Below, in pieces: positions 1-64,000 of a stretch of DNA of 64,000 bases. Position 1 is the first letter of the stretch. Each line of letters begins with the position of its first letter. A model generated the notes under the pieces. The model was not told where the DNA came from, made no database searches, and saw only the letters and a list, made by a program, of their open reading frames with translations. A program made the position numbers and the translations under genes. The DNA lies in assembly GCA_902799685.1 (NCBI GenBank), contig CADCBO010000005.1, forward strand, positions 62,001 to 126,000, in the 5' to 3' direction. The stretch comes from an uncultured Bacteroidales bacterium (GTDB lineage Bacteria > Bacteroidota > Bacteroidia > Bacteroidales > Bacteroidaceae).

Positions 1-98
1 AAACTTTCGGCCTCTCAATCTGAAAAAAACATTAACAAAAACGGGAGAGTTTCGTCTTTATGGTGTATTGCTTGAAACGAAACTAAAACACTATAAAA

Positions 99-902
99 AT
101 GAAAACAAGATCCTACTTTGTTTACGCCTTGTGCGCACTCCTGCAGTCTTGCAATTTTGCCAATGCCCAGATTGTATGGCTTTCTACCAAGAATATGGAC
201 TTTACCGACTGTGACCGCCAGGAACGCCAGGTCAAACCGTTTGACGCCGTTTCAAACTCCTGCCCGTTTGATGTCTATTATGAGCAGTCCGATGAACAGT
301 ATGTTATTGTTGAGGGTGATAAGGAATACTTTGGACGTCTTCACACTGATGTCAGACGCGGAGTGCTGGAGATAACCATAGACCCGGCCAGATACCGTAA
401 CGTGCGTTTGAGAGTCAAGGTAGGCTCACCTGAGATCAATCAGATTTCCATGGCCGGAAGCGGCAGCATCCACTGCACATCCGATATTGTTGCAGACTCT
501 GAGTTAAACGTGCGTTTGGCCGGAAGCGGTGACATAGTTGCACAAAAGATCAAGTGCACCACCCTGCAGAGTACCGTATCCGGATCGGGTGACCTTAAGA
601 TAGCCGATATTGATGCCGGTGATGCCAGCATCAGCATTGCAGGCAGCGGCGACTGGAGTGCGGCACGCATCAAGACAGGTAACCTTACACTGTCAATAGC
701 CGGATCGGGCGATATTGAGATTGTCCATGCCGAGGTTGAGAATACCCTTACAGCAAACGTGGCAGGCAGCGGCGACATCGATGTCAACGGCCGTGCCCGC
801 AACGTTAACGCCAAGGTGGTGGGTTCAGGCGATATTTCCGGCAGACTCTCTTACGACAACATCAGCAAGAGCAGATCCGGCAGCGGCGATATTGATTGGT
901 AA
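99..902 (+). CDS. Secreted DUF2807 (head GIN domain) beta-helix protein
   Basis: 267 aa. Residues 1-23 form a signal peptide ending ANA before a Gln, so the protein should be exported to the periplasm or cell surface. From about residue 125 to the end the chain repeats a G-S-G-[DS]-[ILW] motif at least eight times, spaced about 17-22 residues apart. That is the hallmark of DUF2807 (putative auto-transporter adhesin, head GIN domain), whose members fold as right-handed parallel beta-helices. The family has no established biochemical role, and adhesion is only suggested by its name. The gene converges on pepD with 10 bp between the stops and no clear terminator. The 98 bp upstream to the window edge hold no gene I can support. 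Confidence 0.85.
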   Translation: MKTRSYFVYALCALLQSCNFANAQIVWLSTKNMDFTDCDRQERQVKPFDAVSNSCPFDVYYEQSDEQYVIVEGDKEYFGRLHTDVRRGVLEITIDPARYRNVRLRVKVGSPEINQISMAGSGSIHCTSDIVADSELNVRLAGSGDIVAQKIKCTTLQSTVSGSGDLKIADIDAGDASISIAGSGDWSAARIKTGNLTLSIAGSGDIEIVHAEVENTLTANVAGSGDIDVNGRARNVNAKVVGSGDISGRLSYDNISKSRSGSGDIDW

Positions 903-912
903 CCGGCCTTTA

Positions 913-2358
913 TCAGGGGATATTGCGCAGGATAGCCAGCAGGTGGTCAAACACCATGGGCACCGTGGCCAGCTCCAGACGCTCTGACGGAGAGTGTACG
1001 CCGCGCAGCGTAGGTCCTACCGATATCATGTCCAGGTCCGGGTATGAGGTCAGGAACAGTCCGCACTCCAGACCGGCATGGATAGCCTTGACCTTGGGGT
1101 CACGACCAAACAGCTCCTTGTACGTGCGCACAGAGATATCCAGTAATTCAGACTTGGGATTAGGTGCCCAACCAGGATAGCCGTCATTACGCTCCACCTT
1201 GGCTCCAGCCAGACGGAAACAGGCTGCAAGAGTCTCCTGAACAGCATATTTGGCAGATTCCACGCTGCTTCGCTGGCTGGCCAGCATGGTAACCTTACCA
1301 TTCTCCGTGCGTATGCGCGCCAGATTTGAACTCGTCTCTACCAGTCCCGGTACATCCATGCTCATGGCATACACTCCATTGAACACGGCATATATGGAAC
1401 GTATTATGTTACGTGCCACAGCAGGTTCAATGCATTCTGCCACAGCATCGGTACTCTCCATAAAGAACTTGGCCTCACGCTCAGTCACGTGATACTCATC
1501 CTGTATCTCCGATGCAAACACGTTGAAATCAACCCGTATCTTCTCTCGGTCAGCATAAGGAACGGCTATGACGGCCTGTGCATCACGCGGAATGGCATTG
1601 TGCAGGTTACCGCCGCTTATTGAGCAGAGCCTCAGGTCATACTTGTCAATAGCACCGTTAAGGAAACGTGCCAGAATCTTGTTGGCATTGGCATAACCTT
1701 TGTCTATATCATCGCCCGAATGCCCGCCGTGAAGTTTATCTACACCCACGCGCAGGAAGAAATACCCATCGGGCACTGAAGCAGGCCTGTAATCGAACTC
1801 TACCGAAGTGTTTATGCCCCCTGCGCAGCCTATGAATATCTCACCTTCATCCTCCGAATCCAGGTTAACAAGCATCTTGCCGTTCATCATGCCGGGCTTG
1901 AGGTGAGTGGCGCCCGTAAGACCGGTCTCCTCGGATACAGTGAACAGACACTCCACGGGACCATGCTCTATCTCCTTGCTGTCCAGCACAGCCAGAGCCA
2001 TAGCTATGCCCATGCCGTCATCGGCTCCAAGAGTGGTACCACGGGCCTTGAGCCAGCCGTCCTCAACGTATGTCTCAATGGGCTGCGTCATGAAATCGTG
2101 GTCCAGAGTGGCATCCTTTTCACACACCATATCCTGATGAGCCTGCAGTATTACCGTCTGACGGCCCTCATAGCCCGGAGTTGCCGGCTTGCTTATGAGC
2201 ACGTTGCCCACATCATCCTTGCGGGCAGCCAGTCCGCGGGCAGCGGCAAAACCCATCAGGTACTCTCCCATTTTCTCCTCACGACCCGACGGACGCGGTA
2301 TCTTGCATATCTCCAGGAATATGTCCATCACTCTCTTTGACCAGTCAATCTTTTCCAT
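913..2358 (-). CDS. pepD: Aminoacyl-histidine dipeptidase (peptidase M20C)
   Basis: 481 aa, the usual length of PepD (E. coli about 485). The enzyme is a cytosolic di-zinc peptidase that cleaves Xaa-His and other dipeptides. Visible motifs: LQAHQDMV with metal ligand His74 and Asp76, GADDG with bridging Asp113, SEETG with catalytic Glu143-Glu144, then a D-S-E-D segment, GGHSGDDID in the lid domain, and HAGLECG near the C-terminus for the last metal His. There is no signal peptide. The start is the ATG at 2358. It is divergent from the small gene at 2464. Assignment is confident at family level; exact dipeptide preference is not readable. Confidence 0.95.
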   Translation of the reverse strand: MEKIDWSKRVMDIFLEICKIPRPSGREEKMGEYLMGFAAARGLAARKDDVGNVLISKPATPGYEGRQTVILQAHQDMVCEKDATLDHDFMTQPIETYVEDGWLKARGTTLGADDGMGIAMALAVLDSKEIEHGPVECLFTVSEETGLTGATHLKPGMMNGKMLVNLDSEDEGEIFIGCAGGINTSVEFDYRPASVPDGYFFLRVGVDKLHGGHSGDDIDKGYANANKILARFLNGAIDKYDLRLCSISGGNLHNAIPRDAQAVIAVPYADREKIRVDFNVFASEIQDEYHVTEREAKFFMESTDAVAECIEPAVARNIIRSIYAVFNGVYAMSMDVPGLVETSSNLARIRTENGKVTMLASQRSSVESAKYAVQETLAACFRLAGAKVERNDGYPGWAPNPKSELLDISVRTYKELFGRDPKVKAIHAGLECGLFLTSYPDLDMISVGPTLRGVHSPSERLELATVPMVFDHLLAILRNIP

Positions 2359-2447
2359 ATCTCAAATCTTAAATTCTAACAAAATATAATGAATTCTTAA
2401 CAACTCCAAAAATACATTATTATTGGCATTTTATCAACTAAAATCAA

Positions 2448-2455
2448 TATCTTCG
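2448..2455 (+). promoter_or_regulatory. Predicted -7 element (TATCTTCG)
   Basis: TATCTTCG is one base off the Bacteroidota -7 consensus TAnnTTTG, with an ATTG about 22 bp upstream as a poor -33 match. It ends 8 bp before the ATG at 2464, so the transcript would start at or within a few bases of the start codon. Confidence 0.4.
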
Positions 2456-2463
2456 CGCCGCGT

Positions 2464-2673
2464 ATGTGGAAAACGTTTCTGACAGTTGCACTTTTACTTC
2501 TTGCTGCGGTTGCCCTGCTATCGGTAAGCATCCTGATCAAGAAGAACGGCCGGTTCCCCAACATACATGTAGGCAGGAATCCCGCCATGCGCAAGCGCGG
2601 CATAGGATGCGTAGAGTCACAGGACGCACAGGCACAGAAGAGCAATCCTCTGGCCGTGAATGAAAGGAGTTAA
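2464..2673 (+). CDS. Small conserved membrane protein
   Basis: 69 aa. Residues about 4-25 form one hydrophobic helix, followed by a basic stretch (IKKNGRF) and a polar tail carrying G-R-N-P-A-M-R-K-R-G-I-G-C-V-x-S-Q-D. This resembles small one-helix proteins I recall in Bacteroidales genomes with a G-N-x-A-[ML]-R-x-x-G-I-x-C-[AV]-x-[ST] tail; their function is unknown. The basic flank suggests N-out/C-in topology, which would put the conserved Cys in the cytoplasm. It lies 17 bp upstream of the ompH-like gene and may share its transcript. An overlapping frame (2466-2663) lacks these features and was rejected. Confidence 0.65.
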   Translation: MWKTFLTVALLLLAAVALLSVSILIKKNGRFPNIHVGRNPAMRKRGIGCVESQDAQAQKSNPLAVNERS

Positions 2674-2690
2674 TAATTAACAAGAACAAT

Positions 2691-3278
2691 ATGAAATTTC
2701 AATCCGTTTCTTCAATTGTCATTTCGGCAATCGCCATTATGGGTTTCAGCCAGTGCAAACAGCAGCCTGCAGCAGTCAGTTATCCCGAGCAGCCTGCCAC
2801 AATTGCCGTATCAGGAATCAAGATTGCCTTTGTAAACGTTGATTCCCTGCTGGCCAACTACGCACTCTATCAGGACCTTGCCGAAGAGATTACCCGTAAG
2901 GAAGAAAACTATCGTCTCCTTTTATCCGAAGAGGGCAAGAAACTTCAGAAAGAGATTGATGACTTCCAGAAAAAGCTGGAGAACGGTGTCTATTCATCCA
3001 GAGAACGTGCCGAGTCTGAGCAGAACCGTCTGGCCAAGAAGCAGCAGGCACTTCAGGAAAAGACTGTAAAATACAGCCAGGAACTGGATAATGAAAGTGC
3101 AGCCAACTCACAGAAGATCAGTGAGACAATTGATACTTTCATAAAGGAATACAACAAGACTCACGGCTATGACCTTATTATAAGCAAAGGAAGCCTGCTG
3201 TTTGCCCAGGAGACAATGAACATCACGGCAGATATTCTTAAAGGTCTCAATGCCGAATACATTTCACCTGAAAAATAA
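2691..3278 (+). CDS. OmpH/Skp-family periplasmic chaperone
   Basis: 195 aa. A hydrophobic N-terminus (residues 1-22) ends in FSQC, possibly a weak lipobox. After a Pro-rich linker comes the KIAFVNVDSLLANY segment typical of the first strand and helix of OmpH/Skp, then a long charged helical region (residues about 65-160, rich in E, K and Q) that should form the coiled-coil tentacle, and a C-terminal YDLIISKGSLLFA strand. Skp-like proteins hold unfolded outer-membrane proteins in the periplasm. A terminator-like hairpin follows the gene. Other paralogues usually sit next to bamA; this copy is not in that context, so its client range is unknown. Confidence 0.85.
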   Translation: MKFQSVSSIVISAIAIMGFSQCKQQPAAVSYPEQPATIAVSGIKIAFVNVDSLLANYALYQDLAEEITRKEENYRLLLSEEGKKLQKEIDDFQKKLENGVYSSRERAESEQNRLAKKQQALQEKTVKYSQELDNESAANSQKISETIDTFIKEYNKTHGYDLIISKGSLLFAQETMNITADILKGLNAEYISPEK

Positions 3279-3299
3279 AGCTGTTTAAGGACATATATC

Positions 3300-3337
3300 A
3301 AGGGAGGGTTAAGAATCTTAGCCTTCCCTTTTGTTTT
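3300..3337 (+). terminator. Rho-independent terminator after the ompH-like gene
   Basis: A roughly 15-bp stem with wobble positions (AAGGGAGGGTTAAGA against TCTTAGCCTTCCCTT) is followed by a T-rich tract. It lies just past the stop at 3278. Confidence 0.7.
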
Positions 3338-3386
3338 TGTCTATTTTTTCATCATCTTTGTCCTAACAGAAAAAACTCAACAAGAA

Positions 3387-4745
3387 ATGAAAAAGACCAT
3401 TCTTTTAGCTGCAGCAATTATTGCCTGCATCCCATTGACGGTAAACGCACAGTTCATGTTTGGCGGCGGTGGCAACCGTGCCGCACAGGACAGCCTGCGC
3501 AAGATTGCAGCTGCCGATTACGCCGACATGCTAAGCAAGCTCAATATCCAGCCGCCCCGTGAGGGACGTCAGCCCAACAGCCAGGACGAGAGCAAGCACC
3601 CCAACTATGACGAGCTTATAGCTAACCCCTACCCCTTCTACCCCGATCCGCTCATTACAGAGAGCGGCAAGAAGGTCAAGAACGCCAAGATGTGGAACAA
3701 GGTTCGCCGTCCTGAGATTGTAAGGCTCTTTGAGGACAATGTCTATGGACGCATTCCTGACAACGTACCGGGCGTGAAATGGGAAGTTACCAATGAGGAG
3801 AAGAAAGACTTTGCCGGAACACCGGTAGTGGTCCGTTATTTAAAAGGTGTGGTAGATAACTCCAGCTATCCCGCCATCACGGTAGAGATACAGGCCAATG
3901 TGGTATATCCCGAAGGAAAGCAGAACATGCCCGTAATCATAGAGTTCGGATTCGGTGCCGGTGACCCCACCCGTGTCCGTGCAGGCTCCACATCATGGCA
4001 GCAGATGGTCATAGAGCGCGGTTGGGCAGCAGCCACCATCAACCCCTCATCAATCCAGGCCGATGCAGGTTCAGGTCTTACTAACGGCATCATAGGTCTG
4101 TGCAACAAGGGAGAGTTCCGCCAGCCTACAGACTGGGGCTCACTCCGCGCATGGGGCTGGGGCGTATCCCGCCTGCTTGACTACTTTGAGACCGACAAGA
4201 CATTCGATGCCACCAAGTGTGCCATAGAGGGCGTGTCCCGCTACGGCAAGGCTTCACTGGTGGCAATGGCATTCGAGGAGCGCATAGCAGCCGGATTCAT
4301 AGCCTCATCGGGCAAGGCCGGTGCTGCAGGCTGGCGTCGTGACTGCGGCGAGAGCATAGGCAATATAGTGTCAAACGAGGAGTACCACTGGGTATGCGGT
4401 AACCTTATAAAATACGGTGCCGACCCGCTTACCGAGAATGACCTGCCCGTTGACCAGCATGAGCTGATAGCCCTGTGTGCCCCGCGTGCCTGCTTCATCT
4501 CCACAGGAAGCTGGAGCGGCGATAAGTGGCAGGATGTGGTTGGATCGTTCATATCGGCCTCAAAGGCATCGCCAGTATATGAACTGTTTGGCTACAAGGG
4601 CGTAGGAACAGACCTGTTCCCGGGCATGGACAACGGCCTGATGGACGGCCGTCTGACCTACCGCCAGCATCACGGCGGGCATGAGGCCGGGCCAAACTGG
4701 CCATTCTTCCTGGACTTCTTTGAACGCGAAGTCGTTAAAAAATAA
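3387..4745 (+). CDS. CE15-like (glucuronoyl) esterase, secreted
   Basis: 452 aa with a signal peptide ending at residue about 22 (VNAQ). The alpha/beta-hydrolase core has the CE15 nucleophile elbow G-V-S-R-Y-G-K-A with Ser284, and a C-terminal HHGGHEAGPNW segment with catalytic His432. Both motifs are characteristic of glucuronoyl methylesterases, which cleave ester links between 4-O-methyl-glucuronic acid of xylan and lignin alcohols. In the characterised family Cys often precedes the Ser; here it is Val. Bacterial CE15-like proteins include esterases of other or unknown specificity, so the substrate is not settled. The gene stands alone between two terminators, about 13 kb from the PUL. Confidence 0.8.
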   Translation: MKKTILLAAAIIACIPLTVNAQFMFGGGGNRAAQDSLRKIAAADYADMLSKLNIQPPREGRQPNSQDESKHPNYDELIANPYPFYPDPLITESGKKVKNAKMWNKVRRPEIVRLFEDNVYGRIPDNVPGVKWEVTNEEKKDFAGTPVVVRYLKGVVDNSSYPAITVEIQANVVYPEGKQNMPVIIEFGFGAGDPTRVRAGSTSWQQMVIERGWAAATINPSSIQADAGSGLTNGIIGLCNKGEFRQPTDWGSLRAWGWGVSRLLDYFETDKTFDATKCAIEGVSRYGKASLVAMAFEERIAAGFIASSGKAGAAGWRRDCGESIGNIVSNEEYHWVCGNLIKYGADPLTENDLPVDQHELIALCAPRACFISTGSWSGDKWQDVVGSFISASKASPVYELFGYKGVGTDLFPGMDNGLMDGRLTYRQHHGGHEAGPNWPFFLDFFEREVVKK

Positions 4746-4754
4746 GTTAAAAAG

Positions 4755-4784
4755 AAACGTGGATTTAACAATCCGCGTTTTTTT
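4755..4784 (+). terminator. Rho-independent terminator after the CE15-like gene
   Basis: An 11-bp stem (AAACGTGGATT / AATCCGCGTTT, one wobble pair) with a short loop is followed by a run of T. Confidence 0.75.
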
Positions 4785-4822
4785 GCGTCTTTAAGATAGA
4801 GAACCACTTAAAGACTACAGCT

Positions 4823-5611
4823 ATGAAAAAGAATTTGATGATGATTGGCATAGCAGTTGCAGCGCTTCTGCTGGCTACAGAGAATGTTCAGGCACAGTCC
4901 AGGGAAACAAGAGGAACACGCACAGAGCGCAGGAATGAACGTATCATCCGTCAGGAAGACCCACGTCGCTCTGAAAGAGGCAGGGTAATCATACAGGAGC
5001 CGGCGCGTCGCGTCAAAGTGGTTGACCATGAAGTTATCCGCGCATTTGACCGCGAGTCATTTGACTCCAACCGTCTCAAGATGGCCGATATGGTGTTCAG
5101 CACCGGCGGTTTCATGACGGCGGCACAGATAAGGGACGTATCGGCAATGTTCGATTTTGACAGCAACCGCATCAAGTTCCTTAAGAAAGCATGGCTCAAC
5201 TGCGTGGACCGTTACAACTTCTACCGTGTACTTGAAACGCTTGAGTTCAGCTCCAGCCGTGACAAGATGATAAAGTTCGTAATGGATACCCCAATAGATG
5301 ATCCGCATGACATGGAAATTGCTCACAAAGTTAACAATGCCGAAATGAACGCCATCATAAAGATGCTCAAGAAAGAGGACTTTGATTCCACCCGCGAGAA
5401 ACTGGCAAAGATGATTGTAAGCGGAAGCATGCTCACATCACGTCAGATTGCCGACATGGCCAAGACTTTCACCTTTGACAGCAACCGCTATGAATTCCTG
5501 CTCTACGCATATCGCAGCAGCGTTGACCCGCAGAACTACGTGATTGCAGCCAATACACTTGAGTTCAGCACCAACCGCAACGACCTTATGCGCAAGATTA
5601 CACGCAGATAG
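4823..5611 (+). CDS. Exported DUF4476 protein with two tandem units
   Basis: 262 aa. A signal peptide (about residues 1-25, VQAQ) is followed by a strongly Arg/Glu-rich linker (residues 26-75) and two homologous units of about 90 residues. Each unit alternates F-D-S-[NT]-R, T-[AS]-x-Q-I-x-D-[VM], F-x-F-D-S-N-R and L-E-F-S-[ST]-[SN]-R motifs, which fits DUF4476, a helical family of unknown function common in Bacteroidota. The stop codon TAG lies inside the arm of repeat A1. The very basic linker could bind anionic polymers, but that is inference. Exact function is unknown. Confidence 0.75.
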   Translation: MKKNLMMIGIAVAALLLATENVQAQSRETRGTRTERRNERIIRQEDPRRSERGRVIIQEPARRVKVVDHEVIRAFDRESFDSNRLKMADMVFSTGGFMTAAQIRDVSAMFDFDSNRIKFLKKAWLNCVDRYNFYRVLETLEFSSSRDKMIKFVMDTPIDDPHDMEIAHKVNNAEMNAIIKMLKKEDFDSTREKLAKMIVSGSMLTSRQIADMAKTFTFDSNRYEFLLYAYRSSVDPQNYVIAANTLEFSTNRNDLMRKITRR

Positions 5612-5740
5612 TACCATTGGGGACGGTTCCGTTTGGCACCGTTTTAAATATATTAAAAAAGTGAACAGCAGCCTACAATAGTGCTGCTGTTCATTATTTG
5701 GCAAAACGGTGCCAAACGGAACCGTCCCCAATGGTACTAT
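5608..5740. repeat. Family A palindrome A1 (GGGGACGG type), 38-bp arms
   Basis: Arms 5608-5645 and 5703-5740 are perfect inverted copies containing ATTGGGGACGGTTCCG. A smaller inner hairpin (GAACAGCAG / CTGCTGTTC) lies in the spacer. Each outer end begins ATAG, and that TAG is the stop codon of the convergent gene on either side (5609-5611 for the DUF4476 gene, 5737-5739 for the thioredoxin-like gene). The structure resembles REP/REPIN-type palindromes moved in trans. Confidence 0.9.
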
Positions 5741-6852
5741 TTGAAGTAGTCTTCAAGAGCATCCTCCAGCTCATGGTCGCGGAGGTTACGCCCGATGATG
5801 GTGCCCTCAGAGTCAATCAGGAATGTGGCGGGAATTGCGCTGATGGAGTATTTTACGGCAGCAGAGTTCTCAATGTCATCTTCACCGTTCCAAAGCTGCA
5901 CCCAATCCATGCCGTTGTCCTTGACAGCCTTAATCCAGTCCTCGCTCTCCTCATCAACCGATACGCTCACAATCTCAAAGCCTTTTGACTTGTACTTCTT
6001 ATAAGCCGACTTGAGATTAGGAATCTCGTTCATGCAGGGAGTACACCAGCTTGCCCAGAAATCCAGGAACACCACCTTGTTTTTCTGTACAAACTGTGAA
6101 AGCGACGCTTTTGTGGAGAAACCATATTTCTTGTCCAGCAGCGGTGCCTCAAACTCAATATAAGGATGTCCCAGACTGGTGCTTAACTGAGCATCTATCA
6201 TAGCCTTAAGCTGAACAAACACCACATCATCGCCAAACGCAGGCTCCATCTTCTCTATCATTTCCTTGGTCTCATCGGGCTCAAACAGGCTGTAATTGTC
6301 TATCAGCTGCCTGTAGGCATAGAGCTTGTCGGCATTGTCAGTGATGCTTTTGGCAAGCAGAGCCTTGAAACGGTCCTGCAAATCACCCATCTGGCGGTAA
6401 AGGTCTGTGCAATCACCCTGAGTAGCCATTGTGGCCTTTATCTTATCCTCCAGTTCATCGGCCTCATCGTTAAGCACCTGTGTATCATCGTAGAATCTCT
6501 GGAAAGCGTCGTTGTTAGGCGTGCCGGAAACATGCTGTTCGCCCGATATGGCACTCACGCTCACTTCAATGTTGCCGCTCTCCACAAACAGTTCGCAGCC
6601 GCTTATGTTATCTTCAACCTCAAAGGTAATGACAGCAATGCTGGGAGACTCTATCTCACCCTTAAATGTAAACTTGCCGTTCTTGAGCGCAACGGAATCC
6701 AACGTATTCAGCCCTTCAAGGTCCAAAGTGCTGAGAGTCATTATAGTACCGTCTTCAAGACCCTCGGTGGTACCCTTTATCCTGAATGAGTCCTTACTGC
6801 CGCAAGATAAAAGCAATAATGATGCAATAAAGGCAATTAAAAGTTTCTTCAT
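5737..6852 (-). CDS. TlpA/ResA-like thiol-disulfide lipoprotein with DUF4369 domain
   Basis: 371 aa. A lipoprotein signal peptide ends LLLSC (Cys17). Residues about 22-120 look like DUF4369 (FRIKGTTEGLEDGT, ALKNGKFTFKG), then a helical spacer, then a thioredoxin-like AhpC/TSA-Redoxin domain with the active site W-A-S-W-C-T-P-C (Cys270, Cys273) and the cis-Pro segment AIPATFL. Such proteins reduce or isomerise disulfides in the periplasm from a membrane anchor. It begins 3 bp after the prs stop, so the two are almost certainly co-transcribed, although no functional link is evident. Its stop codon is contributed by repeat A1. Confidence 0.88.
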   Translation of the reverse strand: MKKLLIAFIASLLLLSCGSKDSFRIKGTTEGLEDGTIMTLSTLDLEGLNTLDSVALKNGKFTFKGEIESPSIAVITFEVEDNISGCELFVESGNIEVSVSAISGEQHVSGTPNNDAFQRFYDDTQVLNDEADELEDKIKATMATQGDCTDLYRQMGDLQDRFKALLAKSITDNADKLYAYRQLIDNYSLFEPDETKEMIEKMEPAFGDDVVFVQLKAMIDAQLSTSLGHPYIEFEAPLLDKKYGFSTKASLSQFVQKNKVVFLDFWASWCTPCMNEIPNLKSAYKKYKSKGFEIVSVSVDEESEDWIKAVKDNGMDWVQLWNGEDDIENSAAVKYSISAIPATFLIDSEGTIIGRNLRDHELEDALEDYFK

Positions 6853-6855
6853 AAA

Positions 6856-7803
6856 TTATTTGATTAGATATTGTGAGCTGATAGATTCGTTAGAAATCAC
6901 CCTGCGGATAGTCTCAGCAAACATCTGTGCAATAGAAATCTGCTTGAGTTTCTTGCATGGAACGGGATTGCGGTAAGGTATGCTGTTGGTGAATACAATC
7001 TCCTCCAGTTGTGAGTTATCCACGCGCACGGGAGCGTCACCAGACATCACGCAATGCGATGCAAGCGCACGCACAGACTTGGCGCCGGCCTCCATCATCA
7101 CGTCACCGGCCTTGCAGATGGTACCGGCAGTATCAACAATGTCATCAACTATCACCACGTTCTTGTCCTGCACGTCACCGATTATACGGATGTCATCCAC
7201 CACATTGGCACGGGTGCGGGTCTTCTGGCACAACACCAGAGGCACATCCAGGAACTTGGCGTATGCGCTGGCACGCTTACTGCCGCCTACATCGGGAGCG
7301 GCCATTACCAGTTCATCCAACTTAAGGCTCTGGATATAAGGCAGGAACACCATCGATGCATACAGGTGGTCCACCGGCACGTCAAAGAATCCCTGAATCT
7401 GGTCGGCATGAAGGTCCATGGTAATGAGGCGGTCAATACCGGCGGTACTCAGCATATCGGCCACAAGCTTGGCGCCTATGGATACACGCGGCTTGTCCTT
7501 ACGGTCCTGACGGGCCCATCCGAAATAAGGAACCACGGCGTTCACGGACTTGGCCGATGCACGCTTGGCTGCATCAATCATGAGCAGAAGCTCCATCAGA
7601 TTGTCCGATGACGGGAATGTGGACTGCACCAGGAACACATCGGCTCCACGCACGGATTCCTCGTAAGAAACCGCAAACTCGCCGTCAGCAAAGTGAGACA
7701 CATTCATGTTGCCCAGGGGGCAGTTAAGGTAATCGCATATCTCTTTGGCCAGGTACATGGTGTTGGTACCGCAAAAGACCAGGAAAGGATTGCTAGGGTC
7801 CAT
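6856..7803 (-). CDS. prs: Ribose-phosphate pyrophosphokinase
   Basis: 315 aa, normal length. The enzyme makes PRPP from ribose 5-phosphate and ATP in the cytosol, feeding nucleotide, His and Trp synthesis. Motifs: the N-terminal FADGE loop, PYFGWARQDRK at the ATP site, the TMDLHADQIQGFF Mg/ATP segment, the PDVGGSKRA flexible loop and the PRPP loop VVIVDDIVDTAGT. The start at 7803 gives an N-terminus MDPSNPFLVFCGT that aligns with the family. A TAACTTTG promoter element lies 35 bp upstream. It heads a two-gene operon with the thioredoxin-like lipoprotein. Confidence 0.97.
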   Translation of the reverse strand: MDPSNPFLVFCGTNTMYLAKEICDYLNCPLGNMNVSHFADGEFAVSYEESVRGADVFLVQSTFPSSDNLMELLLMIDAAKRASAKSVNAVVPYFGWARQDRKDKPRVSIGAKLVADMLSTAGIDRLITMDLHADQIQGFFDVPVDHLYASMVFLPYIQSLKLDELVMAAPDVGGSKRASAYAKFLDVPLVLCQKTRTRANVVDDIRIIGDVQDKNVVIVDDIVDTAGTICKAGDVMMEAGAKSVRALASHCVMSGDAPVRVDNSQLEEIVFTNSIPYRNPVPCKKLKQISIAQMFAETIRRVISNESISSQYLIK

Positions 7804-7837
7804 TAGGATGACTGTTGTTTAGTTTGGTTTTACGATG

Positions 7838-7845
7838 CAAAGTTA
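7838..7845 (-). promoter_or_regulatory. Predicted -7 element for prs (TAACTTTG)
   Basis: An exact TAnnTTTG match on the minus strand, about 35 bp before the prs start. No good -33 TTTG is visible. Confidence 0.5.
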
Positions 7846-7907
7846 CAAATAATCAGCATGCACGCTCCACCCGTTTTGTCCTATTTTAAGAAACTTTTCA
7901 ACAGATT

Positions 7908-8504
7908 CTATTCCTGGTCAGGTGCTGTTTTGCGCTTGGATACCTTTGATGGGTTGCTGTTTATGAACTCCTTCCAGCTCTTGGGGCCTTTCTTGCCGGT
8001 GTCGGGAAGTCCCATCTGCAGGTAATGGCAGTAGGCGGCGGCCAGCGCATCGGTGGCATCCAGGAACTTAGGCATATCGGCAGGGTCCAAATGAAGCATA
8101 CGCTGCAGCATTCCGGCCACCTGCTCCTTACTGGCGTTACCATTGCCTGTTATGGCCATCTTTATCTTCATGGGCGCGTACTCAGTGATTGGCACGCTGT
8201 GGTTTATGGCTGCGGCAATAGCCACACCCTGCGCCCTCCCCAGCTTGAGCATGGACTGAACGTTCTTACCGAAGAACGGGGCCTCGATGGCCATCTCATC
8301 GGGCAGGTATGAGTCTATAATACCGTTCACGCGCTGGAAAATGTGGCCCAGTTTAAGGTACATGTCACCCTCCTTGCGCATGTCTATCACGCCCATGGTC
8401 ACTATCTGCGCCTTGGTACCCTCTACCTTGATTACGCCGTAACCCATAACGTTCGTGCCAGGGTCTATACCCAGTATTATTTTCTCTACAACAGGCTTAA
8501 TCAT
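7908..8504 (-). CDS. ruvC: Crossover junction endodeoxyribonuclease RuvC
   Basis: 198 aa from the ATG at 8504. The open frame extends to 8558, but the upstream Met would add 18 residues not typical of the family. RuvC cuts Holliday junctions together with RuvAB. Catalytic acids are visible: Asp14 in LGIDPGTN, Glu74 in [10 protein letters not shown], and Asp149 and Asp152 in [14 protein letters not shown], matching E. coli Asp7, Glu66, Asp138 and Asp141. The N-terminus is about seven residues longer than in E. coli. The C-terminal 25 residues are basic and Ser/Lys-rich. It is divergent from the tRNA-Ala gene. Confidence 0.95.
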
Positions 8505-8576
8505 TCGTGTCTGTAAGCAAATAATCCCGATGAAAAATTTCTTTCGCGAAGATAGCAATTATTCAATCCTATTAGT

Positions 8577-8584
8577 TACCTTTG
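8577..8584 (+). promoter_or_regulatory. Predicted -7 element for tRNA-Ala (TACCTTTG)
   Basis: An exact TAnnTTTG match ending 20 bp before the mature tRNA 5' end, which leaves a short 5' leader for RNase P. Confidence 0.6.
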
Positions 8585-8604
8585 CACCCGAAATCATCAA
8601 CAAC

Positions 8605-8678
8605 GGGGCATTAGCTCATCTGGCTAGAGCGTTTGACTGGCAGTCAAGAGGTGACGAGTTCGAGTCTCGTATGCTCCA
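8605..8678 (+). tRNA. tRNA-Ala (anticodon GGC)
   Basis: A full cloverleaf can be drawn. The acceptor GGGGCAT/ATGCTCC has the G3-U70 wobble that is the alanine identity signal, the D arm is GCTC/GAGC, the anticodon stem TTTGA/TCAAG carries loop CTGGCAG (anticodon GGC), and the T arm is ACGAG/CTCGT with loop TTCGAGT. The discriminator is A8678. CCA is not encoded, since CATG follows, so it must be added after transcription. It reads GCC and GCU codons. Confidence 0.95.
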
Positions 8679-8725
8679 CATGCAAAAAGAGGTCGCAATG
8701 CGGCCTCTTTTTGCATGTGGAGCAT
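8671..8725 (+). terminator. Long hairpin overlapping the tRNA-Ala 3' end
   Basis: A 26-bp stem with a 3-base loop (AAT at 8697-8699): 8671-8696 pairs with 8700-8725, with a single G-T wobble. Its inner part (AAAAAGAGG...CCTCTTTTT) is a standard terminator. Its outer part is the 3' acceptor strand of the tRNA plus CACATGC, mirrored downstream as GCATGTGGAGCAT. The full hairpin would compete with acceptor-stem folding. Confidence 0.75.
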
Positions 8726-8776
8726 GTGGGACCTCTTTTTAGTTTCCCTTCGGAAACGGGCGGCCCTCCGGGCCGG

Positions 8777-8823
8777 TAAAGGTCGCCGATGGCGGCCTTT
8801 TTGTATGTGGAGCATGTGGGACC
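8777..8823. repeat. Second copy of the tRNA-3'-end hairpin unit
   Basis: The stretch AGGTCGCCGATGGCGGCCT, then TTTTTGTATGTGGAGCATGT and GGGACC, repeats the arrangement at about 8685-8732 roughly 92 bp downstream. Two other small hairpins (GTTTCC/GGAAAC and CGGCC/GGCCG) lie between them. No gene is supported in 8679-8940. Confidence 0.6.
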
Positions 8824-8940
8824 CTGCAGTGAACTACAACAATGGGAAAAATTATATTATTTCAGTTTATATGCACACATTATGAAAAATAATTGCTATG
8901 TTTACGGCTAAATATTGTCTTATTAATGCTTTATGAGATT

Positions 8941-10968
8941 ATGAAAAAGTTTAAATTCCTTGTAGGAATGGTTGCAGCAGTTATGTTCAGCCTGACCTAC
9001 ACATCATGTGACAAAGTGGAAGATCTTGTTGATAATTCACAGGAAAACGTTTCTGGTGATGAGGCTTTCCTTCCAAAAGCTTTTGCCGACAAGGAAGTAG
9101 CTGCATGGTATTCTTGGACTGAAAAGGATAAGGACAAGACCAAGACAGAAGCTGTTTTTCTGTTTAAGGACAACACTTTCGTAGTCACCAAGAACAAGGT
9201 CTATTCAAAAGAGGACGGCCGTAGCCCCGAGCGTGAGATAGAGGCTGTAGGGCAATATAGTTTGATTGAGGGTGACTTTACCAACGGAAAGGCTTCTGTT
9301 GTGATTTCTGATGGCAGAACAATGACCGTAGTTATTAAAGACGGCAAGTTGACTACCGAAATGGGAGATGAGGTATTTACTAAGCAGGATAACGCAAAAC
9401 TCCCCAAGGCTACCGATCCCACCGGAAATAACAACCAGGGCGGTAACAACAACCAGAATAATGGCATGGAGGCCTTCTTGCCGACCGCATTTGCAAACAA
9501 GACCTTATCCGGATGGTACTCATATGGAGGTAAGATGTCAGACTCCGGGTATGACATAAAATTTGTGGCAGCAATCTATTTCTTTGATGACAACACTTAT
9601 GTTGCTACCAGCAATATGTTGTTATCGGGTCCGAATGGTGAATACCCGCAGCGTACAATAGTAGCCAGCGGATCATACAGAATTATAGAGGGTAACCTGA
9701 ATACCGGTAAGATAGAAATAACTATCAATGCAAGCACAAGCATAACGGTTGAAATAGAAAACGGACAGTTGAAGACTATAGAAGAAGGAGAAACTGTCAT
9801 ATATACCAAGCAGGATAATTCCAAACTACCCGAACCCTCCGAGCCCACAGAAAACGGCAACCAAGGTGGTGGCTATCAGGACGAACAGGGCCCGGCTTTC
9901 TTCCCAAACACATATGACATCAATAATGTTGTTGCATGGTACTCATATACTGAGTCGGAACCCATGGAGACAAGAGTTGAGGCTGTATTCCTGTTGGAAG
10001 ACGGTACTGTGTTAGTTACTGAGCACAAGATATTTGAACAAAGTACGCAAATGCCAGATGATCGTAATATTTTTGTTATAGGTTCATACACCCTTTCTGG
10101 CGACTATGACAATGGTACAGCAGATGTAATCATTAGTGAGGGATATTTTGAAGTGGGAAGTAAGAAAAACATAACCATTACTAATGGTAGTCTTGTATTT
10201 GAATATAACAACAATTTGGTGTACACAAGGCGTGAACTTAAGGATCTTCCTGAACCGCTTGAGCCCAGAAACCAGGGTGGTGGCAATCAGGGGGGTAATG
10301 GTGACATTACCGGTAACTCCATCTATGGAACATGGGTAGAAGACCTGGCAAATCCCTATGGTACACTTACCCTCAACTCAAACGGTAAAGGTACATTGTG
10401 GGAAGAAGATTTTGATTTCACTTACCAAGACGGTATCCTTATCTATGACCAAGAGTCTAAATATCAGATTACTATAGATGGAGACGTCATGACCTGGGCG
10501 TATATCGATGAAGAATACGGTCCAATGGAACCACAAGTATGGTACAGGTCCAACGGCTCATTTGATAAAAAAGTTTCAACAGGCCGCTGGAATGGGTTAA
10601 TGGGTGATGACGAGTCCGATTATGGAATAGTTTATTTCTTTTATGAAAACGAGGTCGAGTTTTACGTCATTGCCTGGGGTGAACAGTTCAAGGGCTCATA
10701 CACTCATGAAGGTGGTGTCATCAACTTCAGTCTCAGAGAAGGTTATAACGCAAGGATTGGCGATGCAGAGAGCTGGAGCTGGGAAGCCGGCAATCTTGAC
10801 CCTGAGACACTTAGACTCACAGAGGGTTATGAATGGAGGCAGATGGACAGTGAGGTCTTAAGTGAGCGCAAGCAGGAATTAGAAAAATTCACTTTTGCCT
10901 TAGTATCTGACGTCAAAGCATACGGAGGTCTGTTTGGCCGCTCCATGACCATAGTAAAAGCCAAATAA
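8941..10968 (+). CDS. Lipoprotein with three internal repeats and a distinct C-terminal domain, unknown function
   Basis: 675 aa from the ATG at 8941. The frame opens at 8893, but this start gives a clean lipoprotein signal, MKKFKF...YTSC with Cys23. Three homologous units of about 125-135 residues follow. Each starts A-F-[LF]-P-x-[AT]-[FY]-x-[DN]-x-x-x-x-x-W-Y-S-[WY], has a V-F-L-[FL]-x-[DE]-[DN] or I-Y-F-F-D-D-N strand and ends with a K-Q-D-N-[AS]-K-L-P-x-[AP] type segment. Gly/Asn/Gln-rich linkers separate them. The last 210 residues start SIYGTWVEDLANPYGTLTLN and look like a lipocalin-like beta domain. I do not recognise the repeat family. It stands alone and ends beside repeat A2. Confidence 0.8.
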   Translation: MKKFKFLVGMVAAVMFSLTYTSCDKVEDLVDNSQENVSGDEAFLPKAFADKEVAAWYSWTEKDKDKTKTEAVFLFKDNTFVVTKNKVYSKEDGRSPEREIEAVGQYSLIEGDFTNGKASVVISDGRTMTVVIKDGKLTTEMGDEVFTKQDNAKLPKATDPTGNNNQGGNNNQNNGMEAFLPTAFANKTLSGWYSYGGKMSDSGYDIKFVAAIYFFDDNTYVATSNMLLSGPNGEYPQRTIVASGSYRIIEGNLNTGKIEITINASTSITVEIENGQLKTIEEGETVIYTKQDNSKLPEPSEPTENGNQGGGYQDEQGPAFFPNTYDINNVVAWYSYTESEPMETRVEAVFLLEDGTVLVTEHKIFEQSTQMPDDRNIFVIGSYTLSGDYDNGTADVIISEGYFEVGSKKNITITNGSLVFEYNNNLVYTRRELKDLPEPLEPRNQGGGNQGGNGDITGNSIYGTWVEDLANPYGTLTLNSNGKGTLWEEDFDFTYQDGILIYDQESKYQITIDGDVMTWAYIDEEYGPMEPQVWYRSNGSFDKKVSTGRWNGLMGDDESDYGIVYFFYENEVEFYVIAWGEQFKGSYTHEGGVINFSLREGYNARIGDAESWSWEAGNLDPETLRLTEGYEWRQMDSEVLSERKQELEKFTFALVSDVKAYGGLFGRSMTIVKAK

Positions 10969-10984
10969 CACATTGGCAGATTAA

Positions 10985-11025
10985 AAAAACGTGCAAAAGG
11001 GGACAGACCCCTTTTGCACGTTTTT
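10985..11025. repeat. Family A palindrome A2 (GGGGACAG type), short form
   Basis: A perfect 18-bp stem (10985-11002 and 11008-11025) with loop ACAGA; the core reads GGGGACAGACCCC. T runs on both strands mean it could also end transcription of the lipoprotein gene. It ends only 4 bp before the mnmA -7 element. Confidence 0.85.
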
Positions 11026-11028
11026 GTT

Positions 11029-11036
11029 TACCTTTG
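11029..11036 (+). promoter_or_regulatory. Predicted -7 element for mnmA (TACCTTTG)
   Basis: An exact TAnnTTTG match that ends 4 bp before the ATG at 11041. Transcription would start at or just past that codon, implying a leaderless mRNA or a slightly later true start. Confidence 0.5.
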
Positions 11037-11040
11037 CAGC

Positions 11041-12423
11041 ATGAAAGTGTGTGTTGGTCTTTCGGGAGGCGTGGACTCCAGCGTGGCGGCTCTGCTGTTG
11101 AAGCAGCAGGGGTATGATGTGTTTGCCATGTTCATGCAGAACTGGCATGACACTGAGGGTACGCTGCACGGTGACTGCGAGTGGGAAGAGGACCGCCTGG
11201 TGGCCGAGATGGTGGCCAAGAAGATAGGCATACCTTTTCACTTTGTGGACCTTAGCCAGGAGTACCGACGCCGCGTGGTGGATTATATGTTCAGCGAATA
11301 CGAGCAGGGCCGCACGCCCAATCCGGATGTTCTCTGCAACCGCGAGATAAAGTTTGATGCTTTTCTGGACGCAGCACTCAATCTGGGTGCCGATATGGTG
11401 GCTACGGGGCATTACTGCCGCAAGGAGACCATAGAAAGCCCTGACGGCAAACCCATCTATCGCATATTTGAGGGTGTTGATCCCGGCAAGGACCAGAGCT
11501 ATTTCCTGTGTCAGCTTAACCAGGAACAGCTTTCTAAGGCCCTCTTCCCGGTAGGCCATCTGCTCAAGAAAGAAGTACGTAAGATTGCAGCCGATGCAGG
11601 CCTTCCATCGGCCACTAAGAAAGACTCTCAGGGAATCTGTTTTGTGGGCAAGGTGGATCTGCCGGAATTTCTTAAGCAGAAGCTCAAGAGCGTTGAGGGC
11701 AACATTGTTGAGGTTTATCCCGAATTCTACACCAGCAATCCGCATTACAGGTTCCAGCAGGAGACGCTTTCAGGCCTTACCGTGGGTGGAGTTCAGGCTA
11801 ATCTGGTGACCGGATACATAAGCGAGGACAAGTGCACCAATACGCTCAGCTCCAACAGTTATGACCCTGACAAGATTGCTGCACTGGATGACGGAACTTT
11901 AGAACGTCTGGCCACTCCGTATCGTTACGATTCCATAAAGTTTATAACTGAGACCTACCGCTCAGGCCGCAAGCACGTTAAGAAAACCCGATACAAGGCC
12001 AATCCCTGGGGTAAGATAATAGGTATGCATGACGGTGCGCAGTTCTTTACCATCGGCCAGCGCCATGGTCTGAACGTGGGCGGGCATGATGATTCGCTGT
12101 TCGTAATTGCCACCGATATAGAGAACAACGTGGTCTATGCGGGCGAAGGCCACACCCACCCCGGCCTGTCACGCAGCTGCCTGAAAATAGCATCGGGACA
12201 GATTCACTGGATCCGTCCCGACCTTATTATGAATGATGGCCAGGTGCGTCGTTACCGCGTGCGCATCCGCTATCGCCAGCCTTTGCAGGATGCCTGGCTC
12301 ATACAGCGCAGCAGCGGGCTATACATACTTTTTGACGAGCCTCAACGCGGAATTACTCCCGGACAGTTTGCAGTTTGGTACGCCGCTGAAGATGAGATGC
12401 TGGGCTCCGGCGTCATAAAATAA
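11041..12423 (+). CDS. mnmA: tRNA-specific 2-thiouridylase MnmA
   Basis: 460 aa from ATG 11041; the frame is open to 11014, but family homology begins at MKVCVGLSGG. MnmA thiolates U34 of tRNA-Lys, -Glu and -Gln. The PP-loop LSGGVDSS (residues 7-14), catalytic Cys99 (DVLCNREIKF) and Cys200 (SQGICFVGK) match E. coli Cys102 and Cys199. The region between Cys200 and the FFTIGQRHGL motif (about residue 335) is about 135 residues, against about 45 in E. coli, so it carries an insertion of about 90 residues, partly Tyr/Lys-rich. Bacteroidales often have two paralogues. The stop TAA abuts repeat B1. Confidence 0.93.
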   Translation: MKVCVGLSGGVDSSVAALLLKQQGYDVFAMFMQNWHDTEGTLHGDCEWEEDRLVAEMVAKKIGIPFHFVDLSQEYRRRVVDYMFSEYEQGRTPNPDVLCNREIKFDAFLDAALNLGADMVATGHYCRKETIESPDGKPIYRIFEGVDPGKDQSYFLCQLNQEQLSKALFPVGHLLKKEVRKIAADAGLPSATKKDSQGICFVGKVDLPEFLKQKLKSVEGNIVEVYPEFYTSNPHYRFQQETLSGLTVGGVQANLVTGYISEDKCTNTLSSNSYDPDKIAALDDGTLERLATPYRYDSIKFITETYRSGRKHVKKTRYKANPWGKIIGMHDGAQFFTIGQRHGLNVGGHDDSLFVIATDIENNVVYAGEGHTHPGLSRSCLKIASGQIHWIRPDLIMNDGQVRRYRVRIRYRQPLQDAWLIQRSSGLYILFDEPQRGITPGQFAVWYAAEDEMLGSGVIK

Positions 12424-12554
12424 TTGACAATTGAAAATTGACAATTGAGAATTATAAAAAGGGTTCGGAAATGATTTCCGAGCCCTTTTTAATGACGCGG
12501 GTTTACGCAGGTTCTGCGTATTAATTGTCAATTGTCAATTTTCAATTATCAATT
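12422..12554. repeat. Family B repeat B1 (AATTGA-rich arms)
   Basis: The left arm 12422-12454 consists of repeated AATTGA[CA] units and the right arm 12521-12554 is roughly its inverted copy. Inside are a strong terminator hairpin and the motif TTTACGCAGGTTCTGCGTA, which is also present in B5. The arm begins within the mnmA stop codon (TAATTG). Confidence 0.8.
12456..12490 (+). terminator. Rho-independent terminator after mnmA
   Basis: A stem of about 16 bp (AAAAAGGGTTCGGAAAT / ATTTCCGAGCCCTTTTT, one mismatch), symmetric, so it can serve both mnmA and the convergent phosphorylase gene. Confidence 0.85.
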
Positions 12555-12570
12555 TGTTATGTGAAGTGGT

Positions 12571-15135
12571 TCAATAGAACCATTTCACATAACAGAAGTC
12601 CTGACGGTGAGGCAGGTCAGCATTCTTGGGATACATGCGGTAAGTAACCTTGAACGAACCCGGGAAATCATTCTTGACGCTGCCATGGAACGTGTAGAGG
12701 TTGCCCTCGCGCTTGACAAGCTCAAGCGGTATGATGCGCTGCAGTTTCTCGGCGCCATCGGCATCATTGCCTATCACAACCATCTCAACGCCTACAGCAT
12801 CGTCCAGACCCTTCTCATCAATCACATACTCCACATCGTAGTACTTGCCGGTCTCAAACAGGCCCTCCTTGAGTGAATCGGCCTTGCGTGAGCTTATCAC
12901 CTCTATTGAATCCCAACGCTCTGCCACAATCTCCTTCCATGCGGCAATCTCCTTGGCCTTTGCATAGTCATTGGCCTGCAGATAGTGTGAGCGCTCGGCC
13001 ATCTTGCAGTAGAACTTGCTGAAATAGTCATCAAGCTGACGCTTCATAGTATAATGGGGAGCAATCTGGGCTATGGAGTTCTTCATTGTCGATACCCATC
13101 CCTCGGATATGCCCTCGGCGTTCTTGTTGTAGTACAGCGGCAGTATCTCGTTCTCCAGCAGGCTGTAGATGGTAGCGGCATCCAGCTGGTCCTGATAGCT
13201 CTGGTTCTGATAGGTACGCTTGTCGGTAAGAGCCCAACCGGCACCCTCGCGATAGCCCTCGTACCACCAGCCGTCCAGCACTGAGAAGTTCACCACACCG
13301 TTCATCAGAGCCTTCTCACCCGATGTACCCGATGCCTCAAGAGGCCTGGTGGGAGTGTTCAGCCAGATGTCAACGCCCGATACAAGACGACGTGCCAGAT
13401 GCATGTCATAGTTCTCCAGGAAAATGATCTTACCCAGGAACTCCGGACGGCGGCTGATGTCGATAATCTGCTTGATAAGTCCCTGACCTGCACCATCATG
13501 CGGATGAGCCTTACCGGTAAAGAAGAACTGCACCGGATAGTCAGGGTTGTTCACTATCTTGGCCAGACGGTCCAGATCAGTAAAGAGCAGATGTGCACGC
13601 TTGTATGTAGCGAATCGGCGGCCGAAACCTATTGTCAGGGCATTGGGATTGATCTTCTCCATCAGAGACATGATGCGTGAGGGATCACCCTGGTTCTTGA
13701 GCCAGCTGTCCTTGAACTGCTGACGGATAAAGTCTATCAGCTGCTTCTTAAGGTCATTGTGCAGGTCCCAGATAACCTTATCGGGAACCTTATAGATATC
13801 CTCCCACATCTTCTCATTAGACTGGTCTGAGAGGAATTTCTTGTCGAAATACTTGGCATAAAGAGCCTGCCACTCCTTGGCTGCCCAGGTAGGCATGTGA
13901 ACGCCGTTGGTCACGTAACCCACGTGGCTCTCCTCGGGATAGTAGCCTTTCCAGATTCCAGAGAACATCTTCTTGGACACCTCGCCGTGCAACCAGCTGA
14001 CGCCGTTAACCTCCTGGCAGGTGTTGCATGCGAATGTTGACATGCAGAAACGTTCACCCGGATCGCCCGGATTGGTGCGACCCATATCCATAAGCTCGGC
14101 CCATGAAATGCCCAGCTGCTGTGCGTAACCGCCCATATACTTGCCGAACAGGCCCTCATCAAAGTAGTCATGACCTGCGGGTACCGGGGTATGAACGGTG
14201 TAGAGTGACGATGCACGAACCACCTCCATTGCCTGGTTGAAAGTGAGACCCTGCTTTACATACTGGGTCAAGCGGTACAGATTGCACAGTGCGGCGTGAC
14301 CCTCATTGCAGTGGTAGATATCCTTCTTTATGCCCAGGGCCTCAAGGGTAAGCATACCGCCTATGCCCAGAAGAATCTCCTGTTTAAGACGGTTCTCCCA
14401 GTCACCGCCGTAGAGCTGTGACGTGATGGGACGGTCATAATCGCTGTTCATGTCTATATCGGTATCCATCAGGTACAGAGGCACGCGGCCTACGTTTACC
14501 CTCCAGATAGCGGCATAAACGGTGTAGTTGATATAAGGAACGGCAATGGTCAGAGGCTGTCCCTGCTTGTCATAGACGCGCTCCAGAGGCAGGGTGTTGA
14601 AATCCTGCGGCTCGTAGTTTGCTATCTGCTGGCCGTCCATGGAAAGAGTCTGGGTAAAGTATCCGTGACGATACAGGAAACCCACACCGCACATATCCAC
14701 GTTGCTGTCGCTGGCCTCTTTCATGTAGTCACCGGCCAGAACACCCAGACCGCCTGAGTATATCTTGAGCACATGGGTCAGGCCGTACTCCATGCAGAAG
14801 TAGGCCACTGACGGACGCTTGGCATCGGGCTTAACGTCCATATAGTTGCGGAATTTGTAATAAATTGCATTCATATTGTCCAGGAACAGCTGGTCCTTAG
14901 ACAGTTCCTCCAGCTTGTCATAACCTAAGCGCTGGAGCATCATGATAGGATTGTGGCGCACTTCACTCCACATATCGGGGTTGATGTTCTTGAACAGGGC
15001 CTTTGCGTCCTCGTTCCATACCCACCAGATGTTGTGTGCCAACTCGTCAAGTTTCTGCAAAGCCTCGGGCACGCTGGATTTCACATAAATGTCGCGCCAT
15101 GAAGGCTGGTTTGAATTGCTTGCTTTAATCTTCAT
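12571..15135 (-). CDS. glgP: Alpha-glucan (glycogen) phosphorylase, GT35
   Basis: 854 aa, cytosolic. It releases glucose 1-phosphate from glycogen using a pyridoxal phosphate cofactor. The N-terminal [14 protein letters not shown] and the [10 protein letters not shown] segments are typical of the bacterial alpha-glucan phosphorylase subtype (TIGR02094-like), which is longer than the maltodextrin-phosphorylase type at its N-terminus. The PLP lysine is Lys608 in [14 protein letters not shown]; the residue before it is Glu where many relatives have Met or Asn. The gene lies downstream of the glycogen synthase gene on the same strand, 66 bp away, with repeat A3 in the gap. Confidence 0.93.
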
Positions 15136-15161
15136 ATATCTCGTTTCACAAAAAAATGTTC

Positions 15162-15245
15162 AAAATGATACAAAAGGGGACAGGCCCCAATTGTACTTTT
15201 TTTAAAAATGATACAATTGGGGCCTGTCCCCTTTTGTATCATTTT
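15162..15245. repeat. Family A palindrome A3 (GGGGACAG type), 34-bp arms
   Basis: Perfect arms 15162-15195 and 15212-15245 with core AAAAGGGGACAGGCCCC. The right arm is translated as the end of glycogen synthase (KNDTKGDRPQLYHF) and the spacer supplies its stop codon. It sits between two genes of one pathway. Confidence 0.9.
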
Positions 15246-16899
15246 TGCTGATGGCAAAGCTGTAGGCCTCCAGGTAGTACTTGATAAAGTGCTTCCAGAG
15301 AGCCTTCTGGGCAATCTTGCCGGCTTTCTGACGGATTGCATCACGTTCAGCGGCACTCATCCCTACCCACTTCTCAATCTGCAGGCTGATATCGGCCGAT
15401 GCATCATTCCAGTTGCTGTCGGTGCGATGCACAACTTTTACGCCGTCCTCAAGCTCAGCATCGTGCTTGAGCACCGTATTCACCCAGAGTCCGAATCCTG
15501 CCAGGTCCGATGTCACCGTAGGCACATGGAAAGCGGCACTCTCCAGCGGAGTGTAACCCCAGGGCTCGTAGTATGACGGGAACACAGCCAGGTCCTGACC
15601 TATTAGCAGGTCGTAATATGAACGGTTGAAAATACCGTCATTGCCGTCCAGATAGCACGGCACGAACAGCACCTTTATGTTGTCTTCAGGTGCGTTGCGG
15701 AATCCCATAGTCTGCAGAGTGCAGAGCACACGATCTTCGGCCATGTTGTGCAGCCAGTGCGTGGTGAGCGGCATCGGAAGCGGTGTCTTGCCGGTATCGT
15801 GCATCAGGACTCGGTCCTGAAGGTCGCGGCGCGGCTCCATGACCCATGCAGGCACGTTAATGAGCGCCAATATATGGGCATCACCTGTCTTGCGGCTATC
15901 ACGCAGATGGCGCAGGGACTCCAGGAACAGGTCAATGCCCTTGTTGCGGAACTCATAGCGGCCGCCTGTAGCCACAATCACGGTCTCATCGCCCCACCCT
16001 GTTCCGAACAGCTTGTTCGTTACGTTCAGGATGCACTTGCGGGCATCGCGACGGGCTGCATCGAACTTGTCGGGGGCAGGCAGGAAGCCGTCCTCAAAGC
16101 CGTTCACGGTCACCACATCGGGAGTCTTGTCCAGAAGCTGCGTGCATTCACGTGCAGTAATATCACTCACAGTGGTAAAGCAATCCACCTGGTGTGCCGT
16201 CTGCTTTTCAATGGAGTGCTTGGACTCCATGTTCAGCTCACGGGCCATCTGGTCGCCGTTATAACCGTTAAAGTACTCATACAGGGCCTTGCCGTTGCCG
16301 CATATGGAGCGGCCTATTGATGTGGCATGCGTGGTGAATACCGTCGATATCTGCGGGATGTAATGCTTAAGGAACAGCGCGCCCAGACCCGTCATCCACT
16401 CATGAGCGTGGTAAATGACAGTGTCATTGGGACTTATATTGAAATTATAGAAGCTCTTCACGGCCATTGCAGCGGCGTATGAGAACATCGATGCCTCATC
16501 GTAATCACCGTATGCATGCATTGAATCCACATGGAACAGTTCCCAGGCGCGGCCGTAGATGCTGTTCTTCATGGAGTAGTTGGCCATGAAATCCACCAGG
16601 AACACAATGGGGCGGCCCGGCACATTCCAGTAACCCGTGCGGACGGGTATGCCGTCAGTATCGCGTGCGTAATCCTTCCAGATGGCGTACAGATTCTTGT
16701 CTTCTATAAAAAGCGGATTGTTCTTGCCCTCCCAAACATCGGGGCCTACGTAGATGAGAGTGGCGCCACTCTCTTCCTTGAGCGTCTTGGCCTGGGTGGA
16801 GAGTACCGTGTAAATGCCTCCAATCTTGTTGCAGACCTCCCAGCTCACAGAAAATATGAAATCTGGTTTCCTCTTATTGGTATTTTTGGTACTACCCAT
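15202..16899 (-). CDS. Glycogen synthase, GT3 (eukaryote-like) family
   Basis: 565 aa from ATG 16899. The frame opens at 16929, but a TAACTTTG promoter at 16927-16934 places transcription start downstream of that codon, and an AAAGGAT precedes 16899. It elongates glycogen with nucleotide-sugar glucose. Motifs: SVSWEVCNKIGGIYTVL, YVGPDVWEGKNNP, the VIYHAHEWMTG acceptor segment, TTHATSIGR and the C-terminal PSYYEPWGYTPLES with the two acidic residues of the E-x7-E motif. This matches the GT3 synthases known in Bacteroidota rather than GlgA (GT5). The last 14 codons and the stop come from palindrome A3, so the native C-terminus has been replaced or extended. Confidence 0.9.
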   Translation of the reverse strand: MGSTKNTNKRKPDFIFSVSWEVCNKIGGIYTVLSTQAKTLKEESGATLIYVGPDVWEGKNNPLFIEDKNLYAIWKDYARDTDGIPVRTGYWNVPGRPIVFLVDFMANYSMKNSIYGRAWELFHVDSMHAYGDYDEASMFSYAAAMAVKSFYNFNISPNDTVIYHAHEWMTGLGALFLKHYIPQISTVFTTHATSIGRSICGNGKALYEYFNGYNGDQMARELNMESKHSIEKQTAHQVDCFTTVSDITARECTQLLDKTPDVVTVNGFEDGFLPAPDKFDAARRDARKCILNVTNKLFGTGWGDETVIVATGGRYEFRNKGIDLFLESLRHLRDSRKTGDAHILALINVPAWVMEPRRDLQDRVLMHDTGKTPLPMPLTTHWLHNMAEDRVLCTLQTMGFRNAPEDNIKVLFVPCYLDGNDGIFNRSYYDLLIGQDLAVFPSYYEPWGYTPLESAAFHVPTVTSDLAGFGLWVNTVLKHDAELEDGVKVVHRTDSNWNDASADISLQIEKWVGMSAAERDAIRQKAGKIAQKALWKHFIKYYLEAYSFAISKNDTKGDRPQLYHF

Positions 16900-16926
16900 A
16901 ATCCTTTTTATCAGATTTTCAGGGCG

Positions 16927-16934
16927 CAAAGTTA
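16927..16934 (-). promoter_or_regulatory. Predicted -7 element for glycogen synthase (TAACTTTG)
   Basis: An exact TAnnTTTG match on the minus strand, 27 bp before the ATG at 16899. The -33 region falls inside the AATTGAG repeat B2. Confidence 0.55.
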
Positions 16935-16938
16935 GTTA

Positions 16939-16972
16939 AAATTGAGAATTGAGAATTGAGAATTGAGAATTT
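16939..16972. repeat. Family B repeat B2, single arm
   Basis: Four head-to-tail AATTGAG units without a visible opposite arm. They lie directly behind the glycogen synthase promoter and 11 bp from palindrome A4. Confidence 0.7.
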
Positions 16973-16983
16973 TAACAAACGTG

Positions 16984-17075
16984 CATTTGGAACACATTGG
17001 GGACGGTTCTCTGTGTGTTTACCCAGTCCGAGAGTTTGGAACACACAGAGAACCGTCCCCAATGTGTTCCAAATG
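16984..17075. repeat. Family A palindrome A4 (GGGGACGG type), 36-bp arms
   Basis: Perfect arms 16984-17019 and 17040-17075 with core AACACATTGGGGACGGTTCT. Both the core and the loop (GTTTGGAACACACAG) are nearly the same as in A6 at 42081, which lies at the other end of the PUL. It ends 2 bp after the CotH-like gene. Confidence 0.9.
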
Positions 17076-17077
17076 TG

Positions 17078-18424
17078 TTAAGGATAAGCGTTGATGACGG
17101 TGTGCAGGTATTCAAAGCGGTTGGTGAGCCAATTCTTCAGGCCCGATACCTGAGAACGGAACGTATAATTTGAGATGCCCCAGAGCGTAAGGTCATTCCT
17201 GGCCGAGCGGGAAATGGAAGTGGATGCCATGTCAATAAGGTCCAGCAGGTAAGCAAGAGTCTTTTCATGTCTTTCATTCCAGATATCCTTGACCAAATCT
17301 ACAAACTCCGGAACGCCGAACAAATCCGATATCCAATGCGGATAGCTGCCGTATTTGCCAATTCGTCTGTACGGATTCGACCCGAACACCAGATATTGGT
17401 AGTTGCCAAAAAAGGTATGTCCCCAGCCCCGTGAATCATACATATCACTCCAGTCATAGCTGAAACCGCCGTCACAGTCCCAGATGGGGCCCATCACCCA
17501 CTTTGTGGTATCGCAATAGCGGTTTATGTAACCGCTTCGGATGCTGGATCCGTTGTTCATCTCTACGTTACCCATAATCTCCTGGGCAAGCAGGTAACCC
17601 GCCATGCTCTCCACGTCAAGCACGCTACATATCTCATCCCAATCCATGGACTCTATCGCCTCCTCCAGCTCCGCAAAAGCATCCTTTACCCACTTCACTT
17701 CATACTCAGCGGCATCCTTGGGAAATTTCACGGCACAGGCTGTACCATATACATCAGACCAGAAGTTGTTTGTAGCCTTGGGCTCATCATCGGGCCCGTC
17801 ATTAACATCAAGCGCCAGCAGAATGCCCTCATCCTGATCCAGCACGACACGGTTACCACCCTCCTCCACCTGCTCGGTCACAGCATAGAGGCCCTGGTCA
17901 TCACCGTTCAGCTCCAGATGCACATAACGGATATGGTTGGCATAAGGAACCTCCAGACAGCGTGCAAGCGCAAAACCCACCAGATTCATCATGTGGGTCA
18001 CGTCACGGTAATCGGCCAGAAACACCCAGTCGCGGTTCTTGGGCAGCCCCAGGAATGAGGCCGATTCATCAAGCTTAAGCCTGTACGGTTTCTTGGCATA
18101 CCACTCCCAGGTTGAATTGCCGCGCCCGCGAATCTGCCCCTTAGCCTCAAAACCATTTACGGACTCATTGGCTGTAACAGTCACTGTACAAGGAATATAT
18201 GTCTCCTTTGAGTTTATTCTCCTGCCCCGTTCAGTCTTTATGCTGACCTCTGTAATATCAAAGTTATAGAAGCTGTCGGTGGCCGGATCCTGGAAAGTGA
18301 AAGGAACCTTCACAGGCGGCCCCTGATGCCCGGTCTCGGGTAACGTAAAATCGTCATCCTTAACGCATCCGGCCACCAGCACCAGCGCCAGCGCACCCGC
18401 CAACAGTCCTATAAAACGCCTCAT
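17078..18424 (-). CDS. CotH-kinase-like lipoprotein
   Basis: 448 aa. A lipoprotein signal ends LVAGC (Cys20). The domain is recognised by QIRGRGNSTWEWYAKKPYRLKL, the segment GLPKNRDWVFLADYRD, VTEQVEEGGNRV and the GPIWDCDGGFSYDW metal-site-like segment, all typical of the CotH family. Spore-coat CotH is an atypical protein kinase; in Bacteroidota, CotH-like lipoproteins are frequent in glycan loci and their role is not established. It is the last gene of the minus-strand PUL arm, starting 2 bp after the GH51 stop. Surface location is likely. Kinase activity here is unproven. Confidence 0.83.
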   Translation of the reverse strand: MRRFIGLLAGALALVLVAGCVKDDDFTLPETGHQGPPVKVPFTFQDPATDSFYNFDITEVSIKTERGRRINSKETYIPCTVTVTANESVNGFEAKGQIRGRGNSTWEWYAKKPYRLKLDESASFLGLPKNRDWVFLADYRDVTHMMNLVGFALARCLEVPYANHIRYVHLELNGDDQGLYAVTEQVEEGGNRVVLDQDEGILLALDVNDGPDDEPKATNNFWSDVYGTACAVKFPKDAAEYEVKWVKDAFAELEEAIESMDWDEICSVLDVESMAGYLLAQEIMGNVEMNNGSSIRSGYINRYCDTTKWVMGPIWDCDGGFSYDWSDMYDSRGWGHTFFGNYQYLVFGSNPYRRIGKYGSYPHWISDLFGVPEFVDLVKDIWNERHEKTLAYLLDLIDMASTSISRSARNDLTLWGISNYTFRSQVSGLKNWLTNRFEYLHTVINAYP

Positions 18425-18426
18425 TA

Positions 18427-20493
18427 TTACCTAACTTTGAATTTGAATACAGAGAATGTGCTGCCGGCCACAGAGGTCTTGAGCACCCTGTTGCCCTGGT
18501 CATTCCTGTACCAGCCTTTCTGCCAATAGTCCTGCGGATTCTGGCAACGCGCCATATCCACAGCCTTAGTCACGGGAATCACCTTGTCAGGCTCATCCAG
18601 AGTATTCTCGGCCATCGCGTCCGATGAATAGAGAGTGGTCAGCGTCCCTCCTGTAACTGCTCCCTGCAAGCCGTCAAACTCAATGTTAAGGGGCTGGCTG
18701 TACTTGCTCAGGTTGGTAATCTTCACGATAATCTCATCACCCTGACGCACTGCCGATGCATACAACTGCTGCTGTCCTGTAAGCGGCTTGCCGTCAACTT
18801 TGGCAGGCAGCACGTAATCACCTTTGTTCACTGAATAGAGTTGCTGGACGTAATAACTGCAGCTGCGCATCACGCGGGTATTGTCAAACCAGACCAGGTC
18901 AGGACGCCACTGCCAACCCTGAATATGCGCCAGCAGCGGTGCGTAAGTAGCCATATAGACTACATCGGCATTGCGCTCCAAACCGGTCATGAAGGCCGAT
19001 TCCACCAGCGCCGCATTGAAATGGTTGAATTTCTTGCCGTCAGCACCGTGGCAGGCATACTCTCCGGCAAACACCTTGGTGCCCTCACGCGGATAGTTGT
19101 CATAACGTGTGGCGTTGTTCTCAAAGAATGTCTCAGAACTGTAGAAATGCTCGTCCACCAGGTCACAGCCTAGCTCACGCATCTGAGGCCACAGGTCATT
19201 GAACCACTCTCCGCCGGAGTACGGACCCGACGAGCCAATCAGCTTGATATCAGGATATTTGGCACGGATCTGCTCCACAAACGGCTTAAGATGCTCAATG
19301 AAATCATCGCCCCACTGCTCGTTGCCTACAGCCAGATAGTGCAGATTGAACGGAGCAGGATGACCCATGTCGGCACGCACCTTACCCCACTTGGATGTGG
19401 CGGGGCCATTGGCAAACTCAATCAGGTCAAGCGCATCATCTATATAAGGCTGTAGCTCTTTCAGAGCGGCATGGGGCTTGTCATTGGGATCGTTCTGGAA
19501 CTGGCAAGCCATACCGCAGCTTATTACCGGCAGGGCCTCGGCGCCTATCTCCTCGGCAAAACGGAAAAACTCATAGAATCCCAGGCCGTAGCTCTGGTAA
19601 TAGTCAGGGAACTGCCGCTCGGCAAAGGTGTAGTTCCAGCGGTTCATGTTGACCGGACGGTTCTCTACCGGACCTACGCTGTTCTTCCACTGGTAGCGCT
19701 GCTCAAGGGTTGTACCCTCTACAATGCAGCCTCCCGGAAAACGCAGCACACCCGGCTTAAGCTCAGCCAGCGCCTGGGCAATGTCGGCACGCAGACCGTT
19801 CTCATCGTTGTTATATGTATCTACCGGAAACAGCGATATATGCTCCAGGTCCACGCAGCAGTCCTTGCGGTACTCCACGCTCTCATCCTCACTCCAGGTC
19901 TCCAGATAGATCCTCAGGGTGGCATCGCTCACGGTACGTGGGGCGGTAAACACCACCTCATACCTCTTCCACTCCTTGCCCTCCACCTCTATTACCTCAT
20001 CAAAGAACATCTGGTTCTCACCCATGGTGTCGTCATCGCACAGATGGAAAGTGACAAACTCCTTGGCAGCAGGCTTGCCTTTCTTTCCGAAAGGGGCCGT
20101 ACGTGCCCATACGCTGAACCTGTACTGCTTACCCTCCTCTATGCCCATTCCGAAAAAACCTTCGTTCTCTATGCCGCTGAACATGACCGGATGGCCGGCA
20201 TAACCTATGCGCACATAGTGCGGGCAGCGCTCAAACGGGCCGTCATCACGCACCTGCACATTCCCGAATGTGGTCCACCCCATAAGCGGGTTGTCAAACT
20301 CAAAAGAACGGTTCTTTACAAGCTCCGCATAGAGTCCGCCGTCAGCAGCGTAGTTTATATCCTCAAAGAACAGGCCGTACATGGTCTTCTGCACAGGAAT
20401 GCCGGCATCCTGCGTCTCTATCTTAAGCGTAGGCTGAGCCAGCATGGCAACAGACGCACAGACTGCCCCTACAAATAACGCAAATCTTTTCAT
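18427..20493 (-). CDS. Alpha-L-arabinofuranosidase, GH51, with N-terminal CBM-like domain
   Basis: 688 aa from ATG 20493. The frame is open to 20562 and would overlap the GH127 gene, but 20493 starts a good signal peptide (MKRFALFVGAV...LAQ). The likely acid/base is Glu392 in AVGNEQWGDDF and the nucleophile Glu478 in FAGEYACHG, both GH51 signatures. Residues about 55-200 resemble a CBM4/9-type beta-sandwich. The enzyme removes alpha-1,2/3/5-linked L-arabinofuranose from arabinan, arabinoxylan, AGP or HRGP side chains in the periplasm or at the surface. It sits 10 bp after the GH127 gene and 2 bp before the CotH-like gene, so all three are co-transcribed. Confidence 0.9.
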   Translation of the reverse strand: MKRFALFVGAVCASVAMLAQPTLKIETQDAGIPVQKTMYGLFFEDINYAADGGLYAELVKNRSFEFDNPLMGWTTFGNVQVRDDGPFERCPHYVRIGYAGHPVMFSGIENEGFFGMGIEEGKQYRFSVWARTAPFGKKGKPAAKEFVTFHLCDDDTMGENQMFFDEVIEVEGKEWKRYEVVFTAPRTVSDATLRIYLETWSEDESVEYRKDCCVDLEHISLFPVDTYNNDENGLRADIAQALAELKPGVLRFPGGCIVEGTTLEQRYQWKNSVGPVENRPVNMNRWNYTFAERQFPDYYQSYGLGFYEFFRFAEEIGAEALPVISCGMACQFQNDPNDKPHAALKELQPYIDDALDLIEFANGPATSKWGKVRADMGHPAPFNLHYLAVGNEQWGDDFIEHLKPFVEQIRAKYPDIKLIGSSGPYSGGEWFNDLWPQMRELGCDLVDEHFYSSETFFENNATRYDNYPREGTKVFAGEYACHGADGKKFNHFNAALVESAFMTGLERNADVVYMATYAPLLAHIQGWQWRPDLVWFDNTRVMRSCSYYVQQLYSVNKGDYVLPAKVDGKPLTGQQQLYASAVRQGDEIIVKITNLSKYSQPLNIEFDGLQGAVTGGTLTTLYSSDAMAENTLDEPDKVIPVTKAVDMARCQNPQDYWQKGWYRNDQGNRVLKTSVAGSTFSVFKFKVR

Positions 20494-20503
20494 AATCAAA
20501 GCC

Positions 20504-22921
20504 TTAACGTACATCCCATTCATAAATACCGGTAGAGAGATTGGCCGGCAGGTCAACCTCAAGCTTCAGGGCGGTGGTTGTTACCGGCTCAAATTTCACT
20601 GTGCAGTTGGTTCCCTTGGCCACGGGATATGCATCGGCCTTTACCGGCTGCCATGCCCCATTGTCATCCTTATAATAGATTCTCCATGCCTTAGGCAGTC
20701 CGCAACCGCCCCAGGGCTGGTCCTCAAACCAATATACCCAGCTGCGGCTCACGGTAGCCTTCTGCTTGAAAGTATAGGTAAGCCACTCTGTCCCGCCGTT
20801 CTTGGGCCACCAGTGATAATAAGGTACAGCCTCATCGGTGCTGCCGGGAGCCAATCCGTCATTTATGGAACTCAGGGCCGATGTACGCGTGGATGCATCC
20901 ACCTTGCTCTGCGATGCCACCGTAGCGGGCATGCTGGCGCGTGTGGCGCGCAGCTCCTGCGGAATCCAGACGGTCATCTCGCCACTGCCCCTGTGACACC
21001 ATGCATAATAAGGAATCATAACCAGCTTGCGGTCCACCACATTCAGGCGTCCGTCCTCGCCAAAACTCACGCTCTGGGCCTGTGTAGTGATCTTGTTCAG
21101 TCCGTAAAGCTCATCTGTATGCTCAACTGTGAAAGTGGGATTCTGGTTGATGATTATGTTACGTACTGAGAAATCGTTGTCAGGCCACTCTGCGCAATAA
21201 ACTATAGGACCGCGCTCCACGGCGATACGGCCTACATCGGCCTTAACGTTCTGGTGAGCCTTTACGGTACGGGGCTCCATGTCAAAATGGATATGTATCA
21301 TGTCACCCTTCTTCCACTGGCGTCCGATGGTAAAGTAGCCGTCCTGTGTCAGAGTGCCATCAGTAGGCTGTCCGTTAACAGTGATTGAATACCCCAGGGT
21401 CTTGCCGTCGGAATAATAATAGAGGTCACTGGGAACCACGTCATTACGAACCCATCCGGGAATCCTTATCTTCAGGTTGAAAGCATTCTTGGCAGCATTC
21501 TTGTCAATACTGATTACGACATCACCGTTCCAAGGATAGTTTGTGGTCTGGGTAAGCTTGACCTCCTTGCCGTTTACCTTCTGGGTAAGCGTATTGGCTG
21601 CAAACAGGTTCACATACAGGTTGTCATCCTTGACTGCATAGATATAACCGGGCAGTGACGGTATGAAACGGCAGATATTGCTGGGGCAGCATGCACACCC
21701 GAACCATGCCTGACGCTGATGCTGGCCTATGCTCTCCAGCGGATTGGGATAGAAGAACCCGCCGCCGTCCAGGCTAACGCCGCTTATAAGACCATTGTAC
21801 AGAGTACGCTCCAGCACGTCAAAATACTTGCTGTCACCATGCAGCAGGAACATGCGGTAATTCACATAGACATTACCTATGGCAGCGCAAGTCTCGCAGT
21901 ATGAACTCATGTTTGGCAACTCATAGTTGGCTCCGAAAGCCTCACCGCTTGACGTAGCGCCTATACCACCGGTAATGTAGAGTTTCTTGCTTACTATGTT
22001 GTCCCAAATGCGGTCAATGGCATCAATGTAGCCCTTGTCACCGGTCAGGGCGGCCACATCGGCCATGCCTGAGTACATGTAGGCGGCACGGACAGCATGA
22101 CCTACGGCCTCATCCTGCTGCAGCACCGGCTTGTGAGCCTGGCTGTACTCGTCACGGCGCTCGGTATAACCGCGCTTATCGAGGAAGAACTTGGCCATAT
22201 CCAGATACTTTTGCTGTCCGGTCACGGTGTACAGTTTTGCCAGCGCCATCTCTGCAATCTGATGACCCGGCACGCGGACCACCTGATCCGGGCCGTCGCC
22301 AATCTCACGGCACACGCAGTCAGCATACTTGATTGCTATGTCCAGGAAATTGCGCTTGCCGGTGGCCTGATAGTGGGCAATTGCACCCTCAACCATGTGG
22401 CCCAGGTTATAAAACTCATGACTCAGGTCCTCAACCATGCTCCAGCGTGTGGGACCTGCCCACTCATGCGGATGCTCAGGGTTCATGGTACGTGCCGTGT
22501 AGAGGTAACCGTCAGGCTCCTGTGCGGCAGCCACCACCTTGAGCACGCTGTCAATATAGAGTTTCAGCTTCTTGTCCGGATAGGTCTGGAGCAGATAGCT
22601 TGCACCCTCAATGGTCTTATAGACATCGGTATCGTCAAAAGAGTAACCGCCCACCTCGAATCCAAGGTTATGGTCGGCATGCATCTGCTGTGCAGCCTTG
22701 GTAAAGTTGTCATAGCGGCCCGTCTCCTCACATTTGCTGAATGCCAGAGGTATGGTAACCTCACGGCTTGCCTTGAGGCGCTGGCCCCAGAAAGAGTTCT
22801 CGGCCACCTTCACGTTGGTAAACGGAACGGGGTCTGTGGGATAGCCACTGCCCTTCTGCTGTGCAGAGAGGCTTACTGATGTTGCGGTAAAGACCGTCAA
22901 AAGGAATAATAATCTTCTCAT
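20504..22921 (-). CDS. Beta-L-arabinofuranosidase, GH127
   Basis: 805 aa. Signal peptide MRRLLFLLTV...SLSAQ. The zinc/cysteine active site is complete: Glu343 and Cys345 in SYCETCA, and Cys411-Cys412 in GCACCPSN. These correspond to Glu338, Cys340, Cys417 (nucleophile) and Cys418 of Bifidobacterium HypBA1, a GH127 enzyme acting on hydroxyproline-linked beta-L-arabino-oligosaccharides. The C-terminal 150 residues (TEWLTYTFKQKATVSRSWVYWFED) look like a discoidin-type (F5/8C) sugar-binding domain. It starts 16 bp after the GH97 stop, in the same operon. It supports an arabinosylated glycoprotein or beta-L-Araf-bearing polymer as substrate. Confidence 0.92.
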   Translation of the reverse strand: MRRLLFLLTVFTATSVSLSAQQKGSGYPTDPVPFTNVKVAENSFWGQRLKASREVTIPLAFSKCEETGRYDNFTKAAQQMHADHNLGFEVGGYSFDDTDVYKTIEGASYLLQTYPDKKLKLYIDSVLKVVAAAQEPDGYLYTARTMNPEHPHEWAGPTRWSMVEDLSHEFYNLGHMVEGAIAHYQATGKRNFLDIAIKYADCVCREIGDGPDQVVRVPGHQIAEMALAKLYTVTGQQKYLDMAKFFLDKRGYTERRDEYSQAHKPVLQQDEAVGHAVRAAYMYSGMADVAALTGDKGYIDAIDRIWDNIVSKKLYITGGIGATSSGEAFGANYELPNMSSYCETCAAIGNVYVNYRMFLLHGDSKYFDVLERTLYNGLISGVSLDGGGFFYPNPLESIGQHQRQAWFGCACCPSNICRFIPSLPGYIYAVKDDNLYVNLFAANTLTQKVNGKEVKLTQTTNYPWNGDVVISIDKNAAKNAFNLKIRIPGWVRNDVVPSDLYYYSDGKTLGYSITVNGQPTDGTLTQDGYFTIGRQWKKGDMIHIHFDMEPRTVKAHQNVKADVGRIAVERGPIVYCAEWPDNDFSVRNIIINQNPTFTVEHTDELYGLNKITTQAQSVSFGEDGRLNVVDRKLVMIPYYAWCHRGSGEMTVWIPQELRATRASMPATVASQSKVDASTRTSALSSINDGLAPGSTDEAVPYYHWWPKNGGTEWLTYTFKQKATVSRSWVYWFEDQPWGGCGLPKAWRIYYKDDNGAWQPVKADAYPVAKGTNCTVKFEPVTTTALKLEVDLPANLSTGIYEWDVR

Positions 22922-22937
22922 ATGCTTGGTTTTTTAT

Positions 22938-24938
22938 TTATTTGCGCTCTGCTATCACTTTCAAAAGGAATCCGCCGCCGCTTGCCAGATGTATGTTCCT
23001 GCACTCTGCCGGTGTGGTTTCACTCAAACGGAACTTTTCAGCCCTGTCGGCATCGGTAAATGCCTGGATGGTATATCTGCGTTCACTGTCCAAAAAACTC
23101 CAGTCCATCTCTATATCACGGCTCTCCCAATTGGTGAGTCCGCCCACATACCAGTCCTGACCGCTGCGGCGTGCCACCACTATATACTTGCCCATTGTTC
23201 CGGACATGACCACCTTTTCATCATATCTGCGCGGAAGCGATGCAATGAAAGATGTAGCAACCGGCTCCTGCTCATAATTTGTGGGGCTGTCGGCCAGCAT
23301 TGACAGAGGTGAGTCAAGAGTAATGTATAGAGCCAGCTGATGGGCTTTTGTCCCCATTGACATTGGTTTGGAGTAATCCACCTTGAAGTCCTTCCTGTAG
23401 GCATTCTTCATGGCACCGGGGGTATAGTCGGCATAGCCGCACATTCCGCGCAGGTATGGTACGGTAACGTCATAAAGCGGATGATCCATTGCATCAGTGT
23501 CATTCCACTTGCAGTTCTCCAACCCCAGAATACCTTCATAGTTTACCACATTGGGATATGTACGGCTCAATCCTGCCGGCGGGAAAATGCCGTGATAGTC
23601 CAGGATAAGACGGTGACGTGCTGCGGCATCGGCAATCCGCCATGCCATCTCGACGGCTGTCTGGTCATTGCGGTCCAGGAAATCTATCTTGAATCCGGCT
23701 ATACCCATTCCGGCATAGTGGCGCATTACCGTCTCAAGCTGTTCATCCACACTGTTGAATATGGCCCAAAGTATAAGCTTTACACCACGCTGACGGCCAT
23801 ACTGTACAAGAGCCGGCAGATTCAGTTCCTGCACAGGCTGCATCAGAAGCCCTTCGTTCACCGGATACCACCCCTCATCCAGCACCACATATTCCAGACC
23901 GTTACGGGCTGCAAAGTCAATATAGTACTCATATGTACGCTGATTGATTCCTGGTTTGAAATCCACCCCTTCCAGCCCCCAGTCATTCCACCATTCCCAT
24001 GCTGAGAAACCTGGCTTTATCCAGTCTGTACCACCGGTAAATGCCTCTTTGCAGAGAGGCTGCGCAAGGGCATAGACCAGATTGTCAACGGGCAGTTCAG
24101 CATCCGATTCGGTTATCTTGAGTATTCGCCACGGATATGTACGCTCACCGTTAGATACAGATATGTAATCACATGTGGACTCCACATATGACATATCCCT
24201 CCAGGGGTGTTTGGCAAATGATGCAGGATAATGGGCAAACACCGCCTCTACGGCAGGATGATGGTCTTTACCGGACTGTGCTGGAATCAGGAACATTCCC
24301 GGATATGCCTTCAGGTCACTCTCCACCAATGTAACACGCAATCCGTTGCCGCAGCCAACACTGGCAGGCAGGAATGCGGGAACAGTAACAGCCTTGGCCA
24401 GCGGCTCTGTGGTATATGAATTCTCAAAAGATGTCCTGAACGGATCAGGTTCACCTGCACTATGTGCCCAGGTTATTTCAGGGTTGCCGTCAAAGGGAAC
24501 CAGAAGCACCTCATCGTAAATAACGGTTTCGGCAGTTCCCGTATAGATAAAACGGTATGCTATACCGTCATCAAATGCACGCCATTCCAACTGCCAATCG
24601 TCACGCAGGTCAAAAACAGCATAGTTATAAGAAACGCCAACCTCTTTCTGCCTGTACAGGACTGTAGATTCATGCTCTGAACGGAATCCGGACGTACTCC
24701 TTACAGCACCCTTCATGTCTATTGTATCACCGCCTGTAACCATTGCGGCACGGGCATCACGCACAAGTATCTTCCCATTATGGCTGATGCTGTAGGTTCC
24801 GTCACTCAAATTGAATGACACTGTTGCGGTCTTCTGGGGTGAACTGATAGTATTTCTGCCCATACCGCCCGAATGGCATGCCGTAAGCATGACCATTAAA
24901 CCGGCAGCTAAAAAAACACGTGACAAGTAGGATTTCAT
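22938..24938 (-). CDS. GH97 retaining glycosidase (alpha-galactosidase / beta-L-arabinopyranosidase type), lipoprotein
   Basis: 666 aa. Lipobox MLTAC (Cys21). GH97 has an inverting branch (SusB alpha-glucosidase, Glu base) and a retaining branch with an Asp nucleophile. Here GFKIDFLDRN gives Asp419 and VVNYEG gives Glu468, matching Asp415 and Glu470 of the retaining B. thetaiotaomicron GH97 alpha-galactosidase. A GH97 with both alpha-galactosidase and beta-L-arabinopyranosidase activity is known. Given the arabinosidases beside it, terminal Gal or Arap removal is the best guess. It is the first gene of the minus-strand arm, divergent from the regulator across 149 bp that contain a candidate operator. 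Confidence 0.88.
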   Translation of the reverse strand: MKSYLSRVFLAAGLMVMLTACHSGGMGRNTISSPQKTATVSFNLSDGTYSISHNGKILVRDARAAMVTGGDTIDMKGAVRSTSGFRSEHESTVLYRQKEVGVSYNYAVFDLRDDWQLEWRAFDDGIAYRFIYTGTAETVIYDEVLLVPFDGNPEITWAHSAGEPDPFRTSFENSYTTEPLAKAVTVPAFLPASVGCGNGLRVTLVESDLKAYPGMFLIPAQSGKDHHPAVEAVFAHYPASFAKHPWRDMSYVESTCDYISVSNGERTYPWRILKITESDAELPVDNLVYALAQPLCKEAFTGGTDWIKPGFSAWEWWNDWGLEGVDFKPGINQRTYEYYIDFAARNGLEYVVLDEGWYPVNEGLLMQPVQELNLPALVQYGRQRGVKLILWAIFNSVDEQLETVMRHYAGMGIAGFKIDFLDRNDQTAVEMAWRIADAAARHRLILDYHGIFPPAGLSRTYPNVVNYEGILGLENCKWNDTDAMDHPLYDVTVPYLRGMCGYADYTPGAMKNAYRKDFKVDYSKPMSMGTKAHQLALYITLDSPLSMLADSPTNYEQEPVATSFIASLPRRYDEKVVMSGTMGKYIVVARRSGQDWYVGGLTNWESRDIEMDWSFLDSERRYTIQAFTDADRAEKFRLSETTPAECRNIHLASGGGFLLKVIAERK

Positions 24939-25002
24939 ATTATGCGTTTACGTAAATGCATAACAAAAGTAGGTCTTAACGCACCTTATCAAAACTACAA
25001 AT

Positions 25003-25039
25003 GTCCAAATATGTATAACAATAGTCCAATATTTGGATT
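25003..25039. promoter_or_regulatory. Candidate operator site 1 between GH97 and the regulator
   Basis: GTCCAAAT-A-TGTA, then after 9 bp TCCAATATTTGGAT. The same order of elements (GTCCAAAT, TGTA, TCCAA, ATTTGGA) recurs at 27768-27800 before susC. No gene ends here, so this copy is unlikely to be a terminator. It lies in the divergent intergenic region and could serve both PUL arms. Confidence 0.5.
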
Positions 25040-25087
25040 TTTGTATTATATTCGGCCCATAAACAGACAATAGCCGGAAGAAAAATA

Positions 25088-27736
25088 ATGAAAAGGATCA
25101 CAACAATATTACTCTTCATACTGCTCACATGCCTGCCCGCCCGAACATGGGCACAGACAGAGCACCGCACCCTGGACACGGGCCGAGGTTTGCCGTCAAA
25201 CACAGTCAGGGCTATCATACAGGACAGGCACGGGTTGGTATGGATAGGCACAGGTGACGGTATATGCACCTTTGACGGAAATGAGGTAACCGTAATACCT
25301 TTTGCACACGAAGGCATGAGCAATTATGTGGATTACATGCACATAGACCGCAACGGAGCCATCTGGGCCGGCACAGACGATGCCGTTTACTGTCTCAATG
25401 CCAATGACAGGGCAATCCTTGAGACCGGATTCATAACAACCGATATCATTGATGATGCCGATGGCAACATCTGGATAGGAACCCGCGACAACGGCATCTG
25501 CAGATACTCCAAAACTGCCGATGGCCGTTACGCAATGCAACAGTTCGCCCAAGGGCAGACGGTTGAGGAACTCTTTATAGACAACCGTGAAACGCTTTGG
25601 GCATTCTGCGCCGAAGGCACAATCCTTAATTATGTCTGTCAGTCCGGGACCATGAATACCGTAACACCGGTATGGAAAGAGAGATTTCCGCTGCGCGTGA
25701 CCGCAGCATACCAGGACCCCACCGGCGACATGTGGCTATGCACATGGGACAAAGGCGTATACAAACTTGACCCCAATACACTTGAAATACATAAAACCGC
25801 GTTTACAGGCGCGCCCGGAATGAACCGCATCCACTGCGCACGGAATATAGAACCTTATATACTTGTGGTAGGGTCTGATGACGGCCTGGCCAGGCTGGAC
25901 CTGCTGTCAGGAACCATGAGGACAGACTGCCGCAAGCAATTCATCTATTATATTATGGTGGATGCCGAGGATGGCCTCTGGATAGGTTCTTATTACAGCG
26001 GCATCCATTACCGCATACTTGACAACTACCGGCGCTTTATCACCTACCCTCTTTCACAGGACGACGAGTGCATAGTGAGCTGTTTCGCACAGGCACCCGA
26101 CGGCAGCATGTGGGCCGGATCCGACAACCTTGGAGTGATCCGTTTTGATGAAAACACAGGAGCTGTCACAGGACATTTTCTGACCGGCAGCAACGTGCAT
26201 TCGCTGCTTCCATGGAACGGAAAGATGCTTGTAGGCTCATACTCAGGCGGTATAGACTTACTGGATTATAGAACAGGGAGTGCCGTAAGACTTACCCATG
26301 AGAGCGTCTATTCCATGGCTTTTGACAATGAAGGTTATCTGTGGTTCGGCACCTTGAATGACATCTTCAGGATGCCCGTTCCAAATGGCACACCGGAACG
26401 AATGTATGAATCCACCGGACTGGTCTCTTCAATAAAAACCGATGCCGATGGAACCATCTGGTGCGCCACCGAAGGTTTCGGACTCCTGTCATATCATCCG
26501 GTTGAGGGCACATGGAAAAGACATTCAAACGATGACGGGATAGAAAGCGGTATCATAAACTCCCTTTTCCTTGCCGGCGGCGGCCTGCTGATAGCAGCAG
26601 GAGACAAAGGCCTCTCATATTCACGACCCGGTGCAGGCCGGTTCTCAACAATCCGTCCCAAGCAGACAGACCAGGTCCTGTTTGCCGCATCCGACGCGCA
26701 AAGCATCTGGTTTACAACCACAAACGGCCTTTACAGATATGACATGCTGGGGGATAACACAGACTATTTTGGCGGCGAGACAGGCCTTTATGAAGGGGGA
26801 TTCATTGCCGGCTCGGGGTTTGTAAGTGATGACGGCCGCATCTGGCTTGGCACCTACAAGGGAGTATCTTCATTCTACCCTGGAAACATCAGGAACAACC
26901 TGTACTCACCCGCTCCACTCATGACCGGAGTGACATTCAGGACCAAGGTCAGGGCTGGCAGGATTGACCCGGACATCAACATAAACCCTGAAGAGACAGC
27001 CAGCCGGGAGATAACCATGAAACACAAATACAACAATGTCACATTCACATACGCCGCATTAAGTTACAAGGTCCCGCAAAGAAACCGGTACATGACAATG
27101 CTTGAAGGGTTTGATGATGAATGGATTACAACAAACCTTAACAGGACAGTCTACACCAACCTTCCGGCAGGAGATTATACATTCAAGGTACGGAGCTGTA
27201 ACAGTGACGGAGTCTGGAGCAGTCAGATTACATCAGTGGCCTTCACAATACGTCCTCACATCCTTCAGAGCAACACGGCGATAATAATCTACCTTATCCT
27301 TTTTATAATAATAGCGCTTATAGGCGTACACTTTGAAAACAAGAGGGTACAGGAAATCACAGACCGTAGGATGAACAGTTTTGTTCGCGAGTTTGAAAAG
27401 ACAGAGAAGGAACGGCGCTCCATGGACTTTGAGAAAAAGATGAGAGAGATAATAGCACAGAACCTCTCCAACCCCGACCTGTCGAGCGAGATGCTTGCCG
27501 ACAGCCTGTTCGTATCCCGCTCCAGCCTGTTTGCAAAGGTAAAGGAGATAACCGGAGCCACACCACACCAGCTTATCCAGGATGCCCGCCTTGAAGAGGC
27601 TGCCAGGATGCTCTCGGAGGGCAGATATACAGTAAGCGATGTGTGTGAAAAGGTGGGATTCAACTCTTCAAACTATTTTTCAAAATGCTTTAAGCAGAAA
27701 TACGGATGCAACCCTAGAGACTGGAACAACCGATAG
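25088..27736 (+). CDS. Propeller-sensor transmembrane AraC-type regulator lacking kinase and receiver domains
   Basis: 882 aa. Signal peptide (residues 1-23, WAQ). Residues about 30-640 contain repeated [GD]-x-[LI]-W-[IVF]-G-T segments, the Reg_prop seven-bladed repeats of a sensor of the hybrid two-component type. A Y_Y_Y-like Ig domain occupies about 650-715 and a transmembrane helix about 729-749. A short charged coiled segment leads to an AraC HTH domain at about 790-882 (DVCEKVGFNSSNYFSKCFKQKYG). The HisKA, HATPase and receiver modules found between these parts in classical HTCS proteins are absent. So periplasmic ligand binding must be relayed without phosphotransfer. It should control both PUL arms. 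Confidence 0.9.
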   Translation: MKRITTILLFILLTCLPARTWAQTEHRTLDTGRGLPSNTVRAIIQDRHGLVWIGTGDGICTFDGNEVTVIPFAHEGMSNYVDYMHIDRNGAIWAGTDDAVYCLNANDRAILETGFITTDIIDDADGNIWIGTRDNGICRYSKTADGRYAMQQFAQGQTVEELFIDNRETLWAFCAEGTILNYVCQSGTMNTVTPVWKERFPLRVTAAYQDPTGDMWLCTWDKGVYKLDPNTLEIHKTAFTGAPGMNRIHCARNIEPYILVVGSDDGLARLDLLSGTMRTDCRKQFIYYIMVDAEDGLWIGSYYSGIHYRILDNYRRFITYPLSQDDECIVSCFAQAPDGSMWAGSDNLGVIRFDENTGAVTGHFLTGSNVHSLLPWNGKMLVGSYSGGIDLLDYRTGSAVRLTHESVYSMAFDNEGYLWFGTLNDIFRMPVPNGTPERMYESTGLVSSIKTDADGTIWCATEGFGLLSYHPVEGTWKRHSNDDGIESGIINSLFLAGGGLLIAAGDKGLSYSRPGAGRFSTIRPKQTDQVLFAASDAQSIWFTTTNGLYRYDMLGDNTDYFGGETGLYEGGFIAGSGFVSDDGRIWLGTYKGVSSFYPGNIRNNLYSPAPLMTGVTFRTKVRAGRIDPDININPEETASREITMKHKYNNVTFTYAALSYKVPQRNRYMTMLEGFDDEWITTNLNRTVYTNLPAGDYTFKVRSCNSDGVWSSQITSVAFTIRPHILQSNTAIIIYLILFIIIALIGVHFENKRVQEITDRRMNSFVREFEKTEKERRSMDFEKKMREIIAQNLSNPDLSSEMLADSLFVSRSSLFAKVKEITGATPHQLIQDARLEEAARMLSEGRYTVSDVCEKVGFNSSNYFSKCFKQKYGCNPRDWNNR

Positions 27737-27767
27737 CCCGACAAATTGAAATTCCTTCCAGTAAAAA

Positions 27768-27800
27768 GTCCAAATTTGTACAAATATCCAACATTTGGAC
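27768..27800. promoter_or_regulatory. Candidate operator site 2 upstream of susC (also terminator-like)
   Basis: GTCCAAAT...ATTTGGAC outer inverted repeat with TGTA and TCCAA inside, the same element order as 25003-25039. With the flanking A and T runs it forms a 13-bp stem with a 17-nt loop, so it could also terminate the regulator transcript. It lies 84 bp before the susC start. Confidence 0.5.
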
Positions 27801-27883
27801 TTTTTTACCATTGATTTGGATTAAAAAACCTTAAATCATATAATAAAAGGTTCACCTTTGGAGCATCAAAATTAACGCAACTT

Positions 27884-30800
27884 ATGAGAATCATTCAACG
27901 CAAAAGAATCCGTATGGCTGCAATAGCACTGTTGGCCATGATCGGTTTTTCTATGGTACCGTCCAAGGCTTCAGCCCAGGGTACCATCAGTGTGTCTGGT
28001 GTGGTAAGCGATGAAAGCGGCGAGCCCATCATTGGTGCAGGAATCCTGCAAATCGGAACTTCGGTGGGAACCACAACCGGCCTTGACGGTGATTACAAGC
28101 TGACCGTAAACAGGGGAGCCACCTTGAGAGTATCGTATCTTGGTTACAAGACAGTAGAGGTAAAGGCTGACAACCCGATTATAAACATAACCCTTCAGGA
28201 GGACCTGCTGTCGCTTGATGAGGTTGTGGTAATCGGTTACGGTACACAACGTAAAGGCGATATCACATCGTCCGTATCATCTGTAAAGGCAGAAGACTTC
28301 ATTACAGGTTACGTAGGCGATGCCGCTCAGCTGGTAAAGGGTAAGGTGCCCGGCCTTTCGGTAACAAAAGGTAACGGTGACCCCAAATCTTCATCAACCA
28401 TCATGCTTCGTGGTGTCACATCCCTCATGGGAGGTTACACCCCACTCATCCTGGTTGACGGAATAGAGGGTAGCCTTGAGACAGTAGCCCCGGAGAGCAT
28501 CGAGGAGATTTCAGTGCTTAAGGACGCATCGGCTGCCGCCATTTACGGTACACGCGGTGCAAGCGGCGTTATCCTTATAACCACCAAGACCGGCAAGCGC
28601 GGCGAGCATCACAGCGTATCATATTCAGGCTATGCATCAGCATCCAACTTCTCAAAGAAGATTGAATTCATGGATGCCGATTTCATACGTGACCTTATTG
28701 CCAACGGTCAGGCAGAGTACTCCGCATTCGGAGACCTGGGTGCAACCACCGACTGGCTTGGTCTGGTATCACGTACCGGCTTTACACAGAACCACAACCT
28801 GGCTCTTGAAGGCGGCACGGACAACATGGCCTATTCTGCCAATATCACATGGAATGATGACAACGGTGTCATGAAGGGTTCATTCTCAAATGACCTGCGC
28901 GTCCAGATGGACATCACGCAGTATCTGTTCGGTGACATAGTTAAACTGAACATGAACCTGCTCAAGACCCTCTCCAAGAGTGACAATCAGGACAGCTATA
29001 CCATATATCATCAGGCTGTGATACGTAACCCCACTATGCCGGTATATCGTGAGGACGGTGACTATTACGAGCAGTCGGCACCTCTTTATTATTATAACCC
29101 CATACCTTACATCAACGAGCATGAGGGCGATTCACGCAGCGAGAGCACACGCATGACCGGTAACATAACAGTAACTCCTTTGGCAGGTTGGGAAACCAAT
29201 CTCCAGTTGAGCCGCCGCTCCAACAACGGCTTGAATGAATATTACAACACCCCGCTCTATCAGGGCAACCGCTGGGGTGGAGTAAATGGTTCAGCAGGAA
29301 AGAGTCAGAGTGACTTTGTACAGGACATGCTTGAATTAACCTCAAAATACGAGCAGGATTGGGGCCGCCACCACTTCAACGGCATGCTGGGTTACAGCTG
29401 GATGGAGAGCACATCAACCGGATTCGGTGCATCCAACTCGGAATTCCCCACCGATGCATACCTTTACAACGCCCTTCAGCGCGGTAAGTATGCCGAGCTT
29501 CTCTATTCTGACCCCGAAGACAAAAGTACAGCATACCTTAAGACCTACGGAAGTGTATCATCATACAAGAATGAGTCCCGCCTGATAGGTTTCTTTGGCC
29601 GTGTATCTTACGGATATGACAACCGCTACAATGTACTGGTAAGTTTCCGTCGTGAGGGCTCAACCAAGTTCGGAGCCGACCATAAGTGGGGTAATTTCCC
29701 CGCCATATCAGGTGGTTGGACACTCTCCAACGAAAAGTGGCTGCGCCGTGTAAAGTGGCTTGACAACCTGAAACTGCGTGCCGGTTACGGTGTTACCGGT
29801 GTCATACCGCAGAGTTCATACATGTCACTGCTGCTCTATGACTATGACACATCATACGGCAACTACGTTGATTCCGACGGCAACTGGCGTCCTTCACTGA
29901 CCACAATACAGAACCCCAACGATGATTTGCGCTGGGAGAAGACAGCCGAGCTTAACGCCGGTATTGACTTTGGTTTCTTTGACGGCCGTCTGTTCGGATC
30001 GGTCGATGTCTATAGCAAGAAGACAACCGATATGCTGTGGGAGTACAACGTACCCGTTCCGCCAAACCTCTACAACCTGCAGACCGCAAACGTAGGTGAA
30101 ATGGACAACCGTGGTATAGAGATCATGCTGGGCGGCACACCGTTCCGCACCAAGGACTTTGAATGGACTACCACCCTGACCATGTCACACAACAAGAACA
30201 TCCTGGTAAGCCTGTCTAACGATCTGTATGAGACAGACAACTACATCGATGCAGGATGGCTTGAGGAGCCTACCAGCATGCCTACACAGCGTGTATATGA
30301 AGGCCATTCCGTGGGTGACTTCTATATGCTCAAATCAACCGGACTCTCAAACTCAAAGAAAGGTAAGGGCTACTGGATGATTGAGAACCCTGAGACAGGC
30401 AAGAGTGAGATGTTCGTGTCAGGAATGCGTGACGCCGATTCCAAGTACCGCCAGTACATGGGTTCAGGTCTGCCCAAGATCAACATAGGCTGGAGCAACA
30501 CATTCCGTTACAAGAACTTTGACCTGGCCCTGCAGATGAGCGGCGCATTCGGCCACATGATCTACAACAGCCAGAGAATGTTCTACGAGAACCTGAACAT
30601 AGGTCTTAACCGTTACAAGTCGGCCGTAGATCCCGTCTATGGAAGGACCCTGAGCACATCGCAGGAGCCTGTGGCAGTAAGCTACTATCTTGAAAAGGGT
30701 GACTATGTAAAGCTTGACAACGCCACATTCGGCTACAACTTCAACACCAAGAACTGGAAGTATATCGATAAGGCCAGAGTATATGTATCTGGCACCAACC

Positions 30801-30943
30801 TGCTCTGCATCACTGGATACAAGGGCATCGATCCTGAAATGTCTTACGGTGATATCTACTCATTCGGTGTGGACTACCGCAACAAGTATCCCACAATCCG
30901 TACATTCACATTTGGTGTTAACTTCACTTTCGGTGACAAATAA
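27884..30943 (+). CDS. SusC-type TonB-dependent outer-membrane transporter
   Basis: 1019 aa. Signal peptide through residue about 32 (SASAQ), a carboxypeptidase-regulatory-like domain at about 36-115 (VSGVVSDESGEPIIGAG...), then the SusC hallmark DEVVVIGYGTQRKGDIT, the plug domain with LILVDGIEGSLETV and AAIYGTRGASGVILITTK, and a beta-barrel ending FTFGVNFTFGDK. There is no extra sigma/anti-sigma STN domain. It imports oligomers captured by its SusD partner, driven by TonB. It is the first gene of the plus-strand arm and susD follows 18 bp later. The ligand cannot be read from sequence. Confidence 0.95.
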   Translation: MRIIQRKRIRMAAIALLAMIGFSMVPSKASAQGTISVSGVVSDESGEPIIGAGILQIGTSVGTTTGLDGDYKLTVNRGATLRVSYLGYKTVEVKADNPIINITLQEDLLSLDEVVVIGYGTQRKGDITSSVSSVKAEDFITGYVGDAAQLVKGKVPGLSVTKGNGDPKSSSTIMLRGVTSLMGGYTPLILVDGIEGSLETVAPESIEEISVLKDASAAAIYGTRGASGVILITTKTGKRGEHHSVSYSGYASASNFSKKIEFMDADFIRDLIANGQAEYSAFGDLGATTDWLGLVSRTGFTQNHNLALEGGTDNMAYSANITWNDDNGVMKGSFSNDLRVQMDITQYLFGDIVKLNMNLLKTLSKSDNQDSYTIYHQAVIRNPTMPVYREDGDYYEQSAPLYYYNPIPYINEHEGDSRSESTRMTGNITVTPLAGWETNLQLSRRSNNGLNEYYNTPLYQGNRWGGVNGSAGKSQSDFVQDMLELTSKYEQDWGRHHFNGMLGYSWMESTSTGFGASNSEFPTDAYLYNALQRGKYAELLYSDPEDKSTAYLKTYGSVSSYKNESRLIGFFGRVSYGYDNRYNVLVSFRREGSTKFGADHKWGNFPAISGGWTLSNEKWLRRVKWLDNLKLRAGYGVTGVIPQSSYMSLLLYDYDTSYGNYVDSDGNWRPSLTTIQNPNDDLRWEKTAELNAGIDFGFFDGRLFGSVDVYSKKTTDMLWEYNVPVPPNLYNLQTANVGEMDNRGIEIMLGGTPFRTKDFEWTTTLTMSHNKNILVSLSNDLYETDNYIDAGWLEEPTSMPTQRVYEGHSVGDFYMLKSTGLSNSKKGKGYWMIENPETGKSEMFVSGMRDADSKYRQYMGSGLPKINIGWSNTFRYKNFDLALQMSGAFGHMIYNSQRMFYENLNIGLNRYKSAVDPVYGRTLSTSQEPVAVSYYLEKGDYVKLDNATFGYNFNTKNWKYIDKARVYVSGTNLLCITGYKGIDPEMSYGDIYSFGVDYRNKYPTIRTFTFGVNFTFGDK

Positions 30944-30961
30944 TATAAGGAGGATACAGCT

Positions 30962-32875
30962 ATGAAAAAGATACTGAACTATTTTACAGCAATGTTTCTG
31001 GGACTGACCCTCATGACCAGTTCATGCACAAACCTTGATGAGAACATCTATGACAGCCTGTCACCATCAAACCTGACCGGCTCTGATGAGGAGACCCAGG
31101 ATATACTTGGCAATCTGTACGTACAGTTGCGTTTCATGTACTGGGCATGGGAGGGCTACTTTGATATCAACGAAGAGTCCAGTGACCTGCTTATGACACC
31201 TTACCGCACATACGGCGGCTGGGGCGCACAGTACATCAACCTGCACCAGCATGAATTCTATGCCGGTATTCCTCACCTGTGGCAGGAGTGGTACTACTGC
31301 AACAAGGGTATCACCGAGGCAAACCAGCTTCTGGAGGTACCCACAATTCAGAATAACCCGGAGGCTAAGGCCGAGGTCCGTGCCATACGCGCTCTCTACT
31401 ACTTTATCCTGTTCGATTTGTGGCGCAATATCCCGCTTGAGACAGAATTGGTAACAGAGCAAGGTTATCTGCCCCTGCAGGTGGCTCCCGAGCACATATG
31501 GGATTTCCTTGTAAAGGAGATTGAAGAGGCAGTACCTGATATGAGTACTGACAAAAAATACGGCCGCATGAACAAGTATGCAGGAGCCATGCTGGCAGCC
31601 AAGATATTCCTTAACCATGACGCATGGCTGCGCGGATGGGATGAGAACAGCACCCTCATCATGGCCCCCAACGCCAAGAATAACCGCAACCTGCAGAGCG
31701 AATGGTTCAAGACCAACGCCCAGAATGACAACAAATGGTATAAGAAGGCTTATGACTATGCCAAGATCGTGACTGACGAAGGCGGTTACACCCTTGCCGA
31801 GAACTACAAGGACAACAGCCGCAACAAGATCACATCATCCGAGGCCATTTTCGTACTGCCGCTTGACGGTGCCAAAGCCAGTCACAACTACCTTGTAAAC
31901 AAGTGCTTTGTAGGTCGTGGCGGACAGGCTTACGGCTACAGCGGAACACCATGGAACGGCTCATGCGCAGTACCGCAGTTCATCCACACCTATGATCCGG
32001 ATGACACCCGTCTTACCGACACCTGGGCAATAGGCCAGCAGTACTATTTCGATGACAAGACATTCCCCATCTATGAGGAGGAGCAGAAAGTGGCCGACAG
32101 TGATCCGCAGCGTCTTACCAAAGCTCAGTATGATGCCGATGAGCGTCATGCCAAGTTCGGAAACTCAGTAGGCTATTATCCGCTCATCTATACTGTCGAG
32201 GTTCACTCCATAAACAACCCCGGTGCATATGACTTTGAGGGAGCACGCTTCCACAAGCAGGAAATCGTACCCGGCAACCGTGGTACATACGGTGATGACG
32301 TATGCTTCTACCGCCTGGCCGACGCCATGTTCATCAAGGCAGAATGCATCCTGCGCATAGGCGGCACCTATGACGGCAAAACTGAGGACGATGCTGCCGC
32401 ATGGGTGACAGAAGTACGTCAGCGCGCATTCAAGGACACCCCTGCAAAGGCCACACGTACCGCCGCACAGCTCAAGGGCAACAGCATATATGACTACGGA
32501 GTCCGTGAGTGCACCACCAGCGGTTCGGCCAATCCATACAATGACTTCCAGTATGATGCCGACGGCAATGTCAAGTCATCATCATTCACCACCTATACCG
32601 TTGACAATACAACGACCATAGAACTGGGCGGACTTCTGGATGACCTGGCATGGGAGTTTGTAGGCGAGCATCACCGCCGTCAGGACCTTATCCGCTTTAT
32701 GTGCTCCGATGGCCGCAACGTCTATAACGGCAAGACCTGGTTCTGCCACAAGAACAAGGCCGACGTGGGTGACTGGCACAACAACGTGTTCCCCATCTAC
32801 ACCGAGTTCCTGACATCAAACGTCAAGCTGGTGCAGAACTACGGCTTCTCGGATTCGGAAGAGACACAGGAATAA
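30962..32875 (+). CDS. SusD/RagB-type surface glycan-binding lipoprotein
   Basis: 637 aa. Lipobox LMTSSC (Cys22). TPR-like helices in the N-terminal half (EVRAIRALYYFILFDLWRNIPLET is the typical SusD helix), and the C-terminal conserved block RLADAMFIKAECILRIGG and EFVGEHHRRQDLIRF. It caps the SusC transporter from outside and binds substrate. It follows susC by 18 bp and precedes the DUF4859-type lipoprotein by 41 bp. Confidence 0.95.
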   Translation: MKKILNYFTAMFLGLTLMTSSCTNLDENIYDSLSPSNLTGSDEETQDILGNLYVQLRFMYWAWEGYFDINEESSDLLMTPYRTYGGWGAQYINLHQHEFYAGIPHLWQEWYYCNKGITEANQLLEVPTIQNNPEAKAEVRAIRALYYFILFDLWRNIPLETELVTEQGYLPLQVAPEHIWDFLVKEIEEAVPDMSTDKKYGRMNKYAGAMLAAKIFLNHDAWLRGWDENSTLIMAPNAKNNRNLQSEWFKTNAQNDNKWYKKAYDYAKIVTDEGGYTLAENYKDNSRNKITSSEAIFVLPLDGAKASHNYLVNKCFVGRGGQAYGYSGTPWNGSCAVPQFIHTYDPDDTRLTDTWAIGQQYYFDDKTFPIYEEEQKVADSDPQRLTKAQYDADERHAKFGNSVGYYPLIYTVEVHSINNPGAYDFEGARFHKQEIVPGNRGTYGDDVCFYRLADAMFIKAECILRIGGTYDGKTEDDAAAWVTEVRQRAFKDTPAKATRTAAQLKGNSIYDYGVRECTTSGSANPYNDFQYDADGNVKSSSFTTYTVDNTTTIELGGLLDDLAWEFVGEHHRRQDLIRFMCSDGRNVYNGKTWFCHKNKADVGDWHNNVFPIYTEFLTSNVKLVQNYGFSDSEETQE

Positions 32876-32916
32876 GAAATCAACTAACATTCATTTATAA
32901 ACCAAATCATTAGATT

Positions 32917-34749
32917 ATGAGAAAATTTTTCAGATTCGCAACAATGGCTCTTGTAGCCATAGCCATCACAGCTTGTGACAAAGATGACAAAAAGACTATT
33001 GCACCGGATAATGGTGGTGATGAGGACTACAAGGAGATAACTGTCTCCTGCTCTATCGACCTTATGGCAGGCATAGAGACCGTTGGATACAGCATGGGAG
33101 AGATGTCCATGCCGGGCGACAAGATCCTGGAGTTCTTTGACATGACCGCCAAGGAGTTCTACAAGGCAATGGGAACCTACACAGGTGCCGCCGGCGCAAC
33201 CACACAGGTTGACAACACCATCCAGTTTGGTGTCTGCACAGGCAACAACATTGACAAGATGAATTTCTGCCCTTCAAGCAGCAACAATTTCGGTTGCTGG
33301 ATGACTGCCGGATCAGCAGTTACCACATGGGGTGACGATGCAGTATTCTATCATGAGAGCGTTGTCGAGTGGGGTCTTGAGGATCCCGATGAGGAGACTC
33401 TTGCCAACATGTGGACATTCGGAATCGGTTTCTACCCCGGCCACAACGATTATAAGGCTGGCGACAAGGTAAAGGCTACATACTTCTTCCTCAAGGAGGC
33501 CGAAGAGGAAGGCGAGCCCGACCTGTACTGCTATGTAGAGATGATTTTCAACATCGTTGAGGCCGAGGAGGTTGAGCTGAACGTTGTCGAGACCAGGCAG
33601 CTCAATTACACAGCAGATTTTGATGATGAATACATCCACTATGCTATCGACCTGCCTGTCGATGATATCCTGGCCAAGATTGGCGTAGATGCACAGAGCG
33701 CAAAGGCATACGCTGTAAATCCTGACGGTTCATTCTCAGCAACCATGGGTAACAACTTCTGGTTCATGAAGGACGGTACAGCAGGTTCATGGGGTGAAGG
33801 TGCAGCCATCTGCCTGAACAACAACGAGCAGGATCACTGGATCTTCTGCATGTTCCCCGATGAGACACTTGCCGGAACCACCCTTAACGGTGCCATTGCA
33901 TTTGCCAACGACAAGGGCGAAGCATACGTAATCAAGGTTGCTGTTGCTGTTACCGGCATTGACTATACCGCTATCAACGTAATGGCTTCTTATGAGACCG
34001 GTGAAGTTGAATACACACTCTCCGAAAACAACTTAGCTGCCATTTATGCTGCCCTGGGCGTTGATTCCGTTGACCTGTCAACCGTAACCCTGTTCGGCGT
34101 TAACGCAGACGGCTCACGCTATGATGGTAATTTCACCGCCAACAACGGTTACTGGTACCTGGCTAACGGTAACGTATCAGACTACGGCACCGTAACTTCA
34201 GATCCTGACTGCGGCGGTTTCATTGAGTACAGAGGCGAAAACACATTCGGCTGCGGACTCTGGAGAGAGAGCGGCGAGACTTCAACCTTCATGATTGGCC
34301 TTGAGCTTGGTGAAAAGACCTGCGTGCTTACATTCACAATCACAGTTGACGAGCCTGCCATTATTGAAACCGAACAGGTTGACGCAGTTAACCTTACTGC
34401 ATCACAGGCTCTGGCAGATGGCTACGCCGGTGAGCTGGTTGAGATCTCTGGCATTCTTGAGAAACTGGGCGCAACCGACATCACCATCCTTGATACCGAA
34501 GGCGGATATGATTACACAGCCAACAGCGGTTTCTGGTTCGATGCTGAAGGAAATATTGTAGGTTGGGGCGATGCCTATTTCTTTGTAGAGCCCGGCTACA
34601 ATGATGGTGGAGAGTTCCTGGGTCTGCAGACCGGCATTCATCCTGATCATGCAACCGCAGGTGCTTCATACACGGCAACATTCCGCGTAGCAGACCTCAA
34701 CACAATGAAGCATGTCACTGTTACTCTGACAGTTAACATTACTGAATAA
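32917..34749 (+). CDS. Surface lipoprotein with four DUF4859-like units
   Basis: 610 aa. Lipobox AITAC (Cys20). Four similar units of about 120-130 residues, each with an N-[NS]-G-[FY]-[WC]-[FYM] strand (NNFWFMKDGTAGSWG, NNGYWYLANGNVSDYG, NSGFWFDAEGNIVGWG, and a looser first copy NNFGCWMTAGSAVTTWG) and an acidic beta-rich remainder. I match this to DUF4859, which has no assigned function. Position right after susD suggests a SusE/F-like surface binding protein, perhaps with one ligand site per unit. It is very acidic. A short family A hairpin (A5) follows. Confidence 0.75.
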   Translation: MRKFFRFATMALVAIAITACDKDDKKTIAPDNGGDEDYKEITVSCSIDLMAGIETVGYSMGEMSMPGDKILEFFDMTAKEFYKAMGTYTGAAGATTQVDNTIQFGVCTGNNIDKMNFCPSSSNNFGCWMTAGSAVTTWGDDAVFYHESVVEWGLEDPDEETLANMWTFGIGFYPGHNDYKAGDKVKATYFFLKEAEEEGEPDLYCYVEMIFNIVEAEEVELNVVETRQLNYTADFDDEYIHYAIDLPVDDILAKIGVDAQSAKAYAVNPDGSFSATMGNNFWFMKDGTAGSWGEGAAICLNNNEQDHWIFCMFPDETLAGTTLNGAIAFANDKGEAYVIKVAVAVTGIDYTAINVMASYETGEVEYTLSENNLAAIYAALGVDSVDLSTVTLFGVNADGSRYDGNFTANNGYWYLANGNVSDYGTVTSDPDCGGFIEYRGENTFGCGLWRESGETSTFMIGLELGEKTCVLTFTITVDEPAIIETEQVDAVNLTASQALADGYAGELVEISGILEKLGATDITILDTEGGYDYTANSGFWFDAEGNIVGWGDAYFFVEPGYNDGGEFLGLQTGIHPDHATAGASYTATFRVADLNTMKHVTVTLTVNITE

Positions 34750-34773
34750 CTTATTGTAACAGTTCTGGAATAT

Positions 34774-34807
34774 AATACAGGGGACGGAATGTCCCGTCCC
34801 CTGTATT
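34774..34807. repeat. Family A palindrome A5 (GGGGACGG type), short form
   Basis: A perfect 14-bp stem AATACAGGGGACGG / CCGTCCCCTGTATT with a 6-nt loop, followed by a T-rich stretch. It is inside the PUL operon between the DUF4859-type gene and HExxH protein 1, so it could partly terminate transcription after the binding proteins. Confidence 0.8.
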
Positions 34808-34837
34808 TCTTTTCTATCACCCTAAAACAACAAAACA

Positions 34838-36619
34838 ATGCGCAAAATCCTATTCCTTTCAGCCGTGGCATTGACCATGCTGGCATCATGCACAAAAGAT
34901 GAAGAAGAAGCCATTGGGCCGGATCCCAATGACAAGTTTGACTCGTCAATAACTCTTACCGCCAACGATGTTGACCTCCCGGCCGAGAAGGACGGTACGG
35001 CTTTCATCCGTCTTACGGTAGATCATGAGTGGTATCTGGTATCGACCGACAAGGAGGAACAGGAGTGGCTCAAGGCTGACCTGACCCACGGTGTGGCCAC
35101 CAAGAACAAGAAAATAGTCTTTACCGCCCTTGAGGAGGGCCTGGCCGAGACCCGTACCGCCAAGTTCAAGATAGTGTCCGGTGCCAACAGCAAGAAGTTC
35201 ACCGTGACCCAGAGCCGCAAGTGCCTTATCCTGACCCAGGACGAAGTACAGGATTTTGCCAAATACTACAAACCCCTGGAGTTTGATTTTGACATGCTGC
35301 GCTCCGATAGCAAATGGAGCTGGTGCCGTAGCAAGCAGACAGAGCACGTGATTGTGTTCTGGGACAAGCAGTACGGCGAATACGGACTGTACGGAGAGCG
35401 CATGGGCATAGAGAACACATCGCCCTCCACCTGCAAGAGTTCAAAGATGAAGGTTGATATAGATGACCTGCTTGCAAAAGCTGAACAATTCTATAAGATA
35501 AATACGGAGACACTCAAGTTCTCCGAGCCGGGAACAGGCAAATCTGTCCTTGACGACTATAAGTTTGAAATATATCTCCTCTACCAGTCAGAGTGGCTTG
35601 CCACCGGTAGCGGATATGACAATATGATTGGCGCGCTCTGGGTTAATCCCAGCACCTGCCAGCCCGTGGGCAGCACCATAGCCCATGAGATAGGCCACAC
35701 ATTCCAGTACATGACATTCTGTGACTGGCTCAAGAACCAGGGAATCCCTGCCGCACAGCGTCCCTACGTCAACACAAACCAGGGCCCCGGATGGCGTTAC
35801 GGATTCGGTCAGAACGGAGCCGGCGGAAACTGCTTCTGGGAGCAGTGCGCACAATGGCAGAGTTTCCAGACCTACAAGGATGAGGCCTTTGAGAACTACA
35901 ATTTCAGTGCCTTCTGCTCACAGACCCATCTGCACGTACTGCATGAGACTCCGCGCTACGCCAACTACTTCATACAGTGGTGGTGGTGCCATAACAACAA
36001 TGACATCACTTTCCTGAGCAAGATGTGGCGCAACTCACAGTACCCCGAAGATCCCTGCGACACCTATATGCGCCTTATGGACTACGATGTGGCCGCATTC
36101 AATGACGACATCTGGAAATATGCCGCACACTGCATGACATTCGATATGGACGAGATCCGCACCAACGGCCACAAATACATAGGCAAGACCGCCATAGCAT
36201 CATCGGCCATAACAGGTGTAGATACAGACTGGTGGCGCATATCGGCTTCAAAGGCCCCTGAGTCCACAGGCTCCAACGCAGTAAGGATGACGGTACCTAA
36301 AGGCGAGACCGTAAAAGTTACCCTTCAGGGTCTTAGTGAACTGGCAGGCTGCACCGTTGGTCCCGCCAACCTGGCAGGATGGCGCTACGGATTTGTAAGC
36401 TACAACACTGACGGTACCACTACCTATAGTGATATATGGAGCGCTCAGGATGCAGAGCAGTCATTCACAGTTCCGGCTAACAGCCAGTATCTATGGTTTG
36501 TGGTAACCGGTGCCCCCACCAAGTACATCAGGCATCCCTGGGGTAATGATGACGGCAAGCCCATATCAGTATGGCCCTGGCAAGCCAAATTTGACGGCAC
36601 AAAACCCTACGGTAAGTAA
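34838..36619 (+). CDS. Putative zinc-peptidase lipoprotein 1 (BACON domain + HExxH domain)
   Basis: 593 aa. Lipobox MLASC (Cys18). Residues about 40-128 read as a BACON domain ending KKFTVTQSR. The central domain has HEIGHTFQ (His283, Glu284, His287) and, 48 residues on, FWEQCAQW with Glu335 as a possible third ligand, the arrangement of a gluzincin metallopeptidase. The C-terminal part (residues about 455-585) is beta-rich with YLWFVVTGAP. It resembles DUF6055-type proteins of unknown function, but I could not confirm that. It is homologous to the product of 42216-43535. BACON domains are thought to bind mucin-like glycoprotein. Peptidase activity is inferred only from the motif. Confidence 0.78.
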   Translation: MRKILFLSAVALTMLASCTKDEEEAIGPDPNDKFDSSITLTANDVDLPAEKDGTAFIRLTVDHEWYLVSTDKEEQEWLKADLTHGVATKNKKIVFTALEEGLAETRTAKFKIVSGANSKKFTVTQSRKCLILTQDEVQDFAKYYKPLEFDFDMLRSDSKWSWCRSKQTEHVIVFWDKQYGEYGLYGERMGIENTSPSTCKSSKMKVDIDDLLAKAEQFYKINTETLKFSEPGTGKSVLDDYKFEIYLLYQSEWLATGSGYDNMIGALWVNPSTCQPVGSTIAHEIGHTFQYMTFCDWLKNQGIPAAQRPYVNTNQGPGWRYGFGQNGAGGNCFWEQCAQWQSFQTYKDEAFENYNFSAFCSQTHLHVLHETPRYANYFIQWWWCHNNNDITFLSKMWRNSQYPEDPCDTYMRLMDYDVAAFNDDIWKYAAHCMTFDMDEIRTNGHKYIGKTAIASSAITGVDTDWWRISASKAPESTGSNAVRMTVPKGETVKVTLQGLSELAGCTVGPANLAGWRYGFVSYNTDGTTTYSDIWSAQDAEQSFTVPANSQYLWFVVTGAPTKYIRHPWGNDDGKPISVWPWQAKFDGTKPYGK

Positions 36620-36630
36620 AACATCAAATT

Positions 36631-38211
36631 ATGAGAAATAAATTCTTGGCGGCTGCACTGACAATCTTTGCAGCAGCGCTATCCACAGGTTGTGAGAAAG
36701 AGGAATCCGGCGTGTACGGCCCTGTCATTACCGACCAGATCTTTACGGAATGGCCGGGCTGGAACAAGGCTATACACTATGATTTCAACGAACTCACAGA
36801 CAAGCCTTCAAAACCTACCAAGAATCTTCCGTACAATACCAATCTGTACAAAAGCTACAGTGGAGAGTACTGGTCATTCTTTGTAGGCAAGAACGCCAAC
36901 CCGCTTGTCAAGGACAATGAGACGGCTGCCACAGAGATGCTTAAACGTCTTGACGCCGATTTCTCATACATATCGGATGTAATGGGATGGCCCAGAGATA
37001 TGCCGGTTCAGAACGGATACCGCAGTGCCGTGTTCCTTTACGGATCCGGTCTATCCACCGACAACGCATCGAATGAGGACAAGGGAGGCTGGCAGAGTGC
37101 CGTATATGTAGGCGGCAAGTCCTGGCCCATCATCCTGGCATCATATTATCCGGTCTATTGCTTTGATCCGGAATGTCCCTACGCAGACCGTGAATCGCAG
37201 ATGAGCGCCATGGTCCATGAGGGTATCCATGCCGTCTTTGCATCAATGCCCGGTTGCCGTAAGGCCAGTTGGTTCCATGAAGGCGCCAACTGCTGGCTGC
37301 AGGCCACAATGACATATGAGCAGCAATACGGAAAGGAGTATGTAGCCAATGACTTTGGATGGCTCTCCATGGGTTCCATCCTTGCCCCCTTCCAGCCCAT
37401 CGAGTGCTACTCCGGCTGGCTTACCGACGGTACCTTTGGAGGACCCGGTGCCGAGGGTGTGAACGGCGCCGCCCCGACCGGAAATGTACGCGCCATAATA
37501 GGCGGATCACAGTACAGTGAGGTATTCCCCACATTCCTGGGCGAGATTGTTGACTACAACGCCGTACCATGGGTATGGATGAACTGCACAGGCTATGTAC
37601 TTGAAGGTATTGCCGATAAGATCGGGGCTGACAGCATACATACCATGATACAGGAGTACCGCGCACGTCTGGCGCTTTGCGACTTTGGAAAGTATTCACA
37701 GGCTGTCAACCACATGTATAACAACTACATGGGAACGGTCATAGAATCAGAGAGCTGGAGCGTTTACAGCAAGCCGTGGCGTGCCACTCCCTACCAGCCC
37801 ACAACCCTTGATGATGACGGATGGCTTGTGCCCGACCCCACCACCACTCCCGGATGGTCAGGAGCAAACATAATACCCATTGCAGTTGAAAGTTCACCGC
37901 TTACTGTAAGCTTTAAGCCGTACGGAGAACTGTCAACCACAGAGAACATGAGCTGCCAGCTCTGCTATCGCACCAAAGAGGGCGTTACGGTTTACAGCCA
38001 GCCTTTCAGCAATGGCAGTTTCACCATGAACTTTGACAAGTACAAACCGGCCAACGGTGTGGTTTTTGCCGTTGTATGTAACCTTGACTACAAGTTTACC
38101 GGCAACACCAAGATACGCAAGAATCATTATGATTACCGCATCAAACTGAGCAAGAACGCCCATACCGCCAATGTCTATGGCAAATGGTTCAATTGGGATC
38201 AGGAACTTTAA
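36631..38211 (+). CDS. Putative zinc-peptidase lipoprotein 2 (HExxH)
   Basis: 526 aa. Lipobox ALSTGC (Cys21). MVHEGIHAVF (His196, Glu197, His200), then 17 residues after the second His, SWFHEGANCW with Glu217 as the probable third metal ligand. That spacing suits a gluzincin. Residues about 420-526 form a beta-sandwich-like tail with many Tyr/Asn. The HExxH and E-x(3)-[QN]-x-W pattern relates it to lipoproteins 1 and 3, but overall similarity is lower. It begins 11 bp after lipoprotein 1, so they are co-translated. It has eight or more Cys, unusual for a periplasmic or surface protein and possibly disulfide-bonded. Function is inferred. Confidence 0.75.
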   Translation: MRNKFLAAALTIFAAALSTGCEKEESGVYGPVITDQIFTEWPGWNKAIHYDFNELTDKPSKPTKNLPYNTNLYKSYSGEYWSFFVGKNANPLVKDNETAATEMLKRLDADFSYISDVMGWPRDMPVQNGYRSAVFLYGSGLSTDNASNEDKGGWQSAVYVGGKSWPIILASYYPVYCFDPECPYADRESQMSAMVHEGIHAVFASMPGCRKASWFHEGANCWLQATMTYEQQYGKEYVANDFGWLSMGSILAPFQPIECYSGWLTDGTFGGPGAEGVNGAAPTGNVRAIIGGSQYSEVFPTFLGEIVDYNAVPWVWMNCTGYVLEGIADKIGADSIHTMIQEYRARLALCDFGKYSQAVNHMYNNYMGTVIESESWSVYSKPWRATPYQPTTLDDDGWLVPDPTTTPGWSGANIIPIAVESSPLTVSFKPYGELSTTENMSCQLCYRTKEGVTVYSQPFSNGSFTMNFDKYKPANGVVFAVVCNLDYKFTGNTKIRKNHYDYRIKLSKNAHTANVYGKWFNWDQEL

Positions 38212-38226
38212 AACATCTGGAGTACA

Positions 38227-39216
38227 ATGCATAGGAAAACGATAAACCACGCTCTGTTACTTGCTGCATTGGTGCTGACATGCGCCTGCAATAAGGATGA
38301 AGAAGAGTCTTTTATGTCACTTGACTACGGATTCACAGACTACTCTGCCGCAAAAATCACGGGTGAAGTTGTTACTGCACAAGCAGAAGTGGAACTTAAC
38401 CAGGTCTATGACGTAACCCCCATCACGATAGACAAAAGTCTTGTAACCAAGCAGCTGGGCGTAAAGAAAGTTCCCTCTGACCTGGTATTTGCAGGTGTAC
38501 GCTCAAACGGTTCTCTGCTTTGCGGGCCCAGGTATTACACATCGGCCGGCGGATTCTACTTTGATTCAGAAGGCTATGCATGCCAGCCCTCAGACCCGGA
38601 TGTAAAACTGTTTGTGGATGCAACCAATAATTTCACGCTCAGCATAGGCATAATTCCCGATGCCACGGAGCAGGGCCAGGAGTACGTCATTCATGCCGCC
38701 TACGCGACTGCAAATGCCGCCTGCGCGCTTGATATCACCGTAACCGTCACCGGCAAGTCTGCCTGGGCCGATTATACGGTATCAGAAGACGGTCTAACCT
38801 ACTACATCAAGGAGAAAGTAAAGACTGATTATACTCCACTGTCTGTATTCATCAATGAAAAGAGCGTGTGCGATGCTCTGGGAATAAACAGTTTTGCCCA
38901 GCTGATTAGCGGCCTTAACAATGGTGATATAGTTTACTACGGCGTGAACGCCGATGGCACGGACTGGACCAACGGCAACACCGCCAACGGCAAAGGCTGC
39001 TGGTATGACAAATCGGGCAACGTATGCAGTTGGAAGGCTGATAACTGGTTCTGCTATGCCGAATGGGATGGCAGTTCCAACCCCGTATTCTTTAATGTAG
39101 GCCAAGCCACCGCAGGTGTAGAGGTTGGCGACAGCGCCACCGTACGCTGCCGTTTTATAAAAGGAGACAAATCCGTTACATTGAATTTTCAAGTTACAAT
39201 AGTTGACAAGCTGTGA
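38227..39216 (+). CDS. Lipoprotein with two DUF4859-like units
   Basis: 329 aa. The N-terminus is hydrophobic with a Cys-rich lipobox-like end (LVLTCAC). Two units carry SAGGFYFDSEGYACQPSD and ANGKGCWYDKSGNVCSWKADNWFCY strands, matching the units of the 610-aa protein at 32917. It is probably another surface binding or accessory subunit. It lies 15 bp after lipoprotein 2, and its TGA stop overlaps the GTG start of the next gene (GTGA), which indicates translational coupling to the glycosidase. Confidence 0.7.
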   Translation: MHRKTINHALLLAALVLTCACNKDEEESFMSLDYGFTDYSAAKITGEVVTAQAEVELNQVYDVTPITIDKSLVTKQLGVKKVPSDLVFAGVRSNGSLLCGPRYYTSAGGFYFDSEGYACQPSDPDVKLFVDATNNFTLSIGIIPDATEQGQEYVIHAAYATANAACALDITVTVTGKSAWADYTVSEDGLTYYIKEKVKTDYTPLSVFINEKSVCDALGINSFAQLISGLNNGDIVYYGVNADGTDWTNGNTANGKGCWYDKSGNVCSWKADNWFCYAEWDGSSNPVFFNVGQATAGVEVGDSATVRCRFIKGDKSVTLNFQVTIVDKL

Positions 39217-42077
39217 GAACCAGGATCCTTATAATGTCAGTATTGGCACTTGCTTTTTGCTCATGTGCCAGGCGCAGTCAGCTGCGAACCATCAGTAGTG
39301 TAGAACCGGTATCTGTAGAGACACCTGCGGGTACGGTTGCAAGACTGCCTTGGCAGGTACGCGTCACATACAGTGACGGCAAGACAGAGCTCAGGCAGAC
39401 TGTATGGACTAACTCTGCCGCCGATATCGAGCGTGAGCAGGCCGATGCCTCAAAACATCCCGCCGGCAGCACATATACTGTAGAAGGATTCATTACAGGC
39501 GATAACACTACTGCTTCCGGTTTTCCTATTGAGGCCACCGTTACGGTTACAGAACATGCATGGAATATCCCCGGCAGGCAGCCTGTTGCCAATCCCCTAC
39601 CCCTAGGCAGCGTAAGGCTCATAGGCGATAACCGACTCACATCCAACCGCGACCTTGACATCCGTGCCCTGCTGGCCCTTGACGTTACACAGCAGCTATA
39701 CAACTACCGTGACACATACGGACTTAGCACAGAGGGCTACACCGTTTCAGACGGTTGGGACTCACCCCACACCAAGCTTAAAGGCCACGGAACCGGGCAT
39801 TATCTCTCTGCATTGGCATTCGCATACGCCGGAACCGATGATCCCGCAATGCGCCGTGAGCTTATGGACAGGATACGCCGTATGGTTGATGAGATGCGTG
39901 CCTGCCAGGAACTTACATTTGTATATGACAAGAAGCTTGGCCGTTACCGTGAGGCGCGTGACCTGGCACCCGAGAAAGAACTCATGGAGCTTAAAGGCAC
40001 ATGGGATGCATTTGACAAATACAAAAAAGACTGTAGCATTTATGGCTACGGCTATCTGAACGCCATACCGGCACAGCATGCAGTATTGATAGAGAAATAC
40101 GCAGCCTATAACAATGAGAGCGGAGTCTGGGCCCCCTACTATACCATCCACAAACAGCTGGCAGGACTCATAGACATAGCCATGAACGTGGATGATGAGC
40201 AGGTGGCACAGAAGGCTCTGCTGATAGCCCATGATATGGGCCTGTGGGTATGGAACCGTCTGCATTACCGCACCTACGTAAAGACCGACGGCACACGCGC
40301 CGACCGTCAGGCCCGCCCCGGCAACCGCTATGAGATGTGGAACATGTACATAGCCGGCGAGGTTGGAGGTATGGCAGAGTCCCTGTCACGTCTGGCCGAA
40401 CTATCCACCGATGCCACTGACCGCAGTCGCTTTATCGAGGCCGCATCGTACTTTGATTCACCCGCCTTCTTTGACCCGCTGTCACAGAACATAGATGATA
40501 TACGTACGCGTCATGCCAACCAGCACATACCAATGATTACCGGTGCGCTGCGTTCTTATCGGACAAACGGAAAGGCCTATTACTACAATCTGGCATACAA
40601 TTTCTGGAACATGATACAAGGCCGCTATGTCTATGCCATGGGCGGCGTGGGCAACGGAGAGATGTTCCGCCAGCCCTACACCCAGATACTGAGCATGAAC
40701 ACCAATGTCATGTCCGATTACCGACGCAACATCTACCCCAACCCCAACATAAACGAGACTTGCTGCGCCTACAACCTGGCCAAGCTGACCAAAGACCTGA
40801 ACTGCTTTGACCCGGACAACGCACAGTATATGGATTACTATGAGCGTGTGCTCTACAACCAGCTTGTAGGATCCGTGCATCCTGAGCACTACAGCGTGAC
40901 CTACCAGTACGCCGTGGGCATGAACGCATCCAAGCCGTGGGGCAATGAGACGCCTCAGGAGAGCTGCTGCGGCGGTACAGGGACCGAGAACCACGTCAAG
41001 TATCAGGAGGCAGCCTATTTTGTATCGGACAACACCATGTGGGTGGCATTGTATCTGCCTACCGAGGCTCGTTGGCAGCAGAAAGGCGTTACTCTTAGAC
41101 AGGAATGCCTGTGGCCTGCTGAGAGCTCCGTAATTACCGTAACTGACGGCAGCGCTGAATTTGCGCTCAAACTGCGCGTTCCCTATTGGGCAACAGATGG
41201 ATTCACCGTTAAGCTGAACGGACGTACCATCTTTAAGAAATGCCAGCCCTGCAGCTATGTGGAGATTCCGCTGCGCACATGGAGCAAGGGTGACCGTGTA
41301 GAGATAACTATGCCTTTCAGCAAGCATATCAACTGGGGCCCCGACAAGATGGACCTGGCAGCCACAGGAATGGGCCAGACCAACACTCCGTTCGCCCCGC
41401 AGTGGGTAGGCGCGCTCATGTACGGCCCGTTGGTAATGGCTGCAAGCGATATCACATCGTGGAATGATGCAGAGTTTGACATAACAGCAAACCTGAGCGA
41501 TGTGGAGGTTCATCCCGTAACCGCCGCCGGTGGAACTGACGGAAACATGTATTCCCTTAGCTTTGCCGGGCATACATTCCGCCCCGACTATTGGATTCGT
41601 GACAACTCCACGCACTATCTGCGTCTTAACGTGCTTAGCGGCAAGCAGAAAGGCTCATCGGCCAAACGCGGCGGCATTGATACACGTGAGCTTGAGCAGA
41701 CACTACGTAGCGCACAGGAACGTGCCGCAGATAAGGAAGCATGGGCTCCGCACGGATATGCCCGCATGAAAGAGTGCATGGAATCAGCCCAAAAACTGCT
41801 TGACGCCACTGGTGTTGACCAGAAGATGATTGATGATGCCGTATCGGCCCTTAAGGCAGCCTTAGCGGTAATGCGTCCTGGTAATCTGGCTGAACCAGAG
41901 GACCTTAATGAGCTAGTCATTCTGGTAACAGACTGCAAGGAGAATATACCCAACAAGACCACCCAGCTGCGCGAGGCCATAACCTACGCCGACATGGTAA
42001 TCCAATACGTTAATGACGGCAGCGGCACGCACGATATGATCGAGAATGCCCTCACCCGCCTAAAAAGCGCAAAGTGA
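39213..42077 (+). CDS. Multidomain GH127/GH146-type beta-L-arabinofuranosidase
   Basis: 954 aa, GTG start at 39213 inside the stop of the previous gene. A later ATG at 39234 would lose the basic N-region of the signal (MRTRILIM...CSC). Domains: N-terminal Ig-like (Big_4 type, residues about 28-115), catalytic alpha/alpha barrel (about 130-790), and two FIVAR-like helical repeats (about 825-950). The catalytic zinc site can be read as Glu515 and Cys517 in INETCCAYN, plus Cys585-Cys586 in ESCCGGTGTENH, which is closer to GH146 than to the GH127 at 20504. FIVAR repeats often mediate binding to sugars or surfaces. It should cleave beta-L-Araf, perhaps with a linkage different from the first enzyme. 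Confidence 0.83.
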   Translation: MRTRILIMSVLALAFCSCARRSQLRTISSVEPVSVETPAGTVARLPWQVRVTYSDGKTELRQTVWTNSAADIEREQADASKHPAGSTYTVEGFITGDNTTASGFPIEATVTVTEHAWNIPGRQPVANPLPLGSVRLIGDNRLTSNRDLDIRALLALDVTQQLYNYRDTYGLSTEGYTVSDGWDSPHTKLKGHGTGHYLSALAFAYAGTDDPAMRRELMDRIRRMVDEMRACQELTFVYDKKLGRYREARDLAPEKELMELKGTWDAFDKYKKDCSIYGYGYLNAIPAQHAVLIEKYAAYNNESGVWAPYYTIHKQLAGLIDIAMNVDDEQVAQKALLIAHDMGLWVWNRLHYRTYVKTDGTRADRQARPGNRYEMWNMYIAGEVGGMAESLSRLAELSTDATDRSRFIEAASYFDSPAFFDPLSQNIDDIRTRHANQHIPMITGALRSYRTNGKAYYYNLAYNFWNMIQGRYVYAMGGVGNGEMFRQPYTQILSMNTNVMSDYRRNIYPNPNINETCCAYNLAKLTKDLNCFDPDNAQYMDYYERVLYNQLVGSVHPEHYSVTYQYAVGMNASKPWGNETPQESCCGGTGTENHVKYQEAAYFVSDNTMWVALYLPTEARWQQKGVTLRQECLWPAESSVITVTDGSAEFALKLRVPYWATDGFTVKLNGRTIFKKCQPCSYVEIPLRTWSKGDRVEITMPFSKHINWGPDKMDLAATGMGQTNTPFAPQWVGALMYGPLVMAASDITSWNDAEFDITANLSDVEVHPVTAAGGTDGNMYSLSFAGHTFRPDYWIRDNSTHYLRLNVLSGKQKGSSAKRGGIDTRELEQTLRSAQERAADKEAWAPHGYARMKECMESAQKLLDATGVDQKMIDDAVSALKAALAVMRPGNLAEPEDLNELVILVTDCKENIPNKTTQLREAITYADMVIQYVNDGSGTHDMIENALTRLKSAK

Positions 42078-42080
42078 CAT

Positions 42081-42172
42081 ATTGGGAAACACATTGGGGA
42101 CGGTTCTCTGTGTGTTTGCCAAACTCGTGGGTTTGGAACACACAGAGAACCGTCCCCAATGTGTTTCCCAAT
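42081..42172. repeat. Family A palindrome A6 (GGGGACGG type), 36-bp arms
   Basis: Perfect arms 42081-42116 and 42137-42172 with core AACACATTGGGGACGGTTCT. It lies 4 bp after the glycosidase stop and 44 bp before the third HExxH gene. It is nearly the same as A4 and A7. Confidence 0.9.
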
Positions 42173-42215
42173 GCGTCCCCAGAATGAGAGACTATATTTC
42201 AAAAAAGATGGAATT

Positions 42216-43535
42216 ATGAAATTGAACAGTATTATAATCAACTTTGTCGCAATGTTAGCACTGGCGGCTTGCGGTAAAAGCATCGATAAACAGGTGTATA
42301 TTCCGCGGGATTTGCAGGGTATGAACCTGAGCGATACCGCATCGGAATACTGTTTTCAGCGCAGTATTTCCACACGTGACATTATAGTATTCTGGGAGAA
42401 AGGATTCGGTCCTGATGTATCAAAAGCTCCTGATTATAAAGGTCATAAGATGACCGCCAATCTGGACAATCTGCTCACACAATCTCAGTATTTCTACGAT
42501 TTCTTTAAGGATACGCTCCACTTTATCACACCGGAATCGGCCGCTGACAGCCTTAAGATGATGATAATGCTGCGATATGATGATGAGGGAACGGCTTACG
42601 GAGGTGATTATGATGAAAAGATTGGCGCGCTTTGGGTTACGCCGCTGCGTACGCAGGATGAGCGGATGAATTGCATCGCCCATGAACTCGGACACAGTTT
42701 CCAGAGCCAACTGGCCATAGACAACAACAGCGGATTTGGCGGCGGAGGCATTTATGAAATGACATCCCAATGGATGCTGTGGCAGGTCAATCCCCTATGG
42801 GTTGAGGATGAGGAGTATCATTGGGATGCATTCATGAAACAGACTCATCTGGCATTCATGCATCCGGAGAACATGTATCATTCTCCATATGTATTGGAGT
42901 ATTGGTCAGAGAAGTACGGAAAGCAGTTCATTGCAGACCTTTGGCGTTCGGCCCGTAAGCGACACGATGTGGTGGCTGTATATGAGGATATGAAGGGCAT
43001 TGACGATGCCGCATTTGGCCAAGAGATGCTTGATGCAGCGCGTCACTTTATGACGTATGATATGCCCCGGATACGCAGCGTGATGAAACCATACGCCAAT
43101 AGGCATAGCTCCACGTTACAGCCTGCCGATGAAGACGGATGGCAACGCATTGCCGATGATCGTGTTCCGCAGCAGTATGGTTATAACGGCATATCGCTGA
43201 ACGTTCCTGATGCAGGCCAGACGGTTACCGTAAGCGTGAAAGGAGTGTTCAATCCAGGCCGTACAACCTATGCCGAATCAGATGAATACGTACGTAACGC
43301 AGCTTGGAGCTTTGGTCTGGTAGGAGTGAAGCAGGACGGTTCATGTATCTATTCTGAGACAGCAGTCTCAACTATCGGACGTAACGGTACGGTAAGTATA
43401 ACGGCTCCCCTTGGAGAGCCGCTATCATATCTTTGGCTGGTAGTTGTACCAACACCTTCCAAGCATCAGGATGTGCTTGAAGAAAATGCTGCTGATTACG
43501 TAAACTACCCCTACTCCATCCAAATTAAGGAGTAA
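42216..43535 (+). CDS. Putative zinc-peptidase lipoprotein 3 (HExxH)
   Basis: 439 aa from ATG 42216. The frame opens at 42159 within palindrome A6, but 42216 gives the lipoprotein signal MKLNSIIINFVAMLALAAC (Cys19). HELGHSFQ (His156, Glu157, His160) is followed by IYEMTSQW with Glu181. It shares with lipoprotein 1 the block [DH]-[IV]-I-V-F-W-[ED]-K, the KIGALWV strand before the HExxH and the C-terminal YLWLVVVPTP strand, but it lacks the BACON domain. The gene is bracketed by palindromes A6 and A7, which share the same core, and may be a separately acquired cassette. Confidence 0.77.
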   Translation: MKLNSIIINFVAMLALAACGKSIDKQVYIPRDLQGMNLSDTASEYCFQRSISTRDIIVFWEKGFGPDVSKAPDYKGHKMTANLDNLLTQSQYFYDFFKDTLHFITPESAADSLKMMIMLRYDDEGTAYGGDYDEKIGALWVTPLRTQDERMNCIAHELGHSFQSQLAIDNNSGFGGGGIYEMTSQWMLWQVNPLWVEDEEYHWDAFMKQTHLAFMHPENMYHSPYVLEYWSEKYGKQFIADLWRSARKRHDVVAVYEDMKGIDDAAFGQEMLDAARHFMTYDMPRIRSVMKPYANRHSSTLQPADEDGWQRIADDRVPQQYGYNGISLNVPDAGQTVTVSVKGVFNPGRTTYAESDEYVRNAAWSFGLVGVKQDGSCIYSETAVSTIGRNGTVSITAPLGEPLSYLWLVVVPTPSKHQDVLEENAADYVNYPYSIQIKE

Positions 43536-43544
43536 CAATTGTGT

Positions 43545-43621
43545 AACACATTGGGGACGGTTCTCTGTGTGTTTCAAACTCGCATACTGGTAAACACACG
43601 GAGAACCGTCCCCAATGTGTT
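43545..43621. repeat. Family A palindrome A7 (GGGGACGG type), 30-bp arms
   Basis: Arms 43545-43574 and 43592-43621 pair with one mismatch and contain AACACATTGGGGACGG. It separates the PUL from the V-ATPase operon and ends one base before the subunit K stop codon. Confidence 0.9.
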
Positions 43622-43622
43622 A

Positions 43623-44087
<465 letters not shown>

Positions 44088-44111
44088 TTAAGTTATTACC
44101 AATCAATTCAT

Positions 44112-44186
44112 TAATTGAGAGTTGAGAATTGAGAATTAATACGCACCGCATGGCAATTTTCAATTCTCAATTTTCAATTCTCAATT
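44112..44186. repeat. Family B repeat B3
   Basis: Left arm 44112-44138 and right arm 44155-44186, both AATTGA-rich, around the spacer ACGCACCGCATGG. The right arm includes the AAT-TGA end of subunit I (final residues ISN-stop). Confidence 0.8.
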
Positions 44187-46019
44187 GGATATCGTCCGGA
44201 AAGGACGATATTCCACTCCGCCACCGGCGTATCCCGCGTTCTTGAAGAACTCCACGAACGTGAGTCGCATGGGGTGTACAATTGCGCCCAGGATATTCAT
44301 GAATATGTTCAGCGCGTGACCAATCACGAATATCAGCACCATCACAATGAATCCGGCTACCTTGTTATCGGGAGCCATACCCACGGCCATGCTGTTGAAC
44401 ACGTTGGCCAGGATACCGCCAGATAGGCCCAGCGCGAACAGACGCACGTATGAGAGCACGTCGCCCAGCAGGCCTGTAGCCATGTTATACGTATCCCACA
44501 GGCCCAGTCCGATGTTCAGCAGCGGGTTCTTGCCCGGGCTGTTGAACAGGAAAATCAGCACTGCGGCCACTATCAGGATTCCCATTATCACCGGGCTCTT
44601 GAAATCAAGACCGGCCAGGGCGGCCACGCCCACCGTAATGAGCAGGATTAGCCATCCGATGGTACTCAGCGCATACTTGAAACCGCACTGAATGGCCAGA
44701 TTCACCGCCTTTATACCCATACCGAACAGTATCTGCACCACGCCTATGCACAGTGACACGGTGAACATGGTGGAGTTATCGGTATATAGGAATTCCTTCA
44801 TCTTCTGGACGAATGGGATGTCCAGGTCATACATGTTGAACCCGAAGAATGTGCCCGACAGCAGTCCGCACAGCATTGTGCTCACGCCGAACAGCACCAC
44901 CAGCCACTTGCTGAAGTTGGGGTTGATAAGCTGGAAAAGCTTGGTGAATATGGGCAGCGCCACAATCATAAGCAGTCCGTAACCGGTATCGCCCAAGCAG
45001 AGTCCGAAGAAGAGCATGAAGAACGGCGCAAAGAAGAGCGTCAGGTCCAGCTCCTGATATGTGGGCAGCATGTAGAGCTTGGTAAGCGGCTCAAACAACT
45101 TGGCAAACTTATTGTTACTCAGCTGGATGGGTATATCATCATCAGGAGTGGGATCATCCACCTCAAAGAACACGCCCTTAAGGTCCAGCTCACGGCTGGC
45201 ATCATCCACCTTATCGGCGGGAATCCAGCCCTCAAGCAGCAGCAGTGTATCGGCAGCCAGATGCTGGCCGGTAAGCTTTACGCGGCCAAAATCTATCTTG
45301 CTATCCAATTGTTTTACAGCATCTTGCAGCACCGGCGCTCCCACTTGGGCCAGCTGTGCCATCTTAACCGGAATGGCATCAATCGCAGCCTGCGTCTTGT
45401 CTATATCGGCCTGGACCGATGCCAGCGACATAGCGGGCAGATGCACGCGCTCCGCATCAATTTCCACCGGCGTTCCCGTATGCGTGACGGTGACAAAATT
45501 CACCTTCTGCTTGTCGCGCATAATCTCTATGGCATTGAACTCCTGCTCCCACTCCGGCTTGTAGGCACGCAGCGGGCAGGTAAAGAAACGCAGCTTGTAG
45601 CCGGCATTTACCAGCCTCTCAACATTATGCGGATCAAAATCGCCCCACGGCAGCAGTTGCGCGCGGTCGCGGTTAAGCGCCTGCAGAGTCTGCTCCTGCA
45701 CCACTTTCTCGGCCTCCAGGATATCGTAGCGCTCCAGCACCTTTTCGGGACCGGGGCACAAAGGGGACGGTTCTTTTTGTGCCCCTAGCTCTGGCTCAGG
45801 GGCACAAAAAGAACCGTCCCCTTTGAGCCCCTCAAGAACCTTCAGGGCGTTCTTGCAGCGGGACAGCAGGTTGATGTCGTCCTGCAGGGCGGCGTCCTGA
45901 ACGGCACCCTGCTGCTTCTGAATAACATGCACCACTCCCAGCGCACGCAGATGCTCCAGGAACTGGTCATACTCCTTACTGTGAATAAGGAAGGAGAGTT
46001 TTTTCATCTTTGTAATCAT
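44181..46019 (-). CDS. atpI: V-type ATPase subunit I (a-subunit, stator/channel)
   Basis: 612 aa. A cytosolic N-terminal half (about 1-320) with coiled segments is followed by about seven membrane helices (FFAPFFMLFFGLCLGDTGYGLLMI, then on to GHALNIFMNILGAIVHPMRLTFVEFFKNAG with the conserved Arg). It carries ions past the K ring. The ATG overlaps the subunit D stop (ATGA). Residues about 63-89 are not native-looking: they are the in-frame translation of palindrome A8, including KGDGSFCAPEPELG, placed in a coiled region between KVLEGL and PEKVLERYDI. The frame stays open. The last codon and stop come from repeat B3. Confidence 0.93.
   Translation of the reverse strand: MITKMKKLSFLIHSKEYDQFLEHLRALGVVHVIQKQQGAVQDAALQDDINLLSRCKNALKVLEGLKGDGSFCAPEPELGAQKEPSPLCPGPEKVLERYDILEAEKVVQEQTLQALNRDRAQLLPWGDFDPHNVERLVNAGYKLRFFTCPLRAYKPEWEQEFNAIEIMRDKQKVNFVTVTHTGTPVEIDAERVHLPAMSLASVQADIDKTQAAIDAIPVKMAQLAQVGAPVLQDAVKQLDSKIDFGRVKLTGQHLAADTLLLLEGWIPADKVDDASRELDLKGVFFEVDDPTPDDDIPIQLSNNKFAKLFEPLTKLYMLPTYQELDLTLFFAPFFMLFFGLCLGDTGYGLLMIVALPIFTKLFQLINPNFSKWLVVLFGVSTMLCGLLSGTFFGFNMYDLDIPFVQKMKEFLYTDNSTMFTVSLCIGVVQILFGMGIKAVNLAIQCGFKYALSTIGWLILLITVGVAALAGLDFKSPVIMGILIVAAVLIFLFNSPGKNPLLNIGLGLWDTYNMATGLLGDVLSYVRLFALGLSGGILANVFNSMAVGMAPDNKVAGFIVMVLIFVIGHALNIFMNILGAIVHPMRLTFVEFFKNAGYAGGGVEYRPFRTISN
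45753..45831. repeat. Family A palindrome A8 inside the subunit I gene
   Basis: Arms 45753-45786 and 45798-45831 (34 bp, one mismatch) with core AAAGGGGACGGTTCTTTTTG and outer GGGGCACAAA. It lies entirely within the coding frame of atpI and causes no frameshift or stop. Confidence 0.92.
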
Positions 46020-46636
46020 ACCTCAGCCTCCTCTTCTTTAGCCGCTTCACGCTTTTCAAGCAGAGATTTAAGTATCTTCTGGCTTGATTTGGACAGGTTC
46101 TCCTCATCCTCCATGAAGCGTTTTATCTTACGTATGGCATCATCGTAACCCGGAATCTGCACCTTCTCAAATAGGTTGACCTTCTGAGTGGTCTTTTTGC
46201 GGGCTTTCTCCAGCAGGCCCAGCTTGGCGGTGGTGAACTCCACCAGAATTGCGTCGTGAGCCAGGCTCTGAAGTATGTTGATGCCGTCATAGTACCATTT
46301 GGGCTGACTGAACAGGCTGAACTGAGCAACATCGAACTCAACCTCATCAAGCACCGGAATACGCGTTCCGGCAATCTTGCGAACGGTCAGGTGCACATCC
46401 TTTACCTTGACCAGGTTGGGGTTGAACTCGTTCCACAGCGCAAACATGGAGTCATACTTGCCTATGCCCTCCTCCAGCTCACGCTCCAGCCGGACCAGAT
46501 CGTCCTTGCATTTCTTGACCTCCATGCGCAGCGCACTCTCCTTACTCTTTATGATAGGTAAGGTGCGCTTTCGCACTTTCAGCTGCTTTTCCAGCTGCTG
46601 TAGTGAGGTCTTGTTATATTGGAACTTTATCGCCAT
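46016..46636 (-). CDS. atpD: V-type ATPase subunit D (central shaft)
   Basis: 206 aa, normal length. Long N- and C-terminal helices (KFQYNKTSLQQLEKQLKVRKRTLPIIKSKE and the C-terminal VNLFEKVQIPGYDDAIRKIKRFMEDEE...LSKSSQKILKSLLEKREAAKEE) form the antiparallel coiled coil that rotates inside A3B3. It follows subunit B with repeat B4 in between, and overlaps subunit I by 4 bp. Confidence 0.93.
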   Translation of the reverse strand: MAIKFQYNKTSLQQLEKQLKVRKRTLPIIKSKESALRMEVKKCKDDLVRLERELEEGIGKYDSMFALWNEFNPNLVKVKDVHLTVRKIAGTRIPVLDEVEFDVAQFSLFSQPKWYYDGINILQSLAHDAILVEFTTAKLGLLEKARKKTTQKVNLFEKVQIPGYDDAIRKIKRFMEDEENLSKSSQKILKSLLEKREAAKEEEAEV

Positions 46637-46648
46637 AATCTCTTATTT

Positions 46649-46733
46649 AATTGAGAGGTGAGAATTGAGAATTGAGAATTAATACCCACGCACCGCATGG
46701 CAATTCTCAATTTTCAATTTTCAATTCTCAATT
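46649..46733. repeat. Family B repeat B4
   Basis: Arms 46649-46682 and 46702-46733 around a spacer with CACGCACCGCATGG, nearly the same as B3. Its right arm includes the last codon and TGA stop of subunit B (KTN-stop). Confidence 0.8.
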
Positions 46734-48053
46734 CGTTTTTGGCCAGTATTGCTCTACAAGGGCGGCTTTGATGTTGACCTCGTCGGGCTTGAAGTTCTGG
46801 GCAAAGAGCTGCCAGGTAACGTCAAGCATCTCGGTTGTGTCAAGGTTCACATCAATTGCCAGCAGTTTCTCGCTGTAGTCATGAGCAAACTTAAGCGTAC
46901 GCTCATCGTAGTCGGTCAGGTCAAAGCCGTTCTCCACCTTAGTCTTGGCGTTGGCGGCATCGGCATACAGACGCACGGCGGCGTTCATCACCTGCGGATG
47001 GTCGGCACGCGTCTTCTTACCATTTACAAGCTGTTTCAAGCGGGACAATGAGCGGAACGGGTCAACGATAACCTTACCTATATCACTGTCGCGGCGCAGG
47101 AACAGCTGACCCTCGGTTATGTAACCAGTGTTATCAGGCACAGCGTGTGTAATATCGCCGCCGGAAAGCGTTGTCACAGCGATAATTGTAATAGAACCGC
47201 CCGATGGGAACTGCACTGCCTTCTCATAAATCTTAGCCAAATCCGAATAGAGCGAACCAGGCATAGAATCCTTAGAAGGAATCTGGTCCATACGGTTCGA
47301 TACGATTGCCAGAGCATCGGCATATGATGTCATATCAGAGAGCAGCACCAGCACCTTCTCATCCTTCTGCACAGCAAAATACTCGGCAGCGGTCAGAGCC
47401 ATATCAGGTACCAGCAAACGCTCTACGGCAGGATCCTCGGTGGTGTTCATGAAACCTATGATACGGTCCATTGCACCTGCGTTTGAGAACACGTTCTTAA
47501 AGTACAGATAGTCATCATTGGTCATACCCATACCGCCCAGGATAATCTTGTCGGCCTTGGCGCGCATGGCCACGGTAGCCATAACCTGGTTGAACGGCTG
47601 GTCAGGATCGGCAAAGAACGGAATCTTCTGGCCGGACACAAGAGTATTGTTAAGGTCGATACCTGCAATACCTGTTGCAATAAGCTCTGACGGCTGTTTA
47701 CGGCGCACGGGGTTAACGCTGGGGCCGCCAATCTCAACCTCAGTGCCCTCAACGGCAGGACCGCCGTCGATAGGATCACCGTAAGCGTTAAAGAATCGGC
47801 CGGCCAGGCTGTCGCTCACTTTCAGACTGGGAGCCTTGCCCATGAACACAACCTCAGCGTTTGTGGGAATACCGCCGGTACCCTGGAAAACCTGCAGGGT
47901 AACCTCATCGCCCACAATCTTAACCACCTGAGCCAGACGGCCGTCAATAACGGCCAGCTCATCATAACCCACACACTGCGCCTTAAGCGAGCAGGTAGCC
48001 TTTGTAATCTGGCTAATCTTGGTGTAAATCTTCTGGAATGCCTTTGTTGTCAT
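46728..48053 (-). CDS. atpB: V-type ATPase subunit B (regulatory nucleotide-binding)
   Basis: 441 aa. It is homologous to subunit A but with no Walker A lysine: the P-loop position reads LVSGQKIPFFADPDQP. Conserved ATGIAGIDLNNTL, FMNTTEDPAVERL and the Arg-finger region PSGGSITIIAVTTLSGGDITHAVPD are present. It alternates with subunit A in the catalytic hexamer. It follows subunit A by 12 bp. The C-terminus KTN-stop is built from repeat B4, so the final Asn may not be ancestral. Confidence 0.95.
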   Translation of the reverse strand: MTTKAFQKIYTKISQITKATCSLKAQCVGYDELAVIDGRLAQVVKIVGDEVTLQVFQGTGGIPTNAEVVFMGKAPSLKVSDSLAGRFFNAYGDPIDGGPAVEGTEVEIGGPSVNPVRRKQPSELIATGIAGIDLNNTLVSGQKIPFFADPDQPFNQVMATVAMRAKADKIILGGMGMTNDDYLYFKNVFSNAGAMDRIIGFMNTTEDPAVERLLVPDMALTAAEYFAVQKDEKVLVLLSDMTSYADALAIVSNRMDQIPSKDSMPGSLYSDLAKIYEKAVQFPSGGSITIIAVTTLSGGDITHAVPDNTGYITEGQLFLRRDSDIGKVIVDPFRSLSRLKQLVNGKKTRADHPQVMNAAVRLYADAANAKTKVENGFDLTDYDERTLKFAHDYSEKLLAIDVNLDTTEMLDVTWQLFAQNFKPDEVNIKAALVEQYWPKTN

Positions 48054-48065
48054 AGCTATAGCGGG

Positions 48066-49823
48066 TTAAGCGGTTTTACGTTCAGCAAGAAGAGCCTTAA
48101 GCTCCTTCTCGTACTCAAAATACTTGTCCGATTCAAACGGCTGGTAGTTCATCTGCTTGCACAGGTTAATGACCTTCTTAAAGTAATCAATAACCTCCAG
48201 GAAAGTATCAAACTTAAACTCAGTGTGACAAATGTCAATCACGCGATCGACTATTGTCTCCTGACGCTCCATCGGGGTCACGGCATCAATCTCATCGAAC
48301 GCATCCTGCTGCAGCACGATAAAGTCTATCAGCTCTGACTTCCAGAACGTTACGTGATAATCCACAGGTACGCCGTCATCGCCCAGGATGTTAATCTGCT
48401 CGGCAATCTCCTTACCGCGCAGCAGACGGGTCTTAAGCTCGTTCACCTTACCGGTCCACTGGTCGTTGATGCGGTCAGTAATATATTTCTCAAACTCCGG
48501 ATAATCCAGATACTTTGAGTATGAATCAATTGGGTTGATGGCCGGATAACGCTTGCGGTCGGCACGCTCCTGCTCCAGGGCATAGAAGCAGCGGGCCACC
48601 TTCTTGGTGTTCTCGGTCACAGGCTCCTTAAGGTTACCGCCGGCTGGCGATACCGTACCTATAAAGGTAATTGAACCCGGCTGGCCGTTGTTCAAGTAAA
48701 CATAACCTGCACGTCCATAGAAGTTTGCAATGATACTGGAAATATCCATAGGGAAAGCGTCCGGACCGGGCAGTTCCTCCATACGGTTGGACATCTCACG
48801 CAGAGCCTGTGCCCAACGGCTGGTTGAATCAGCCATAAGCAAAACGCGAAGGCCCATGCTCCTATAGTACTCAGATATAGCCATAGCTGTATAGACCGAA
48901 GCCTCACGAGCAGCCACAGGCATATTTGATGTATTTGCAATGATAATGGTACGCTCCATCAGCTTACGGCCGGTGTGCGGGTCATCCAGCTCCGGGAACT
49001 CTGTGAATATCTCCACAACCTCATTGGCACGCTCACCGCAGGCAGCTATAACCACGATATCGGCCTCAGCCTGCTTTGAGATAGCGTGCTGCAGCACAGT
49101 CTTACCTGTACCAAACGGGCCGGGAATGAATCCTGTACCGCCCTCCACAATGGGGTTCAGGGTATCTATGGAACGGACGCCTGTTTCCAGAAGCTTGAAC
49201 GGACGCGGTTTCTCGCGGTAGTTGGTCATAGCCACCTTAACCGGCCATTTCTGGATCATATTGACGCTTACGGTATCACCCTTGGCGTTCTCCAGCACCG
49301 CAATCTCATCGATAATGCGGTACTCGCCCTCGGGCGCAATCTTCTTGACCGTATATTCGCCCTCCAGACGGAACGGAGCCATGATCTTGAGCGGCTGGAA
49401 ATTCTCCTCAACCTTACCCAGCCAGTCCGATGCACGCACCACGTCGCCCACCTTGACGATAGGCTCAAACTTCCAAAGGCGGTCATTATCAAGCGGATAG
49501 GTATATTCACCGCGCTTAAGGAACACGCCGGTCATCTTGTCCAGGTCATTCTGCAGACCATCGTAGTTGTGTGACAGCATGCCGGGACCAAGCGTAACCT
49601 CCAGCATGTGGCCGGTAAATTCGGCGGGAGCGCCTACCTTCAGTCCTCGGGTGCTCTCAAATACCTGGACGAATACGTTCTCGCCCACCACCTTAATGAC
49701 CTCGGACATCAGCTTGTCGCCTCCTGTCTCAATGTAGCAGATCTCATTCTGCGCAACAGGGCCGTCCACCTTGAGTGTGACCATGTTGGCAATGACACCT
49801 CTAACTATTCCCTTTGTAGCCAT
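48066..49823 (-). CDS. atpA: V-type ATPase subunit A (catalytic)
   Basis: 585 aa. Walker A GPFGTGKT with Lys241; Walker B-type strand RVLLMADSTSRWAQALREMSNRM; the non-homologous region typical of V/A-type A subunits (residues about 115-190) and VSPAGGNLKEPVTENT. It hydrolyses ATP to pump Na+ or H+, or runs in reverse to make ATP. The upstream gap to the DUF2764 gene (140 bp) is taken up by repeat B5. Confidence 0.96.
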   Translation of the reverse strand: MATKGIVRGVIANMVTLKVDGPVAQNEICYIETGGDKLMSEVIKVVGENVFVQVFESTRGLKVGAPAEFTGHMLEVTLGPGMLSHNYDGLQNDLDKMTGVFLKRGEYTYPLDNDRLWKFEPIVKVGDVVRASDWLGKVEENFQPLKIMAPFRLEGEYTVKKIAPEGEYRIIDEIAVLENAKGDTVSVNMIQKWPVKVAMTNYREKPRPFKLLETGVRSIDTLNPIVEGGTGFIPGPFGTGKTVLQHAISKQAEADIVVIAACGERANEVVEIFTEFPELDDPHTGRKLMERTIIIANTSNMPVAAREASVYTAMAISEYYRSMGLRVLLMADSTSRWAQALREMSNRMEELPGPDAFPMDISSIIANFYGRAGYVYLNNGQPGSITFIGTVSPAGGNLKEPVTENTKKVARCFYALEQERADRKRYPAINPIDSYSKYLDYPEFEKYITDRINDQWTGKVNELKTRLLRGKEIAEQINILGDDGVPVDYHVTFWKSELIDFIVLQQDAFDEIDAVTPMERQETIVDRVIDICHTEFKFDTFLEVIDYFKKVINLCKQMNYQPFESDKYFEYEKELKALLAERKTA

Positions 49824-49882
49824 TTATCTAAATATTTATCTTTTTGTTCAATCTTAAAATTAATCAAGCTAGAAAGCTTTTT

Positions 49883-49969
49883 AATTGAAAATTGAGAATT
49901 GAAAATTGAGAATTACCATCCGGTGCGTGTTTTACGCAGGTTCTGCGTATTAATTTTCAATTGTCAATT
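49883..49969. repeat. Family B repeat B5
   Basis: AATTGA-rich left arm 49883-49914 and right arm 49952-49969. The spacer holds CCATCCGGTGCGTG (near the inverse of the B3/B4 spacer) and the TACGCAG-GTT-CTGCGTA hairpin shared with B1. The right arm includes the TGA of the DUF2764 gene. Confidence 0.8.
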
Positions 49970-50857
49970 TGTTTTGAACTCGGCCGGAACCTCAGTCTGT
50001 TCTTTAAGTTCGCCAATCAATTTGCGGAACAGTTGCTGGCCTTTCTCCTTGTCCAGGGTGGTCCAGCGCTCTACAATTCCCAGACGCACCATGTATGAGA
50101 ACAGGCGCTCCACTCCAAAGTAATTAAAGAAGGTGTGCTCCTCAAGCCAGTTCCAGCGCAGCATATCGGCCTTGCGCTCGCGGTAGGCCAGCTCATCCTC
50201 GTCAAGCAGCCGCACCACATCATCAAAATAGTCCAGCTCCTGGCTCAATCCCCAGTCACGGGCACCGCTGGTACGCAGCGCCTGGGCGGTATCGTTCTGC
50301 CCCACTATCACCTTCTGCATGTCCAGTTCATACTTGCGGGCAGTGATAGCCGTCTGAATGTTGTTCACATCCAGGTTAAAACGGTACCAGCTGCGCACAA
50401 ACTCATTGTCGGCCTGCATGGCATACTCATAAAACAGCGCCCACAGGCGGTCCTCGGCAAATCCGGCCAGCTCACGCCAACTCTCATCCTGATACTCCTG
50501 TACAAATCTGTACATGAACTGCGGGATTCCGGCGGGGCACTTATCCTGCGCCTTCACTGCCGATACCAGTTCCTCCAACTGCTCCACACTGAACAGACCT
50601 TCAAGCATCGGTGTAGGTTCGGTGTAGGTTCGGTGTAGATCCAATGTAGCATCGGTCAAGGAAGCCTGATCAGAGCGCAGCAAACCCAGCAGGTTGCGGC
50701 AGTCATTCTCCAGCAGGAGCATATCCATAACCTTGCGGTCAGCACCGCTCAGAGCCTCATAAACCTCCGTGCGGAACTCATCGGCAGAAAGAGCCGCCTT
50801 GCTGTCATCAAAGCTGATGTCGGGCAGCCCGGATATTATGTAATAGTAATTGCCCAT
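49964..50857 (-). CDS. DUF2764 protein, V-ATPase subunit C-like
   Basis: 297 aa. MGNYYYIISGLPDISFDDSK and LRWNWLEEHTFFNYFGVERLFSYMVRLGIVERW are recognisable for DUF2764, found in the V-ATPase operons of Bacteroidota and some other phyla where subunit C is otherwise missing. It is helical and probably links stalk and rotor as subunit C does. It starts 11 bp after subunit E. An 11-bp unit (GGTGTAGGTTC) is repeated in tandem at about 50613-50640. The final residues KTN-stop come from repeat B5. Confidence 0.88.
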   Translation of the reverse strand: MGNYYYIISGLPDISFDDSKAALSADEFRTEVYEALSGADRKVMDMLLLENDCRNLLGLLRSDQASLTDATLDLHRTYTEPTPMLEGLFSVEQLEELVSAVKAQDKCPAGIPQFMYRFVQEYQDESWRELAGFAEDRLWALFYEYAMQADNEFVRSWYRFNLDVNNIQTAITARKYELDMQKVIVGQNDTAQALRTSGARDWGLSQELDYFDDVVRLLDEDELAYRERKADMLRWNWLEEHTFFNYFGVERLFSYMVRLGIVERWTTLDKEKGQQLFRKLIGELKEQTEVPAEFKTN

Positions 50858-50868
50858 TGCGGAACAAA

Positions 50869-51459
50869 TCAGAACAGGGTCTCAACCAGCTGCGGGCGCA
50901 GCATTGACTTGAACCAGTTCATGAACTCCTCGGTGCCAAAATTCACCTTGTATGACCCGTCGGCGGGCTGGATGGAGAATTCGGCCTGCTGTCCGTTCAC
51001 CTGGGTAATCTTTACGCCCTTGTCAAGCAGAGCCTTGGCATTGGCGGTAAAATACCTGGTCAGCGATTCGGCATCGGCAGCCTTGATTTCAATCTGCTGG
51101 TTCTTGCCCCACTCCTGAGCAATCTTAAGCATAAACTCGTTAAAAGCTTTCTGGTCGGCAGTAAAGCCCTTTACAGAGTCCTGCACAATCTTGTCGGTCA
51201 CAACAGTGGCAATCTGGCTCTTAAGAGCCTCCACAGCCTGCTGGGCATGCAGTTTAAGCTCTTTCTGCACATTCTCTGCGTTATCGGCAGCATCCTTGCG
51301 GGCGGCGGCCAGCAGCGCATCGGCCTGTTTCTGTGCATCGGCTACAATCTTCTGGGCTTGTTCCTGGGCCTGGGCAAGGATCTGGTCTGCCTGGGCCTGA
51401 CCTTTTGCTACACCTTCATTATAAATAATGTCGGTAAGTTCCTGGATTTTGGTATTCAT
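50869..51459 (-). CDS. atpE: V-type ATPase subunit E (peripheral stalk)
   Basis: 196 aa. Ala/Gln/Lys-rich N-terminal helix (residues about 10-100, GQAQADQILAQAQEQAQKIVADAQ) and a globular C-terminal half ending FMNWFKSMLRPQLVETLF. It joins the catalytic head to subunit I. It is the first gene of the operon, with a TAAATTTG promoter 35 bp upstream. No separate subunit F or G gene is present in the operon. Confidence 0.9.
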   Translation of the reverse strand: MNTKIQELTDIIYNEGVAKGQAQADQILAQAQEQAQKIVADAQKQADALLAAARKDAADNAENVQKELKLHAQQAVEALKSQIATVVTDKIVQDSVKGFTADQKAFNEFMLKIAQEWGKNQQIEIKAADAESLTRYFTANAKALLDKGVKITQVNGQQAEFSIQPADGSYKVNFGTEEFMNWFKSMLRPQLVETLF

Positions 51460-51493
51460 AAGTTATAATAGATAATTCCCGTTTATAGTTCCG

Positions 51494-51501
51494 CAAATTT
51501 A
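51494..51501 (-). promoter_or_regulatory. Predicted -7 element for the V-ATPase operon (TAAATTTG)
   Basis: An exact TAnnTTTG match on the minus strand, 35 bp before the subunit E ATG, downstream of the terminator of the AraC-type gene. Confidence 0.5.
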
Positions 51502-51530
51502 ATCAAATCCCGCAAACAGCCTCATACATT

Positions 51531-51558
51531 AACAAAAAAAAACCTCCGCAGAGGTTTC
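51531..51558 (-). terminator. Terminator after the membrane AraC-type gene
   Basis: Read on the minus strand: stem AACCTC/GAGGTT with a 4-nt loop, then a run of T (the A run at 51534-51542 on the plus strand). It separates the regulator from the V-ATPase promoter. Confidence 0.75.
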
Positions 51559-51563
51559 TTTTA

Positions 51564-52781
51564 CTAATTGGTCTTGTGAAGCTGGGCGTTGCGCCAGGTG
51601 ACGGGAGTGGTGTTCTCGTGCTCCTTGAATTTGCGGATAAACTGGGTGGAGCTCTGGAATCCGCTCTTTACGGCTATGTATTCTATCGGTGCGTCGGGCT
51701 CATCAAGCATCAGCTGCTTGGCAAAATCCATGCGCAGCTTACCCAGATAGTCGCGGAACGGCATACCGTAATAGATATTGACCAGCTTTGACACGTACGT
51801 ACGGTTGGTGTTGAGCTGATGCGCAATCTCGTCAATAGTGATATTGGGATTCTGGAAAGCCTGATTGGTAACCATAAGCTCCTGGAATGACTCCATAATC
51901 TTGTCATAGCCCGCCTGCGCCACATCGGCCACGGGACCGGAATCTACAGTCTCCAGCAGCTCCTGCGGAGTCTGGCTGACGGCGGTGAACGGATGACGCA
52001 ACCTTTCCATACTCATATAACCGCCCGAAAGCGGCGGCACGGCAGCCACGTAACCCACCAGGAACAGCACAACAGCCGTACAGATAGACCACGCAACCGA
52101 CCAGAATGACGTGATATCAAGAAACTTCTGATAGAAAACAACGCACAGGCCCCACAGCATAAAGTAGATGAACAGAAGCACGCAGAGAATGTTTGCGTTG
52201 AACGAAGTCTTTTTACCCTTAAGAAAAGCCACAATATGCCCCGGACGGAACTTGTAGTAATACAGCCACCATATCATATATATCATGGCCAGCACCAGAA
52301 TTGTAAGGAACAGGATCCTGTATGCGGTATATGAAATAAGCAGATACGCCCTCTGCAGGACATCGGAATTGTCAATAACCACAGGATCGCTGTAAGAGCC
52401 GTAAAACAGTTCAGCGCAGCTGTCAAGCCCCATAAGGCACACCAGTACCACATTAGCCGTAGTAAGCAAAATGGCCGGCAGCAGCATAAGGTAAGCCATG
52501 GCACGCTCATAGACATCATCGGCCAGAGACCTTATATAAAAGCACACCAGCGGCAGTACAGCCAGCGATGAGAACTCCAGTATAATGTTCATTATAACCT
52601 GACGGTGCGGATTAGTATTAAGAGACAGGTTATTTGCCCCGCTGTAGAAACTTACGGCCAGAAAGCCAAGCACCACAGCCAGCAAATGCCCTGAGTGAGT
52701 CTTCTGATTCCTGAATAAAATTACTATCAGCCACAGAAGACAAACCGAAAACGGCAGTTGATATGCAAAAATACTAATCAT
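51564..52781 (-). CDS. Membrane-bound AraC-family regulator
   Basis: 405 aa. Residues 1-250 contain about seven hydrophobic helices (LPFSVCLLWLIVILF onward), then a linker and a C-terminal AraC HTH domain (about 310-400: ITIDEIAHQLNTNRTYVSKLVNIYYGMPF and IEYIAVKSGFQSSTQFIRKFKEHENTTP). Such 7TM-AraC fusions occur in Bacteroidota; signals are unknown. It is divergent from the fimbrillin operon at 53098 with a 316-bp intergenic region, and is the obvious candidate to control it. It could also act on the V-ATPase operon behind it, but a terminator separates them. Confidence 0.85.
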   Translation of the reverse strand: MISIFAYQLPFSVCLLWLIVILFRNQKTHSGHLLAVVLGFLAVSFYSGANNLSLNTNPHRQVIMNIILEFSSLAVLPLVCFYIRSLADDVYERAMAYLMLLPAILLTTANVVLVCLMGLDSCAELFYGSYSDPVVIDNSDVLQRAYLLISYTAYRILFLTILVLAMIYMIWWLYYYKFRPGHIVAFLKGKKTSFNANILCVLLFIYFMLWGLCVVFYQKFLDITSFWSVAWSICTAVVLFLVGYVAAVPPLSGGYMSMERLRHPFTAVSQTPQELLETVDSGPVADVAQAGYDKIMESFQELMVTNQAFQNPNITIDEIAHQLNTNRTYVSKLVNIYYGMPFRDYLGKLRMDFAKQLMLDEPDAPIEYIAVKSGFQSSTQFIRKFKEHENTTPVTWRNAQLHKTN

Positions 52782-53018
52782 TTAGTCCTTTTGTCGATTT
52801 ACAGCACAAAGATAAAACGTAAAAACGGCTCCACAATGCCACAAAACAACTTTTTTTTGTATAATTTCAACCAATCGATATTTCGACAATTGTGATTTTG
52901 CATATCCATTGTCAAATTAACAATTTTGCGTTGATATTTGAACTATTGTTTGAATTTCGTTTTGTGAATTTGAGAAGAATTTCTTTGGATGTTGTTTTTT
53001 CAACACATATTTAACGCG

Positions 53019-53026
53019 TATCTTTG
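53019..53026 (+). promoter_or_regulatory. Predicted -7 element of the fimbrillin operon (TATCTTTG)
   Basis: An exact TAnnTTTG match. Transcription should begin about 53033. This makes the ATG at 53035 almost leaderless and favours the later ATG at 53098. The 52782-53097 intergenic stretch is AT-rich and contains CGACAATTGTGA and TTGTCAAATTAACAA inverted-repeat-like sequences that could bind the divergent AraC-type regulator. Confidence 0.6.
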
Positions 53027-53097
53027 CAGCGGAAATGAACGAAAACAAAACAAAAACTGAACAAAATCAGATGACAAACGAAAGGAATTTAAACAAG

Positions 53098-54303
53098 ATG
53101 ATGGCAAAGTTGCAGATGGTGGTTGTTTTGACACTTGCCCTCCTTTCCAATTCTTCATGCATTAGAAAAGACCTGTTCCTGCGTGTAGATCAGACTCAGA
53201 TAGCAGTTGAGATATATGATATCAACCTTGACCTTCTGTGGGGAATTGGGTGGGACACCCAGTGGCAGTATGACTGGGACGCCGCACTTGAAACCTACGG
53301 TGACCTGGGCTACACCAAGCCTGAGCTCATAAAGGGTACCATATATAATCTGGACGAATCTACCGGCAAACGTTTCAGCTCATTCGTAAAGATATTCGAC
53401 TCTAACGGCGGCCGCGTATCACTGACATCAGGCAGCACATACGATATGATGTTCTACAACTTTGGTACAGAGTGGACATCATTCTACCAGAGCGACGACT
53501 ATGAGACCTATACCGCCAGCACACGTATGAGCAGCCAGTCATCATGGATTCGCACACGCGCAGAGAGCGAGAGCAGCGAGATGCCCGACACCTCACGTTC
53601 TTATATAGATTACAACCAGCCCGACGAGCTGTTCGGCACACTTGTAGAAGACATCTATATTGACGAGGACCCCTCTGCCTACGATAAGGAATATGACGAG
53701 GAGGGCAATATTACTTATATATATAAGATAAACGCAACACTGCGTCCCTACTCTTTCATCTACGTCTATCAGATTATAATCACAAATAACGCCGATGAAA
53801 AGGGTGACCGCATCAAGGGTGCACGCGGACTTACCGCAACAGGTCTGTCACAAGGTGTAGAAATGTTCAGCCGCAGGACTTTCAATAATACAATTTCAAT
53901 CACCACCGATGATATCAAGCCCATGCAGCGTCACAAGAACGTAAGGCTTGAGGGCGAGGCTGTAGCTGACAGCGCCGACATCATTGCAGCACGCATACTC
54001 ACCTGGGGTCTGCCCGGAATGAACCCGCTGGAGACAACCAAGGCAGCCACCAAGGCTCCGGATATTGACCGCAACTTTGTTGGAATAGGTCTAACCCTGC
54101 GTAACAACTACACATGGACCGTAACACGCGATATTACCGAGCAGATGCACCAGCGTCCCACCGGCGGTATCATAACAATATATGTTGACGCCAATGAGGT
54201 TCCCGAGGATCTGATCAACCAGAAGCCTCAGAGCAGCGGTGGCGGTTTCAACGCCGAAGTTGAAAACTGGTCAAACGAGGTTAACGCCGAAGTAACCATC
54301 TGA
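53098..54303 (+). CDS. DUF5119-type lipoprotein, first gene of the fimbrillin operon
   Basis: 401 aa from ATG 53098. The frame opens at 53035 (MNENKTKTEQNQ...), which would put 21 polar residues before the signal, and transcription probably starts about 53033. From 53098 there is MMAKLQMVVVLTLALLSNSSC, a lipoprotein-like signal. The protein has LRVDQTQIAVEIYDINLDLLWG near the N-terminus and an Ig-like beta pattern. I match it to DUF5119, often encoded with Mfa-like fimbrillins, probably an accessory or anchor pilus protein. Function is inferred from its place at the head of the operon. Confidence 0.75.
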   Translation: MMAKLQMVVVLTLALLSNSSCIRKDLFLRVDQTQIAVEIYDINLDLLWGIGWDTQWQYDWDAALETYGDLGYTKPELIKGTIYNLDESTGKRFSSFVKIFDSNGGRVSLTSGSTYDMMFYNFGTEWTSFYQSDDYETYTASTRMSSQSSWIRTRAESESSEMPDTSRSYIDYNQPDELFGTLVEDIYIDEDPSAYDKEYDEEGNITYIYKINATLRPYSFIYVYQIIITNNADEKGDRIKGARGLTATGLSQGVEMFSRRTFNNTISITTDDIKPMQRHKNVRLEGEAVADSADIIAARILTWGLPGMNPLETTKAATKAPDIDRNFVGIGLTLRNNYTWTVTRDITEQMHQRPTGGIITIYVDANEVPEDLINQKPQSSGGGFNAEVENWSNEVNAEVTI

Positions 54304-54364
54304 TTCTCAAAAAAAAGACGATTTTTAGACATAGTATTATAGAAGAATTAAAAATAAAATAAGT

Positions 54365-54559
54365 ATGTTTACAAAGTTAAAGTACGGCAGATGGGGTTAC
54401 ATGGTAATGACCGCCATAGCAACTATTGCTCTAGCCGCCCTGGCCACCCTGTTGACAGCTCACTCAAGCGGCACCACCGATCACAGGGCTCACCACGGCA
54501 ACGAGCAGATTATAAATCACATACCGCACGCTCAGTCAAACGTACGTTATATTAATTGA
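54365..54559 (+). CDS. Small single-helix membrane protein in the fimbrillin operon
   Basis: 64 aa. Basic N-terminus (MFTKLKYGRWG), one hydrophobic helix at residues about 12-31 (VMTAIATIALAALATLLTA), and a His/Asn-rich tail. It sits between the DUF5119-type gene (61 bp) and the first fimbrillin (35 bp), in the same direction. I do not recognise a family. Its position and clean membrane helix favour a real gene. The tail carries six His residues, so metal binding is possible but speculative. Confidence 0.55.
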   Translation: MFTKLKYGRWGYMVMTAIATIALAALATLLTAHSSGTTDHRAHHGNEQIINHIPHAQSNVRYIN

Positions 54560-54594
54560 ACAAAAAAGTAAAAACAATAAAACAAAAACAACTT

Positions 54595-55764
54595 ATGAGA
54601 AAGAGTTATTTGATTATCGCAGCAGTTGCCACCTCATTCCTGGCATCTTGCGCAAATGAGAAAGTTCTGAACGAGCGTCAGGACGGTAATGAGCAGCAGG
54701 CCGTAATAGGTTTCAGCTCCTACTCAGAAAAGTCCACCAAAGCCGGAGACGTCACAGATATCAGCAACCTTGAATTCTTCCACAATACATTTGCAGTATA
54801 TGGAACCAAGCAATCAACAGTTGACGGTGCCATACAGTATGTATTTGGCGGCAAGGCAGAGGCAGCCGGCACACAGGCTGGCGTAACCTGCACATACACA
54901 GATGACAGCAATCCATTCCACGGTTCAAACTGGGCATACGAAGATGAGCGTTTCTGGGACAAGCAGGCCAACTATGTTTTCACAGCATACGCTCCCGTAG
55001 CAGAATCCAACCCGCTCCGTTATTACTACAGCAGCGCTGACGCACTTGTAGGCGGTTCCGGTAATGATTTTGTTGCAACAGACTATGTACTGACCGGTAA
55101 GAACCTTCAGGCCAAGGCTACCGCAGCAGCCATCTACAAAGGCTTTAACGTAAACGGCTCTGACCTTGACCTTATGACCTCACAGGCACAGGCACAGGCC
55201 GGCACAGACCACAAGCAGGTTCCTCTGGTATTCAAGCACATCCTTTCTAAGTTGAATGTTGTTGTAGGTAAAGCTCAGAGCCTTGACAACTCTACAGTTA
55301 AGATCAACAGCATTGAAATTACCGGTCTTAAGGACAAGGGTTCATATTCAGAGAAAAAGTATGTAAAGAGTGATACTGAATCTATCAGCGGATGGACCGC
55401 TAACGAAACTAACAGCAACGCAGCCTACAAGCTTTCATACACAACATCTGATGGTGAGCCTGCATTGCCTGCAACAACTGCAACAACCCATGAAATCAAC
55501 CCGTTGTATTTCATTGAGTCTCTGGTTATTCCGCAGACCGTAGGCGATACACCTAAGCTCACACTCAAATACACCATCACAAGCGGAAGCGGTAACTACT
55601 CAGAGGATTACACTTACGAGATGAATCTTAAGGACGCTTTCACAAGTTTCTTTGACCGTTACAGCTATAACCTCATTTTCACAATCAGCCCCACTGTGAT
55701 TACATTTGATGCAAACGTTACTCCTTGGGAGCAAGTTAATTCAACTGAAATATTACTGGATTAA
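54595..55764 (+). CDS. Fimbrillin-like lipoprotein 1 (Mfa-like)
   Basis: 389 aa from ATG 54595; the frame opens at 54556, but this start gives MRKSYLIIAAVATSFLASC (Cys19). The Mfa_like_1 pattern is clear: VIGFSSYS, a W-A-Y-E-D-E-R-F-W-D block, YVFTAYAP, the F-K-H-I-L-S-K-L-N-V strand, and the final VITFDANVTPWEQV strand. Predicted maturation cut after Lys49 in S-T-K-A. Type V pilins are lipidated, exported and trimmed by an Arg/Lys protease before donor-strand polymerisation. It is one of seven paralogues in a row. Confidence 0.87.
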   Translation: MRKSYLIIAAVATSFLASCANEKVLNERQDGNEQQAVIGFSSYSEKSTKAGDVTDISNLEFFHNTFAVYGTKQSTVDGAIQYVFGGKAEAAGTQAGVTCTYTDDSNPFHGSNWAYEDERFWDKQANYVFTAYAPVAESNPLRYYYSSADALVGGSGNDFVATDYVLTGKNLQAKATAAAIYKGFNVNGSDLDLMTSQAQAQAGTDHKQVPLVFKHILSKLNVVVGKAQSLDNSTVKINSIEITGLKDKGSYSEKKYVKSDTESISGWTANETNSNAAYKLSYTTSDGEPALPATTATTHEINPLYFIESLVIPQTVGDTPKLTLKYTITSGSGNYSEDYTYEMNLKDAFTSFFDRYSYNLIFTISPTVITFDANVTPWEQVNSTEILLD

Positions 55765-55821
55765 CATAGTAATCCAACTAGTTATATATAATATAAGGAC
55801 TAAATTAAAGAAAAGAGAATT

Positions 55822-57009
55822 ATGAAAAAGAGTTTTATACTGATTGCAGCCGTCGCTATGATGGCATCATGCTCTGACAACGCTGTTAAGGATGTTGCCG
55901 ACGAGCAGAAAGCAGAGCAGGCCCTCTCCTTCTCGGCATACGCTGACAAGGTTACAAAAGGAACCAATTCTACAGCTCTGAATGATTTCTACACCGTATT
56001 TGGTGTCTATGGATGGAAGACAGTTAACGGAGCAGTTGTTACAAACGCTGTATTCAGCAACCATCCTAATGAATACTTTGCTACAGACGCTAAAGGCACT
56101 GTAGTTTATGACGCCGATGATGAAAAGCCATCAATAGAATGGGCTGCTGCATCAGCAACACCTTATGTTCCTGCATGGTATTATGAGGATGTGCGTTATT
56201 GGGATAAGATGGCCGAAAGCTATGAGTTCTTTGCAATTGCCCCCTATGATGCAGCACCTATCTATACAGTAGCAGCAGGTGACAATAATATCTCTATAGC
56301 TACTGCCAGTGCCAAGTACAATATCCAGCAAGAGAAGAATCTGGCATTGGCCGGAAGCCCTCTCGTACCTCAGGCTGCACTGACATACTCAGGTTATGAC
56401 AAGGATTTCATGATTGCCGATAAGAAGACTGTTTCACCTACTATAGCTGTAACAAGCGCCGATGTACAGTTGGTATTCCACCACATCCTTACCAAGCTTA
56501 ATGTCAAGATTAAGAAGGACGAGGACTACAAAGGCAAGCAGGAGCTTAAAGTTAATGAGCTTAAGATTGCAAACCTGGCTAAGGAAGGTTATTTTGTCTA
56601 TAACACCAACATGACCACCAAAGGTTGGACTACTTCAAGCAAGTATGATATAGACATTAACGCTGCCTACTCTCTTACCGCCGACACCAATTATGACGGC
56701 TGCTACTGGATTGAGAACCTCATTTTCCCGCAGACCGCAACCAAGAAGGCCGCAGGAGCTCAGCCCACAGCAACTGATCTGACCGATATCTATCTGTATA
56801 TCCAGTATCAGATTGGCGATGAGGTTTATAATGCATACTACGATTTTGCAGACATCTGGAACAGCACTCTTGCTATAGACGGAGAGTTTGAGTTCAAGCA
56901 GGGAAGCCAGTATGATCTTACCCTGACCATAGGTCCCAAGCCTATCCATTTTGATGCTCAGGTTTACGAGTGGAAAACAGAGAATGCAGGTTCTGTAATA
57001 ATTGACTAA
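55822..57009 (+). CDS. Fimbrillin-like lipoprotein 2 (Mfa-like)
   Basis: 395 aa. Lipobox MMASC (Cys17). LSFSAYADKVTKG places the predicted trimming site after Lys46. Core Mfa-like strands: WYYEDVRYWD, YEFFAIAPYD, VFHHILTKLNVKI and final PIHFDAQVYEWKTE. The middle carries a Lys/Glu-rich turn (KKDEDYKGKQEL). It follows paralogue 1 by 57 bp. Confidence 0.87.
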   Translation: MKKSFILIAAVAMMASCSDNAVKDVADEQKAEQALSFSAYADKVTKGTNSTALNDFYTVFGVYGWKTVNGAVVTNAVFSNHPNEYFATDAKGTVVYDADDEKPSIEWAAASATPYVPAWYYEDVRYWDKMAESYEFFAIAPYDAAPIYTVAAGDNNISIATASAKYNIQQEKNLALAGSPLVPQAALTYSGYDKDFMIADKKTVSPTIAVTSADVQLVFHHILTKLNVKIKKDEDYKGKQELKVNELKIANLAKEGYFVYNTNMTTKGWTTSSKYDIDINAAYSLTADTNYDGCYWIENLIFPQTATKKAAGAQPTATDLTDIYLYIQYQIGDEVYNAYYDFADIWNSTLAIDGEFEFKQGSQYDLTLTIGPKPIHFDAQVYEWKTENAGSVIID

Positions 57010-57032
57010 CCAAATAAAAACAAAACAACAAT

Positions 57033-58274
57033 ATGAAAAAGACATTTATCATTTTAGCAAGCGCAGCAGTAATATTAGCATCTTGCTCCAAGGACGATAA
57101 AGTTCAGATAAACAACGAGCAGGAAGAGGCTGTAATAGGTTTCACAACTTTTGCCGAAGCTCAGACCAAGGCTGAAAATAACGAGCAGGCTACTAATAAG
57201 TGGAATCTTGAAGCTCACAACACAACCTTTGATGTATGGGCTTGGAAGTTCTATAATAATGCGTGGGTTTCAACTCCCGTTTATAATAAAGGAACTGTAA
57301 CTTATAACGAAAGCGGGACAGAAACCAATACATACTTCAATTGGGATGCTAATCCTATCAAATTCTGGGATAAATCTGCTGACAAATACTATTTTTACGC
57401 TGCTTCACCTACAAGTTCATCATGGGTATTAACTGGTACCGGCGACCAGGGTAAGTTGAGTTATGCCAACTTTACTCTGGCAGGAGGAATAAATAACAAC
57501 CTCTCATACAACGCTACTGCAACTGTTACTACCGAAGTACAGTCTTTCAAAGATGTTCATGATGTAGATTTGATGATTGCAGATGACAATATTGTTCTTA
57601 GAGATAAGTACAACAAGAATGATCCTGACAAGGTAAATGAGATTTTCAATCATATCCTTTCTCGTTTGAACGTTACCGTTGCTCTTAAGGCCGGTGGTAC
57701 TATAGCTAGTCTCAATTCAGATACTAACACCAACAATGACGTAGTTGTTAAGGTAACAGGTTTTGAAATAAAAGGCGTAAGTCTCAAGAACAAAGGTACA
57801 TTCAATGAAGGAGCAGATTTGGGTACAGATGTTCTAAAAGAAGGCACGATCAAACGCTGGAGCGCTCTTGCCACAGAAGGTACATACGATCTTCCCGGTG
57901 CCGACATCAGCACATTGGAACTTGATGCTACCACTCCGCGTTACATCGCTCAGTATCTTATCATTCCTCAGGCTATTACAAGCGAGGTTCTTGACAGGGC
58001 TAACGGAAAGAAAGACACCGATAATGATAAAGTTGGAGACCAGAACGCAGCATATCCTTATCTGAAGTTGGATTACACAATCGGTGGTGAGCCTTATACC
58101 GCTTACTATAACCTTGCTCATGCATTTAATGTAGCAGATGGTGAGACTCTTAATTTCTGCGAAGGATGGCAGAATGTTCTCAACATCAAGATCGATGCCG
58201 ATATGATTGTTTTCGATGCTCAGGTATATGAGTGGAAAGACAAGAAAAATGAGAATGTAACCATCTTTGATTAA
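57033..58274 (+). CDS. Fimbrillin-like lipoprotein 3 (Mfa-like)
   Basis: 413 aa. Lipobox ILASC (Cys18). VIGFTTFAEAQTKAEN gives the predicted cut after Lys46. Core strands PIKFWDKSADKYYFYAASP, IFNHILSRLNVTV, YIAQYLIIPQAI and the final IVFDAQVYEWKDKK. It is closest to paralogue 5 (59456) by the shared NFCEGWQN[VT]LNI segment. An intercistronic hairpin follows it. Confidence 0.87.
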   Translation: MKKTFIILASAAVILASCSKDDKVQINNEQEEAVIGFTTFAEAQTKAENNEQATNKWNLEAHNTTFDVWAWKFYNNAWVSTPVYNKGTVTYNESGTETNTYFNWDANPIKFWDKSADKYYFYAASPTSSSWVLTGTGDQGKLSYANFTLAGGINNNLSYNATATVTTEVQSFKDVHDVDLMIADDNIVLRDKYNKNDPDKVNEIFNHILSRLNVTVALKAGGTIASLNSDTNTNNDVVVKVTGFEIKGVSLKNKGTFNEGADLGTDVLKEGTIKRWSALATEGTYDLPGADISTLELDATTPRYIAQYLIIPQAITSEVLDRANGKKDTDNDKVGDQNAAYPYLKLDYTIGGEPYTAYYNLAHAFNVADGETLNFCEGWQNVLNIKIDADMIVFDAQVYEWKDKKNENVTIFD

Positions 58275-58285
58275 AAGAAAACAGG

Positions 58286-58311
58286 CCGGCAGGAGGTGAT
58301 ACTCCTACCGG
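58286..58311 (+). promoter_or_regulatory. Intercistronic hairpin between fimbrillins 3 and 4
   Basis: CCGGCAGGAG / CTCCTACCGG, a 10-bp stem with one mismatch and a 6-nt loop, with no T run after it. It is not a typical terminator; it may be an RNA stabiliser or attenuator that sets subunit ratios. Confidence 0.55.
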
Positions 58312-58363
58312 TCACAAAGAACAAGAAACAAATTATTAACTAAATCTTAAAGAAAAGAGAATT

Positions 58364-59422
58364 ATGAAAAAGAGTTATTTGATGATCGCAGCAGCTGCCG
58401 CACTGTTTGCAGCATGCTCAAGCAACGACAACTTCAAGGAGGTTGAAGAACAAGAGAGCGCCATCTCTTTCAATCAGGCACTCAACAAGACCACACGCGC
58501 TTACATAGCAGATGAAGCTGCATTGGCAGGTGAAGGTGGTTTTATCGTATATGGTTATAAGAAAAAGACTTCTGAAGCAAACTGGACTAATGCTCAGACA
58601 ATCTTTGATAATGTAAATGTTAAGTCAACCAACAGCGGCACAAGCTGGTATTATGACAACCTTCGTTTCTGGGATAAGAACGGTACTTATAATTTCTTTG
58701 CTATCGCTCCTTATAATCCTACAACTGGAACATATTCCTTAGTTGCTAATTCTGCTCCTGAGGCATTAAAGTTCAAGATTACAGGCGCTGCTTCAGCAAT
58801 AAGCACTGCTTCTGATGATTATCTCATTGACAGAGATGGAGCAACAAATGTTAGTGGAAGTTACACTACCACTCATGCAGCTGTTGATATTGATTTCCAT
58901 CACATCATGGCCAAGATTGATTTCAAACTCAAGAGCACTTTATCTACCGGAACTATTGAAGTTACCAGACTTGTCATGACAGGATGGAACAGCGGTGCCG
59001 GTACATTCACCCAGACTCTGACTGCTACACCCACAGCTCTTGCTAATACAGAATGGGCAATACCGACAGCCGGTACAGGCAATATTACCCTGGTAGGATC
59101 AGGTGCTTCACAAACTAAAGTTGCACTTACTTGCGCAACAGATGCAACTGCCACCGATGTTACAGACTGGTACATAATGGTTCCCCAGAATATTGATGCC
59201 TCTACTTTAACCTTTACTGTTGATTTTACCTTTAAAGATGGTACTTATTCTGAGACATTTGAGGACCAGGTTGCCACATTAACCGCTGCCCAGGTTTGGG
59301 GTACAGACTCACACACTACCTACACCCTTGACATCAAGCCTGCTGCTATTGAATTTGACGTTACTACCATTTGCGGTTTCTGTGTTGACGGCGGTCAAGC
59401 CACTCCTATTATCGTACAGTAA
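58364..59422 (+). CDS. Fimbrillin-like lipoprotein 4 (Mfa-like), shorter, with a divergent C-terminus
   Basis: 352 aa, the shortest paralogue. Lipobox FAAC (Cys18). SFNQALNKTTRAY gives a predicted cut after Arg45. Core strands WYYDNLRFWDKNGTYNFFAIAPYN and FHHIMAKIDFKL are kept. The last strand reads AIEFDVTTICGFCVDGG: it lacks the conserved Trp seen in its neighbours and has two Cys three apart. This could affect how it donates or accepts a strand, for example as a tip or terminal subunit, which is inference only. Confidence 0.85.
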   Translation: MKKSYLMIAAAAALFAACSSNDNFKEVEEQESAISFNQALNKTTRAYIADEAALAGEGGFIVYGYKKKTSEANWTNAQTIFDNVNVKSTNSGTSWYYDNLRFWDKNGTYNFFAIAPYNPTTGTYSLVANSAPEALKFKITGAASAISTASDDYLIDRDGATNVSGSYTTTHAAVDIDFHHIMAKIDFKLKSTLSTGTIEVTRLVMTGWNSGAGTFTQTLTATPTALANTEWAIPTAGTGNITLVGSGASQTKVALTCATDATATDVTDWYIMVPQNIDASTLTFTVDFTFKDGTYSETFEDQVATLTAAQVWGTDSHTTYTLDIKPAAIEFDVTTICGFCVDGGQATPIIVQ

Positions 59423-59455
59423 TAAACATTAGTCATAACCAAAGAAATAATAATT

Positions 59456-60730
59456 ATGAAAAAATATCTGTTCATATTAGCCACTGCAGCAATAGTTGCA
59501 GGTTGCACAAAAAACGATTCCTTCCAGGAGATTGACACTCCGGATAACGCAATTGGATTTTCAACCTATGCTGGTAAACAGACTCGTGCTGAAAACTCAA
59601 GTGCAACAGAAAAGGACAATCTTGAGGATTATAACACTACATTTAAGGTTTGGGGTTATAAGTACGTTAATGGAACTGAGTCCCCTGTAATGGGTGCTGT
59701 AGAAGACAACAGTGCTTATACTTATCCAGGTCAGTTGGTAGAGCATAAGGATGCTAATGCAAGCGCAACCCCAGCTGTAACAGAAGGTTGGTACTATACA
59801 CCTATCCGCTTTTGGGACAAGTCTGCAACCAGTTATAGTTTTTATGCTGTTTCTCCTAATGCTCCAACTGGTGCATCATGGGTTTGGGATAGCACAAACA
59901 AAAAAGTATCTATTGCCAATTTTGCAATAACCGGATACAACTCAGTAACTACACCAGCTACTACTGTTGATGTTGATAAAGTTCTGACAGAAAATCTCAC
60001 CACAGAAGATCTGATGATCGCTACTGACGTTACCGATTACAATACTTATGACAACACTCCTGTTCTTCTGGATTTCAACCACATCCTGTCACGTCTTAAC
60101 ATTGGTGTACGTAAAGCCTCAACACTAGATGACTTTGAAGTTAAATTAAACTCTATCAAGGTTTACAACATGAAGAGCAACGGTTCATTTAATGAGGCTT
60201 TGGCTTCTGGAACAACCCTCTCAAGTGGAACAATAGCACGTTGGGCTACCGCTCCTACTACTCAGAGTACATTTACAGCTGGTGTGGGTTATGCTCCTGC
60301 GTCTGCATTAACCATTACTTCAACCGCAACTACAGCAACTACCAACTACCAATATGTATATGAAGGATTGGCAATACCGCAGTCTGTAGCATACAACAAG
60401 ACTGTTGAAGTAAAGGACTATGACGGAACTAGTACAGCTCCTAAGCATTTTAAACTTGACGGTACAAATGCTGATGAAAACAGCGATCCTTATATCGTAA
60501 TTGATTACGAAATCTGGACAACTGGAACTGATGCAGCAAAGATGGATGGTTATGTTTACTATTACAACCTCGCCGATGTCTTCAACGGAGACAATTCTAC
60601 CGATGCAATTGACTTCTGCGAAGGTTGGCAGAACACTCTTAACATTACTCTTGCACCTGCTGCTATCATATTTGATGCTGATGTTTATGAGTGGACCACT
60701 AAAACAGAAACAGCTGTTGATATTGAGTAA
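59456..60730 (+). CDS. Fimbrillin-like lipoprotein 5 (Mfa-like)
   Basis: 424 aa. Lipobox VAGC (Cys17). AIGFSTYAGKQTRAEN gives the predicted cut after Arg44. Core strands WYYTPIRFWDKSATSYSFYAVSP, DFNHILSRLNIGV, final AIIFDADVYEWTTK, and the FCEGWQNTLNI segment shared with paralogue 3. It is followed by a strong hairpin and a 240-bp gap, a natural break between the fimbrillins and the last two genes. Confidence 0.87.
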   Translation: MKKYLFILATAAIVAGCTKNDSFQEIDTPDNAIGFSTYAGKQTRAENSSATEKDNLEDYNTTFKVWGYKYVNGTESPVMGAVEDNSAYTYPGQLVEHKDANASATPAVTEGWYYTPIRFWDKSATSYSFYAVSPNAPTGASWVWDSTNKKVSIANFAITGYNSVTTPATTVDVDKVLTENLTTEDLMIATDVTDYNTYDNTPVLLDFNHILSRLNIGVRKASTLDDFEVKLNSIKVYNMKSNGSFNEALASGTTLSSGTIARWATAPTTQSTFTAGVGYAPASALTITSTATTATTNYQYVYEGLAIPQSVAYNKTVEVKDYDGTSTAPKHFKLDGTNADENSDPYIVIDYEIWTTGTDAAKMDGYVYYYNLADVFNGDNSTDAIDFCEGWQNTLNITLAPAAIIFDADVYEWTTKTETAVDIE

Positions 60731-60758
60731 ATCATCAAAAAACTCTTTTCTTTAAATA

Positions 60759-60788
60759 GGCCACCAGGGCTTGATCGCCCTGATGGCC
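60759..60788 (+). promoter_or_regulatory. Intercistronic hairpin after fimbrillin 5
   Basis: GGCCACCAGGGC / GCCCTGATGGCC, a 12-bp stem with one mismatch and a 6-nt loop, no T run. The rest of 60731-60970 shows no gene. It holds a GAGAGTGAGAGTGAGAG-like purine run at about 60865-60890 and an AT-rich stretch before the next start. Confidence 0.55.
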
Positions 60789-60970
60789 ACCAAGATAGAG
60801 CGTGAGCGCTAGATGTCCAATGATATTTATAAAAGGAGTTTGCGGTTTGCAATGAAAGTGGCCGCAGAGTGAGAGTGAGAGTAACAGATTAAATTAAGGT
60901 ATATTATATATAAGGTGTAAAGCCGGTATGATAGACCTTGAAACTGAAAAAAAGTAGAGGATTAAAAACT

Positions 60971-62068
60971 ATGCTGAATGTAGCAAGACATAGAGTACTG
61001 GGGTGGATGGCAGCAGCTATGCTGTTGACCGGCTGCCAGTACAGCATTGTAAACCTCCGTGAGGATGTTGAACCCAATGACAGTCTGGCTATCAGTTTTG
61101 GCAATGGTGTGATAGACAATCCTATACGCACCCGCTCTGTAAGCCTACTCAGCCAGCACACCAACACTATGGGTGTTTGGGGTTGGCAAACCACCCAAGG
61201 CGGCGAGGTTGTATGTCAGTTCAACAACAAGGAAGTGACGTATGACCCCGTCCGTGCCCTGTGGACCTACTCTCCCGCACGTTATTGGGACAAAGGCAGC
61301 TCTTACCGCTTCTATGCTTACGCTCCGCACGCCAATTCCGTTCCTGATGCATCGGTCTCTATCAATGAGCAAACCGGCTTTATAAGCATTAAGAATGTGA
61401 TTCTTACCGGCTGCAATACCATGGACACAGTAGCACAGCCTGTTCCGTCGGGTTCATTCTACGGTGTGGATGACACTGACTGGCTGATAGACCGCTCCGG
61501 ACAGATGGTACCTAAGGAGAAGGTACATTCACGCGTTACATTCAACATGCAGCATATTCTGGCCAAGTTCAACGTTATGGTTGTGGCACATCCTGATATT
61601 GTATCGTCAGGTTCAACAAACGTTGTTGTTGACAGCCTTTCTATAGGACAGTTTGTGGGCAAGGGCAGTTTCACCCAAAAGCTCAGTCACACTCCTGTAG
61701 TAGGTGTAGAGGCCGATGACACTGTGCGCGAATGGATTACAGACTCCACCTACCCGCGCTATACCCTGCAGGGCACACGCGGTGCCAACGTTACAATGGC
61801 AGGCTGCTGCGTGGTTGAGTCACTGGTTCTGCCGCAGCCCATTACAGAGCAGATGCAGTTGCGTCTTAGATACTCCATAAACAGTGTGGGCGGACACTCT
61901 GAGCACTTTACCTATCTGTTAAGGCTTGACAATGCTTTCAGCGAGTTCAGGTGCTCAAACAACTACACACTTACACTGATTATAGGATCAGAGAATGATG
62001 TGATTACGTTTGATTCGGGTTCAACACTCTGGGACTCTGAAAACGACAGGAACTCATGGATATACTAA
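60971..62068 (+). CDS. Fimbrillin-like lipoprotein 6 (Mfa-like), possible tip or anchor subunit
   Basis: 365 aa from ATG 60971; the frame opens at 60938, adding 11 basic residues. Lipobox LLTGC (Cys22). The T-R-S site falls at Arg55 in PIRTRSVS. Mfa-like strands: YSPARYWDKGSSYRFYAYAPH, TFNMQHILAKFNVMV, ESLVLPQPI and the final VITFDSGSTLWDSEN. It is more distant from paralogues 1-5 and carries its own 5' gap, which fits an accessory or tip pilin. Confidence 0.82.
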   Translation: MLNVARHRVLGWMAAAMLLTGCQYSIVNLREDVEPNDSLAISFGNGVIDNPIRTRSVSLLSQHTNTMGVWGWQTTQGGEVVCQFNNKEVTYDPVRALWTYSPARYWDKGSSYRFYAYAPHANSVPDASVSINEQTGFISIKNVILTGCNTMDTVAQPVPSGSFYGVDDTDWLIDRSGQMVPKEKVHSRVTFNMQHILAKFNVMVVAHPDIVSSGSTNVVVDSLSIGQFVGKGSFTQKLSHTPVVGVEADDTVREWITDSTYPRYTLQGTRGANVTMAGCCVVESLVLPQPITEQMQLRLRYSINSVGGHSEHFTYLLRLDNAFSEFRCSNNYTLTLIIGSENDVITFDSGSTLWDSENDRNSWIY

Positions 62069-62152
62069 GCCTGTTTTAATCCCTGACCGGAGCATAAAAG
62101 GGCTTAACAACATAGAAAAGAAAGTATAATAAAATAAACACTTATTAAAAGG

Positions 62153-63982
62153 ATGAAAAAGACAGTATTTCTGCTTATGGGAGTAGCCACTCTGATGGCA
62201 TTCCAGGCTTGCCAGGACAGCACTGCAGTCAATGGCATTGAGAGCATCAAGGACAGCACCACCGAGATCCGTTTCACAAACTACGTGAACGGCCTTACAC
62301 GTGCATCCAGAGATAAAGGGAATTCATTCCAGGATTATGACACTATCGAGGTCTATGGATACCAGTCACAGAACCCCGATCCTCTGTTCAACCATCAGAG
62401 AGTAATAAATCTGCAGGGTTGGTACTACACTCCCGTCAAGTACTGGGAGAAGAACTCCACCTACGATTTCTATGCAATATTCCCCTACAACTACCCGGTT
62501 AACAGCTTTAACAGGGATACCAGACTGTTCAGCGTAAGCAGCTTTACCGTTAAGGAGGCAGCAGCCGACCAGATTGACCTGATGATTGCCAAGCAGATTA
62601 CCGGTCATCTGCCCTACAATGTGGTTCCGTTTGAATTCAACCACATACTGAGCAACGTAAGTTTCTACCTTAAGACTGCCGATGAGTTCAGTACTGACGG
62701 TATTGTAGGCGTAAAAGTTATTAACTTTGATATTACCGGCCTTTACGGCGAGGGTTCATTTGCACAGACCGGTTGGGATAACAACAACGTGTTTGTAGGC
62801 GACTGGACTCCCGTGGAGACATCTGAATATGACCTGCCCGCAGTTAAGGATTCAGTTTATCTGGTAGGCGCAACAAAGGCTCAGACCGTTGTGAATGACC
62901 TGCTCCTGCTCCCGCAGCAGATAAATGACAACGCTAAGGTAACCATTACCTTCCAGCTCATGTATGAGGACGAGACCGCATCAGTGTTTACACGCACCGT
63001 GGCTCTGAACAAGATTGTAGGCACCAGAAAGTCTGATCCCACAAAGAGCATTACTCTGGCCAAGTGGGATCCCAATTTCCGCTACAACTACACCATATCT
63101 GTAAACCCGGCTATCACAGACCAGGGCGGTCATCATCTGCCTATTGCTAACGATGAGCACAGCCAGGAGCAGTTTGAGAACACTGATTCCATTACACCTA
63201 ACATCAACATCATTGAGATAGACAATGACGGTGACGGCGTTCCCGATGAGTGGTGGATTGACAGCGATCTGGACGATCAGCCCGACTATCCTATCATTTG
63301 GCAGGATATTGACGGCGACGGTAAGGAAGAGGGTCTGCCCGACCGCGACGGTGACGGTGAGCCCGATCACACTAACGGTACAGATGATCCCGATGTAATA
63401 TGGCAAGACACTGACGGCGACGGCGTTGTGGATACTGAGCTGGAGCGTGATAAGACCACTCCCGGTGACATAGATCCCGGACTGCCTTCTGATACTACAG
63501 ATACCAACTACCCCGACACATGCTACGTAGATTATGACGGTGCCGAGACCGGTGGCTACAAGCAGCCCACATCATGGCTGGTAACCGATGCCGACGGTGA
63601 GTTCTGGGTTGATACCGACAACGACGGCCAGGGCGACATCAAGGTTGTATGGAAGGATGTAGATGGTGACGGATTGCTGGAAGGTATTGCCGACAAGGAC
63701 GGTGACGGCAAGGCTACCGAGAATGATAACTATGACGGTGACCACAAGGATTACCTGGATAACGACAATGAGTTTGATGTTATTCTGTACGCTCACGTTA
63801 TCAAGAATGATGACGGAACCGAGGATTATGAGAAGGACGAAGAGGGCAACACCAAGTGGTATGAGTTGGAGAAGAAAGCTCCCACTCCCGATGTTCAGGA
63901 GGTTACCACCGAGATCCAGTTCTCCGCTACAGTTGTTGACTGGAACGATGACTACAACGCAGAATACATCATTAAAGAATAA
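62153..63982 (+). CDS. Fimbrillin-like lipoprotein 7 with inserted calcium-binding-type repeats
   Basis: 609 aa. Lipobox AFQAC (Cys20). T-R-A site at Arg50 (GLTRASRD). Residues 1-350 follow the Mfa-like fold (WYYTPVKYWEKNSTYDFYAIFPYN, EFNHILSNVSFYL, LLLPQQI). About 200 residues rich in D-x-D-G-D-G-x-x-[DE] motifs then interrupt it, like thrombospondin type 3 or dockerin-type calcium loops (IDNDGDGVPDEW, WQDIDGDGKEEG, WKDVDGDGLLEG). The final strand, TEIQFSATVVDWNDD, resumes the fimbrillin pattern at the extreme C-terminus. This suggests a rigid calcium-stabilised stalk built into a pilus subunit. It ends 18 bp before the window edge. Confidence 0.85.
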   Translation: MKKTVFLLMGVATLMAFQACQDSTAVNGIESIKDSTTEIRFTNYVNGLTRASRDKGNSFQDYDTIEVYGYQSQNPDPLFNHQRVINLQGWYYTPVKYWEKNSTYDFYAIFPYNYPVNSFNRDTRLFSVSSFTVKEAAADQIDLMIAKQITGHLPYNVVPFEFNHILSNVSFYLKTADEFSTDGIVGVKVINFDITGLYGEGSFAQTGWDNNNVFVGDWTPVETSEYDLPAVKDSVYLVGATKAQTVVNDLLLLPQQINDNAKVTITFQLMYEDETASVFTRTVALNKIVGTRKSDPTKSITLAKWDPNFRYNYTISVNPAITDQGGHHLPIANDEHSQEQFENTDSITPNINIIEIDNDGDGVPDEWWIDSDLDDQPDYPIIWQDIDGDGKEEGLPDRDGDGEPDHTNGTDDPDVIWQDTDGDGVVDTELERDKTTPGDIDPGLPSDTTDTNYPDTCYVDYDGAETGGYKQPTSWLVTDADGEFWVDTDNDGQGDIKVVWKDVDGDGLLEGIADKDGDGKATENDNYDGDHKDYLDNDNEFDVILYAHVIKNDDGTEDYEKDEEGNTKWYELEKKAPTPDVQEVTTEIQFSATVVDWNDDYNAEYIIKE

Positions 63983-64000
63983 TATAATACTGATTGCTAT

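What the first reader, a model, noticed from the sequence alone, without database searches (positions are those of the whole stretch)
17078..43535. Candidate new glycoprotein-degrading locus: three putative zinc peptidases with alpha- and beta-L-arabinosidases
Three lipoproteins with HExxH and a downstream E-x(3)-[QN]-x-W glutamate are encoded with GH127, a GH146-like enzyme, GH51, a retaining GH97, SusC/D, two DUF4859-type binding proteins and a BACON domain. GH127/GH146 enzymes act on beta-L-Araf, found on hydroxyproline-rich plant glycoproteins. A locus that strips arabinose and also cuts the protein core is a plausible, undescribed strategy for extensin or arabinogalactan-protein use.
Basis: partly seen in the sequence, partly recalled or inferred. 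Interest (0 to 1): 0.85.

Follow-up and report, generated by a model that had tools for sequence, protein, structure and literature searches.

The report
Gut bacterial locus likely digesting extensins
A herbivore-gut bacterium carries a gene cluster that seems built to cut, import and strip arabinose- and galactose-coated plant wall proteins such as extensin, using enzymes related to a plant pathogen's extensin-cutting protease.

Summary
Two HExxH proteins are DUF6055; 49 of 50 aligned DUF6055 proteins match the Svx model. Svx is a zinc peptidase reported in 2026 to cleave carrot extensin (PMC13164431). A confident DUF6055 model (pLDDT 92) matches gluzincin aminopeptidases modestly, plus jelly-roll domains. 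The third belongs to a family without a Pfam model, distantly related, HExxH-x16-E invariant in 28 of 28. GH97 is nearest retaining alpha-galactosidases, so the enzymes fit both extensin sugar links. In 27 genomes, GH97 or GH127 lies within 10 kb of 12 and 13 of 36 DUF6055 loci, against 3 and 6 of 146 other listed SusD loci. A few loci carry arabinose-catabolism or proline-peptidase-type genes. Signal sequences suggest one DUF6055 outside, one inside. Most likely: cut glycosylated wall protein at the surface, import glycopeptides, strip them inside. Substrate untested; Svx's sugar-pocket W-G is absent.

The parts
17078..18424 (-). CotH-family (kinase-like fold family) lipoprotein with acidic residues after the lipobox cysteine (CVKDDD)
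   Evidence: PF08757 3.8e-39; CotH relatives in 18 of 80 named DUF6055 loci, one of them fused to DUF6055 in L214
18427..20562 (-). GH51 alpha-L-arabinofuranosidase with CBM4_9-type N-terminal domain
   Evidence: PF22848 2.1e-58, PF06964 3.3e-32; nearest solved structure 6zps MgGH51 273 bits
20504..22921 (-). GH127 beta-L-arabinofuranosidase with C-terminal F5/8-type domain
   Evidence: PF07944 4.7e-123; 6ex6 1057 bits, HypBA1 3wkw 348 bits
22938..24938 (-). GH97, retaining alpha-galactosidase type
   Evidence: PF10566 3.6e-90; 3a24/5e1q retaining alpha-galactosidases 525 bits vs SusB about 96 bits; NF053844 655 bits, below its cut-off of 800
25088..27736 (+). regulator: Reg_prop beta-propeller, Y_Y_Y, a hydrophobic segment, AraC-type HTH; no histidine kinase domain found
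   Evidence: Pfam scan; hydrophobic segment read from the sequence
27884..30943 (+). SusC-type TonB-dependent transporter
   Evidence: PF07715, PF00593, PF13715
30962..32875 (+). SusD-type lipoprotein
   Evidence: PF07980 5.6e-17
32917..34749 (+). lipoprotein with four DUF4859 stretches, presumed glycan or glycopeptide binder
   Evidence: PF16151 2.6e-26, 4 stretches
34838..36619 (+). DUF6055 peptidase 'a': BACON plus DUF6055, HEIGH283 then E335; lipobox followed by KDEEE, predicted surface-exposed
   Evidence: PF19527 2.1e-127, BACON 1.9e-06; NF040510 5.4e-08; acidic signal
36631..38211 (+). HExxH lipoprotein of a family without a Pfam model, HEGIH196-x16-E217; distant relative of DUF6055
   Evidence: no Pfam hit; 28 aligned members with invariant H196 E197 H200 E217 N220 Q224; hhalign to DUF6055 94.8%, E 5e-08
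38227..39216 (+). lipoprotein with two DUF4859 stretches
   Evidence: PF16151 3.4e-21, 2 stretches
39213..42077 (+). GH146-like beta-L-arabinofuranosidase, with sub-threshold FIVAR and Ig-like matches
   Evidence: PF07944 5.4e-54; nearest solved structures 5opj 163 bits, 8k7y 99 bits
42159..43535 (+). DUF6055 peptidase 'b': HELGH175-x20-E200-x3-QW; lipobox without acidic signal, predicted periplasmic
   Evidence: PF19527 2.6e-121; NF040510 5.6e-17; AlphaFold2 pLDDT 92.2, pTM 0.89; Foldseek hits ERAP1 and CBM folds; signal

Best explanation
This is a SusC/D glycan-utilization locus adapted to a glycoprotein: arabinosylated, alpha-galactosylated hydroxyproline-rich plant wall protein of the extensin type. 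Inferred order: (1) at the cell surface the BACON-DUF6055 peptidase (34838), and in this strain the HExxH protein at 36631, cut the still glycosylated protein, helped by DUF4859 binding lipoproteins and perhaps the CotH protein; (2) SusC/D imports glycopeptides; (3) in the periplasm GH51 removes alpha-L-Araf caps, GH127 and the GH146-like enzyme remove beta-L-Araf from hydroxyproline, GH97 removes Ser-linked alpha-galactose, and the second DUF6055 peptidase (42159) cuts further; (4) arabinose enters the ara pathway. Supported by computation: families, invariant metal-ligand residues, fold of 42159, gene association, signal-sequence split. Inferred: substrate, order, localisation, any catalytic activity.
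For: The Svx model is matched by 49 of 50 DUF6055 proteins in A2, best 2.9e-23. Svx cleaves carrot extensin but not mucin or concanavalin A (PMC13164431, Results section read); it is stopped by EDTA and 3.1- to 3.5-fold less active with either motif Glu changed (PMC9266454, Results part 1 of 2 read). Confident model with gluzincin-type Foldseek matches. GH97 nearest retaining alpha-galactosidases. In the same 27 genomes, within 10 kb: GH97 at 12 of 36 DUF6055 loci vs 3 of 146 other listed SusD loci (Fisher 2.0e-07), GH127 13 vs 6 (1.1e-06), both 7 vs 0 (7.1e-06); over 43 genomes 18, 13 and 7 of 63 loci. The association also appears outside the window's order, e.g. G261 with GH97, DUF6055, GH146-like neighbours. 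In L163 a symporter, araD, araA, a sugar kinase, GH51, CotH and DUF6055 lie in a row on one strand; L188 has AraA and a sugar kinase before DUF6055. S9 DPP-IV-type genes in 7 of 80 loci and M24 Xaa-Pro aminopeptidase-type genes directly downstream in 4 of 80, by clustering with 2 and 1 members scanned. Acidic post-lipobox signals on 13 of 21 lipobox-bearing DUF6055 'a', 6 of 10 CotH, 4 of 7 DUF4859 'a', 10 of 21 SusD, but 0 of 20 DUF6055 'b' and 0 of 7 lipobox-bearing GH127, GH97 or GH146-like proteins. Own genome has AraA.
Against: No substrate or activity data. The Svx scores shown for window proteins (61.8 and 31.9 bits) are far below the equivalog cut-off of 625. The Svx/M60 alpha-sugar pocket residues W136, G137, N171 (PMC9266454 passages) are not kept: positions H-4/H-3 are N (44 of 50) and C (34 of 50), and Gln stands for Asn in 50 of 50. 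The Svx LbH domain needed for extensin was not found in the window proteins. Of 80 named loci 36 have an alpha-galactosidase or GH127/146 in the stretch held, 44 do not; of the 48 stretches of at least 17 kb, 26 do, so some DUF6055 loci may serve other substrates. Only 6 of 18 CotH loci have such an enzyme in the stretch. Three of 20 locus GH97s lack the retaining-type motif. The fold match to ERAP1 is modest (TM 0.38 by query). In the lipobox scan most DUF6055 'b' (59 of 79) gave no lipobox, and 7 of 42 SusC proteins gave presumably false ones. GH127's best PDB relative, 6ex6, is by recall an arabinogalactan-locus enzyme. GH51 is in 1 of 80 loci. Genomes are related to one another, so P values overstate independence.
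Confidence: 0.6

Rival explanations
1. The locus targets arabinogalactan-protein or gum arabic: beta-L-Araf caps are removed by GH127/GH146, alpha-Araf by GH51, and the peptidases open the AGP protein core.
For: GH127 is closest to 6ex6, which I recall as an enzyme of a B. thetaiotaomicron arabinogalactan locus; PMC10850190 passages state that BT3674, a GH127, aids larch AG breakdown and that beta1,3-Araf ends AGP chains. AGP is also hydroxyproline-rich.
Against: No GH16, GH30, GH43, GH35 or uronidase family was found among the 13 locus proteins scanned. An alpha-galactosidase neighbour is not expected for a beta-galactan. GH43 proteins in three relatives scanned (L173, L219, L191) are of unknown subfamily.
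Confidence: 0.15
2. A pectic arabinan or RG-II side-chain locus in which DUF6055 and the 36631 family act on a non-protein bond or are accessory binding proteins rather than peptidases.
For: GH127 and GH146 enzymes also act on arabinan and RG-II (PMC10850190 passages); GH127 here has 462 bits to the aceric acid hydrolase model, below its cut-off of 950.
Against: Invariant HExxH plus E in 50 of 50 and 28 of 28; the related Svx is a tested peptidase (PMC9266454); no pectate lyase, GH28, GH43 or GH78 in the 13 locus proteins scanned.
Confidence: 0.12
3. The peptidases cut glycoproteins in general, including host mucin, and the arabinosidases sit beside them because the locus is a composite.
For: BACON domains are linked by recall to mucin binding; relatives occur in Bacteroides isolates; the DUF6055 fold resembles M1-type gluzincins.
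Against: No sialidase, fucosidase or hexosaminidase family in the 13 locus proteins scanned; Svx did not cut mucin (PMC13164431); the association with plant-sugar enzymes recurs outside the order.
Confidence: 0.08

Closest known systems
Svx/AvrXca peptidases (NCBIfam NF040510) of plant-associated bacteria
   Same: HExxH plus downstream Glu, detectable homology (49 of 50), secreted; Svx is reported to cleave extensin (PMC13164431)
   Different: window proteins score far below the family cut-off; the LbH domain was not found; sugar-pocket W-G absent and Asn replaced by Gln; here lipoproteins inside a SusC/D locus of a gut bacterium
DUF6055 (PF19527), discussed with peptidase family M106 in PMC11241649 (one passage)
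   Same: two window proteins match over nearly the whole model
   Different: nothing for these two; the 36631 family is only a distant relative
Bifidobacterium longum and Xanthomonas euvesicatoria HypBA1/HypBA2/HypAA systems for Hyp-linked arabino-oligosaccharides
   Same: GH127 beta-L-arabinofuranosidase plus an alpha-L-arabinofuranosidase on extensin sugars (PMC6085000 passages)
   Different: no GH121 match here; GH51 in place of GH43; adds GH97, SusC/D and peptidases
Bacteroides GH97 retaining alpha-galactosidase (3a24)
   Same: 525 bits over 623 residues
   Different: placed with peptidases and beta-arabinosidases
M60 O-glycopeptidases of mucin users (e.g. ZmpB)
   Same: gluzincins acting on O-glycosylated proteins, named in PMC9266454 as nearest fold of Svx (passages)
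   Different: not among the 50 of 1150 Foldseek rows shown for the DUF6055 model; sugar-pocket residues differ

Membership tests
DUF6055 (PF19527) | score above Pfam cut-off of 27 bits | tested here: met
   426 and 405.9 bits for 34838 and 42159; 36631 has no hit
Gluzincin metallopeptidase | HExxH plus downstream Glu, conserved | tested here: met
   invariant in 50 of 50 DUF6055 and 28 of 28 of the 36631 family; spacing x47 in 34838 is outside x8-28
Gluzincin metallopeptidase | fold with HExxH and Glu on successive helices, metal site geometry | tested here: inconclusive
   42159 model: helix 152-170 carries HExxH, helix 179-191 carries Glu181 (numbering of the 439-residue model); Foldseek ERAP1 prob 1.00 but TM 0.38; distances not measured; 34838 not modelled; 36631 model unusable, pLDDT 36.7
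Gluzincin metallopeptidase | zinc-dependent proteolysis | not testable with these tools
   needs protein
Svx (NF040510) | score above equivalog cut-off 625 bits | tested here: not met
   61.8 bits for 42159, 31.9 for 34838
Svx (NF040510) | W-G before HExxH and Asn 4 after Glu (sugar pocket) | tested here: not met
   mostly N and C, and Gln in 50 of 50; residues from PMC9266454 passages
Svx (NF040510) | C-terminal LbH (hexapeptide) domain | tested here: not met
   no such Pfam match; 42159 model's C-terminal part matches CBM jelly-roll folds
Retaining GH97 alpha-galactosidase | closest to retaining alpha-galactosidases, and the nucleophile-region motif G-x-K-[IV]-D-F | tested here: met
   525 vs 96 bits; GFKIDF in the window protein, motif in 17 of 20 locus GH97s; meaning of the motif recalled; score below NF053844 cut-off
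GH127 | catalytic, middle and C-terminal GH127 domains above cut-off | tested here: met
   PF07944, PF20736, PF20737
GH146 | closest characterised relative is GH146 | tested here: met
   5opj 163 bits vs GH127 6ex6 42 bits; that 5opj is BT0349, GH146, is recalled; no GH146-specific model was run
Polysaccharide utilization locus | SusC and SusD pair with glycan-degrading enzymes and a regulator | tested here: met
Extensin utilization system | induction by and growth on extensin | not testable with these tools
   needs cultures

The most novel reading that the evidence does not exclude
A widespread commensal glycoprotein-utilization system: gut and other Bacteroidota carry dedicated loci for extensin-type proteins in which two paralogous Svx-like peptidases are split between cell surface ('a') and periplasm ('b'), with CotH and DUF4859 partners, a second new HExxH family in some strains, and alpha-galactosidase plus beta-arabinosidases matched to the substrate's two sugar links. 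The protein core as well as its sugars would be food, a route I did not find assigned in print for plant wall structural protein in rumen and colon.
Probability: 0.5. Interest if true: 0.75.

Novelty: new variant of a known kind. Interest (0 to 1): 0.62.

Why it matters
Extensins lock plant walls together. If gut Bacteroidota have dedicated loci for them, this would give a function to DUF6055, DUF4859 and the CotH proteins beside them, name a source of arabinose, galactose and peptides for rumen and colon bacteria, and show a shared enzyme lineage between commensal feeding and a plant pathogen's virulence peptidase. It makes a direct test possible in named species such as Bacteroides cellulosilyticus DSM 14838 and Bacteroides ihuae, which hold DUF6055 loci.

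Tried and rejected
36631 in viral contigs: no match. Viral fold library for the DUF6055 model: partial-length matches, many to phage tail proteins, nothing useful. Sequence search of the PDB with DUF6055 and 36631 profiles: nothing useful; the latter only Ig-like and type IX secretion-tail matches to fused domains.

Idea that 36631 always sits beside DUF6055: rejected; the long forms lie elsewhere in their genomes. The genomes with it (3 of 395; 29 of 66) all hold DUF6055, but the 66 were chosen for that. Idea that every PF19527 hit in the phylum is the same system: set aside; 86 of 395 genomes match and 47 pass the cut-off, but I count 12 with E below 1e-60.

A uniform-position null (expected 2.07 GH97, 1.66 GH127 at 63 loci) was judged too easy, so other SusD loci were used. 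Limits of that control: one search listed 150 of 854 SusD matches, the best-scoring ones, from 27 of 43 genomes; 4 near DUF6055 were taken out; GH and DUF6055 listings were also cut at weaker scores; one search omitted one GH127 place of G459, restored on the DUF6055 side (the only listed G459 SusD is on another contig). One search compared 63 loci of 43 genomes with 146 of 27 genomes; one search repeats it on the same 27. A bound from counts alone is weaker: 243 GH97 and 187 GH127 for 854 SusD. Promoter scan: at chance level.
Full report
The region 17078-43535 is a divergent locus between a phosphorylase/glycogen-synthase pair and a V-type ATPase subunit gene. The minus arm reads GH97, GH127, GH51, CotH; the plus arm reads regulator, SusC, SusD, DUF4859, BACON-DUF6055, an HExxH protein without a Pfam family, DUF4859, a GH146-like enzyme, DUF6055. 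The genome held is a 2.81 Mb, 86% complete assembly in which these two are the only PF19527 matches, with one AraA. The closest named relative of the 42159 protein, 98% identical, is in a Bacteroidaceae MAG from yak reticulum (L161).

Peptidases. Two of the three HExxH proteins are DUF6055 members. NCBIfam's Svx/AvrXca model matches 49 of 50 DUF6055 proteins of alignment A2. A2 holds 48 of the 49 non-redundant relatives listed (plus-strand, under 620 aa, 82 before redundancy removal) and the two window proteins. Bit scores are shown only for window proteins, 61.8 and 31.9 against a cut-off of 625. Svx is stopped by EDTA and weakened by changes of either motif glutamate (PMC9266454, Results part 1 of 2), and cleaves carrot extensin but not mucin or concanavalin A, with an arabinan-recognising domain required (PMC13164431, Results and Discussion part 1 of 2). 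PMC10815107 was seen as abstract only. The model of the 42159 protein is confident (pLDDT 92.2, pTM 0.89); the best Foldseek row is ERAP1, a gluzincin aminopeptidase (probability 1.00, TM 0.38), and several other top rows are jelly-roll carbohydrate-binding modules or lectin domains. Against a simple transfer from Svx, its sugar-pocket W and G are replaced and its Asn is Gln in 50 of 50.

The 36631 protein has no Pfam hit. Relatives are in 3 of 395 phylum genomes including this one and 29 of 66 genomes chosen for having DUF6055. In 28 aligned members H196, E197, H200, E217 are invariant. Profile comparison with DUF6055 gives 94.8% probability, E 5e-08; 3 of 28 match PF19527 weakly and 10 of 28 match DUF4859 at E up to 0.01, recalling the separate DUF4859 gene downstream here. 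It lies beside DUF6055 in the window, in G538 and G510 and, on the other strand, in G222; in G343 the neighbour is a broken DUF6055 stretch. It was not found in the same-genus genome G537 or in locus L161, so it is an optional cassette.

Sugars. GH97 is nearest retaining alpha-galactosidases (525 vs 96 bits for SusB); 17 of 20 locus GH97s including the window's carry a G-x-K-[IV]-D-F motif and 3 do not. With GH127, a GH146-like enzyme and GH51, the set fits Hyp-linked beta-L-Araf chains with an alpha-L-Araf end, and Ser-alpha-Gal, the extensin pattern described in PMC6085000 (passages) and PMC9266454 (passages).

Gene association. Strong DUF6055 matches (E below 1e-60 by my count) are in 12 of 395 phylum genomes; 88 of 201 genomes of the window's family have a match. 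On the same 27 genomes, GH97 lies within 10 kb of 12 of 36 DUF6055 loci against 3 of 146 listed SusD loci away from DUF6055, GH127 13 against 6, both 7 against 0; over 43 genomes the DUF6055 figures are 18, 13 and 7 of 63 (Fisher). Among 80 named loci (the best 80 of at least 504), by similarity clustering: GH127/146 in 26, GH97 19, GH27 4, SusC 37, SusD 39, CotH 18, DUF4859 22, two or more DUF6055 in 33; alpha-galactosidase or GH127/146 in 36, both in 13. So 44 of 80 lack either, partly because stretches are short; of 48 stretches of at least 17 kb, 26 have one. The named and unnamed sets overlap (L173 is the G238 contig by length). Fusions of DUF6055 with CotH (L214) and with DUF4859 (L191, L203) support a common function. 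L163 puts a symporter, araD, araA, a sugar kinase, GH51, CotH and DUF6055 in a row (the symporter by clustering with a scanned relative). S9 DPP-IV-type peptidases (7 of 80) and M24 Xaa-Pro aminopeptidase-type proteins (4 of 80, in two kinds of surroundings) hint at a proline-rich chain; the one S9 and one M24 member run against NCBIfam score below the cut-offs of the models they match.

Localisation. A lipobox scan gives acidic, surface-type signals on many DUF6055 'a', CotH, DUF4859 and SusD proteins and on none of the lipobox-bearing DUF6055 'b', GH127, GH97 or GH146-like ones (meaning of the acidic signal recalled; 'a' and 'b' assigned by the better match to the two window proteins; 7 of 42 SusC gave presumably false lipoboxes). 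This gives the model: cut at the surface, import, strip and cut again inside.

Literature limits. Searches for DUF6055, DUF4859, extensin with PULs, gut Bacteroides, rumen Prevotella, HypBA1, and CotH with PULs (listings) showed no description of such a locus. PMC4454575 (passages) infers extensin use in Latescibacteria from GH127.

Verdict: real, partly anticipated by Svx work, most likely an extensin-type glycoprotein utilization locus; substrate unproven.

Noticed in passing
window 25088-27736: The regulator has propeller, Y_Y_Y and AraC HTH domains but no kinase or receiver match, while the 31 clustered relatives have a median of 1,324 aa; a shortened membrane regulator.
   Followed up: partly
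window 34774-34807: A 14-pair hairpin followed by a T-rich stretch lies between the first DUF4859 gene and the first DUF6055 gene; it may lower expression of downstream genes relative to SusC/D.
   Followed up: no
window 17078-18424; L214 6473-9862: CotH-family proteins recur in 18 of 80 DUF6055 loci and one is fused to DUF6055; why a kinase-like protein belongs to a surface peptidase locus is unexplained.
   Followed up: partly
L163 565-11386: Arabinose catabolism genes, GH51, CotH and DUF6055 form one co-directional row in a Candidatus Cryptobacteroides MAG.
   Followed up: partly
L204 7630-9852; L198 11488-13413: A 630-750 aa protein without any Pfam match sits just before DUF6055 and GH97 in four loci (L204, L205, L222, L224; L204 scanned); a different 641 aa protein without Pfam match lies between DUF6055 and GH97 in L198.
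   Followed up: no
L189, L195, L199, L233, L235, L237: Fasciclin-domain proteins (two members scanned) and another SusC/D pair precede DUF6055 in a second locus type of Prevotella-like MAGs, without the arabinosidases in the stretch held.
   Followed up: no
G343:C1:799502-799708: A DUF6055 fragment with stop codons lies beside an intact 36631-type gene in a 5.4 Mb genome of another order; a second DUF6055 is 13 kb away.
   Followed up: no
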